Source of the DNA: Lentilactobacillus farraginis DSM 18382 = JCM 14108
GTDB taxonomy: Bacteria; Bacillota; Bacilli; Lactobacillales; Lactobacillaceae
NCBI RefSeq assembly: GCF_000583655.1
Contig: NZ_BAKI01000021.1
Coordinates: forward strand, 1 to 40,458
Length of the DNA: 40,458 nucleotides
Reading direction: 5' to 3'
The notes under the pieces are model-generated. The model was not told where the DNA came from, searched no databases, and saw only the letters and a list, made by a program, of their open reading frames with translations. Both the position numbers and the translations under genes were made by a program. Numbering within the stretch: the stretch's first letter is position 1; each line of letters opens with the position of its first letter. Below, piece by piece: positions 1-40,458 of this stretch.

Positions 1-90
1 AGTTATTATTATCAGTGTAATTAATTCTATCTTATTGATATAATTGAATTAGTAGAGATTAATTACTTGTATATTGGAGGCGACATCATT

Positions 91-345
91 ATGAAAGAAA
101 AAAAGATTGCATTTTTATCTCTTTTAATAATAATGATCATTGTAATTGTTTGGAAAACGTTATTATTCACAAACGTATTCCCTGACACAAATATTTTGTT
201 AGGGGTAGCCCCAGATATCTTAGGCGTTTTATCGATACTCATATTATTATATTTTCAAAGAAATATTCAATCTTCTGAAAAAGGTAATTTTCCAATGATC
301 GGAGTATTAATGACAATCATTACGTGGATAACCATTTTAATTTAG
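91..345 (+). CDS. small hypothetical membrane protein (84 aa)
   Basis: I do not recognise the family. The ATG at 91 is preceded by a GGAGG at 76-80 with good spacing, so it is preferred over the TTG at 67. The product has a short lysine-rich N-terminus (MKEKK) and three hydrophobic stretches, roughly residues 6-24, 32-52 and 64-84, so it should be an integral membrane protein with little outside the bilayer. A TATAAT at 39-44 is a plausible -10 box, but no good -35 is visible. It is followed by a noncoding, repeat-filled stretch and stands alone. Coding is supported by the RBS and a clean hydrophobic pattern only. Confidence 0.6.
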   Translation: MKEKKIAFLSLLIIMIIVIVWKTLLFTNVFPDTNILLGVAPDILGVLSILILLYFQRNIQSSEKGNFPMIGVLMTIITWITILI

Positions 346-512
346 CAAGGTTATAAAAAATAATTTGCAAAATTTCGGACAACTATTCGTATATACTTCT
401 GCCATCTCAAAAGTATTCAATTTGTAAGTGCATCGCGCATTAATCTTATGATTATGCAGAACCTAGACCAGTTCTTCGGCTAATTTAGTCCTTATTGTTT
501 CGCACACTGTTT

Positions 513-630
513 AGGACTGCTGCGCTACCCCACAAACCTGCATGTAAGGGATTTATTTCAAAAACCCAGAGTCGGGGTTTCCGAAATAAACGCCTTACAC
601 TCCGGTTTATCCCGGGGTAGCTCCGCACAC
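513..630 (+). repeat. nested palindromic repeat, copy R1
   Basis: Begins with AGGACTGCT and ends with CTCCGCACAC. Nested arms pair from outside in: GCTACCCC 524-531 with 614-621, AAACC 534-538 with 604-608, GTAAGG 544-549 with 593-598, TTTATTTC 552-559 with 583-590, AAACCC 562-567 with 575-580. The whole can fold into one long hairpin. A truncated right end of another copy (TTTCGCACAC) lies just before it at about 498-507. No T-tract follows, so it is not a simple terminator. Positions 346-496, before it, show nothing recognisable. Confidence 0.85.
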
Positions 631-636
631 TATCCT

Positions 637-755
637 AGGACTGCTGCGCAAAACACCACCACTCCACATAAGGGATCAAATCGAAAAATCCAAGCCCGGG
701 ATTTCCCGTTTTGACGCCTTATGCTCCGGATGCTAACCGTTTTGCTCCGCACACT
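637..755 (+). repeat. nested palindromic repeat, copy R2
   Basis: Same termini as R1 and directly adjacent, separated by the linker TATCCT. Arms: CATAAGG 667-673 with CCTTATG 717-723, TCAAA 676-680 with TTTGA 710-714, AAATCC 686-691 with GGATTT 699-704. The outer left arm is degenerate compared with R1. Confidence 0.85.
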
Positions 756-760
756 GTTCT

Positions 761-876
761 AGGACTGCTACACAAAGCAACGTTCTGCATATAAGAGATC
801 AATTTGAAAAGCCCAAACCCAGGGCTTCCCAAATTGACGTCTTATACTCCGAACGTTAACCGCTTTGTTTCGCACA
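761..876 (+). repeat. nested palindromic repeat, copy R3, abutting a gene stop
   Basis: Arms: AACGTTC 779-785 with GAACGTT 851-857, ATAAGA 791-796 with TCTTAT 840-845, TCAATTTG 799-806 with CAAATTGA 830-837, AAGCCC 809-814 with GGGCTT 822-827. The right end CGCACACTA provides the TAG stop (complement of 877-879) of the reductase gene on the other strand. Confidence 0.85.
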
Positions 877-1875
877 CTACTTTTTATGCATTGCCGTGCT
901 ATGAAGCGGGCCCCTTCTATCCGGATACAGAGACTGCATCAATGCGTTAACGGCAATTGGGGCTTCCCCAAAGGCTGTCGCAATCAACGGTTCCTTTCCC
1001 TCATACTTGGAAACATCTCCAATTGCGAAAACATTTTCCAAATCCGTCAAACCGCTGGACTGTACCCGAATGGTTCCTCGGTTAACATCAGGATGGACAT
1101 TCCAGGCATTCAATGCGTCGTCTTGGGCAATAAAACCATAATTCACAACAATTTTATCCACTTGAAGTTCAATCATGTCATCGGATTTCATTTTTTTAGC
1201 GCTAACAGCCACCCGGCCTCCGGCAATCGAACTTAACCCCTTAATCAGATATGGGGTCACCGTTTCAATGCTTGAATTTTTCAATTGATCTACGCTGTGC
1301 TCCATCGCCCGAAACTTATCCCGCCGGTGAAGCAGGTAAACTTTCTTGGCAACTTTTTCCAACAGAAGTGCTTCATCAATCGCCGAATCACCGCCACCGG
1401 CTACTAAAACCGTTTGATCTTTGAACTGATCAAGATTTTTCACGCTGTAAAATAAATTATGGCCTTCAAAATCGGCACTGTTGTCAACAGCCAACTTCCG
1501 CGGGTTAAAGGCACCAACTCCGGTCGCAATAATAATTCCCTTTGTTAGGGTGGTCTCCTGATTAGTGGTTATCTGATATCCGGCCGCATTTTTTTGGATA
1601 TCGGTGACCGTTTGGTTCAATTTAACGGCTGTATCGACCGTTCTCAGCTGCCCTTCCAGTTGATTGATTAACTTCCTGGCTTTAATCTCAGGATAGCCGC
1701 CAACGTCCAAAATCGTCTTTTCCGGGTAAAGTGCGCTCACTTGACCACCCAACTCGGACAAACTTTCAATGATTTGAGCCCGGGCGTTTCTGAGGCCGGC
1801 ATAAAAGCCGGCGAATATCCCTGCCGGACCGCCGCCAATAATGGTAATATCATAAATTGAATTTTCTGAAGCCAT
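877..1875 (-). CDS. thioredoxin-reductase-like ferredoxin--NADP(+) reductase (type 2 FNR)
   Basis: A 332-residue flavoprotein. The FAD dinucleotide motif IIGGGPAG is near residue 12, the NADPH motif VLVAGGGDSAIDEA near residue 155, and the C-terminal FAD-binding motif AIGDVSKYEGK near residue 290. The CxxC redox pair of true thioredoxin reductases is absent from the NADPH domain, which places it with the YumC-type ferredoxin/flavodoxin reductases that reduce small electron carriers with NADPH in the cytoplasm. The ATG at 1875 follows an AGGAAGG ribosome site. Length matches the family. The last codons run into repeat R3, whose end supplies the stop codon; whether this trimmed or extended the original C-terminus cannot be seen. 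Confidence 0.9.
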   Translation of the reverse strand: MASENSIYDITIIGGGPAGIFAGFYAGLRNARAQIIESLSELGGQVSALYPEKTILDVGGYPEIKARKLINQLEGQLRTVDTAVKLNQTVTDIQKNAAGYQITTNQETTLTKGIIIATGVGAFNPRKLAVDNSADFEGHNLFYSVKNLDQFKDQTVLVAGGGDSAIDEALLLEKVAKKVYLLHRRDKFRAMEHSVDQLKNSSIETVTPYLIKGLSSIAGGRVAVSAKKMKSDDMIELQVDKIVVNYGFIAQDDALNAWNVHPDVNRGTIRVQSSGLTDLENVFAIGDVSKYEGKEPLIATAFGEAPIAVNALMQSLYPDRRGPLHSTAMHKK

Positions 1876-1931
1876 TTGCTTTCCTTCCTATCCTTAGGTT
1901 GATCGCACTGTCAACCGGTTTTGACGCGTTT

Positions 1932-3045
1932 TTAAGAACGCTTTTTTTGATTTCGTTTTTCCGGCTTTCGCTTTTTGGCTTTCCGAGCTTTAGGAACAAT
2001 AATCCGTTGCCCCTGCAATGTTTTCACCTCACGAAGGCCGGCGTCAATCATTATATATATTAAGAACCAACCCACAATCACGTCAAGGATTTCCTGCATA
2101 ATTGACACGTTCAAACCTGTATTGGGAATATCCCAATCCCAAAACGTGTGCAGCATAACGGCAATTAAAAAGAAAACGTAGAATTTAGGCTTTGTAAAAA
2201 AATCATGAATTGTAAACGGCCGCTTGCGGGCTTTTCCCAAAATAATGGCGCCACCCATGATGCAGCCCAAATTGTGTGCGTGCCAATTGCCTGAAAGCTC
2301 CTGGTAAAAATCGTCATCAAACCGTACTGACTCACGTACCCCGAACTTTCAAAGACTGAAAAACCGGCACCAACCGCCGCCCCTATCAGACACCGTTAAA
2401 TATGTAATTCAGCTTATATGAATTGATGAACAAAATGACAACGATACACTTAGCCAGTTCCTCAACAATTCCCACGATCAAAGCTGATTCAATACTGACA
2501 TCGGTCCGAATCGGCAGCATCAAATAAAACGTCATCGTCACCAGCAGCGACAAGATCCCGCCCACCAAAAAAGTGGTTAGGACTTGAAGAACAGAGATAT
2601 TTTGATAAACGTTGATTTCAAAGAACATCATCATTAGCGAAAACGGTACGGCCAGCGATCCGATAAAAATCAAACCCGGAATTGCCTTGTTGCTTTGAAA
2701 CAAAAACAACAGCAGCATCAGCATGGCAAAGCTGACTGTCAAAACCAAAAAAATTCTGGAGAAAAACCACGGTTTGACCGGTCGACTGGAGACTTTTTTC
2801 AAGCTGGGAGTGGTTGCCCGGGTCCCGACAATAAAGAGTCGATCGGCCTCATCCTTGCTATGGCGGCGGAACACTTCGGAAAACATCCGCGATAAATGAA
2901 TTTCTACCGGATCATCCTGACTTTGTTCGCTAAGCCGTTTGGCAATACTATCATCTAAATTATCAAAATTATCATAATTTCGCCGGACACCTGTCCAAAT
3001 CAACGAGAAAAAATGCCGACCTAAATTTTTACTTTCAAGTTTCAA
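1932..3045 (-). pseudogene. PrsW-family intramembrane metalloprotease, two frame breaks
   Basis: Two pieces (2386-3045 and 1932-2270) belong to one gene. The first has a soluble N-terminus, then several membrane segments and the PrsW/CAAX-type motif VEELAK near residue 198, ending at NGV and a TGA. Shifting frame near 2390 restores GAAVGAGFSVFESSGYVSQYG, the expected following segment, and a second shift near 2265 restores HTIWAA(I)MGGAIILGKARKRPF with the conserved histidine. Each break is repaired by adding one base (CTG for TG, and AATC for ATC). PrsW proteins cleave membrane-bound regulators such as anti-sigma factors; here the product would be lost unless the breaks are sequence errors. 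The N-terminal start (TTG at 3045) is also uncertain. A basic tail follows the last membrane segment. Confidence 0.75.
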
Positions 3046-3190
3046 AAATCATCATTCCCTAGAAGTATTACTCTTTAGCGTAACTTACAAGGTCATTAGA
3101 TTCAAGTCACCAAACCTGTTAACCGATTTTTCGATTATTATCCTACCAACCTGATTTACCAATCAAAATTCTCAAAATTTTAATCAAAAA

Positions 3191-3219
3191 TTGAGTTATT
3201 AACCATTTTCGGTTATCAT
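3191..3219 (+). promoter_or_regulatory. sigma-A-type promoter for the nucleoside hydrolase
   Basis: TTGAGT at 3191-3196 and TATCAT at 3214-3219 are separated by 17 bases, 51 bases before the start codon. Seen directly; activity is inferred. Confidence 0.5.
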
Positions 3220-3270
3220 TAGGTAAAGGGTTTTCATTCTTGATATTACAACATTATGGAGGTAGTTTTA

Positions 3271-4227
3271 ATGGCCCAGAAAAAAATGATTCTTGATCTT
3301 GATACCGGTATTGACGACGCTATGGCAATTGCCTACGCGGTCGCTGATCCGGATGTCGATTTAATTGGCATCATCGGTTCATATGGTAACGTCTACGTTG
3401 AAGACGGCGTTCAAAATTCACTTAAAATTCTTGAATTGCTTGGTGCCACCGACGTCCCGGTTTATCAAGGACTGGCTCATTCATCAGAAAGCGACCACTT
3501 CGATCGAATGCCCGTCAGTGCTCAAATTCACGGTGAAAACGGGATTGGCGATGTCGATCTGCCAACACCTGCCAGAAAACCGGAAACCGGTGATGCCATT
3601 GATTTCTTCATCGATGCCGTTAAAAAGTACGGTAAGGACTTAATCCTGGTGCCAACCGGCCCGCTCACCAATCTGGACGCCGCAATCAAAAAAGCGCCGG
3701 AAATCGCCGACGAAATCGGTAACGTTACCTTAATGGGTGGCGCGGTAACCGTTCCGGGCAACGTCACTAACGTCGCTGAAGCCAATATCCAACAAGACGC
3801 TTCAGCCGCCAACAATGTCTTTCGAAAAGTTCCCCTAACCCAGGTTGGTTTGGACGTTACCTTAAGAACGTTGTTGACTAAAAAAGAAACTCAGCAATGG
3901 CGTGATTTAGGTACCAAATCCGGCCGGGCTTTCGCGGATATTGTCGATTACTATATCAAAGCTTACGAAGTAACCAGCCCCGACCTGCATGGCTGTGCGC
4001 TGCATGATCCATTTGCGGTTGGTGTTGCGATCAATCCGGACTTTGTTTCGACCATCAGCTTAAACATGTATGTCACAACTGACGAAAAGTATTACGGGCG
4101 AACCACCGGTGATCCTGCCCGACTCTCAGATCCAAATCCAAACGTTAAAGTAGCCGTTAATGCGGATGTCGACGCCTACTTAAAGGCCTTTATGTCCCAT
4201 CTAACAGGGTTATTCCAACAAAACTAA
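3271..4227 (+). CDS. ribonucleoside hydrolase (inosine-uridine preferring family)
   Basis: 318 residues. The calcium-binding motif LDLDTGIDDAMA at residues 7-18 is the signature of the IunH/Rih family, which hydrolyses the N-glycosidic bond of ribonucleosides to base and ribose in the cytoplasm. The glycine-rich LMGGAV segment near residue 155 and the C-terminal catalytic histidine in HDPFAVG near residue 245 are present. The start is taken at ATG 3271, because the GGAGG at 3258-3262 is a ribosome site; the upstream ATG 3256 overlaps it. It has its own promoter and is monocistronic, ending in front of a long palindrome. It could serve nucleoside salvage with the 5'-nucleotidase at 8265. Substrate preference cannot be read from sequence. 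Confidence 0.9.
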   Translation: MAQKKMILDLDTGIDDAMAIAYAVADPDVDLIGIIGSYGNVYVEDGVQNSLKILELLGATDVPVYQGLAHSSESDHFDRMPVSAQIHGENGIGDVDLPTPARKPETGDAIDFFIDAVKKYGKDLILVPTGPLTNLDAAIKKAPEIADEIGNVTLMGGAVTVPGNVTNVAEANIQQDASAANNVFRKVPLTQVGLDVTLRTLLTKKETQQWRDLGTKSGRAFADIVDYYIKAYEVTSPDLHGCALHDPFAVGVAINPDFVSTISLNMYVTTDEKYYGRTTGDPARLSDPNPNVKVAVNADVDAYLKAFMSHLTGLFQQN

Positions 4228-4254
4228 TCGTCTAATAATAATCTTCAAAATCAT

Positions 4255-4328
4255 AAATGACACAATTTAATGTATTTCAACACTGCCATTACCGGCATAA
4301 ATTGAAATACAGCTAAATTGTGTCATTT
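4255..4328. repeat. 74-bp perfect nested palindrome between convergent genes
   Basis: AAATGACACAATTTA 4255-4269 pairs exactly with 4314-4328, GTATTTCAA 4272-4280 exactly with 4302-4310, and GCC 4285-4287 with GGC 4294-4296. It lies between two convergent genes (stops at 4227 and 4371). Position suggests a bidirectional terminator, but there is no clean T-run and the stem is AT-rich. It is unrelated in sequence to the R1-R10 family and may be a small mobile palindrome. Confidence 0.75.
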
Positions 4329-4370
4329 ACTTTATTAATCATTATTAAATTAATGCCGACATTTATGAGC

Positions 4371-5180
4371 CTACCGAATCGAAAAAAAACTCTTCAAGTA
4401 GTTACCGACACCGTCATCATCATTGTTGCCGGCGATCGCACTGCTGATTGCCCGGATTTCTTCCGTACCATTCTCCATTGCGACACCCAATTGCGCGTGA
4501 ACCAGCATTCCCAGATCATTTTGAGAATCACCGAATGCCATTAGATTTGAAAAATTCCAACCAAAGTGTTTCAACAGTGCTTTCAAACCGACCGTTTTAT
4601 CCATCTTGGGCGCCAAGAACTCCATAATTTGCGGTTGTGAACGGACAATGTGATATCTGCGGGCAAGCTTTGCGGGAATATCCTTACTGAAATTATCCAG
4701 CAAACTCGGGTTATCACACACGATTCCCTTGGAATACAGCTTATCTGTTCCAAGATTGGCGAAAGTACTTGAAGTAAACTTAATATTGCCTTTAAACTGC
4801 TCCTGATACTTTGATTTTTTTAAATCCGAAATCGAATAAACCTGCTCAAAATCCAAAAGATCAAGCGGCGCGTAAACCTCATCGGCAAACCGATATAACG
4901 GCTCAAAATCCGTTTTGGCCATTCCTGACTTAAATAATTCGGCTTTATCGGCATTATGAACAACCAACGCGCCGTTAAATGTAATTGTATAATCATTTTC
5001 GGTTGTCAGGCCCAATTGTTTAATATACGGCCAAATGGCGTTGATTGGCCGCCCCGTGCACAAGACCACTTTAATACCGTCCTGATGAATTTGTTTCAAT
5101 ATTTTTTCATTCTTTTTGGAAATGGTCTTGTCACTCGTTAACAGTGTCCCGTCCAAATCCAATGCAACCATCTTAATCAC
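4371..5180 (-). CDS. Cof-type HAD-superfamily sugar-phosphate phosphatase
   Basis: 269 residues. Motif I LDLDGTLL (catalytic Asp pair) is near residue 7, motif II around VVLCTGR near residue 40, and motif IV GDSQNDLGML near residue 218. A cap domain sits between them, as in the Cof/YidA subfamily (IIB cap). Members dephosphorylate small phosphorylated metabolites in the cytoplasm; the substrate is not predictable. The GTG at 5180 is chosen because an AGAGGGGG ribosome site lies about nine bases upstream; an in-frame ATG at 5171 is too far away. The gene is convergent with the nucleoside hydrolase and faces the 74-bp palindrome. Confidence 0.9.
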   Translation of the reverse strand: MIKMVALDLDGTLLTSDKTISKKNEKILKQIHQDGIKVVLCTGRPINAIWPYIKQLGLTTENDYTITFNGALVVHNADKAELFKSGMAKTDFEPLYRFADEVYAPLDLLDFEQVYSISDLKKSKYQEQFKGNIKFTSSTFANLGTDKLYSKGIVCDNPSLLDNFSKDIPAKLARRYHIVRSQPQIMEFLAPKMDKTVGLKALLKHFGWNFSNLMAFGDSQNDLGMLVHAQLGVAMENGTEEIRAISSAIAGNNDDDGVGNYLKSFFSIR

Positions 5181-5349
5181 TGATAGTGTCCCCCTCTGTT
5201 GATTATAAAATCATTCATAATAAGTAAATGATCTAAAAAATCCTTTTGATTATATCTTACAAAGAACTTTTTAAAATTACTAGATTTAGTTACACAATTG
5301 TTCCGGATAAATTTGTAAAGAATGCGATTCCAACCTTAATTTCACAAGC

Positions 5350-5385
5350 AAAAAAGAAGCCGGTGTACTTAAATACCCCGGCTTC
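5350..5385 (-). terminator. intrinsic terminator of the Spx-like gene
   Basis: On the minus strand GAAGCCGG and GGTA pair with TACACCGGCTTC and are followed by a run of six T. It lies 35 bases beyond the stop of the gene at 5420. Confidence 0.85.
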
Positions 5386-5419
5386 CGGATTTATCCGTAT
5401 AACTCAAATGTTATTTTGA

Positions 5420-5815
5420 TTAACTAATTTGCGATTCAAGTTCCCGAAGTTCCGCTTCACGCACACTGCGCGGCAGGAATCTTCTGATTTCTTCTTCATT
5501 AAAACCAACCTCAAGTCGATGGTCGTCAAAAATGATTGGTCGTTTAATCAAGTCCGGGTACTTAACCAATAAATCAATTAGTTGAGATACCGAAAGATTA
5601 TCAATATCCAAATTCAACTTCTTATAGATATTGGACCTTGTAGAAATGATGTCTTCGCTACCATTTTCGGTTAAACGCAGGATTTGTTTTACCTCATCGG
5701 CATTTAGAGGGTTGGAATTAATATTCCGTTCCTTAAAAGCAATGTTGTGGCCTTTCAACCATGCACGTGCTTTTCTGCTCGATGCACTACTCTGTGCGAC
5801 ATATAGATTTAACAT
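5420..5815 (-). CDS. Spx/ArsC-family regulator lacking the CxxC redox switch
   Basis: 131 residues, the usual Spx length. The start is ATG 5815, after an AGGGGGG ribosome site. The Spx fold is clear: SRKARAWL at 13-20, LTENGSEDIISTR at 48-60 with the conserved Gly52 that contacts the RNA polymerase alpha C-terminal domain, and RPIIFDDHRLEVGFNEEEIRRFLPR from residue 92, including Arg92. The redox cysteines Cys10 and Cys13 of Bacillus Spx are both serine here (SSASS), and the protein has no cysteine at all. It should therefore bind RNA polymerase but not sense thiol oxidation, acting constitutively or in another stress. It is monocistronic with a good terminator. Lactobacilli commonly carry several Spx paralogues. 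Confidence 0.9.
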   Translation of the reverse strand: MLNLYVAQSSASSRKARAWLKGHNIAFKERNINSNPLNADEVKQILRLTENGSEDIISTRSNIYKKLNLDIDNLSVSQLIDLLVKYPDLIKRPIIFDDHRLEVGFNEEEIRRFLPRSVREAELRELESQIS

Positions 5816-6004
5816 TACAATCCCCCCTAGTTTGTAACAGAAATGAAACTGAAATACATCCTTCACGTAATATATTAGCACAGTGAAACATTTTGTCAAT
5901 ACCATTACTTACTTTTTGTAAATGAATTTGTGAATTTTACAGACGTGCAACTTACTAAATTTTCGTTATAATAAAACCATTCCAAATATATCGGGGGATT
6001 TTTT

Positions 6005-7971
6005 ATGGACGCTTTTTATCTGGTCGCACTTTTAATTGTCGCAACCATCGTTTCCAATATGATTTACACTGTTTTTCCAAAAATACCACTGACTTTTTAT
6101 CAAATTGGCTGCGGTTTTCTACTAACGCTGCTACCAATTTTCAGAAATTATTCACTTTATCCTGAATTTTTCATGGTGGGGATTATCGCGCCGTTAATGT
6201 TTAATGACGGTCGCAATACCAACGTTTCCCATCTGGGACATGCCTTCGGTCTGGTTATCTCCATGGCTGTTTATCTGGCTATCTTCACCGCAACTGCCAT
6301 TGGTATCTTCGCCCATACGATGATGACGTTAATTCCTTTAAGCCTGTGTTTCGCGCTGGCCGCGATTGTCACGCCAACCGACTCATTGGCATTTTCATCC
6401 ATTACCGAAAATGTCCAGCTGCCGGAAAACGTCGCCGGTACCTTGGAAAGCGAGTCACTCTTCAATGATGCTTCCGGAATCGTTGTGTTTAACTTGGCCT
6501 TATCATCCTTTTTGACCGGGCAATTTTCATTTTCAAAGGGACTCGTTAACTTTCTCATCAGTTTTTTCGGCGGCCTTTTAATCGGTCTGATTGCCGGATT
6601 GATTTTTGTTAAACTGCAAACCTTTTTAGTCAACAAATCCATGGATACAACCAGCGTTATCGTCCCATTTAGTTTGATGACCCCATTCGCGATTTACCTG
6701 CTTTCCGAGCATTTGGGATGTTCCGGTATTCTGGCGGTTGTCGCTGCCGGTATCGTATATGGGTTGAATCAAAGTCGGCTAAAACTGACAACCACCAATG
6801 TCCGCCTGGTCACCGGCGCTACTTGGGCTATTGTCAGCAACCTCCTTAACGGCATCGTTTTCGTTTTACTTGGTGTGACGCTGCCCACCGTTATTTCAAA
6901 TATCATACCACTATCAACCACACTGATACTCGAACTCGGCGGTTTAGCCCTGGCAATTTATTTGTTAATGGGGTTGATTCGGTTTTGCTGGGCCAAATTT
7001 AATTTCGTTAAACTTCATCGTAAGAAGCACCCAGCCTAAAAGAAGCTTTTCTGATCGCCATTGGCGGCGTTCACGGCACCATCACGCTCTCAATGGCGCT
7101 TTCACTGCCATTAAGCTTTTCGGGACATGCCTTTCCCTATCGAAATCAGCTTATCTTTGTCGCAGCAATCGTCATTTTATTGAGTTTAATTGTTCCGGCA
7201 TTGATTCTGCCACAAATTCTGCCAACAAAAACCAATGGTGACCAGGCTTCCTTTAACCACTATCGGACTGAAATGGTTAATTACAGTATCGCCAAAATCA
7301 AGGCGCAGGAAAGTATCCCCCTAGCTGACAGAAACTACGTCATTGACATGCTGGCAAGTCAAAAACAGGGTCAAAATGCCGATAAAGAACAAATAAATAC
7401 CATCTTGAACCAGACACGGAAAGTTGAAATCGATGCCATTACCAACCTGCTGGCAGCCGGAAAAATCCCCCAAAGCGTTGCCAACCGAATTTCCCGCAGA
7501 ATGGTGATGACACCGGACAGGCGCGGTAGTTTCCTAACCAAATTACGCTTTTTGTTTCGCGTTCGCTTCCCAAGCCGCAAGACCAGACGGATAAAACGCA
7601 ACGTTCAATCAGTTGCCGACAGGTTCGATCCTGATTTAAATTCAAAATTAGCCGAACAGAAAAAAGCCGTTCGAAAATTACTGGAAGAAACAATCTACAA
7701 ACAAGTTAACGCTTATCTGGACGATATCGAAACCGGAGAAAACACCACCGCTGTTGCATTTGTCAGAAACGGTTATAATTTTCGACATGCCAGACTCGAT
7801 ACTAACGATAATTCGGACGATTTAAGAAACCAATTGTTAATCCAGGCCTTTCAGTACGAATACTCCTACGTGGCAACCGCCTTCAAAAATCAACAAATCT
7901 CTCGTAGCCTTTCAGATCAGCTGAATCAAAGCATAACCACCGATCAGATGTTTTATATGGAGCAAGAGTGA
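6005..7971 (+). pseudogene. CPA1-family Na+/H+ antiporter, single frameshift
   Basis: The first reading frame (6005-7039) covers about 10 membrane segments, with the ion-site motif ESLFNDASGIVVF near residue 150 and the first-half features of NhaP/NhaK-type exchangers of the cytoplasmic membrane. It ends at KKHPA. Adding one base near 7035 joins it to the frame open to 7971, giving KKHPSLKEAFLIAIGGVHG and TITLSMALSLP, a conserved CPA1 segment, then two more membrane helices and a roughly 230-residue basic cytoplasmic domain. The repaired protein would be about 655 residues. The break lies in a run of C. The frame-2 piece has no ribosome site, so it is not a separate gene. The stop TGA overlaps the start of repeat R4 (gTGAggactgct). 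Confidence 0.85.
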
Positions 7972-8071
7972 GGACTGCTCCACATAAGGGACCAAATCGA
8001 AAAATCCAAGCCCGGGATTTCCCGCTTTGGCGCCTTATGCTCCGGGTGCTACCCGTTTTGCTCCGCACACT
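7971..8071 (+). repeat. nested palindromic repeat, copy R4
   Basis: Starts with AGGACTGCT inside the antiporter stop codon and ends CTCCGCACAC. CATAAGG 7983-7989 pairs with CCTTATG 8033-8039, and the inner arm ACCAAATCG pairs with CGCTTTGG. Compared with R2 (ATCAAATCG with CGTTTTGA), a T-A pair is replaced by C-G, a compensatory change. The outer left arm is missing. Confidence 0.85.
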
Positions 8072-8076
8072 ATCCT

Positions 8077-8193
8077 AGGACCGCTACACAAAGCAACGTT
8101 CTGCATATAAGGGATCGGTTCAAAAAATCCAAACCCGGGATTTCCCGAACCGACGCCTTATACTCCGAGCGTTAACCGCTTTGTTTCGCGCAC
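8077..8193 (+). repeat. nested palindromic repeat, copy R5
   Basis: Tandem with R4 through the linker TATCCT. ATAAGG pairs with CCTTAT, TCGGTTC with GAACCGA, and AAATCC with GGATTT. The TCGGTTC arm differs from R1-R4, yet its partner differs in step. The end reads TTTCGCGCAC, and the promoter of the next gene starts eight bases later. Confidence 0.85.
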
Positions 8194-8201
8194 TATCCTT
8201 G

Positions 8202-8230
8202 TTTACAAAGTGCTGTCAATTGATTATACT
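8202..8230 (+). promoter_or_regulatory. sigma-A-type promoter for the 5'-nucleotidase
   Basis: TTTACA at 8202-8207 and TATACT at 8225-8230 with 17 bases between them, 35 bases before the start codon and immediately after repeat R5. Confidence 0.55.
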
Positions 8231-8264
8231 TGACGGTATACATTGTGTTTGCAGGTGAAAAATA

Positions 8265-9821
8265 ATGAAAATTACCCTCTTAGCGACCAGTGATACACAC
8301 GGCTTTATTGAACCCACCAATTACGTGGATTCAAACGTTAACAAGCCTTTTGGTCTGAAAAAAGCAAGTTCGACAATTAAACGATATATCCGTCAACACC
8401 AGGATGAACAGGTTATTCTGGTTGATAATGGGGATTTTCTTCAAGGCTCACCAATGGCGGACTACGCTGCCAAAAGAGCCGATGAAAGCGATAAAGCATC
8501 GTTTATTAGCGCTTACAATCAAGTTGGTTACCAGATTGGCAGTATTGGCAATCACGAATTTGATTACGGGTTGGATTATCTCAATTTTGTGATAAATCAT
8601 TCAACCCGTCAATTTGTGTGTGCAAATATTGTTGATCGCGACAATGAACCAATGCTGACCAATCCCTATACAATCTTGAACGTGGGCGGCATTAAAATCG
8701 GCTTCTTGGGTCTTACCACAACCAGCACCAAAAAATGGAAAAACGTCAACGCGTTAAATGACTTTAATCTCATCTCCGAACTAACTGCGTGCAAGCGTTA
8801 TATTCCAGAATTACGCGAAAAAGCCGATCTTGTCATTGTCGTTTATCACGGCGGCTTTGAACGGGATCACACCGGCAACTGGAATGACATCAACCCCGGC
8901 GAAAATCGCGGTTATGATATTCTGAAAAACATTAAAGGTATTGATGGCCTGATTTCTGGTCATCAGCACCGAAAAATTGCCAGTGAACTCTTTAAAGTGC
9001 CAATCATTCAGCCCGGTTCCCGCGGTGAGTTTGTCGGCAAAATTTCTTTCGAGATTTCCAATACAACTAAACAGGTCACCCGTTACACTTCAGAGCTGTT
9101 AAGCGTGGCTGACAATCAACCCGATAAAACTATTGCCAAACAAATTGCGCCATTATCAAGTCATCTACAATACTGGCTGGATAAACCACTATCGCATATT
9201 GATGGTGATTTAACCTTTAATGACCCGTTTCATGCCCGGATCAAAGAATCCGCTTTTATTGAATTTATTCAAAAAGTGCAAATGGCCAAGATGGGTACAG
9301 ATATTTCGGCAACCGCCCTCTATAATAACGAGGCCCACGGATTCGAAAGTCCAATCACCATGAGAAATATTATTACAAACTATGTTTATCCAAATACGCT
9401 GGTTAAATCGAGAATTTCCGGTGCGGATCTGCGAGCGGCTTTGGAAGTAACCGCCAAATATTTTGACGTCAAACATGGCGAAGTTGTTGTCAATGAACAC
9501 TTTATGTTTCCTAAAGAACGTTTTTACAATTACGATATGTATGAGGGTATTGAATATACCTTAAACATTGCCCGGCCAATCGGTCAACGCGTTACCAGAT
9601 TAAAATACCATGGTCGGGATGTCACCGACGACCAAGTCTTATTTGTCACCCTAAACCGTTATCGGGCAAGCGGTGGCGGCCACTATCCCATGTATACGAA
9701 AGACAAAATCGTTGCTTCCTGTGACATGACCATTAGTCAAATCATTTTGGAATACTTACAAAAGCACCCCTTAATCAAAGCAACCAACAATCACAATTTT
9801 AAAATTGAAGCCAAAGACTGA
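8265..9821 (+). CDS. bifunctional metallophosphatase / 5'-nucleotidase, cytoplasmic form
   Basis: 518 residues. N-terminal calcineurin-type metallophosphoesterase motifs are TSDTHG at residue 8, DNGDFLQG near 51, GNHEFDYG near 93 and GHQHR near 231, which hold the two metal ions. The C-terminal 5'-nucleotidase domain carries YNNEAHGFESP and ends with FVTLNRYRASGGGHYPMY, the nucleoside-stacking region. Family members release phosphate from nucleoside monophosphates or 2',3'-cyclic nucleotides. Unlike UshA there is no signal peptide, so it acts inside the cell. A GCAGGTG ribosome site precedes ATG 8265. A good promoter and a strong terminator make it monocistronic. Confidence 0.9.
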   Translation: MKITLLATSDTHGFIEPTNYVDSNVNKPFGLKKASSTIKRYIRQHQDEQVILVDNGDFLQGSPMADYAAKRADESDKASFISAYNQVGYQIGSIGNHEFDYGLDYLNFVINHSTRQFVCANIVDRDNEPMLTNPYTILNVGGIKIGFLGLTTTSTKKWKNVNALNDFNLISELTACKRYIPELREKADLVIVVYHGGFERDHTGNWNDINPGENRGYDILKNIKGIDGLISGHQHRKIASELFKVPIIQPGSRGEFVGKISFEISNTTKQVTRYTSELLSVADNQPDKTIAKQIAPLSSHLQYWLDKPLSHIDGDLTFNDPFHARIKESAFIEFIQKVQMAKMGTDISATALYNNEAHGFESPITMRNIITNYVYPNTLVKSRISGADLRAALEVTAKYFDVKHGEVVVNEHFMFPKERFYNYDMYEGIEYTLNIARPIGQRVTRLKYHGRDVTDDQVLFVTLNRYRASGGGHYPMYTKDKIVASCDMTISQIILEYLQKHPLIKATNNHNFKIEAKD

Positions 9822-9865
9822 TTTATGCTTTGATATTTGCTATCTTAATCATTATTCTGATACTT

Positions 9866-9921
9866 AAAAAGCAACCTGATGAAATGATCCTAAAATCGAT
9901 CATCTCAAAGGTTGCTTTTTT
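9866..9921. terminator. bidirectional intrinsic terminator
   Basis: AAAAAGCAACCT and AGGTTGCTTTTTT pair with an inner ATGATC/GATCAT stem. T-runs lie on both strands, serving the convergent 5'-nucleotidase and RNase Y genes. Confidence 0.9.
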
Positions 9922-9957
9922 AAATTTAACATTGAATTTTATCTTTCAAATCAACGT

Positions 9958-11604
9958 TTAGACACGTTTTCTTGGCCGTTTAACCTTCCGCTTATGGGGC
10001 TTTTTGCGAGATTGGCCAACCCTGCCTCGGCCAACCTTCTGCTTTTCCATTCCCACAACAGTTACCGCCTTAAAGTCCCGGATTGCGGTTACTTTAATTT
10101 TACCGGGATAGGTTAATTCATCTTCAATTTGGTTTTTCACCTGATCAGCCAACTCGGCGTTCTGCTGATCATTAATTTTTCTTGGATCAACCATAATTCG
10201 AATCTCACGGCCGGCTTGAATCGCATAGCTTTCCTTAACGCCCGGCTTACTGCTGGCAATTCGCTCAAGGCTCTTCAATCGGTTGATATACTCTTCAACT
10301 GATTCGCTTCGAGCACCCGGTCGGCCGCCGGAAATAGAATCTCCAGCCGCGACCAAACGAGCAATCGGTGTTGTTACTTCAACGTCTCCATGATGGGAAG
10401 CAATTGCGTTAATTACTTGCGGACTTTCATTAAACGTTTCAGCAATCTTTACCCCCAATTCAACGTGGGTCCCGTTAATTTCCCGATCAATTGCCTTTCC
10501 GATATCATGTAATAAGCCGGCCCGTTTAGCTATTCGAACATTTAATCCCAGCTCAGCCGCTAACAAACCTGCAATATCAGCCACTTCAATCGAGTGGTTC
10601 AAGACATTTTGCCCATAACTGGTTCGATATTTTAAGCGGCCGACAATTTTGATTAAATCGGGATGCATCCAACCAATATGAAGCGAGCCGACAGCCCGCT
10701 CACCGGTCTTGCGGACATCGTTCATGACATCCGTTTCTGCCACCTCAACCTGCCGTTCAATTGACTGAGCATTAATTTGTTTTGAAACGGTTAAATTGGT
10801 AATCGCCAGCTTGGCAACTTCCCGCCTGATCGGATCCGCGGTAACAATATGAAGCGTCGCCCGGTCATTCGGATCAAATACCAGATTGGTCCCGGTCAAC
10901 GTTTCAATATACCGGATATTTTGACCATCACGGCCTAATAGTTTTTTCTTGGTACTGTTATCATAAATCTGGACAACGTGTTCGGTACGTTCCCGCGGCA
11001 CATCGACCGGTCCCCGCTGAATTGCGTCAACCGCCATAATCTTGGCAATCTTAGGTGCATTAACTGCTGCTTCATCTTGTTGATAACGCAGTTCAATATC
11101 TTCTTCCCGGGCTAATTCCTGCTTTAATCGGCTTATAACCTGATCCTTAGCCTGCTCGGAAGTCATACCACCGTTTGCTTCAAGTGTTGCAACCCGCTTT
11201 TTAGCCAACTCATCAGCCTGCTGGTGCAGTGTGTTGATTGACTGCTTTAAATCAGCCAATTTGGCACTTTGACCTGCCAGATCTGCGTGAATCTGATCAA
11301 GCCTGGCAGCCGTCTGCTTTAAACCGGCTTCCCGCTGGTTGATTCTCACCTCACGAGTAGCATTATCCGCTTGATAACTGTCAAGCTCCTCTTCAATCGA
11401 TTCTTTATAATCAGAAGTTTGCTGATTGGCTGTTTCATTAATCTTTTCAGCATCATCCTGTGCTTTAACCTTGGCCCGCTCAAGTAGCTTAGCTGCCGTT
11501 TGCCGAGCTTGATCGACCTTTGCCGCATACCGGCGTTTCTGTAGGAAAACGCCGCTGCCGGCGCTGACAACACAGACAATAATTCCTAAAATAACGTAGA
11601 GCAA
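9958..11604 (-). CDS. rny: ribonuclease Y with an unusual basic C-terminal tail
   Basis: 548 residues. Order of domains: an N-terminal membrane anchor (residues 2-22), a long Ala/Lys/Glu-rich coiled coil to about 180, a KH RNA-binding domain with GRDGQNIRYIETLTGTNL near 230, and an HD nuclease domain with LLHDIGKA near 367 and SHHGDVE. RNase Y starts mRNA decay at the inner face of the membrane. The KH loop GRDGQN departs from the usual GREGRN. After the usual family end (KVTAIRDFKAVTVV) there is an extra tail of about 30 residues rich in Lys/Arg (KKPHKRKVKRPRKRV). The TTG start is supported by AAGGAGGG seven bases before it. It is not next to recA/cinA, where rny usually lies in lactobacilli, so it may be a second copy. 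It is downstream of the hydrolase at 11665. Confidence 0.9.
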   Translation of the reverse strand: MLYVILGIIVCVVSAGSGVFLQKRRYAAKVDQARQTAAKLLERAKVKAQDDAEKINETANQQTSDYKESIEEELDSYQADNATREVRINQREAGLKQTAARLDQIHADLAGQSAKLADLKQSINTLHQQADELAKKRVATLEANGGMTSEQAKDQVISRLKQELAREEDIELRYQQDEAAVNAPKIAKIMAVDAIQRGPVDVPRERTEHVVQIYDNSTKKKLLGRDGQNIRYIETLTGTNLVFDPNDRATLHIVTADPIRREVAKLAITNLTVSKQINAQSIERQVEVAETDVMNDVRKTGERAVGSLHIGWMHPDLIKIVGRLKYRTSYGQNVLNHSIEVADIAGLLAAELGLNVRIAKRAGLLHDIGKAIDREINGTHVELGVKIAETFNESPQVINAIASHHGDVEVTTPIARLVAAGDSISGGRPGARSESVEEYINRLKSLERIASSKPGVKESYAIQAGREIRIMVDPRKINDQQNAELADQVKNQIEDELTYPGKIKVTAIRDFKAVTVVGMEKQKVGRGRVGQSRKKPHKRKVKRPRKRV

Positions 11605-11664
11605 GGAGCAACCCTCCTTTCTAAATCAGCTCGTTTCATCTTTAAGTCTAACATATTCTTTTAT

Positions 11665-12609
11665 TTATTTGATGTACCGGTTCAAAAACTTCCTAACCGT
11701 ATCGGTATATAGCTTGGGATGGTTTTGATAGGACCTGGCATGGCCCTTGCCCGGAACAATCAACAATTCCTTTGGCCCCTTATCCGCCTTATATAACGGA
11801 TAAACCATTCGGGTTGGTACAAAATGATCGTGAGCACCGTGAATAAACAACATTGGCCGTTTATTCTTTTTTACCTGGTTCAACGCGCTGGCCTCTTTAA
11901 ATGTATAACCATTTTTGACCCGGTTAATACCACTTACAATTTCAACCAATGGAAACTTCGGTAAATGATACAGCTGTTTGGCCTGATACGTAATCTCGCT
12001 TTCGACATCGGTATAACCGCAGTCCTCAATGTAGGCTTTAACCTGCTTGGGAACGTTCTTTACACCACTCACCATCATTGTCGTGGCGCCACCCATACTC
12101 GTGCCGAAAACAACGATTTGAGAATCCGCACCTTTTCTGCTAATTACCTTTTTAATCCATTTAACATAGTCCAACCGATCCGGCCAGCCATAGCCAATGT
12201 AATTTCCCTGACTATCACCGTGACCTCGTGCGTCCGGCAACAGGACATTATAGCCCAGATTATGAAACATGTAGGCATATTGAAACATCTTATCTTTATC
12301 ACTCATAAAGCCGTGAGCTACTACCGCCGTCTTATTCGTTGGTTTGTCGGCCGCAATGTAATTAGCATCCAGCTTTAAATGCCGGGTTGCTGACATCTCG
12401 TGCCATCGCTGCTTGGGAACCCGCTGATACCATTGATGCGCCGGATATAGCGGACTCGCCGGTTTGATCTTCTGTGACTTACTCAGAAATGACTTGGGCG
12501 CGGGAACAACCGCTACCTTGTAAAAATAAAGGCCGGCACCAAACAATCCCGCCGCCACGACCGTCACAAGCGAAGCACAGGCAATTAAAATTTTGGTTCG
12601 TTTTTTCAT
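11665..12609 (-). CDS. membrane-anchored alpha/beta hydrolase
   Basis: 314 residues. An N-terminal KKRTK followed by a hydrophobic helix (about residues 5-27) looks like an uncleaved signal anchor, placing the enzyme outside the membrane. The hydrolase core shows HGFMSDK near residue 93 (oxyanion region), the nucleophile elbow GTSMGG near 165, and late Asp and His in GAHDHFVP and GKGHARSY. This matches the Lactobacillus extracellular-facing hydrolase family related to YqkD-type serine esterases; the substrate is unknown. ATG 12609 is chosen with GGTGGG upstream; the ATG at 12627 lacks a ribosome site. RNase Y begins 60 bases downstream on the same strand, so the two may share a transcript. 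Confidence 0.85.
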   Translation of the reverse strand: MKKRTKILIACASLVTVVAAGLFGAGLYFYKVAVVPAPKSFLSKSQKIKPASPLYPAHQWYQRVPKQRWHEMSATRHLKLDANYIAADKPTNKTAVVAHGFMSDKDKMFQYAYMFHNLGYNVLLPDARGHGDSQGNYIGYGWPDRLDYVKWIKKVISRKGADSQIVVFGTSMGGATTMMVSGVKNVPKQVKAYIEDCGYTDVESEITYQAKQLYHLPKFPLVEIVSGINRVKNGYTFKEASALNQVKKNKRPMLFIHGAHDHFVPTRMVYPLYKADKGPKELLIVPGKGHARSYQNHPKLYTDTVRKFLNRYIK

Positions 12610-12708
12610 GCGTAAATTACCCACCATTAATACTTTAATTATTTTATGACCTACTTATTGTACGCCATGTTGGTTGATGAATGCTAGTCGGGTTGTTTAA
12701 TTGTTCTT

Positions 12709-12825
12709 AGGACAGCTACGCTAATCATAAACCTGCTTGTAAGGGATAAATCTTAAAAATCCAAGCCCGGGATTTCCCGCATCAATGTCTCATACTCCGG
12801 ATGCTAACCGCTTGGGCGCACACAC
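12709..12825 (+). repeat. nested palindromic repeat, copy R6 (degenerate)
   Basis: Begins AGGACAGCTACGC and ends GGGCGCACAC. The AAATCC/GGATTT tip and the CTCCGGATGCTAACCGCTT right side match R2 and R3, but the GTAAGG arm no longer pairs with CTCATA. It lies between the hydrolase and the XRE regulator, close to the latter's TATAAT at 12841-12846. Confidence 0.75.
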
Positions 12826-12875
12826 TTATACAAATTGCAGTATAATAATAAGTAACGAATAGGACGGTGATAATC

Positions 12876-13304
12876 ATGTTTCCAGAACGACTAAGAGCAT
12901 TGCGGCGGGGAAAACACCTCACCCTCCCACAACTGGCACAATTACTTAACCAACAGTTTCCAACTGACGAAGAACATCAAAATACACCTTCGCAAATTGG
13001 AAACTGGGAACGCGGCGTTCGAACGCCCTCATACGTAGAGGTGCAAAAACTGGCCTCATTTTTTAACGTCACCATGGACTACTTAACCGGCCTTACTGAA
13101 AACAGTACTTATGATTTGGCACGTTTATTTATTTCGGATAAATCACTTCAGTTTAATGGTCAAAGTCTGGATTCTTCAGACAGATACGAAATTTATCAGC
13201 TGATTTCCGGCTATATTCATGGCAAGACCGGCCGGCCACAACCGCCAACTCCAACGATGAAACAAGAAGAGCTGGATCTGGGAATGGATAAAAATAACAA
13301 ATAA
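12876..13304 (+). CDS. XRE-family DNA-binding regulator
   Basis: 142 residues. The N-terminal 65 residues form a lambda-repressor-type helix-turn-helix: RLRALRRGKHLTLPQLAQLL, then SQIGNWERGVRTPSYVEVQKLASFFNVTMDYL, which is the standard XRE ending. The C-terminal half (YEIYQLISGYIHG and an acidic tail) is without a recognised domain. ATG 12876 has AGGACGG ten bases upstream; the GTG at 12867 would overlap it. TATAAT at 12841-12846 is a likely -10. No partner toxin or phage gene is adjacent, so its targets are unknown. Confidence 0.85.
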   Translation: MFPERLRALRRGKHLTLPQLAQLLNQQFPTDEEHQNTPSQIGNWERGVRTPSYVEVQKLASFFNVTMDYLTGLTENSTYDLARLFISDKSLQFNGQSLDSSDRYEIYQLISGYIHGKTGRPQPPTPTMKQEELDLGMDKNNK

Positions 13305-13310
13305 CCGCAC

Positions 13311-13472
13311 CTATCTAATCATCAAAAAGATGCTGACAAAAGTTGAAATTGTAAAGCCAACCCACGCAATTGCACAAAAAGCAATGTGCGCTTTATTTTT
13401 TTGAATAATCGCAAAAAATAGTCCCACCAGTAAAATCACCCAAATGGCGAAAATTTTTTGAGTAAATGTCAT
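13311..13472 (-). CDS. 53-residue two-helix membrane protein
   Basis: A minus-strand frame starts at ATG 13472 and ends at TAG 13311. The product begins MTFTQKIFAIWVILLVGLFF and has two hydrophobic helices (about 7-23 and 29-51) joined by QKNKAH. GAGGG lies about a dozen bases before the start. It is tail-to-tail with the XRE gene, with six bases between stops. I do not recognise it; small size makes the call moderate. Confidence 0.5.
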   Translation of the reverse strand: MTFTQKIFAIWVILLVGLFFAIIQKNKAHIAFCAIAWVGFTISTFVSIFLMIR

Positions 13473-13518
13473 GAACTAATCAACCCTCGAATCTATAATA
13501 CTTAATTTAGGAGTCAAT

Positions 13519-14369
13519 ATGCTAACCAATAAACAAAAAAAGAAACTTTTGAAAAATCGAAATCATCGAAAAATATCGGCTGAAAGCAGCTATATCACGC
13601 AAATGAAACGTTACCGTGAATTGTTTTCCGACTTTCCCGACATTAAGTTTTTAATTAATAATGTACTCGAAAGCGATCATCTTATCAAGTCCAAATTATT
13701 ACCGCAGGAACTCCCGGAATTGCTTTTGCCTGACAATAGCCAGGATCTGATTTTTAAAAAAATCAATCAGGAATTTGACCAGGGGGACCCGGCCGGCGAT
13801 CAACTCTGGAATCAACTGACGGACGCCCTGCCCAAACTGGACAAAGCGCTTCGCTCCTATCGGGACTACCTGGAAAAACAATACGGGATGTGGGCTTATA
13901 TTTCAGGACCGTTTATTAAAAGTCTGGCGGCCTACATTGGCGACAGCCCGGTTTTGGAAGTCATGGCCGGTAACGGTTACATCTCAAAGGGGCTTCGGGA
14001 CCTTGGCCTAACCGTGTATCCCACCGACAGCCTCGAGTGGGTCACAGAAAACCAGACCGGAAAACACCAAGTCACCCAAATTGAAAAGCTGGATGCCGTC
14101 TCAGCAATCAACAAGTATCAGTCAAAAGTTAAATTCGTTATTATGAGCTGGGCGCCTGATAAAGGAACCGCAGATGTAGCCGTTCTCGAGGCAATTCGAA
14201 AAGCCGATAACGATCTCAAACTGATCGTCATCGGCGAAAAAAACGGTGCTACCAATTCAAAAGCCTTTTGGCAGAAAGCCATATCATCGAGCCGGAAGCT
14301 GCCAAAAAGTTAAATGCCCATCATCAACCCTTTGACCTGATTAAAGATCAGGTTTACCTAGTTGACTGA
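13519..14369 (+). CDS. SAM-dependent methyltransferase-like protein, frameshift near the end
   Basis: Starts at ATG 13519 after TTAGGAG. An N-terminal basic and helical region of about 130 residues precedes a Rossmann-type fold with VLEVMAGNGYISKGLRDLGL near residue 147 (SAM-binding motif I) and VYPTDSLEW (motif II acidic residue). FVIMSWAPD fits the post-motif strand IV. The open frame stops at 14313 after SSRKLPKS. Adding one base near 14285 continues as IEPEAAKKLNAHHQPFDLIK to a stop at 14369, a more natural ending of about 283 residues that overlaps the convergent ogt gene by 29 bases. The substrate is unknown. Only the last helix is affected by the break. Confidence 0.7.
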
Positions 14370-14918
14370 AACGCGGTAATGGTAACTTTTTAATTAACGG
14401 TTCTTTTTCAAAGGGGGCTTTCTCAAATTCGAGGAGAGCCTTTTTAGTTTCACTACCGCCCCGATAATCACCAATCTCACCGTTTGAGCGAATGACCCGG
14501 TGGCAGGGAACCACAATTAAAAACGGGTTCTTGGCAACCGCACTGGCAACTGCTCGAATTGCTTTGGGCCTGCCAATTGATTCTGCCAATTCTTTATAAG
14601 TAATTGTTTTTCCGTAAGGCACTTTACCAAGTGCAGTCAGCACTTGGCGCTCCAATTCATTGTGAATATCACTAAAATCAAGTGGGACATCAAAGTCCCG
14701 CCGCTTCTTGTCAAAATATTCTTTAAATTCTTCAAGATAGCTGTTAGTCACATCTTCATCATACATGAACTGGTATTGATATCGATTTTTAGGATAAAAA
14801 TCAAAAATTTCGGAAATATGTCGATGGGGGCTGGAAACGAAATTCAGCCCCTTATCCGTAACGGTAAAGTAAAATACCTGATGATTAATTTCAACACTTT
14901 CCCAATAAATTTTTTCAT
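14341..14918 (-). CDS. ogt: methylated-DNA--protein-cysteine S-methyltransferase
   Basis: Repairs O6-methylguanine by suicide transfer of the methyl group to cysteine. The active-site motif IVVPCHRVIR and the following GDYRGGSETKKALLEFE, plus VPYGKTITYKELA and the RAVASAVAKNP arginine-finger region, are intact. The N-terminus is odd. A GGAG and the ATG at 14918 sit where the family should start, but that ATG reads KKFIGK, while the coding frame reads TYEKIYWESVEI. One more base in the A6 run after the ATG would give MKKIYWESVEI, so a one-base loss at about 14911-14916 is likely. The frame stays open upstream to 14997 without a convincing start. Convergent with the methyltransferase. Confidence 0.85.
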
Positions 14919-15065
14919 AAGTAAAATCTCCAAATAATTCATTAAAATCATTGTAACACAGCCTTCGCTTCAATAAGCGCCAGAAGCAGGCCGACACTTT
15001 TCTTGACTGCTAACAGGCACTCAGCCACAATAAAGCCAAACACGCGAAAGGAAGGCAAACACTTA

Positions 15066-16505
15066 ATGCAAAACAAGCAGATTTTAGGCTCTTCAACCGA
15101 TGCTACAACACTCAGATACGATTTAAGTGAAATTCGGATTAGCAAAACAATTAGTGAGTTAATTGAAATTGGACACAATCGCCGTGACAAAGTTCCTTTT
15201 GAGCGATTGGCCAAATTTACCCCTGTCGACAGAGATGTGGTTGCCGGCATTGAACACGTTGAGCGTAAATTAATTTCGGAATTATTGCCACTTCGACATA
15301 AGCGTTTGGCTGCTTCGCCCTTTTCCTTTTTCCGAGGCACCGATGAACTAATGGCTTACGATCTTTCGCACCAGGCCTCTTCAAACATCCCGGTTGTTAT
15401 CTCTGGAGACGCCCACATTGGTAACTTCGGTTTTTACGCCTCACCGGAACGCAAACTGCTTTTTGACTTAAATGATTTTGATGAATCAACAATCGGCTCC
15501 TGGGATTGGGATATTCGACGGTTACTTGTCAGTATCATTCTGGTGGGTGAACAGTTGGGGCTGCCCCACGATAAAATTTCTGAAATCGAAAAAGCCGCTG
15601 TTGAGACCTATCAGGAAATCCTGAGTCAATGTTTTGATGAGCATAGCGCCTTGGAAAGATATTATTTTTCAACAGAAGTTGAAAGCTTTTTAAAAGCCGA
15701 AGCCAAAGGCAACTCCCTTCCCAAACTTTGGGAAAAAATTAGGCGAAGTGCCGTTTCCAGAGATTCTGAAAAAGTGGTTAAAAAGTTCACAACCATGGAC
15801 GATCGCGGTCATCTTGTTTTCAAAGAGAATCCGCCCAAAACCGTCCATGTATCACAAAAGCGGTATGCGCAAATTGCAGCCCACATTCAAAAATATCTTC
15901 AAACTGTCAGTCCGGATGTTGCGGTGCTGCTGTCCCAATTTCACATTAGTGACATTGTTCGTCACAGTGTTGGCGTTGGTAGTTTCGGAACTCGTTGCTA
16001 CCTGGTCTTATTTACAGCGATTGATGGCAGTCACTTGGTTCTCCAGATTAAAGAGGCCTTGCAGACCCGCCGCTTCCAAGGATTTGATGTCACCACCCAG
16101 TACAGCCAAAGCGGCCCGGATAATGGTGAACGGATTATTACCTGCCAACAGGTGCTGCAGCGAGCCTCTGATCCATTCCTGGGCTTCTATCATAACGATG
16201 ATAACAATCGCAGTTTCTATGTCCGCCAGTTCTGGGACATGAAGGAATCCGTCAATCTTGAAAAGATGGATGAAGATGATTTTGCCAATTACGCCAAAAT
16301 TTGCGCCCTACTGCTTGCTCGTGGGCACGCCCAAAGCCCCACTGCCGGTATTGTCCATGGTTATGTCGGTAAAAAGAAAAAACTGGTTAAAAGTCTGGTT
16401 GGCTGGGCAAATGATTATGCTGACCAAGTGCATAAGGATTACAGATTATTTAAAGAAGCTTTTGATACCGGTCGATTAGCCAAGGAGGAAAATATCGATG
16501 CATAA
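15066..16505 (+). CDS. DUF2252-family protein (kinase-like fold)
   Basis: 479 residues from ATG 15066, with GGAAGG ten bases upstream. The family hallmarks are clear: SPFSFFRGTDELMAYDL, then VISGDAHIGNFGFYASPE near residue 120, FDLNDFDESTIGSWDWDIRRL near 135, and the C-terminal ARGHAQSP near 430. The GDxHxxNFG and DFD pair resemble the catalytic and metal-binding loops of aminoglycoside/choline-kinase-like proteins, which suggests phosphotransfer, but no substrate is established for DUF2252. The last codons overlap the start of the DsrE gene, and the AAGGAGG for that gene lies inside this one, so the two are translationally coupled. Confidence 0.85.
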   Translation: MQNKQILGSSTDATTLRYDLSEIRISKTISELIEIGHNRRDKVPFERLAKFTPVDRDVVAGIEHVERKLISELLPLRHKRLAASPFSFFRGTDELMAYDLSHQASSNIPVVISGDAHIGNFGFYASPERKLLFDLNDFDESTIGSWDWDIRRLLVSIILVGEQLGLPHDKISEIEKAAVETYQEILSQCFDEHSALERYYFSTEVESFLKAEAKGNSLPKLWEKIRRSAVSRDSEKVVKKFTTMDDRGHLVFKENPPKTVHVSQKRYAQIAAHIQKYLQTVSPDVAVLLSQFHISDIVRHSVGVGSFGTRCYLVLFTAIDGSHLVLQIKEALQTRRFQGFDVTTQYSQSGPDNGERIITCQQVLQRASDPFLGFYHNDDNNRSFYVRQFWDMKESVNLEKMDEDDFANYAKICALLLARGHAQSPTAGIVHGYVGKKKKLVKSLVGWANDYADQVHKDYRLFKEAFDTGRLAKEENIDA

Positions 16506-16836
16506 AGTTGTTTTTCATATCGATGAAGTTGAAAAATGGTCTCACACAATGGGTAATATTAAGAATTTACTTGATTACGGTCGCCAACAGGACGAATCCT
16601 ATCAAATTGTTGTTTTAGTTAACGGTGACGGCATTATGGGCTATTTGATGTCCGTTGGTAAACAAGCCGTTAAAAACCTCAGTGCGATGTCCGTGCGCTT
16701 CCATGCCTGTCAAAATGCTATGGGCAGCCACGGTATTCAAGCAACCGACCTGCCGGACAATGTTAACATTGTTCCAGCCGGCGTCGCCGATTTAATTACA
16801 TTACAGGAACAAGGCTATGCCTACATCAAGCCCTAA
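16498..16836 (+). CDS. DsrE/DsrF-like family protein
   Basis: 112 residues. VVFHIDEVEKW at the N-terminus, IVVLVNGDGIMGYL around 37-50 and VRFHACQNAMGSHGI around 66-80 match the DsrE-like fold, with the single conserved cysteine at 71 in the usual position. DsrE-like proteins handle persulfide sulfur or act as small regulatory subunits; which one applies here is unknown. The ATG overlaps the DUF2252 stop by eight bases, indicating coupled expression. A strong terminator follows. Confidence 0.8.
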   Translation: MHKVVFHIDEVEKWSHTMGNIKNLLDYGRQQDESYQIVVLVNGDGIMGYLMSVGKQAVKNLSAMSVRFHACQNAMGSHGIQATDLPDNVNIVPAGVADLITLQEQGYAYIKP

Positions 16837-16841
16837 CAAAC

Positions 16842-16886
16842 AAAAGCAGGCAACCGACAAAAAAATCTGCCGATCGCTGCTTTTTT
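16842..16886. terminator. bidirectional intrinsic terminator
   Basis: AAAAGCAG at the left pairs with CTGCTTTTTT at the right, with inner GGCA/TGCC. It lies between the convergent DsrE and HAD genes. Confidence 0.75.
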
Positions 16887-16893
16887 AAATTTC

Positions 16894-17550
16894 TTATCCG
16901 ACCAATTGTGCAACGCCCCGATGAATTTCATTCGGTCGATCAACAATCGCACTTGCGTGAGCTGCTGAGAGTTCGGGTACATCACCAAATCCATATGTCA
17001 CGCCGAGTGTTTTAACGTGATTTTCAAAACCACCAAGCATATCGGTATTTCGATCACCGATCATAACACTATCAGCCTGCTTAGCCCCTGTTTGCTTTAA
17101 CGCATATTCTAAAATTGCGGTTTTAGTTATTCGAGTTCTTTCATCACTGGTAGCACCATACTCACCATCAAAGTAATGGTTCAGCTTAAAATGATCGTTA
17201 ATCCGATTAATCATTACTTCCGGTTTGGCGGACGCAATATGAAGATGATAGCCGGCCGCTTTTAAAGCACTTAGTTCTTCCAAAATTCCCGGATAGATTT
17301 TTAGTTGAAAGATCCCTTCACTCTGATAATATTCCTGATAATATTTAAGGGCGTTAAAAACATCATCATCGGCGAGGTCGGGATAAAAATCACGAATCGA
17401 CGTTACCAATGCCGGTCCAATAAACTGACGGTACTGATCATCAGTCAACTTGGGTAAACGCATTTTTTCAATAAAATATTTGATTGATTTAACGATTCCT
17501 TGTTCCGAATCAGCGATGGTCCCATCAAAGTCAAAGAATAAATGTTTCAT
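16894..17550 (-). CDS. HAD-superfamily phosphatase (phosphoglycolate-phosphatase-like)
   Basis: 218 residues. Motif I FDFDGTIADS at residues 6-15, motif II region LHIASAKP near 104, and motif IV MIGDRNTDMLGG near 163 are all present, with a helical cap (C1 type) between residues 18 and 85. The YPGILEEL segment is typical of Gph/PgmB-like enzymes. It would dephosphorylate a small cytoplasmic metabolite. The ribosome site before ATG 17550 is weak (AAAGTGAG). It lies downstream of arcD but is separated from it by a strong terminator, so it is probably not part of the arc transcript. Confidence 0.85.
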   Translation of the reverse strand: MKHLFFDFDGTIADSEQGIVKSIKYFIEKMRLPKLTDDQYRQFIGPALVTSIRDFYPDLADDDVFNALKYYQEYYQSEGIFQLKIYPGILEELSALKAAGYHLHIASAKPEVMINRINDHFKLNHYFDGEYGATSDERTRITKTAILEYALKQTGAKQADSVMIGDRNTDMLGGFENHVKTLGVTYGFGDVPELSAAHASAIVDRPNEIHRGVAQLVG

Positions 17551-17614
17551 TAATTTTTCTCACTTTCGTATAAGTCTGTATTTCCCTATCTTACCGGGAA
17601 TGCCAAAAAATGCA

Positions 17615-17675
17615 AGCGCAAAAAATCGGGCAGCCAATTTGGTCACCCGATTTTTGAATACTTATTTTTTGCGCT
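17615..17675 (-). terminator. nested terminator at the end of the arc locus
   Basis: AGCGCAAAAAA 17615-17625 pairs exactly with TTTTTTGCGCT 17665-17675. Inside, AAAATCGGG pairs with CCCGATTTTT. On the minus strand the inner stem is followed by six T. It directly follows the arcD stop. Confidence 0.85.
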
Positions 17676-19103
17676 TTAAAAAGTAATCTTACCGACAATC
17701 AAGCCATAAATGGTATAGATGGCCGCAATGACAATCAGAATAGCAACTGCCATTTCAATTGGGCCAAATACTTTATCTGCCTTATTATCACGCTTCTGCA
17801 AAATCCAATAAACCGGAATCCCGGCCGCAAACAACAACGACATCAGAAGCAGAAAATTACTACCAGCTGCGAATAACAACCAGCAGGCATAGATGCTTGA
17901 AATAATTCCAATTGTTACGTTTCTCGTTCGACCACTGGTGTGATCCTCATTAACCGAGTATTTTAATTGATAAAACGCTGAGAACGCATACGGAATCAAA
18001 ATAGCCGCACTGGCAATCGAATAAAAGAAGTTATAAGCCGAAGCTGTGATCAAATAACTGAACATAAACAGCTCCACACAGACATTGGTTACCGTCAAAG
18101 ATGTTACCGGCGCACCGTTTTTATTTTCTTTGGCAAACAATTTGGGGAACGTCCCCTCCTTGGCAGCCTCATAAGGCAGCTGACCGGCAAACATTGTCCA
18201 TGACAGCCAGGCGCCAACAACTGAAATAATCAAGCCGAGGTTAACAACCATCGACCCCCATTTACCAACCAGGCTTTCCAGCAAGTCGGCCATCGCGGGT
18301 TGGCTTAAATGTGATAGTCCGGCTCTGCTCATAACGCCAAATGACAATAACGTTACCAACATATAGATCAAAATAACCGTAATGATTCCGAGAACCGTTG
18401 CTTTACCAACATCGGAACGTTTTCGAGCCCGACCGGAAAAGACGACCGCACCTTCAATACCAATAAACACCCAAACTGTTACCAGCATCGTACTTTTAGC
18501 CTGTTTCATGACATCCCCAAACTGGAAATTGCCACTCGGCGTGAACCAGAAGTCACTGGTAAACATATTCAACTTAAAGGCAAACAACACAATAATCAAG
18601 AACAGAAAAATCGGAATTAACTTGGCAATTGTAATAATTGTATTCACAAACGAAGCTGATTCAATTCCTCGTAAAATCATAAAGTGACAAGCCCACAAAA
18701 TAACCGACGCCGCTAAGATGGACCAAATATTTTGACCATCACCAAAAATTGGCAGGAAATATGCCACCGCACTCATCAACAGCGTCGCATAGCCGACGTT
18801 GCCCAGCCATGCGGACAGCCAGTATCCCCAAGCAGAGTTAAAGCCCATGTACTTGCCAAATCCCGCTTCGGCATAACTGTAAACACCGGCATCCAAATCC
18901 GGTCGCTTCATCGTTAAATTTTGAAAGGTTAAGGCCAACATGACCATTCCAATTGCGGTAATAACCCAGCCGATAATAATCGCACCGGCGCCGGCGCCAA
19001 CCGCCATATCATGCATTAACTTAAAGACGCCACCGCCGATAATCGAACCAACAACCAGGCCGATCAACTCGAGCAATCCCAACTTACCATCATGCTCTTT
19101 CAT
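17676..19103 (-). CDS. arcD: arginine/ornithine antiporter, APC family
   Basis: 475 residues with about 12-13 membrane helices. LELIGLVVGSIIGGGVF at the N-terminus is the APC-superfamily substrate motif (GSIIGGGVF) in helix 1, and VWVFIGIEGAVVFSGRARKRSDVGKAT near 230 is the conserved region before loop 6 of basic amino acid/polyamine antiporters. Its place as last gene of arcA-arcB-arcC-arcR-arcD makes arginine-in, ornithine-out exchange the likely role. ATG 19103 follows GGGAG with good spacing; the frame open to 19124 overlaps that site. The gene ends at a strong terminator and is separated from arcR by a remnant of the palindromic repeat. Confidence 0.9.
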   Translation of the reverse strand: MKEHDGKLGLLELIGLVVGSIIGGGVFKLMHDMAVGAGAGAIIIGWVITAIGMVMLALTFQNLTMKRPDLDAGVYSYAEAGFGKYMGFNSAWGYWLSAWLGNVGYATLLMSAVAYFLPIFGDGQNIWSILAASVILWACHFMILRGIESASFVNTIITIAKLIPIFLFLIIVLFAFKLNMFTSDFWFTPSGNFQFGDVMKQAKSTMLVTVWVFIGIEGAVVFSGRARKRSDVGKATVLGIITVILIYMLVTLLSFGVMSRAGLSHLSQPAMADLLESLVGKWGSMVVNLGLIISVVGAWLSWTMFAGQLPYEAAKEGTFPKLFAKENKNGAPVTSLTVTNVCVELFMFSYLITASAYNFFYSIASAAILIPYAFSAFYQLKYSVNEDHTSGRTRNVTIGIISSIYACWLLFAAGSNFLLLMSLLFAAGIPVYWILQKRDNKADKVFGPIEMAVAILIVIAAIYTIYGLIVGKITF

Positions 19104-19203
19104 CGCTGTCACTCCCTTACGCAAATAATTTTTAATTCTTCCCCTTGGTACTGATATAATTGCAAAACCGGTGCAGTTGGCGATAGCAGTAGGTGAGTTT
19201 TGG

Positions 19204-19253
19204 TGTTAACCGCTTTGCTCCGCACACTTTCTTAGGACTGCTAGTTTCGCGCA
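19204..19253 (+). repeat. deletion remnants of the palindromic repeat, R7
   Basis: 19204-19230 matches the right end of R2/R3 (TGTTAACCGCTTTGCTCCGC then ACAC). After a short linker, AGGACTGCT at 19234 is joined directly to TTTCGCGCAC, that is, left end to right end with the whole stem lost. The last part lies inside the arcR coding end. Confidence 0.7.
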
Positions 19254-19933
19254 CTAAAAATTTTAAAATACTTGCGGCTATACTGAATCTTTCCTTCCGC
19301 AACCAGCTGCTGCACCATCAGACTGGTTGTTTCCCTGGTCGTTCCGCTTACCTTGGACAACTCGATTAGTGTCATGGGGTATGGAATCACGACCGTGCCA
19401 TCTTCCTGCTCATCACCGATTTGCTGACCCAGAAACCAAATTGCATTTTGAACCCGACACTTTGCACTTGTCGTTACCATTCGCTGCAACTGCGTCTCCG
19501 TTGTGTTAATAATCGAACTCATTTCACGAATCGCATTCACCATCATCTCGGGATTGGCCCGCAACAAGTCTTCATAAAGTTTCATGGGAATAATGGCAAT
19601 TTTAACCGCCGTCATTGTTTCCACGCTATAAGCATAATCTTCATCTTCAAACAGACCGATGTATGGAAACGCTTTGTTGGCTCGAATATAGAGGTAGAGC
19701 TGTTCATCCCCGTTTTCGTCTAAATGAAACGATTTGGCAACGCCACTAATTAAGAAGTAATAGTTTCGCCGTGGATCTCCCTGGTCAAACAAAACCTGCC
19801 CTCTATGAAAAGATTTAATTGTAGCCGCTGAAATAATTCGGTCCAAATCGTCATTATCAAGCGGGCTGAACTCTGGGTGAAGCCGCATTTTTGACCGATA
19901 CAGTTGGTAATCACCTTTATTGTTTAATATCAT
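19241..19933 (-). CDS. arcR: Crp/Fnr-family regulator of the ADI pathway
   Basis: 230 residues. The N-terminal cyclic-nucleotide-binding-like beta-roll (FHRGQVLFDQGDPRRNYYFLISGVAKSF at about 42-69) is followed by a long dimer helix. A winged helix-turn-helix, with MTLIELSKVSGTTRETTSLMVQQL near 191-214, ends the protein. The position inside the arc cluster between arcC and arcD identifies it as the ArcR-type activator; its ligand is unknown. No cysteine cluster of oxygen-sensing FNR is visible. The last codons (SARN and stop TAG) come from repeat R7, so the natural C-terminus may have been altered. ATG 19933 is preceded by TGGAG. Confidence 0.85.
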   Translation of the reverse strand: MILNNKGDYQLYRSKMRLHPEFSPLDNDDLDRIISAATIKSFHRGQVLFDQGDPRRNYYFLISGVAKSFHLDENGDEQLYLYIRANKAFPYIGLFEDEDYAYSVETMTAVKIAIIPMKLYEDLLRANPEMMVNAIREMSSIINTTETQLQRMVTTSAKCRVQNAIWFLGQQIGDEQEDGTVVIPYPMTLIELSKVSGTTRETTSLMVQQLVAEGKIQYSRKYFKIFSARN

Positions 19934-20059
19934 TATTTTTCCACTCCAAAAATGGTTAGATAATTAACTCGTCAATAAAAGTGTACCGCAATTGAAGGTT
20001 TTGTACATCAAACGAATCGACAACCCCGCTTTAAATTCAGACAGCTCAACTTTTTCCAA

Positions 20060-21016
20060 TTAGTTTCGGATTCCGACTTTTTCAGTAATCACCGTTCCGG
20101 AGCCATTTTGAACGAACCCTTCAATATTATCCAGAGCTGTCACCACTGCTTGGTTACCGGTAGCCTTGACAAAATCAATCGCAGCTTCAACTTTTGGCAG
20201 CATACTGCCGGGCGCAAACTGGTTTTGGCCAATATAAGTTTCCAACTCGGCTACCGACACCTGTTCGAGCTTCTTTTGATCAGGCTGGTTGAAGTTTACG
20301 TAGATATTTGGTACTGCCGTTAAAATGATTAAGGCATCGGCACCCACCAACTCAGCCAATTTTTCGCTGGCAAAATCCTTATCAATAACTGCTTCCCGAC
20401 CAAGCAGCTGATTGCCGTTTGAAACAACCGGAATGCCACCACCACCAACTGAGATTGGAACAATGCCAGCGTCAACCAATGATTTCACTGCATCTGTCTC
20501 AACAACTCCGATTGGTTTAGGTGACGGGACAACCCGCCGATAGCCGCGACCGGCATCTTCCACAAAGGTAAAGTCCGGATTTTCCTTCTTGGCCAAATCC
20601 GCCTCGGCCTTTGACATAAAGGGTCCAATTGGCTTAGTTGGCTTTTCAAAGGCCGGATCGTCAGCACTGACTTCCACTTGGGTAACGACCGTCGCAACCG
20701 TCTTTTTAATCCCTTTTTCTTTCAATACCCGATTCATAGCGTTCTGCATCCAATAACCGATGCTGCCCTGGGTCATTGCCACGGCAGTATCCAGCGGCAT
20801 GGCCGGATTGTCTTCGGTACTGCCGGCAGCCTGTTGTAATAACAAGTTACCGACTTGCGGACCGTTACCATGTGAAATGATTAATTGATCCCCGTTCTCA
20901 ATAAATTTCACTAACTGTTCAGCTGTTTCCAACAATGCTTTCTGTTGCGCTGCGGCTGACGCATCCTTTGAAAGAATAGCATTTCCACCAAGTGCGACTA
21001 CAATTTTACGTCCCAT
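20060..21016 (-). CDS. arcC: carbamate kinase
   Basis: 318 residues. It makes ATP from carbamoyl phosphate and ADP, the energy-yielding step of the ADI pathway. VALGGNAIL at residues 6-14, [19 protein letters not shown] near 46-64, [10 protein letters not shown] near 165 and the [10 protein letters not shown] stretch near 190 are the amino-acid-kinase signatures, and [15 protein letters not shown] near 235 is the nucleotide region. Length is typical. ATG 21016 has AGGAGGGA upstream. It follows arcB after a hairpin terminator that would let only part of the transcript through. Confidence 0.95.
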
Positions 21017-21052
21017 GGTCGTTCCCTCCTGTTTTGAATATAGGTTTTTAAA

Positions 21053-21098
21053 AACGAAGGGTCGGGGACAGACTATTAATGTTTGTCGCCGACCCTCA
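21053..21098 (-). terminator. terminator or attenuator between arcB and arcC
   Basis: On the minus strand AGGGTCGGCGACA pairs with TGTCCCCGACCCT, followed by TCGTTTTTAAAA. It probably reduces arcC-arcR-arcD expression relative to arcA-arcB. Confidence 0.7.
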
Positions 21099-21139
21099 CT
21101 TTCTTTGGTTTACTGAGTATTCAGTTTTTTAAGTTAAGC

Positions 21140-22171
21140 TTAAACTCTTGGAATAAACAGATTCCCCAGCGTTGCGGCCATCATGGCTTTAATTGAGTGC
21201 ATTCTGTTTTCCGCTTCTTCAAATTGACGGGCGTATTTGCTGGTAAAGACTTCATCAGTTACTTCCATCTCTTTGATACCATATTTTTCTTCTACTTCTT
21301 TACCATAAGTTGTCTCGGTATTGTGGAAGGCCGGCAGGCAGTGCATGAAAATTAATTGGTCTTCAGGCGTGCCTGTTTTCTTCATAGCCGCCATGTTTAC
21401 CTGGTAAGGCGTTAATTCCTTAACTCGTTCTTCCCAGTTGCTTTCACCCATGGATACCCAGACATCGGTATAAACAATGTTGGAACCTTTGAGTCCTTCA
21501 TCCAAATCATCAGTAACCAATAATTTGGCACCTGATTTTTCAGCAAAGCCCTTTGCAATACTTTGGGTCTCTTCCGTTGGGAACAATGCCTTTGGCGCTA
21601 CAATATGAACATTGACACCCAAGATTGCGCCGGTTACCAATAACGAGTTGGCAACGTTATTCCGACCGTCACCCATGAAAGTCAGGGTTAAGCCTTGCAG
21701 TTTGCCAAAGTTTTCCTTAACCGTCATAAAGTCAGCCAACATTTGAGTTGGATGCCACTCATCAGTTAACCCGTTCCAAACCGGCACGCCACTGTCACGA
21801 GCCAGGATTTCCGCATCACTTTGCTTGAACCCTCGGAACTCAATACCATCAAACATACTGCCAAGCACTTTAGCAGTGTCTGAAGTCGTTTCCTTCTTAC
21901 CTAATTGAATGTCATTTTGACCAAGGTATTCCGGATGGGCACCCAAATCGATTGCGGCCGTTGTAAAGGCTGAACGAGTCCGGGTTGATGACTTTTCAAA
22001 TAACAGGGCGATATTCTTTCCTTCCAAATAATGGTGTGGAATTCCCGCCTTCTTCAAAGTTTTCAGATGTAAACCAAAATCAATTAAATATTCCAACTCT
22101 GCAGCGGAAAAATCTTTTTCAGCAAGGACACTGCGACCTTGAAATACGTTTTGTCTAAAATCTTTTGTCAT
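21140..22171 (-). CDS. arcB: ornithine carbamoyltransferase, catabolic
   Basis: 343 residues. It phosphorolyses citrulline to ornithine and carbamoyl phosphate. The carbamoyl-phosphate loop [12 protein letters not shown] is near residue 54, HPTQMLADF near 135, [10 protein letters not shown] near 160, and the ornithine/citrulline loop FMHCLPAFH near 272. ATG 22171 ([10 protein letters not shown]) is chosen because GAGGAG lies eight bases before it; the frame is open upstream to 22288 through repeat R8 but without a ribosome site. The gap to arcA is filled by that repeat. It is second in the arc cluster. Confidence 0.95.
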
Positions 22172-22220
22172 ATCGAATTCTCCTCGTGATGTGATTTTTT
22201 GGGTACTAATTTTTGTTTTG

Positions 22221-22290
22221 AGGACTGCTGCTCTTAGGGCTGCCCATAAACGCCTTACACTCCGGTTTATCCCGGGGTAGCTCCGCACAC
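22221..22290 (+). repeat. palindromic repeat with left arm deleted, R8
   Basis: Keeps AGGACTGCT at its left end and a right half from ATAAACGCCTTACACTCC to CTCCGCACAC that equals R1 base for base over about 45 bases. The stem cannot form. It fills the arcA-arcB gap and its last C with TA makes the arcA TAG stop. Confidence 0.8.
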
Positions 22291-23531
22291 TATTTCTTTA
22301 AATCCTCGCGGACAATTGGGCAGCTCATGCAACGTGGACCCCCACGGCCCCGGGACAACTCGCTTGAAATAACCTCGAGTACTTTCAAGCCGTGTTTTCT
22401 TAATAATTCGTTGGAGACATAGTTTCGGTTATAAGTGACAACCACTCCCGGTGCAATCGCCAGTGTGTTGGAACCATCATTCCATTGTTCACGGCCGGCA
22501 ATAATCGGATCGCCGTTACCGGTTGGAATCAAGTCAAGATCGTCCAAATGAAGCGCAGCCTTTAAAACTTTCTTCAAATCGGTATCATGCTGCAGGTTCA
22601 ATTCGCCTTTATTTTGACCCGGTGTAATTGTCCAAGTATCAATTTGACCACCCTTACCCAGGATTCCCGGATGAACCGTGAATTGGTCATAATTAATCAT
22701 TGTAAAGACTGTGTCCAAATGCATCATTGCGTGGTTATGCGGAATTTTAATGGCAATTACCGTGTCGTATTGACCATGCGCAAATAAATTCTTGGCAATG
22801 TCTTGGATGGCATCAGCTGAGGTTCGTTGTGAAACACCGATTGCCATAACGTGGTCGTTTAAGACCAGCTCATCGCCACCTTCAATTCTGGTTGTGTGAT
22901 TCCGATCACGCCAAACGTGAACACCCTGATTGGCAAAGCGGGGATGGTATTTAATAATCGTTTCATTAAATAATGACTCACGCTGTCGGGCAGGATACGT
23001 CATATGATTAATACTCAACCCATCACCAATGCATGCCGAAGGGTCACGCGTAAAGTAAAGGTTGGGCATCGGATCCATATAGAATTCGTAGTCCTGATTT
23101 TCGGCACAGCTTACAAGGTCCTTAGGTACAAAATCAAGTTCGTTCTTTCGAACACCTGCCATAATTTTAACAACCATATCCTGGTTGCTCATGCTGCCGA
23201 GATATTCTTTCAATGCATCGTGAATTGTTCCCGAAGCATATCCGGATTCAGTTAGCATCTGTTCCAGGAAATGATCTCTGACTTCTTCACCACCGGCATC
23301 CAAAGCTTCTGCTGATAATTTTTCCAGATACAAGACTTCAACACCATTATCGCGAAGTGTATCTGCAAAATAATCATGCTCCTTTTGCGCAATTGGCAAA
23401 TATGGAATGTCATCGAATAGTAACCGCGGCATCATTTCAGGTGTAAAGTTTTCAATTTCCCTACCGGGGCGTTTCAACAATACAGTCTTTAACTTACCGA
23501 TTTCTGAGTAGTTATGAATTGGACTTGTCAT
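22290..23531 (-). CDS. arcA: arginine deiminase
   Basis: 413 residues. It converts arginine to citrulline and ammonia. Guanidino-modifying-enzyme features: [12 protein letters not shown] near 167, [10 protein letters not shown] near 220, HLDTVFTM near 275, and the nucleophile cysteine in [16 protein letters not shown] near 400. The usual text at that point is CMSMP; the extra cysteine (CMSC) is a small oddity. ATG 23531 ([12 protein letters not shown]) follows a TGGAGG ribosome site, and the frame above it is that site. First gene of the cluster, behind a 670-base regulatory region. Its TAG stop is formed by the end of repeat R8. Confidence 0.95.
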
Positions 23532-23582
23532 TTGTGTAACCTCCATTCTTCCCTTGAATACATCCCTTATGATAGACCGTTT

Positions 23583-23596
23583 TGAAAACGCTATCG
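23583..23596. promoter_or_regulatory. cre-like site (CcpA operator) near arcA start
   Basis: TGAAAACGCTATCG matches the consensus TGWNANCGNTNWCA except for the final base. About 50 bases before the arcA start codon, so it would act as a roadblock or overlap the promoter. Confidence 0.5.
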
Positions 23597-23710
23597 TGTG
23601 TTTTTGTTCATCAAAAAATGTCGATTTTCTAGCAAAATTAGCATAGTATTTTTCGGTTTTGAATAATATTTATTATTTAATTAAATATTTGCTGTTCAAC
23701 TTAGCTAATA

Positions 23711-23724
23711 TGGATTTTTATTCA
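23711..23724. promoter_or_regulatory. ARG-box-like site (ArgR operator)
   Basis: TGGATTTTTATTCA matches TGAATWWWWATTCA except for one base. argR lies on the same strand upstream. Confidence 0.5.
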
Positions 23725-23918
23725 TTTAAAAATGTTTAAATTAAAAAATAAAAATTTGATTAAAATCAATATATCCCTATAATATCACACTTTCTTCACA
23801 ATGTTCATAATTTCTTCTAATTTAAAACAGAATAAATATTTTTTAATTCACAAAATATTCATCTATTCTTCAAAGAAAATACATCTATTTTTGATAAAGG
23901 ATCGTTTTTTAGGCGAAA

Positions 23919-23932
23919 TGTAAGCGGTTACT
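23919..23932. promoter_or_regulatory. second cre-like site
   Basis: TGTAAGCGGTTACT matches TGWNANCGNTNWCA except for the final base and is close to a palindrome (GTAAGCGGTTAC). Confidence 0.5.
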
Positions 23933-24085
23933 CATAACCACCCCCTTTTCATTTTGGATTTTAATACACTAAAATAGTTATAAAAGAAAAAGAAAACAGG
24001 AAGAATTCGTTTAACTCCCCGTTTATCTTGCTTTTTCCCCCCCATCAGTCAACGATTAGAGGAGAGCTATTTCCAAATCGAAACG

Positions 24086-24198
24086 TGCTCCGCCAACCAT
24101 AAGTCTGCATGTAAGGGGGCTGCCATCAAATCCTCAAAACCAAGGATTCAATGGCAGCCCCCTTACACTCCGACTTATCCCAGGTTGGCTCCGCACTC
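24086..24198. repeat. best-preserved palindromic repeat, R9
   Basis: Arms: CCAACC 24093-24098 with GGTTGG 24183-24188, ATAAGTC 24099-24105 with GACTTAT 24172-24178, the 16-base GTAAGGGGGCTGCCAT 24111-24126 exactly with 24151-24166, and AATCCT 24129-24134 with AGGATT 24143-24148. The arm sequences differ greatly from R1, but TGCATGTAAGG, CCTTACACTCC and CTCCGCAC are shared. The AGGACTGCT left end is absent. It lies just past the argR stop. Confidence 0.85.
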
Positions 24199-24205
24199 TA
24201 TCAAC

Positions 24206-24685
24206 TTAATCCACCGACGAAACCAGCAAATCTGGGTTTGAATGCTTTAAAAATAGATTCTTAATATTTTCCGCGGATTTAACCGATGGACAAAATGTCA
24301 CAATTGTATCGTACCCAGCCAGCGTTCCTGCCACATCATCCATGTGCAGGTCATCTATCACCGCTGCTAATGGGTTGGCATAACTCGGCTGTGTGTGAAT
24401 CACATTAATAAATTCAATCTGTCGAACCTCGGTGACCGTGCCATTAATCATGCGATACATTCGTTCCAATTCATTTTGATTTCCCGACTTGAAAATCATA
24501 TATCTGGAATTTCCCGAGCTATCAGGCTGCTTAACAATCTGCATTTCCCGAATATCCCGTGAAAGGGTAGCTTGTGTGACGTTGATTCCGGATAACTTTA
24601 GTTTTTCCATCAACTCTTCCTGAGTCGTAATCGTATATTGATTAATAATTTGTTCAATTTTAGCCTGCCGCACATCTTTTTTCAT
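24206..24685 (-). CDS. argR: arginine repressor family regulator
   Basis: 159 residues. The N-terminal winged helix (QAKIEQIINQYTITTQEELMEKL, then VTQATLSRDIREM at 37-49) is the ArgR DNA-binding domain. The C-terminal trimerisation and arginine-binding domain follows, with HMDDVAGTLAGYDTIVTFCPS near 122. It binds ARG boxes in response to arginine. The usual GDDT of the arginine site is GYDT here, so effector binding may differ. AGGAAGG precedes ATG 24685. As first gene before arcA on the same strand, and with an ARG-box-like site in between, it probably controls the ADI genes; lactobacilli often have more than one ArgR-type protein. Confidence 0.9.
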   Translation of the reverse strand: MKKDVRQAKIEQIINQYTITTQEELMEKLKLSGINVTQATLSRDIREMQIVKQPDSSGNSRYMIFKSGNQNELERMYRMINGTVTEVRQIEFINVIHTQPSYANPLAAVIDDLHMDDVAGTLAGYDTIVTFCPSVKSAENIKNLFLKHSNPDLLVSSVD

Positions 24686-24801
24686 ATGTCGTTACCTTCC
24701 TATTCGAAACAAGTTGCTTAAATATCCATAAACTCTCAATTTAACTGCATAACTACATCATAACAAATCATAATACAAAGTGGCCGATTTGACCATAGAA
24801 A

Positions 24802-24919
24802 GTGTGCGGAGTAAAACGGTTAACACCCGAAATATAAGACGTCGATTTGGGAAATCCTGGGTTTGGATTTTTCAAATCGATCTCTTATATGCAGCGGTGT
24901 TGTTTTACGGAGCAGTCCT
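24802..24919 (-). repeat. nested palindromic repeat in reverse orientation, R10
   Basis: Starts GTGTGCGGAG and ends AGCAGTCCT, the reverse complement of the other copies. ATAAGACGTCGATTTG on the left pairs with CAAATCGATCTCTTAT on the right with one bulge, and AAATCC with GGATTT. A further end fragment (GAAAGTGTGC) lies at 24921-24930, just after the phosphorylase stop. Confidence 0.8.
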
Positions 24920-24938
24920 AGAAAGTGTGCAAAGCCCC

Positions 24939-27249
24939 CTAATACGAACATGTTTCCTTCGGGTGCTGAGAGGTTACCCGAACTTTTTGATCATAAACAT
25001 AAACCTCGCAGGCCTTACCACTGGTCAGCTCAATTTTTACCTCGTTTTGATAAATGGTAAACAAGCATTCATTATGGTGCAGCCGCAGCTTAAAGCTAAT
25101 CGAGTTCCAAGCAGCCGGTAGCTTCGGTTCCAAGCTAAAGTGAGCCGCGTTATTCACGACACCGGCAAAGCCATAGACCACCCCCTGCCAGGCAGCGCCC
25201 AGACTGCCGGCGTGAATGCCGTTTTGCGTATTATGGTGCAGGTCCAGCAAATCCGTTTTAACAGCTTGCGAGAAGAAATCGTAAGATTGTTTTTTCTTTC
25301 CGGCTCTGGAAGCCGCAATAGCATACATCGCCTTTGACAGGCTCGAATCATGCGTGGTAATCGGTTCATAAAAATCGTAATCGGCTTCCAACTGCTCTTT
25401 AGTGTTCCCCTTTGGAAACAGGATATCAGCCATAATCGTATCCGCTTGTTTGTTTACCTGGTAGCGATACAACATCAACGGGTGAAAATGCAGCAGCAGT
25501 GGAAACAAGCTTTGATCAATCTGATCAAGATGCATCGGCGGTAATTGTTCAAAATCTTGAAACTGCAATTTAACTTTCTTTTCCTTATCATAAGGCAGGT
25601 ACATTAAATCAGCAGCTTCTTTCATTGCCTCAATCTCTTTTTCAGAAACATTCAAGCGGCTGGTAATATCGGTTTGCTTGAATTTATCCGCATATTTGAT
25701 GGCCAAGCGCAGATTAAACTGGGCCATGACGTTTGTGTAGTAATTGTTGTCAACCAGCGCACTGTATTCGTCCGGGCCGGTCACTTTATTAATAACGAAG
25801 CAGCGTTTCCCTGCCAGCTCCGTAAAATTACCGTATTGCATCCAAAAACGGGCCGTTTCCAAAATAATGTCGAAACCGTATTTTTCAAGGAAGTCATCAT
25901 CGCCGGTAATTGTATAGTATTGTTCAACTGCAAACGCAATGTCGGCATTAATGTGAAATTGCGCCATTCCGGCCAGCCAATAAGAGCTCGATTCATACCC
26001 GTTAATCGTCCACCAGGCATACATTGCCCCCTTGGACAAGCCGAACTCACTGGCCTGTTCTTTGGCGATATTTAACGTGTGATAACGAAACATCAATAGT
26101 TTCTTGGCGAGCTGGGGCTGGGTATATGAGAAAAAGGCCAGCATAAACATTTCGGTATCCCAGAAGAAATGGCCGCCATAACCGTTGCCGGTCAACCCCT
26201 TGGCAGGAATACTGGTGTAGCCGTCCCGGCCGGCAGATTGATTCAATTCAAACAAATTGAATCTCAGGCATAACTGAATCTGCGGATCACCGTCAATTTT
26301 GACGTCACTGTGAAGCCAAAAAGTCTGCCATACTTGAGCTGAGGCCATCAATTCCGACTGAAATGTTGTATCACGAATATAGTTATCCAGTGCCGATAAG
26401 TACTGGTCAGCATACACCCTGGCATTTACCAGCGGATGAATATCGCCAATGGCAAATAAAAACTCAAAATTTTTCTGGCTGCCTCTTTTAGCGCGGTATT
26501 TGCTTCGATAACCGTAATGGTTGTTTTCGTCCTTAAAATATTCAATCTTGGGATCTGGAGCAAGATTTTCATTAGCCTGAAAGGTCAAAATCAACCCCTG
26601 CTGACTTCGAAAAGTTGTAATCAGATAACTGGGCTGGCCATTATCAGGAATAAAATCCAGTTGCATCTGGCCAACGCTCTGATTCACCCGGACATCTTCA
26701 TTTTGCTGATGCGTTGCTTGGTTAGCATAATTATGAAGTTTGATAATTTCCACATCATCATCAAAATTAGTTGGAATAATCGAGTACCGGATACCATAAA
26801 CATTTTGTTTACTGAGACTGGCAAAGCTTTCAACCACCAAGTTAAAATTACGGTTTTCAGGTGTCGTGATCGAAAACATCTCGTGGAGCAGCCCGGTTTG
26901 CATATCCAAATTTTTATCAATATTTTCAACCTTAAAGTGTTCAACAGCTGAATCTTCATTACCAACTGATTCGAATATAACGGGGATCCAGCAATCGATT
27001 AATCACTTGGTCGCTTTCGGGATATCCCGTGTACTTTTCACCGTATGAGACGTCGTTATAGTCAAAAAAACCATTAATAAACAAACCAGGCGAGCCGATA
27101 TAATCCAAATTATTCCCCTGAAGCGGATTTGAATCCCGAACGCCCAAGTGGCCATTACCAACATTATAAATTGTTTCCAAAAACAGTGGTTCCTTACTTC
27201 TTAAATTTTGAAGGTGAATTTGAAATTCCGGTGATTGCTCAATCCTCAT
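24939..27249 (-). pseudogene. GH65 family disaccharide phosphorylase, frame broken
   Basis: Two frames form one gene of about 765 residues. 26959-27249 gives the N-terminus (MRIEQSPEFQ, then IYNVGNGHLGVRDSN) up to LDPRYIRIS. The frame to 24939 resumes as VGNEDSAVEHFKVENID and runs through the (alpha/alpha)6 barrel with GGHFFWDTEMFMLAFF and the catalytic-acid motif KVTGPDEYSALVDNNYYTN. The C-terminal beta domain has HHNTQNGIHAGSLGAAWQ. GH65 enzymes phosphorolyse maltose, kojibiose, nigerose or trehalose to glucose-1-phosphate. The acceptor type cannot be assigned here. The break near 26957 needs one base removed or two added, unlike the other breaks in this window. ATG 27249 follows AGAGGA. 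No beta-phosphoglucomutase is adjacent. Divergent from a LysR regulator. Confidence 0.8.
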
Positions 27250-27445
27250 AGTCTGGTTTCCTCTCAATCCTTAAATTTGACTTAATTTTACCATTCTCCA
27301 CAAAGTTTTCACTTTTTGTTTACAAAAAATTCACATTTTTATGTTAGTACAGTATAGTAATCATTTTTAGTTATTAAATTTCACTTAATCTACATAAATG
27401 ATTGCGATAATTGCTTTACTAGCTTATTACTACTTGGTATACTTT

Positions 27446-27481
27446 TTATTGACTTTCCACTATGGTTTAATAAGTCGATAA
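27446..27481. promoter_or_regulatory. dyad in the GH65-LysR intergenic region
   Basis: TTATTGACTT 27446-27455 and AAGTCGATAA 27472-27481 are inverted copies with one mismatch, and a further AAGTCATTA begins at about 27481. It lies 100 bases before the LysR start codon. A plausible LysR-type operator. The rest of the 332-base gap (27250-27581) is AT-rich, with a TATAAT at 27515-27520 as a possible -10 for the regulator and nothing else recognisable. Confidence 0.4.
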
Positions 27482-27581
27482 GTCATTATGCATGCATCTG
27501 CCACTCAAATGACATATAATCAATATGTAAATAAAAGTTGATAAAGTATAAAGATGAAAGGTCCTTAAAGGAGAAAAAATT

Positions 27582-28514
27582 ATGAATAGCAAATTACTTT
27601 CGTTTCTTGAAGAAATTAAGGCTCAAGGCAATATGTCAAAGGCTGCCCAAGCATTATTTGTTACCCAACCCTATATCAGTCGGGTAATAAAGAACGCCGA
27701 GGTTAACTTTGGCGTTCGTTTAATTGACCGATCATCTCATCCGATCCAGTTAACGTATGCAGGCGAGAAGTTACTATCTTACCTGCAGGAAGAAAATCGA
27801 CTTCGGGCTAATCTGGATCGGGAAATGACCCACCTGTCAGAATTTAAATACGGTCATCTAACGATTGCTTCGAATGACGTTTTATCCAACGATATCTATG
27901 AACCCATTCTGATTAGGTTTTCTCACAAATATCCTAAAATTCATGCCCAAGTAATTCGCATGAATAGCCGGGACGCAGAGAAACGACTGTTATCAGGTTC
28001 ATTGGACTTTTTTGTTGGTCAGCCGCTTTCAAATCCCAAGATTGATTACCAACCGGTTGCCAAAGTGCCACTCGTCTTTATCATTCCAGAATCATCATCA
28101 TTATTCCAGTCAGGTAAATACAAGGTCGATTATGACAGTTTGAACTTCAACAAGCTGTCCGGCGAACCTTTCATCGGCATTCCACAACAAGACTTCTATC
28201 AGCGGGCAGTGAATAACTACTTAAGCGATCTGAGCGTTTCACCGGAATACAGCTTGGAGGTTCCCGACATTCATCTTGCCGCCAACCTTGCCCTTGACGC
28301 ATTGGGAACAACGATTGCCCCAGAGGTCTTCGTCAGCGATCAGTTTGTCAATGACGACCAGCGCAAGAAAATTAACGTGGCACCAATTCCAACCGACGCC
28401 ATTGCGGCCGACTTTGGTATCAGCTACATGAAAACAAAACAAGCTTCAGAACCGATTACCGATTTATTAAATATTATTACGGACGTTGTTGAAGAATACG
28501 CGCCAAGCCGGTAA
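27582..28514 (+). CDS. LysR-family transcriptional regulator
   Basis: 310 residues. The N-terminal winged helix-turn-helix (FLEEIKAQGNMSKAAQALFVTQPYISRVIKNAE, residues 8-40) is the LysR signature, followed by a linker helix and a periplasmic-binding-like effector domain from residue 90 (GHLTIASNDVLSNDIYEPIL). AAAGGAG precedes ATG 27582. Divergent from the GH65 gene, with an inverted repeat in between, which suggests it regulates that gene or itself. The effector is unknown. A good terminator follows. Confidence 0.9.
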   Translation: MNSKLLSFLEEIKAQGNMSKAAQALFVTQPYISRVIKNAEVNFGVRLIDRSSHPIQLTYAGEKLLSYLQEENRLRANLDREMTHLSEFKYGHLTIASNDVLSNDIYEPILIRFSHKYPKIHAQVIRMNSRDAEKRLLSGSLDFFVGQPLSNPKIDYQPVAKVPLVFIIPESSSLFQSGKYKVDYDSLNFNKLSGEPFIGIPQQDFYQRAVNNYLSDLSVSPEYSLEVPDIHLAANLALDALGTTIAPEVFVSDQFVNDDQRKKINVAPIPTDAIAADFGISYMKTKQASEPITDLLNIITDVVEEYAPSR

Positions 28515-28540
28515 TCAATAAAAATTCAAACTTGATGTTT

Positions 28541-28580
28541 AAGTGAACCCCGATCAAAAATCGGCGGTTCACTTTTATTT
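28541..28580 (+). terminator. intrinsic terminator of the LysR gene
   Basis: AAGTGAACC and CCGAT pair with ATCGG and GGTTCACTT around a CAAAA loop, followed by TTATTTTC. Confidence 0.85.
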
Positions 28581-28902
28581 TCTGCTTAAAACCAGTTAAC
28601 ACTACCCCTACATGTCTTGATAATCAATTATTATTTTGGATTGACTGATAACAAAATTGACTAAAATCGTCATAAAAAATTCATATTCATGTAACATTAT
28701 TGACATGTTTAAACATTCAGAGTACCCTAACAATGATTAGAAAGGAGCTTGCCAATTTAACGTTCAACAACTGGGGAACTACCGGCTCAAAAATTATCAC
28801 TCGAACCGGCATTAAAAAGTGCTCTCAGAGATTTGTTCGATACATAGCGTGCATCTCACTGACAGGATTTTGAGGGAACACTGTTCTGACAAGTGACTAT
28901 GG

Positions 28903-28926
28903 CACTTAATCAGGGGTGATTAAGTG
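28903..28926 (+). promoter_or_regulatory. perfect hairpin in the leader of the S53 peptidase gene
   Basis: CACTTAATCA and TGATTAAGTG are exact inverted copies around GGGG, ending 16 bases before the ribosome site. It could be an operator or an mRNA hairpin. The rest of the 437-base gap (28515-28951) shows no gene. A frame at about 28745-28873 reads FNNWGTTGSK but lacks a start. Confidence 0.5.
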
Positions 28927-28951
28927 TGGGGGAGTTTTTAACAGGAAGGGT

Positions 28952-30847
28952 ATGAGTTATTTGAAAGCAAAAAAGTTATTATTAGCCGGCTTAACGGGAG
29001 CCGCCGTCTTTTTACTGTTGGCGCCAAGTGCTTCGGCGGCGTCCAAGAAAAAAAGTGCCGGTTCGGATCCTTACGGCATCAATAAGATTTTGAAAAAGTT
29101 AATGGCCAAAAAGAAGGTCTCACCGAAAAAACATGTTCAACTGGACATCTTTTTAAAACCACAGAATCAAAAACAACTAACCGACGAAATTTATAATGTC
29201 AATACGCCGGGAAAACCCAGCTTCAAGCAGTTTTATACGCCAGCCAGTTTTCGGGCAAAATTTGGCCAACCCGCTAAGGTGACGGGTCAGTATAAGACGT
29301 ACTTAACCAAGTATCACTTAAAGAGTCACGTCTTTGCCAATGGCTTGATTATCAAAGTTTCCGGTACCGCCAAAAACGTCAATAAAGCCTTTTCGACTAA
29401 TTTGGAAACTGCCAAATACCATGAAAATCCGGTTCAATTTTCAAGCAAAAAGCCCAAGATGCCAACAGCACTGGCCGATAACGTTTTGGCAGTCTTGGGA
29501 ATTACCAATTTAAATACCAAGGCCGGCGGTTTGGCTAAAAAGACCAAGAAAAAAGCCAAGGGTCCCGAAAAGAAGTATTCACCAAGCAAGTTTACCAAGC
29601 GTTATCAGCTTCAGCCACTTTATGACAAAGGTTACCAAGGCCAAGGGCAAACCGTGGGAATTGTAACCTTTGCCGGATTAAAGAAATCCAATGTCACCCA
29701 TTTTTGGAAGTCTGAAGGCGTTAACAGCAGTTCAAAACGAATCAGCGTCAAAAAGATAGCCAGTCCGTCAAGCCAAACAACCGATACGCCCGAAAATCAG
29801 GTTGAAACAACCGTTGATGCCGAGCAAGCCGGTGCTGTGGCGCCGAAAGCAAATGTTCGCGTTTATCAGGCAAACTTTAGCGATGTCGGGATGGTAAATG
29901 CCTTTGCGACTGCTTTTGACGAAAACAAGGCCGGTTCTCTCTCAATAAGTTGGGGAACCAATGAATATCTCACTCATTACCTCAAGAATAACCGGCTTCT
30001 AACACCAGTCTACGGCCAAGTAATGAATATTGTTATGGCGCAAGGTGCTCTTCAAGGTGTTTCGACCTTTGCTGCATCCGGTGATTCCGGTGCCTTGGCT
30101 CAAGGAATTGGTGGTAAGATTGGCCCGATTTCATTGCCAAATTACAGCACGTATGCCTTTTTCCCGGCCGACAACCCTTGGGTTACCACAACCGGTGGCA
30201 CGACCCTACCATTTAGTAAACAGATTAAAAAAGGTGTCAAAGTATCCGTCGATAAGGAACGCGCCTGGGGTGGCGATTACCTATTCAACGCTTATTTCAA
30301 GGGTCGAAATAATATGCTGAATAATATCAAGCTGTACTCTTACGCAACTGCCGGTGGCGGTGGCGGCATCAGTCACCTCTATAACACCCCACAGTACCAG
30401 GAAGGGGTTCCCGGGGTAAACACCTTTAACGCTCGGCAATACATCTCAAATCTCCTGCAGCCGCGAAAGAGCCCTGTTCTGGTAAGTGGTACCGATTATG
30501 GTCGAAACTATCCGGATATATCCGCAGATGCCGATCCGTTAACCGGGTATGACGTTTACGACAAGGCAATGGGTGGCTGGCAGGTATCCGGTGGTACCAG
30601 CTTTGTTGCACCACAGTTTAACGGGGCAACTGCCGTTATGAACAGTGGTAAAGGCACTCGAATGGGACTTTGGAATACCCAGATCTATCAATTGGCTCAG
30701 GATAAGGCCAAAACACCATTCACCGTCATGGACAGTACCACCAACAATTCTAATCTTTATTACACGGGTCAGCCCGGAAAAGTCTATAATCAGGCAACCG
30801 GACTCGGCACCGTTAATTTCGAAAAATTATATGACAGTTATCAATAA
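28952..30847 (+). CDS. secreted S53 (sedolisin) family serine-carboxyl peptidase
   Basis: 631 residues from ATG 28952, next to AGGAAGG. The signal peptide has KAKK, a hydrophobic core and SASA-AS at about residue 30. The activation prodomain follows (about 50-190; VNTPGKPSFKQFYTPASFRAKFGQP is typical of pro-kumamolisin). The catalytic Glu and Asp are in VETTVDAEQ near 287 and 291, the oxyanion Asp in ASGDSG near 376, and the nucleophile Ser in GGTSFVAP near 550. PDISADADPLTGY near 525 is conserved, as expected near the calcium site. Sedolisins are acid-active endopeptidases, which fits an acidifying organism; it would release peptides outside the cell. The prodomain and linker are very lysine-rich (KKTKKKAKGPEKKYSPSK). 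Alternative start GTG 28916 would spoil the signal peptide. No membrane anchor or sorting motif is seen. Confidence 0.92.
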   Translation: MSYLKAKKLLLAGLTGAAVFLLLAPSASAASKKKSAGSDPYGINKILKKLMAKKKVSPKKHVQLDIFLKPQNQKQLTDEIYNVNTPGKPSFKQFYTPASFRAKFGQPAKVTGQYKTYLTKYHLKSHVFANGLIIKVSGTAKNVNKAFSTNLETAKYHENPVQFSSKKPKMPTALADNVLAVLGITNLNTKAGGLAKKTKKKAKGPEKKYSPSKFTKRYQLQPLYDKGYQGQGQTVGIVTFAGLKKSNVTHFWKSEGVNSSSKRISVKKIASPSSQTTDTPENQVETTVDAEQAGAVAPKANVRVYQANFSDVGMVNAFATAFDENKAGSLSISWGTNEYLTHYLKNNRLLTPVYGQVMNIVMAQGALQGVSTFAASGDSGALAQGIGGKIGPISLPNYSTYAFFPADNPWVTTTGGTTLPFSKQIKKGVKVSVDKERAWGGDYLFNAYFKGRNNMLNNIKLYSYATAGGGGGISHLYNTPQYQEGVPGVNTFNARQYISNLLQPRKSPVLVSGTDYGRNYPDISADADPLTGYDVYDKAMGGWQVSGGTSFVAPQFNGATAVMNSGKGTRMGLWNTQIYQLAQDKAKTPFTVMDSTTNNSNLYYTGQPGKVYNQATGLGTVNFEKLYDSYQ

Positions 30848-30863
30848 TCAAGCTGCCTAACCT

Positions 30864-30913
30864 AAAAAACCAGCTGAACCGAAGTTTAACACTTTGGTCC
30901 AGCTGGTTTTATT
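30864..30913. terminator. bidirectional intrinsic terminator
   Basis: AAAACCAGCTG, ACC pair with GGT, CAGCTGGTTTT. Located between the convergent peptidase and permease genes. Confidence 0.85.
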
Positions 30914-30921
30914 TGCTTTGA

Positions 30922-32226
30922 TTACTCTTCCACCCGGTTCTTTAACCCGGTATGGTTAAGCAAAATATTTAAAATAACGGCTGTAAAACTACCAACAACC
31001 ATCCCATTACTCATAATAACCTGAACGGTAGCGGGCAGGTATTGGAACAGGTTGGGCTGAGTAGTAACTCCCAGACCCAAGCCTACCGAAACAGCGATAA
31101 TCAATAAATTCTTGTTGTTAAGATCAATTTGAGACAACATCTTAACGCCCTGAGCACCAACCATGCCAAACATCACCAGCATTGCACCGCCAAGGACTGA
31201 AGCCGGAATCAAAGTCGCAATCGCACCAAACTTCGGAATTAAGCCGAGAATAATTAAGAAGAATGCCGAATAATAAATCGGTGCCAACTTTTTAATGCCG
31301 GATAATTGGACAATCCCAACGTTTTGAGAAAATGTTGAATACGGGAAGGTATTAAAGACACCACCAAAAATTGCAGCGATTCCTTCAGAACGATAACCAT
31401 GTTCCAAATCCCGATCTGTTAACTTACGGCCGGTAATATCACTTAAGGCAAAATAAACACCAGTCGATTCAATCATACAAGTCAAAGCGGCCAAAATTAA
31501 AGTGGCGATCGATGACCATTCAAACTTGGGTGCCGCAAAATAAAAGAATTGCGGCAGCTGTGCCCAATGGGCCTGACCAACTGATTCAAAGCCAACGGTG
31601 CCCATAAAGATCGCCACCACCGTACCAATCAAAATCCCAATTAAAATAGCAATCTGCTTTAGGAATCCTCTTCCCCAAATATTTAAAATAACAATAATCA
31701 GAGCTGTTAAGAATCCCAAGAATAAATGAGTTGGATTTCCAAAGGCTTTGGCAGTCGCATCCCCGCCACCCAAATTTTGAAAGGCAACCGGCATCAGCGT
31801 AAAACCAATTAACGTGATCAACGAACCGGTAACAACCGGCGGGAAAAACCTTCTTAAATGAGCAAACGGTTTGGCCGCGATGATAATAAACAGCCCCGCA
31901 CAGATAATCCCGCCGTACATGTACCCCAGGCCGAAATTCTTACCAATTGATTGCAGCGGGGCAACATACTCCACCGCACATCCCAAAACAACCGGCAAGC
32001 CGATTCCAGTGATCGGTGTTCGTCTGATTTGAAGCAACGTGGCAATCCCACACATAAAGATATCCATGGAAACCAGATACGTCATTTGGGTCGCGTTGAA
32101 TTTCAATGCGCCACCAATCAACAATGGCACCAAAATATCGCCGGAATACATTGCGAGTAAATGCTGAAACCCTAAAATGGCATTACGAATCGGTGTCTTC
32201 TTATCCGAAACAGAAACATTATTCAT
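30922..32226 (-). CDS. NCS2-family nucleobase permease, probably xanthine (PbuX-like)
   Basis: 434 residues with about 14 membrane segments. FQHLLAMYSGDILVPLLIGGAL near the N-terminus and ESTGVYFALSDITGRKLTDRDLEHGYRSEGIAAIFGGVFNTFPYSTFSQNVGIVQLSGIKK in the middle are the NCS2 signatures. The QNVG form and surrounding text resemble purine (xanthine/uric acid) rather than uracil carriers. It would import a base by proton symport. The ribosome site AAGGGAGAG favours the second ATG of an ATGATG pair (32226). Candidate PurBoxes lie upstream. No xpt gene is adjacent and no purine riboswitch core is visible. Confidence 0.85.
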   Translation of the reverse strand: MNNVSVSDKKTPIRNAILGFQHLLAMYSGDILVPLLIGGALKFNATQMTYLVSMDIFMCGIATLLQIRRTPITGIGLPVVLGCAVEYVAPLQSIGKNFGLGYMYGGIICAGLFIIIAAKPFAHLRRFFPPVVTGSLITLIGFTLMPVAFQNLGGGDATAKAFGNPTHLFLGFLTALIIVILNIWGRGFLKQIAILIGILIGTVVAIFMGTVGFESVGQAHWAQLPQFFYFAAPKFEWSSIATLILAALTCMIESTGVYFALSDITGRKLTDRDLEHGYRSEGIAAIFGGVFNTFPYSTFSQNVGIVQLSGIKKLAPIYYSAFFLIILGLIPKFGAIATLIPASVLGGAMLVMFGMVGAQGVKMLSQIDLNNKNLLIIAVSVGLGLGVTTQPNLFQYLPATVQVIMSNGMVVGSFTAVILNILLNHTGLKNRVEE

Positions 32227-32299
32227 CATACTCTCCCTTTTCATTCGTGTTTAACGTAATAACGACATATTACCATGAATTTCAAACAATCACAATGTT

Positions 32300-32345
32300 A
32301 TTTCCGAATAATCCACCCACCATAACCACCTTATTTCCCAATAGT
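32300..32345 (-). promoter_or_regulatory. two PurBox-like sites upstream of the permease
   Basis: ATTTCCGAATAAT at 32300-32312 matches the Gram-positive PurR box AWWWCCGAACWWT except for one base. ATTTCCCAATAGT at 32333-32345 is a weaker match. TGTTATAAT on the minus strand (extended -10) lies farther upstream, at about 32373-32381. Confidence 0.4.
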
Positions 32346-32394
32346 CGAATAATTCTGATTTTAAATCTGATTCATTATAACAATTTGATTTCAA

Positions 32395-32443
32395 AAAAGT
32401 CGCCATCAATCAGAAACATCTGATCAATGACGACTTTTAGTTA
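32395..32443 (-). terminator. intrinsic terminator of the Apf-like gene
   Basis: On the minus strand AAAAGTCG, CTGAT-type arms pair with ATCAG, CGACTTTTTT. It follows the stop of the gene at 32471. Confidence 0.75.
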
Positions 32444-32470
32444 GCGGGAATTAACCCATTATATTAATTT

Positions 32471-32821
32471 TTAGTACCAACCGTATGCTTTCCAGTGGTG
32501 CTTGGCATTTACCCAGCTGCCATAACGGGCTTTAACGTAACGATCAGCAGTCTTTTCCTGATTAGCTTTTGAATAGTCACCGTGTAAATAGGATGAGCTT
32601 AATTGGTAACGGCCGATATACTGGCCATTTCGAGCAGTGTATGATCCTCGCGACTCATGGTAGGCAATCCACTTTTTGGCAGCGAGGTTGGCTTTTGAGA
32701 GGTGTGATGTGTAGGTACTGGTTGTCTGTGCATTTGCGATTTCTTGGGTTGCGGCTACTTGGAATGTCCCAAACATAGTAAGTGCCGTCATTAACGTAAC
32801 AATGGATTTCTTTAAACTCAT
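32471..32821 (-). CDS. secreted Apf/lysozyme-like small protein
   Basis: 116 residues. A signal peptide (KKSIVTLMTALTMFGTFQVAAT, cleavage likely near ANA-QT at about 31) is followed by a short linker. The C-terminal 70 residues, AAKKWIAYHESRGSYTARNGQYIGRYQLSSSYL then WVNAKHHWKAYGWY, are the transglycosylase-like end found in aggregation-promoting factors and related Lactobacillus cell-wall proteins. The Glu in HESRGSY is in the expected catalytic place. It has no LysM domain, so it is a minimal version. GGAGGG precedes ATG 32821. It may act in wall remodelling or loosely bind the surface. Own terminator; upstream gap 32822-33060 shows nothing else for this strand. Confidence 0.85.
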   Translation of the reverse strand: MSLKKSIVTLMTALTMFGTFQVAATQEIANAQTTSTYTSHLSKANLAAKKWIAYHESRGSYTARNGQYIGRYQLSSSYLHGDYSKANQEKTADRYVKARYGSWVNAKHHWKAYGWY

Positions 32822-33015
32822 AATATCAATATTTCCCTCCGTGATTAATTAACGACTATGAATATACACCGTCGGATTTACACAGAGGTAACTATAAAAT
32901 TACAAGTGTGTTAAAGTAATCGGCCATTTAGTAATATTTGAGCGGGAAGCCTATCGCCGCAGACCAAAACAGGTTTGGTTTTGTAATGAAAGAACCACTA
33001 ATCACCTGAAAATAA

Positions 33016-33043
33016 TTGTGACTATTTTCGAAACTGTTATAGA
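33016..33043 (+). promoter_or_regulatory. promoter candidate for greA-vanZ
   Basis: TTGTGA 33016-33021 and TATAGA 33038-33043 with a 16-base spacer. Confidence 0.4.
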
Positions 33044-33076
33044 ATTATTATTGAATATAAAATGAGGAGTGATTCT

Positions 33077-33544
33077 TTGGAACCGCATTTCAATAAAATA
33101 ACCAAAGCCGGTTATCAAAAAATTAAAGATGAAATCAACGCACTTGAAAACAGCCGACCGGCTAAAATTAAAACATTGGCGGATGCCAGGGCCCTTGGTG
33201 ACTTATCGGAAAACGCTGAATACAGCGCTGCCAAACGGGATTTACGCCATCTGGAAAGTCGGTTACGCTTCTTACGAAAAGAACTGCAGTATGCCAAGAT
33301 TTACACGCCGACTGACAACGATAAGGTTGAGGTAGGCAAGTATGTTACGGTTGAGTTTCTGGATGATCAAGCAACTGAAACCTATCAAATTGTTGGAACC
33401 CCGGAAGTCGATATTGATCACGGCAAGATTTCGATTGCTTCGCCAATTGGGGCGGCCCTATTGAATCACAAAACCGGTGAGACGGTTACCATTCAGGCAC
33501 CCAACCTGACTTATCAGGTCAAAATCAAAGCAATCAAGTTATAG
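33077..33544 (+). CDS. greA: transcript cleavage factor GreA
   Basis: 155 residues from the TTG at 33077, which has GAGGAG seven bases before it; the ATG at 33062 overlaps that site, though it cannot be excluded. The N-terminal coiled coil carries the tip motif ALGDLSENAEYSAAKRD, whose acidic residues coordinate the magnesium that stimulates RNA polymerase cleavage of backtracked RNA. The C-terminal FKBP-like domain ends with SIASPIGAALLNHKTGETVTI, the GreA family signature. The N-terminus (EPHFNKITKAGYQKI) differs from the usual MTxEG form, so it may be a second GreA copy. VanZ-RDD follows nine bases later with its ribosome site overlapping this stop. Confidence 0.9.
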   Translation: MEPHFNKITKAGYQKIKDEINALENSRPAKIKTLADARALGDLSENAEYSAAKRDLRHLESRLRFLRKELQYAKIYTPTDNDKVEVGKYVTVEFLDDQATETYQIVGTPEVDIDHGKISIASPIGAALLNHKTGETVTIQAPNLTYQVKIKAIKL

Positions 33545-33553
33545 GAGGCACCC

Positions 33554-34675
33554 ATGTCCCAATATATTCACGTTATTTACACAGCCGTTATTTTATTTCC
33601 ACTTCTGGCAATTCTGATTACCCTGCCGATCCTGTTGGTTAACTACCATCGATATGGTGCACTGCCAAAGTGGCACATTTTTTTGCTGTATACCTTTGTT
33701 TTTTACCTGATGTGCGCCTATTTTTTGACTATTTTACCTTTACCAAGTCAAAGCTTCGTCGATCACTTGAAAACGCCGACCTATAACCTGGTCCCGTTTA
33801 CTTTTGTTTTCGATTTTGTTAAATACAACCCATTTTCACTTCTTCACCCGGCTACTTGGGTGGCAGCCTTAAAAGCGCCAACGGTTATCCAGCCCTTATT
33901 TAACATTTTCCTAACAATTCCCTTTGGCTTTTATCTGCACTACTACTTTCAACGCAGCTGGAAACAGACCCTGGTAATGAGTTTCTGCTTATCACTTTTC
34001 TTTGAAGTGACACAATATACCGGCTTATATGGCATTTATTCCCGGTCATACCGGTTATTTGACGTTGACGACCTAATCTTAAACACTGCCGGTGGCATGC
34101 TTGGTTATTGGCTGACAGGCGGACTGGCCAAAATCTTACCGACCAAAGAACGGGTGCAGGCCCACGCGCTTTCACACAGCCACAGTATTTCGGCCATTCG
34201 CCGACTGACCGCTTTGATAATCGATTTAATTTTAATCAGTCTGCTCGACCTGATTATTTCACTAATGACCAATCGGCATGATTGGGTCATCACGATAATC
34301 GCCTGGTTTATTCTGATCATTATCCCCGAAGTCTTTTTTCAGCGGTCTATCGGTATGCAGCTGGTAAACATCCGGGTGGTTGATAAATTCGGTCACCGAG
34401 CCAAATGGTATCGGGTTATCTGGCGAAACGTGCTTGCGTATGGCGTCATTGGTGGTATTTTCTTTACCAACCTGGTACTGCTTCAACTAAGCGGCACCGT
34501 TCCGGAATCCCAGCTAACAATGATTTGGTGGGGGATTTTAATCACAACCTTACTGCTCCTGCTTGTTTTTGTCGATCTGCTCATTGATTCGTTTGCCAGT
34601 CGTCACCGACTATTTTTCGAACGTCTCAGCGGAACCGATACCAAAGCCAAAACCGATCATCTTTTCAATCGATAA
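33554..34675 (+). CDS. VanZ-domain protein fused to an RDD domain
   Basis: 373 residues, all membrane. The N-terminal half (about 1-205) is VanZ-like, with YNLVPFTFVFDF, NIFLTIPFGFYLHYYF, LFFEVTQYTGLYGI and DVDDLILNTAGGMLGYW in the family order. The second half (about 210-360) is an RDD domain: RRLTALIIDLILISLLDL, with the Arg and Asp pair, then FFQRSIGMQLVNIRVVD. The VanZ family is linked to envelope stress and teicoplanin resistance; RDD domains are found in Na+/H+-type transporters. The combined function is unknown. AGGAGG precedes the ATG and overlaps the greA stop, so both are co-translated. Confidence 0.85.
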   Translation: MSQYIHVIYTAVILFPLLAILITLPILLVNYHRYGALPKWHIFLLYTFVFYLMCAYFLTILPLPSQSFVDHLKTPTYNLVPFTFVFDFVKYNPFSLLHPATWVAALKAPTVIQPLFNIFLTIPFGFYLHYYFQRSWKQTLVMSFCLSLFFEVTQYTGLYGIYSRSYRLFDVDDLILNTAGGMLGYWLTGGLAKILPTKERVQAHALSHSHSISAIRRLTALIIDLILISLLDLIISLMTNRHDWVITIIAWFILIIIPEVFFQRSIGMQLVNIRVVDKFGHRAKWYRVIWRNVLAYGVIGGIFFTNLVLLQLSGTVPESQLTMIWWGILITTLLLLLVFVDLLIDSFASRHRLFFERLSGTDTKAKTDHLFNR

Positions 34676-34774
34676 TCCGTGAAAAAATATAAAAATCCCC
34701 TAGTCGATTCGGACGCCGATTATTATAATAAAATGTAAAGGCTGATTGTGATTTGACTGAAAAGAGGTTTCAAT

Positions 34775-35086
34775 ATGGTCAAAGAAAACGCACGTAAATT
34801 AACCTATCCAATTATCTTACATCACGAAGAAATCGGTTACAGTGTTGAAATTCCTGATATTGACGGTGCCTGGACAAGAGGCATCACCAAAGAAGAAGCC
34901 TTGAATAAGGCTAAAAACATCATTGGAACGGCTCTGATTGACCAATCGAAATGTCCAAAGCCAACACCGTTAAAAGACATTATTCTTTCCTCAAATAACG
35001 GTGACGCTAAAACAACGGTAACTGTCGATATGGATTATTATCAACAATTAATGTCGGGAAAAGCCACCCGAAGAAAAAACGCCTAA
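34775..35086 (+). CDS. HicB-like antitoxin-family protein without HicA
   Basis: 103 residues. The partial RNase-H-like HicB fold is visible: LTYPIILHHEEIGYSVEIPDIDGAWTRGITKEEALNKAKNII in residues 9-50, with the usual PDIxGxxTxGxTxEEA pattern. The C-terminal tail (VTVDMDYYQQLMSGKATRRKNA) is short and basic. HicB proteins neutralise the HicA mRNA-interferase, but neither flank (34676-34774, 35087-35160) encodes one. It is therefore an orphan. AAGAGG precedes the start and TATAAT at 34724-34729 is a likely -10. It has its own terminator. Confidence 0.8.
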   Translation: MVKENARKLTYPIILHHEEIGYSVEIPDIDGAWTRGITKEEALNKAKNIIGTALIDQSKCPKPTPLKDIILSSNNGDAKTTVTVDMDYYQQLMSGKATRRKNA

Positions 35087-35163
35087 TATTTGGATAATTC
35101 GATTATGCAGCAGGAAGTTGCCTTTCGGCGCACATTTCCACTCGGTAATAATCGTGATTTCAT

Positions 35164-35207
35164 AAACGGGAGTTGGACAAAATTGCTTTTGCCCAACTCC
35201 CGTTTTT
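35164..35207 (+). terminator. intrinsic terminator of the HicB gene
   Basis: AAACGGGAGTTGG pairs with CCAACTCCCGTTTTT. Confidence 0.85.
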
Positions 35208-35291
35208 AATATCGTCGTCACAACAATGATGCTTATTCACAAGACAATGACCAGTTTAAAGCCATTTCAATGACTAAAACATCCGATAATG

Positions 35292-35426
35292 TCAAGCGGC
35301 ATCCAATTGCTCATTTTGGCCGCTTCTCATTTTCATTATCAGCTTTTTAACGCCAGAAAGTACAAATGTCGGTATTGCTGAAACAATTATAATCCCAAGG
35401 TACATTGACATCGTTAGCGGTGAGGT
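35292..35426 (-). pseudogene. remnant of a second P-type ATPase 3' end
   Basis: The minus strand encodes LTMSMYLGIIIVSAIPTF, then VLSGVKKLIMKMR and NEQLDAA with a stop. This matches the C-terminus of the ATPase at 37762 (LTMSMYLGIIIVSAVPTF and so on) with several substitutions, while a 30-plus-base stretch is identical in DNA. The rest of that gene copy is absent. The homology ends at about 35426, where TGTACCCCAAAAATTGAGTC begins, a sequence resembling the end of an IS3-group element. The remaining part of the gap 35208-35498 shows nothing else. Confidence 0.75.
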
Positions 35427-35498
35427 GTACCCCAAAAATTGAGTCCCTTTTGTGAATTCTTGCTTGTTGCCTAATTATTACACAACTTATTTTAACTA

Positions 35499-35873
35499 CT
35501 AGAATTTCAGATAGCCTTCGTGTCCCTGGCTTAATAATTCTACAGGTTGTCCCTTTGCCTGTAGTCGCTTAACCCGCTTTTCACCCCATACAGACATTGT
35601 GACCAACAAATCGCGTAATGTTTTCCCTTCATCAGACAAATAATATTCAACCTTGGGAGGTACCTGATTATAGACTTTTCGGACAATGATCTCGTCTTCT
35701 TCCAATTCCCTTAATTGCTGGGTCAACATCTTTTGAGTAATAGTTGGAATACGCCGGCGAAGTTCACCGGTTCTAAGAGGGCCATTTCCAAGATGGCATA
35801 AAATGATCGGCTTCCACTTACCGCCGATAACATCCAGAGTCGCTTCAACACCAATGTGATAAATTTTTTCCAT
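35499..35873 (-). CDS. HxlR-family winged-helix regulator
   Basis: 124 residues. LDVIGGKWKPIILCHLGNGPLRTGELRRRIPTITQKMLTQQLRELEEDEIIVR (residues 13-65) is the HxlR DNA-binding domain. Such proteins (YodB, HypR, QorR types) sense electrophiles, hypochlorite or quinones through a cysteine; the single cysteine here is Cys26, inside helix 2 region (ILCHL), and not at the N-terminus as in YodB. AAGGAG precedes the ATG. It is divergent from an Old Yellow Enzyme, its likely target, with an inverted repeat between them. Confidence 0.9.
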   Translation of the reverse strand: MEKIYHIGVEATLDVIGGKWKPIILCHLGNGPLRTGELRRRIPTITQKMLTQQLRELEEDEIIVRKVYNQVPPKVEYYLSDEGKTLRDLLVTMSVWGEKRVKRLQAKGQPVELLSQGHEGYLKF

Positions 35874-35918
35874 TGTTAAACTCCTTATAATCCTTGATAG
35901 GTCCCATTAGGCACTTTT

Positions 35919-35949
35919 AAGTAACTATATGACTTTTTAGTGCGTACTT
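35919..35949. promoter_or_regulatory. candidate HxlR operator
   Basis: AAGTA 35919-35923 and CTA face TAG and TACTT 35945-35949, an imperfect dyad in the divergent intergenic region. A second AT-rich segment (ACTAGCATATATAGTTTAG) lies closer to the reductase gene. Confidence 0.35.
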
Positions 35950-36024
35950 GTTCAACTTTCCGTAACACGTATACTAGCATATATAGTTTAGAAAGCCCAG
36001 TAGAAATTTGGAGGAAATCATTTT

Positions 36025-37212
36025 ATGACAAAGCAACCATTTTTATCATCGTTTAAATTCAATAATGGTTTGGAAATCAAAAATCATATCGTCATGTCAC
36101 CAATGACCACAATGACCAGTTTTTATAATGGTATGATCACCACTGACGAACTCAATTACTATGCAGCTCGTGCCGGCGGTCCCGGAATGATGATAACGGG
36201 TGTTGCCAACGTTAGCGATAGCGGCAAGGGGTTCGAAGGAGAATTATCGGTTGCCCACGACGACATGCTCCCCGGGCTAACCAATCTGGCGAGTGTGATT
36301 CATCAAGACGGCACAAAGGCTATCCTACAAATCTTTCACGCAGGCCGCAAATCAAATAGTGCCATTCTTCGCGGTGAAAAGCCGGTTAGTGCCAGTGCAA
36401 TTGCGGCCACTTACCCCGCTAATTCCGAGACGCCACGGGCATTAACGACTGACGAGATTCTTCAACTTATTTCTGATTTCGGTGAAGCCACAAAGCGAGC
36501 TATCAAAGCCGGTTTTGACGGCGTTGAGCTTCACGGTGCCAACACGTATCTACTGCAACAATTTTATTCTGAAAATGCCAATCAACGAACCGATGATTGG
36601 GGCGGTTCAAGAGAAAAACGGTTGAAGTTCCCGCTTGCTGTAATTAAAACCGTCAATAAAGTTGTTAGAGACTACGCAGATAGGCCCTTTATAGTTGGCT
36701 ATCGACTTTCACCAGAAGAAATCGAAACACCAGGGATTCGTTTGGAAGATTCCCTCTTCTTTGTTGATCAAATTAGAGACAAAGTTGATTATCTTCACCT
36801 TTCAATGGGGAGTTACAAGCGAACTTCGTTAAATGATCCAAGTAACAAGCAGTCATTAATTTCTCAATTTGCTGAACATACTCATGGAATTATTCCACTT
36901 ATCGGGATTGGATCCGTGACAACCCCCGAAGACGTTAATGCTGCGATGGCCGATGGTGCTGATTTGGTTGCTATTGGGCGTGCCTTTATTCGGGAACCAC
37001 AGTGGGTTCAAAAAGTGGCTCACAATGATCTAAAAAGTATCCGGACACAAATTAGTCCGTCAGATATGGATGAGTTAGCAATTCCACCGGTTATGCAAAC
37101 GTATTTGAGGGAGTCCTTCTATTCTGTCATGCAGTTTACTGATGATCCCGAGCTTCATCAGGATTATCAAAATTCGCTGGCACCGATGGAAGGGTTTGAG
37201 AAAAAATTGTAA
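36025..37212 (+). CDS. Old Yellow Enzyme family NAD(P)H:flavin oxidoreductase
   Basis: 395 residues. An FMN-binding TIM barrel with MSPMTTM near 25, QIFHAGRKS near 99, FDGVELHGANTYLLQQFYS near 165-183 and NQRTDDWGGSREKR near 187-200. PLIGIGSVTTPEDV and DLVAIGRAFIREPQW near 295-335 form the phosphate-binding end. OYEs reduce activated carbon-carbon double bonds, quinones or nitro compounds. The active-site pair is less canonical (HGAN instead of HxAHGY), so it fits the short NADH-flavin-oxidoreductase group of lactobacilli. GGAGG precedes ATG 36025. Divergent from HxlR, suggesting induction by electrophiles. Confidence 0.9.
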   Translation: MTKQPFLSSFKFNNGLEIKNHIVMSPMTTMTSFYNGMITTDELNYYAARAGGPGMMITGVANVSDSGKGFEGELSVAHDDMLPGLTNLASVIHQDGTKAILQIFHAGRKSNSAILRGEKPVSASAIAATYPANSETPRALTTDEILQLISDFGEATKRAIKAGFDGVELHGANTYLLQQFYSENANQRTDDWGGSREKRLKFPLAVIKTVNKVVRDYADRPFIVGYRLSPEEIETPGIRLEDSLFFVDQIRDKVDYLHLSMGSYKRTSLNDPSNKQSLISQFAEHTHGIIPLIGIGSVTTPEDVNAAMADGADLVAIGRAFIREPQWVQKVAHNDLKSIRTQISPSDMDELAIPPVMQTYLRESFYSVMQFTDDPELHQDYQNSLAPMEGFEKKL

Positions 37213-37221
37213 CTAATAGCG

Positions 37222-37266
37222 ACAGGCGCTCGGTGCAAACTAATTAAGTTTGTGCCAAGCGCCTGT
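37222..37266 (+). terminator. long hairpin terminator after the OYE gene
   Basis: ACAGGCGCT, GGTGCAAACT pair with AAGTTTGTGCC, AGCGCCTGT with few mismatches, followed by TATTC. The T-run is weak. Confidence 0.7.
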
Positions 37267-37322
37267 TATTCAATATTTTGGAATATGATGATAATAAGAC
37301 TTTAATTTATGGAGGCCTTTCA

Positions 37323-37745
37323 ATGACAGATATATATGATGATCAATCCTTTTTTGAAGCTTACAGCCAAATGCCCCGCTCAAAATACGGCCTAAGTGCA
37401 GCGGGAAAATGGCACGAACTACGTAAACTCTTTCCGGACTTTACGGGAAAGACCGTTTTAGATCTTGATTGCGGCTATGGTTGGCACTGTCGTTATGCAG
37501 CCGATCATGGTGCCAAAGAAGTCGTTGGTATCGATGCATCCAGTAAGATGATTGACAAGACACAAGCCATGACCACTCAGCCCAACATTCATTATCATAT
37601 TATGGACATAATGGCAATCGACCAGCTTGAAGCTAAATTCGATGTCATCATCAGTTCGCTGGCTATCCACTATATCAAAGATTATGGTGCATTAATCGAA
37701 AAAATTCATAACGCTTTAAATGTTCATGGTCATCGGACCCATTGA
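37323..37745 (+). pseudogene. class I SAM methyltransferase, 3' truncated
   Basis: 140 residues, where relatives have about 240. ATG 37323 follows GGAGG; the longer frame to 37278 overlaps that site. FFEAYSQMPRSKYGLSAAGKWHELRKLFPDFTGKTVLDLDCGYGWHCRYAADHGAKEVVGIDASSKMI covers the N-terminal helices and SAM motifs I and II, and FDVIISSLAIHYIKDY is motif IV to post-IV. After LNVHG, where the family continues with a strand and the substrate domain, it runs into HRTH and a stop, 16 bases before the ATPase stop on the other strand. The end was probably lost in a rearrangement that brought the ATPase gene next to it. Confidence 0.8.
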
Positions 37746-37761
37746 TCTGTATCGATAATGA

Positions 37762-40458
37762 TTAGGCGGCATCCAGTTGCTCATTGTTTCGATCAGGTCT
37801 CATTTTGATCACCAGTTTCTTGATTCCTGAAAGCACAAATGTTGGAACTGCAGAAACAATTATAATCCCAAGGTACATTGACATCGTTAACGGTGCCGTC
37901 CCCATTACATTATTAAAGAATGGCACAAGGGTGACCAAAATCGAGGTGGTTGCCGCAAAACCAACGGCCAATGTTAACCTGGAGTTACTAAACGGATTAC
38001 GATCAAATAGCGTTTTGGCACTTCTGGCATCATAAACATGCCATACTGGCCAAATACCAACGTTAGAAACGCAATCGTTTGACTTTGCGCGACTGAATAT
38101 CCCTGGAAAGCCGCCCAAACAAATGCTAAAAAGACTAGTCCGCCCATAACAGATCCCCGAAGCAATACTCTGGTTAACATGCCATTTGCCAAAATAGATT
38201 GTCGTGGATTTCGTGGCTCTTGTTTCATCAAATCCGCCTCCGGTTTATCATAACCCAAGGCAAACGATGGCAACGAGTCACTAATCATGTTCACCCATAA
38301 TACCATTAAAGCAGTTAAAGTCGGCGTTACTTCCGAGATTTCGCCAATTGGAGAAGTAATCAAGAATACCCCTAATAACAGTGACAAGACCTCCGCAACA
38401 TTGGTTGTTAATTCGTGGCGCATAAAATTAAGAATATTTGAAAAAATTGTTCGGCCGAATTTAACCGATTTCTCAATGGTTGTGAATTTATCATCCAGCA
38501 AAATCAAATCAGCCGCATCTTTGGTAACTTCAGTACCATTAATCCCCATTGCAATGCCAATATCAGCCGCTTTTAGTGCCGGCGCGTCATTAATACCATC
38601 CCCTGTCATTGCGACAACCTGTTGATGCGCCTGAAGGGTTGTAATAATTCGCTGCTTGTGTGCAGGGGTTACCCGGGCATAAACCCGCGTGGCCAACGCA
38701 AGTTCACTTAGCTGTTCATCAGTCATCTTTTCCAAATGCCGACCGGTAATAACCCGGGCATCATCACACTTGATAATTCCCAGCTGTTTGGCAATTGCTT
38801 TCGCCGTTTCAGCGTGATCACCAGTAATCATTACAACATTAACTGAAGCATCGGAAAGATTCTTAATAGATGCTTTCACTTCTTCTCTTGGTGGGTCAAT
38901 AATGCCAACCAACCCAACAAAGCACAGATCCTGTTCCAACTTTTCTGCGGAAGCATGCAAAGCTTGGTCTTTTGTGATTTTTCTTTGTGTGAGCGCAATT
39001 GTTCTCAAAGCATCCCCGGCAAAATCCAGAACTGCCTGATGAATTTCTTCTTCAAAAGCAGCATCTTTTTTTACAACGCCATTCATCAAAACCGATTTTG
39101 TTCGCAGCGCAACAACATCCGGTGCGCCCTTTGTCAAACTGTAATAATCGTCATCTTCTTTAATCACTACCGTCATCATTTTTCGGGTACTGTCAAACGG
39201 CAACACCCGAATAATATCAATATCATGGCCGGCTTGGTTTTCCAATAAAGCATCCCGTTTAATGCCCTGCTTTGCCCCCAATACGACCAACGAAACATCG
39301 GTTGGGTTTCCGAACGGTCGCCAGTTTTGCTTCTCATCCGGCTTAATTTCGGCTTCATTATTCAAAACCGCCACCTCAAGTAACCGTTTGAAATCTTTTG
39401 GATTCCCGGCTTTTCCGTTCGACTTAATAAAATCGCCAACCGGTGTGTAACCTTTTCCTTCAACTTGGTAGATCTGGCCATTAGTCAGAAAACGGGTAAC
39501 CGTCATTTCGTTTTTAGTTAAAGTTCCGGTTTTATCAGACGCAATATAAGTTGTTGCACCAAGTGTCTCCACACTGCTCAGTGATTTGATTAGTCCTTTA
39601 TTATCTGCCAGCATTTTAGCACCAATAGTTAAAACAATTGAGAGCACTACCGGCATGGCATCCGGAATCGATGCAACTGCGATCGCAATTGCTGTTGACG
39701 ATGTTCCCGCCAGATCCCCAACTGAAATAGTCCCGTTGGCCATCACTGATTTAACAAGATCAAATCCAATTGTCACTAAGATAATCAGGCCTGCCAACAA
39801 CATTAATTTCTTGCTTAAGCTATGAACCGACTTTTCAATCGGCGTCTTTGTTTCGCCAATCTCCTGCATTAAATTGGAAATGCGGCCCAATTCTGTATGC
39901 ATTCCGGTTTCTACAATAACGCCAATCCCATTACCGTTAACAACCATTGAGCCGGAATATCCCATATTGGTTCGACCACCAAGTTCCGTATCTTCAGGTA
40001 ATGGGCCAATTGTCTTACTGATGGCATCGGATTCACCGGTTAAGTGAGCCTCGTCCACCTGTAATTCGGATACCTTAATCCAGCGCAGATCGCCTTCGAT
40101 AAAGTCACCAGATTTAACAGTTACAACATCGCCGAGAACCAGTTGATCGGCAGCAATTGATTTCCAAGAACCATTTCTTAATACATTCATGTGATGCTGC
40201 CGCATATTGGATAATGTCGCTAACGATTTTTGAGCTGACCGGGTTTGATGGAAAGTCAGGCCACCATTAATTAAAACAATGATTAAAATTGCAGCGGCCT
40301 CATAAACGGAAGCCATCGCATGTGCATGATCACCCGTCACATTAAAATCATAAACCGCGCTGGCTAATGCCAAAACAGTCGCGACCAACAAAATAATAAT
40401 TAGTGGTTCCCTAAAACTCCTTAAAAAAAGTTTCCAACCGGGAGTGTTTTCTTTTTCT
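37762..40458 (-). pseudogene. P2-type cation-transporting ATPase, partial at the right edge, one frameshift
   Basis: The frame is open to the window end (WKLFLRSFREPLIIILLVATV at the edge), so the first roughly 50 residues lie outside. Visible: actuator loop LTGESD, membrane segment IPDAMPVVLSIVLTIGAKML (the PEGLP motif of calcium pumps is PDAMP here), phosphorylation site SDKTGTLTKNEMT, nucleotide domain KGAPD, then ITGDH and TGDGINDAPALKAADIGIAMG. The last six helices begin near LGVFLITSPIG. Near 38040 the frame breaks: QYGMFMMPEVPK should read through to VYDARSAKTLFDRNPFSNSR, which the frame to 37762 continues to its end LDAA. Adding one base repairs it. The ion is uncertain (Ca2+ or Na+-like). 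If the break is real, the last helices (about 90 residues) are lost. Confidence 0.85.

Follow-up and report, generated by a model that had tools for sequence, protein, structure and literature searches.

The long palindromes in the window (the whole 40,458-nucleotide stretch of DNA that was analysed) look like members of a structured-RNA repeat family not described before, and not like plain DNA palindromes. The evidence is computational and comprises the predicted structure, the covariation of the stems, a strand preference in Lentilactobacillus, the placement beside genes and the spread across genomes. We put a probability of about 0.55 on the reading that these repeats are a dispersed family of ~120-nt structured RNAs acting as 3'-UTR or intercistronic hairpins, in which the rod fixes the fate of the upstream cistron and the copies are passive mobile elements.

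Repeat units in the window

All eight copies (R1-R6, R9 and R10) reported in the initial annotation are present at the positions it gave, as are the differences that it noted between their arms, including the T-A pair of R2 that is C-G on both sides in R4. The common ends that it described do not hold for R9, which has GAAACGTGCTCC...CCGCACTCT in place of AGGACTGCT...CGCACAC and represents a second terminal type. Likewise, the GTAAGG/CCTTAC block is present but not fixed, being one among several states that include ATAAGG and ATAAGA. A partial copy (19202-19228), an internally deleted copy (22219-22291) and the short partial copies adjoining most arrays had been overlooked. The units and adjoining partial copies are:

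495..508, - strand: partial unit start of 14 bases, adjoining array a03 on its sense 3' side
511..631, - strand: R1, full hairpin (with R2, 103 bits on - and 36 bits on +)
635..755, - strand: R2, full hairpin (111 bits on -, 21 on +)
759..878, - strand: R3, full hairpin (125 bits on -, 38 on +)
7971..8071, - strand: R4, outer arm partly deleted (z -1.65)
8075..8194, - strand: R5, full hairpin
12707..12826, - strand: R6, decayed, arms pair poorly (z +0.77; 61 bits with R2 nonetheless)
19202..19228, - strand: partial unit start behind ORF 19241-19933 (-)
22219..22291, - strand: internally deleted unit (E 0.068)
24085..24199, - strand: R9, of the second terminal type; it follows the argR stop codon (gene at 24206-24685, -) at a distance of 6 bases
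24801..24921, + strand: R10, full hairpin, in the opposite orientation
24924..24936, + strand: partial unit start adjoining R10 on its sense 3' side

R1, which comes first in array a03 as earlier read, is its last whole unit in the sense direction. On the strand originally described, six of the eight copies fold much better than their dinucleotide shuffles (z -3.2 to -12.2); by the same measure R4, in which ~18 bases of the left outer arm are missing, folds more weakly (z -1.65), and R6, whose arms have decayed, shows no fold (z +0.77).

Several units directly abut genes. The TAG stop codon of a pyridine-nucleotide oxidoreductase gene (ORF 877-1875, -) is completed by the first two sense bases of R3, and R4 is antisense to ORF 7093-7971 (+) and lies immediately 3' of its stop codon. 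The unit at 22219-22291 supplies the stop of arcA (22290-23546, -) and has on its other side an ornithine carbamoyltransferase ORF listed as 21140-22288 (-). Since the carbamoyltransferase profile match begins only at residue 49-53 of this ORF, the element probably lies upstream of the true start of the gene.

Architecture and genomic distribution

The sequence of the probable functional strand, hereafter sense, is the reverse complement of the strand described earlier and reads 5'-AGNGYGCGGAGC...CGGUUAG...CCGGAGU...AUGCAG...GGAGCA-3'. Each unit is predicted to fold as one long rod, starting with a 3-bp foot, a 3x3 loop and ~7-8 bp of helix, followed by a conserved 4-nt bulge (GGUU or GUUU) and a second helix. 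In the upper part of the predicted rod a conserved asymmetric internal loop leads into the inner helix, which is long and varies freely and is capped by a small apical loop.

The copies are neither few nor unrelated beyond the window, with at least 108 unit matches at 50 places in the draft genome of the Lentilactobacillus host. Head-to-tail arrays with a period of ~124 bases account for 35 of these places, and units also stand singly; whole units measure ~113-122 nt and neighbouring units are mostly separated by gaps of 2-5 bases. The sense 5' end is exact, and a variable partial copy is found at the sense 3' end, in 31/43 arrays of the host and 21/27 of the same-genus genome G006; the lengths of the host partial copies fall between 12 and 48 nt in 25/31 cases, 12 of them at 26-31 nt. 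Between units of the same array, the inner arms show slightly less similarity than expected at random (46/1000 shuffles as low), and none of the 47 within-array pairs exceeds 95% identity; we draw no claim from either figure, as identical units can be merged in a draft assembly. Some host arrays have a counterpart at the same place in G006, suggesting that many arrays are old, and at other places no unit was found in G006. The places compared in G006 are too diverged to fix insertion junctions or target duplications, and among the seven reciprocal-best host-G006 unit pairs with identity above 0.80 only the C99 unit is at the same place in both genomes.

A model built from 36 chosen units matched 103/395 order-level and 16/398 class-level genomes. 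Across genera the stem sequences differ, and the bulge and loops persist. With R10 as query we recovered no match in phages and none in plasmids; a phage origin was rejected on the former result. Other subfamilies of the element are present on plasmids.

Covariation of the stems

The paired changes noted in the window proved to be part of a genuine covariation that extends far outside it and fits selection on a fold. Across 70 host units two-sided changes numbered 385, compared with 111.5 in shuffled data (0/500 shuffles as high), a genome-wide excess of compensatory changes, and 93.3% of the cells were paired, against 79.5% in shuffled and 24-43% in slid structures. In the cross-genus alignment of the 36 chosen units, two-sided changes were seen at 34/38 pairs and 90.6% of the cells were paired versus 63.2% when shuffled. 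The normalized mutual information (MI/H) was 0.74 for partner columns (20 pairs), as against 0.245 for columns 1-4 apart and 0.10-0.17 for those beyond 10. Compensation is not strict, given that one-sided changes are common between close neighbours: 64 such pairs showed 52 two-sided and 117 one-sided changes (64 A.C, 25 G.T and 28 other).

Strand preference

To compare the strands we retained the 126 of 156 units with no more than five non-Watson-Crick cells, dropping 30. On the strand described earlier the ratio of A.C to G.T was 82:10 (59:9 when collapsed, p 4e-10), so that isolated mismatches are mostly G-U on the sense strand. These sense G-U pairs adjoin both G-C (30) and A-T (29) states, which disfavours a one-way deamination bias as the source of the asymmetry. 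The minimum free energy was lower for the sense strand in 77/77 host, 36/36 G006, 42/43 other Lentilactobacillus and 61/62 G071 units, and in 6/9 and 14/15 units of two sets from other genera and families, both of which were picked by models; the other strand folds better in one G310 unit and in three units that belong to a single G452 array. The energy gap is due in part to a few invariant positions and not to independent changes. The single-wobble asymmetry was not reproduced in the second genus, represented by G071, where A.C:G.T was 42:52 over 62 of 68 units (six shorter than 112 letters were left out) and 20:11 when collapsed over the 51 best units. The evidence points to an RNA on the strand opposite to that first described. 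Paired change had been ascribed to either selection on the fold or a mechanism that rewrites both arms; the covariation fits the former, and the G-U tolerance and lower energy of one strand, which point to RNA, argue against a mere arm-copying DNA mechanism.

Placement beside genes

In 16/22 host and 13/17 G006 cases (29/39 together) the sense 5' end lies within 10 nt of a co-oriented upstream stop, whereas the sense 3' end is near a convergent stop in just 3/13 and 1/12 cases, respectively (Fisher 7e-6 for the sums). Thus, 29 of the 62 classified arrays of the two genomes begin at a co-oriented upstream stop codon, and such elements would travel in mRNA. At 23/62 the upstream gene is divergent, indicating that many arrays are not simple 3' UTRs; 25/62 lie between co-directional genes, as does the unit between arcA and the carbamoyltransferase gene, and the copy at a copper operon is antisense to the operon. 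The stop-codon abutment was not reproduced in G071 (3/19).

Comparison with described repeats

Neither over the window nor at nine other loci was any Rfam 15 model matched at its gathering score, in keeping with the earlier statement that no described family could be named. The best sub-threshold matches reached 28.4 of 98 bits (R1-R3) and 34 of 141 bits (nine other loci); identity through the microRNA models, SBRMV1_UPD-PKf, tsr26, Ms_IGR-8 or Clostridiales-1 was rejected, the scores being far below the cut-offs. No description of such an element in lactobacilli was found among the top-ranked matches in the openly licensed literature.

The likeness to REP/MITE elements proposed earlier is no more than a likeness in kind. 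Like REP, BIME and REPIN elements, the units are high-copy extragenic palindromes, some of them clustered. However, a REP palindrome spans 20-40 bp as against ~113-122 nt here, REP/BIME clusters alternate in orientation and are mobilised by RAYT, whereas the present arrays run in the same direction and show no RAYT dependence. MITEs have terminal inverted repeats of 15-30 bp; the unit ends pair over only 3 bp, beyond which come a 3x3 loop and 7-8 bp of helix. Integron attC sites are likewise imperfect palindromes with a conserved structure, bulges and variable stems, but the units have no cassettes between them and their strand preference is that of an RNA. The Enterococcus faecalis repeats (EFAR) have a modular design and, together with Efa-1 and Sta-1, resemble the units, as compared by description, in being palindromic and intergenic in low-GC Firmicutes. 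EFAR is named among bacterial repeats in PMC3733652, and the passages on the other two in PMC2267715 give Sta-1 as 105 bp, with 25 copies and a single stem-loop, and Efa-1 as 163 bp, folding as two hairpins, which by description sets the latter apart from the single rod. Similarly, bcr1 is a repeat with a predicted common structure, set apart by description: the passages on it in PMC6542083 and PMC2267715 report 147-167 bp, 11-130 copies per strain, a TTTAT motif and restriction to the Bacillus cereus group. As described in PMC3733652 and PMC10969869, ERIC/IRU, YPAL and Correia/NEMIS are palindromic MITE-like repeats of 70-300 bp that lie beside genes and have a known or presumed action as mRNA hairpins. 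Compared with these by description, the present elements differ in their head-to-tail arrays at a 124-base period, in stems rewritten between copies, in often beginning at a stop codon and in their range, which as far as searched is within Bacilli. The best reading is an element REP/ERIC-like in kind that constitutes a separate family.

Alternative explanations

Under a selfish RNA-templated process, the rod RNA would be copied and inserted in the manner of a SINE by a reverse transcriptase supplied in trans, the fold reflecting the fitness of active copies and not a benefit to host genes. The RNA-strand preference, the exact sense 5' end with its variable 3' partial copy, the high copy number, the presence on plasmids and the places without a unit in G006 speak for it; the non-uniform lengths of the partial ends and the age of the arrays shared with G006 speak against it, and we consider it possible but rather unlikely. 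A more speculative version, which we regard as unlikely, is an ancient RNA rod whose identity lies in the bulge and loops and not in the sequence, and which multiplied through Bacilli via an RNA intermediate and settled at stop codons, where it is harmless or useful to the mRNA; it would be a non-autonomous counterpart of SINEs with an inherited fold. Alternatively, a single-stranded DNA hairpin might be recognised by a transposase or recombinase, as in REP/RAYT or attC systems, its arms being matched by templated correction. Whole nested arms indeed swap among copies and yet stay matched, hybrids with unmatched arms being few (3/70 by eye). However, this predicts no strand preference, contrary to the wobble counts and folding energies in Lentilactobacillus, and one-sided intermediates are common among close neighbours. 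Furthermore, PF01797 (Y1_Tnp), which we used in the search for a transposase partner and which also covers plain IS200-type transposases, occurs in only 7/24 same-genus genomes, the host included, and is absent from the element-rich G005, G006, G008 and G016. The RAYT-like partner suggested earlier is hence not supported, RAYT/IS200 was rejected as a required partner, and a DNA-level origin appears quite unlikely.

The position directly behind stop codons would also suit transcription terminators or attenuators, and a terminator scanner gave sense-strand calls in the inner hairpins of R3 and R10. Nevertheless, the flagged tails (CTCTTATATG) lie inside the rod, the scanner totals are close to those of shuffles (1 found versus 0.7 expected; 2 versus 1.1), and 25/62 arrays lie between co-directional genes. 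As the initial annotation had argued from the want of a T-tract, no T-run was seen after any whole unit in the window; intrinsic termination was rejected on this and the scanner totals, and the terminator reading as a whole is very unlikely. That the units are inert MITE copies with palindromy inherited from a parent element would account for decayed copies such as R6, but dead copies that merely drift would not produce stems varying from genus to genus around a persistent bulge and loops, and this explanation we find hardly credible.

Implications of a proposed dispersed RNA rod

In the preferred reading, a structured RNA family acting as hairpins behind or between cistrons, we infer that arrays at upstream stop codons would be transcribed and form part of the mRNA, as hairpins in the 3' UTR or between cistrons. 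With its bulge and loops as marks, the rod may be a binding or cleavage target of RNase III or another enzyme acting on double-stranded RNA, or may alternatively block 3' exonucleases; in either way it would determine what becomes of the upstream cistron, an effect reported for ERIC and Correia/NEMIS elements. The stem sequence would be free to drift while pairing is kept, and the copies would spread as passive mobile elements.

If this is right, Rfam 15 misses a structured RNA family that exceeds 100 copies in some lactobacilli and has relatives across Bacilli. The paralogues in one genome would amount to a natural mutagenesis of how a protein or RNase reads a long hairpin, through bulge and loops and not through the stem, and would offer many natural test sites for how hairpins at stop codons shape bacterial mRNA. 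The spread of such repeats without a known transposase would likewise become testable.

Copies in the window and the host genome

All eight copies of the element reported in the initial annotation (units R1-R6, R9 and R10, each of about 120 nucleotides) are present where it placed them. The palindromic fold on the strand it described (the reader's strand; the sense strand used here is its reverse complement) was recovered in six copies, with z-scores of -3.2 to -12.2 against shuffled sequences, but was weaker in R4 (-1.65) and absent from R6 (+0.77). The ends of R9 are of another, second type, GAAACGTGCTCC...CCGCACTCT. The window additionally contains:

19202-19228, a partial copy
22219-22291, an internally deleted copy

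Elsewhere in the window, a family 65 glycosyl hydrolase is divided between two ORFs on the minus strand (24939-26909 and 26959-27267), both matching Glyco_hydro_65N; the draft may have a frame break here. At 35325-35422 and 37798-37895 there is a direct repeat of 98 bases (85%), the second copy close to where a cation-ATPase ORF ends.

The host draft comprises 2.84 Mb in 129 contigs, of which the window is C109. DNA queries with units R2, R9 and R1 gave 65, 23 and 51 matches, respectively, and an iterated profile with pooled loci gave 108 unit matches, 78 being almost full length, distributed over 50 places. Covariance model R1 (distinct from unit R1), built from 70 units, gave 125 matches at E 0.01, including opposite-strand shadows, and adds a few places outside the profile set. 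With the covariance model and profile matches in related genomes, the copies are neither few nor unrelated outside the window. Arrays of two to five units or partial units, mostly separated by 2-5 bases, occupy 35 of the 50 places. These counts are lower bounds, since contigs C60, C84, C92 and C116 end inside arrays; for the same reason, long or identical arrays were probably collapsed or broken by the assembly.

Local alignment detected a partial unit start past the last whole unit, in the sense direction, in 31/43 host arrays and 21/27 arrays of G006, an element-rich genome of the same genus; 25 of the 31 host starts span 12-48 nucleotides, 12 of these being 26-31. Terminal bases are more alike within arrays (0.893) than between them (0.851; 0/1000 shuffles as high), and inner arms show no within-array excess (0.690 versus 0.714). 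Variants with tandem half units of period ~84 bases, or with a ~30-base extra insert in one arm, were seen at:

L127:1629-1933, variant units
L129:1216-1369, variant units
L134:1349-1497, variant units

Covariation of the stems

The proposal that the stems covary between copies was borne out by 70 host units, examined over 37 pairs against 500 shuffles. Two-sided changes numbered 385 against 111.5 in shuffles, an excess of compensatory changes seen in 0/500; paired cells amounted to 93.3% versus 79.5%, and the covariation score was 0.380 versus 0.133, which no shuffle reached. Further pair types were unexceptional in this set (57/500 shuffles as high). As a control, shifting the structure by 1-3 columns left just 24-43% of the host cells paired. 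The units are mosaics, in which outer, middle and inner stem types combine and both arms of one stem stay together. Distance linkage does not explain the pairing signal, because normalised mutual information is 0.74 for paired columns (20 pairs) versus 0.245 for columns 1-4 bases apart, declining to 0.10-0.17. Compensation is not strict; 64 close-neighbour unit pairs show 52 two-sided and 117 one-sided changes (on the reader's strand A.C 64, G.T 25, other mismatches 28), and 3/70 host units are apparent hybrids with unmatched arms.

Alignment A3 brings together, on the sense strand, 36 units selected across several genera of three families. In it, two-sided changes occur in 34/38 pairs, 90.6% of cells are paired versus 63.2% in shuffles, and further pair types number 112 versus 93 (0/500 as high).

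Strand preference

The 70 host units carry 61 A.C and 12 G.T mismatches on the reader's strand over the 37 pairs. Over 30 pairs, and taking in all 156 pooled units, A.C:G.T is 49:18 in the host, 58:17 in G006 and 64:44 in other Lentilactobacillus loci. Restricting the count to the 126 units that have no more than five non-Watson-Crick cells gives 82:10, or 59:9 with identical contexts collapsed. These A.C mismatches are G-U wobbles on the complementary strand, adjoining G-C (30) and A-T (29) states about equally. Alignment-free folding gave the complementary strand the lower energy in 77/77 host, 36/36 G006 and 42/43 other Lentilactobacillus units and in 61/62 units of G071, a genome from a different genus assembled in one contig, with a mean advantage of 8.8-12.8 kcal/mol; that strand has more G-U pairs in 77, 36, 38 and 59 units, respectively. 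Covariance model R2 scores unit R3 at 125 bits in sense versus 38 on the other strand, although the model, made from A3, was itself built on the sense strand. The mismatch asymmetry is absent from G071 (A.C 42, G.T 52 over 62 units; 20 to 11 when collapsed, in the 51 best), and the non-sense strand folds better in three units of one G452 array (9 units folded in that set) and in one G310 unit (15 folded).

Phyletic distribution

At E 0.001, model R1 matched 18/24 same-genus genomes, three with at least 150 scored candidates, and found none in G002, G009, G011, G018, G021 and G023; G018 nevertheless has one match from model R2. A junction pattern search of named genomes, from which near-host records were possibly left out, returned Lentilactobacillus records only (15 stretches, from L. 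hilgardii, L. raoultii, L. rapi, L. fungorum and L. parabuchneri). Host and G006 arcA are 84% identical. Both flanks of 20 host places could be located in 1.2 Mb of G006; the profile detected a whole or partial unit at 10 of these places and nothing at the other 10. N runs lie at two of the 20 in G006, and three "none" places (a04, a07 and a14) nonetheless hold related remnants by eye.

Model R1 at E 1e-6 matched 78/301 family genomes (17/40 genera), and G071 alone has 137 matches at E 1e-5. Model R2 matched 103/395 order genomes (33/80 genera, seven families) at E 1e-4 and 16/398 class genomes, 13 of them outside the order, at E 1e-5; these searches used strict filters with at most nine candidates scored per genome, and their E-values are rough. 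In all 15 units, from twelve stretches of 10 of these order and class genomes, the sense strand is predicted to fold with a first helix of 5-8 bp and, after it, a bulge of 4-5 nucleotides on one side.

The element also occurs on plasmids, with a G071-type unit on 15 Lacticaseibacillus and Pediococcus plasmids. In 77 plasmid records, one near-identical unit lies between the CopY/TcrY repressor and copper-type P-ATPase genes of an operon. This mobile copper operon (L270:935-3116; repressor, hairpin unit, P-ATPase) is found in many genera, and its unit is antisense to the operon.

Placement relative to genes

A rough ORF test found a co-oriented ORF ending within 300 nucleotides upstream, in sense, at 31/46 host arrays (within 18 nucleotides in 29 of them) and no upstream ORF at 4/50. 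A stricter ORF set was applied to 44 host arrays (leaving out 9 at edges) and to 27 arrays of G006. Here a co-oriented upstream stop lies no more than 10 nucleotides from the sense 5' end in 16/22 host and 13/17 G006 cases. In 13 of these 29 abutting cases the position is -2, such that the element's first two bases, AG, complete a TAG stop. The mirror case, with a convergent stop close to the sense 3' end, is seen in 3/13 and 1/12 (Fisher p 7e-6 on the sums). Among the 62 classified arrays of both genomes, 25 lie between co-directional genes and 23 have a divergent upstream gene. In the window, unit R3 provides the stop of an oxidoreductase ORF, the internally deleted copy that of arcA, and R9 starts 6 bases past the end of argR. 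The stop-codon placement is not common to the G071 genus, because abutment there is 3/19 versus 1/26 for the mirror case (41 arrays; 0.8 of 2.99 Mb).

Possible function and relation to known repeats

Conservation falls on unpaired or non-canonical features, namely the bulge, the asymmetric loop, the apical loop and the G-U pairs, and the helices vary freely in sequence; this is the conservation pattern of a structured RNA that is recognised through its loops. The placement suggests that the element is an mRNA 3'-UTR or intercistronic hairpin. By analogy with the ERIC and Correia elements (PMC3733652, PMC10969869), the likeliest mechanism would be a predicted hairpin that is cut by RNase III or blocks an exonuclease. 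A RAYT partner, as raised in the initial annotation, is not required.

Rfam searches returned no family at cut-off, and no description of the element in lactobacilli appeared among the literature matches listed. At L266:2717-2818, away from the unit through which that locus was found, there is a weak Rfam match (34 bits against a cut-off of 141; E 0.044) to the small RNA tsr26 of S. aureus. Stem-loop repeat families have been catalogued by species (PMC2267715); the families include Sta-1 and Efa-1, and the only Lactobacillus covered is L. johnsonii, with the genic family Lac-1. Overall, we regard the element as a probable new family belonging to a broad kind already known, unusual in its covariation, strand signal and placement.
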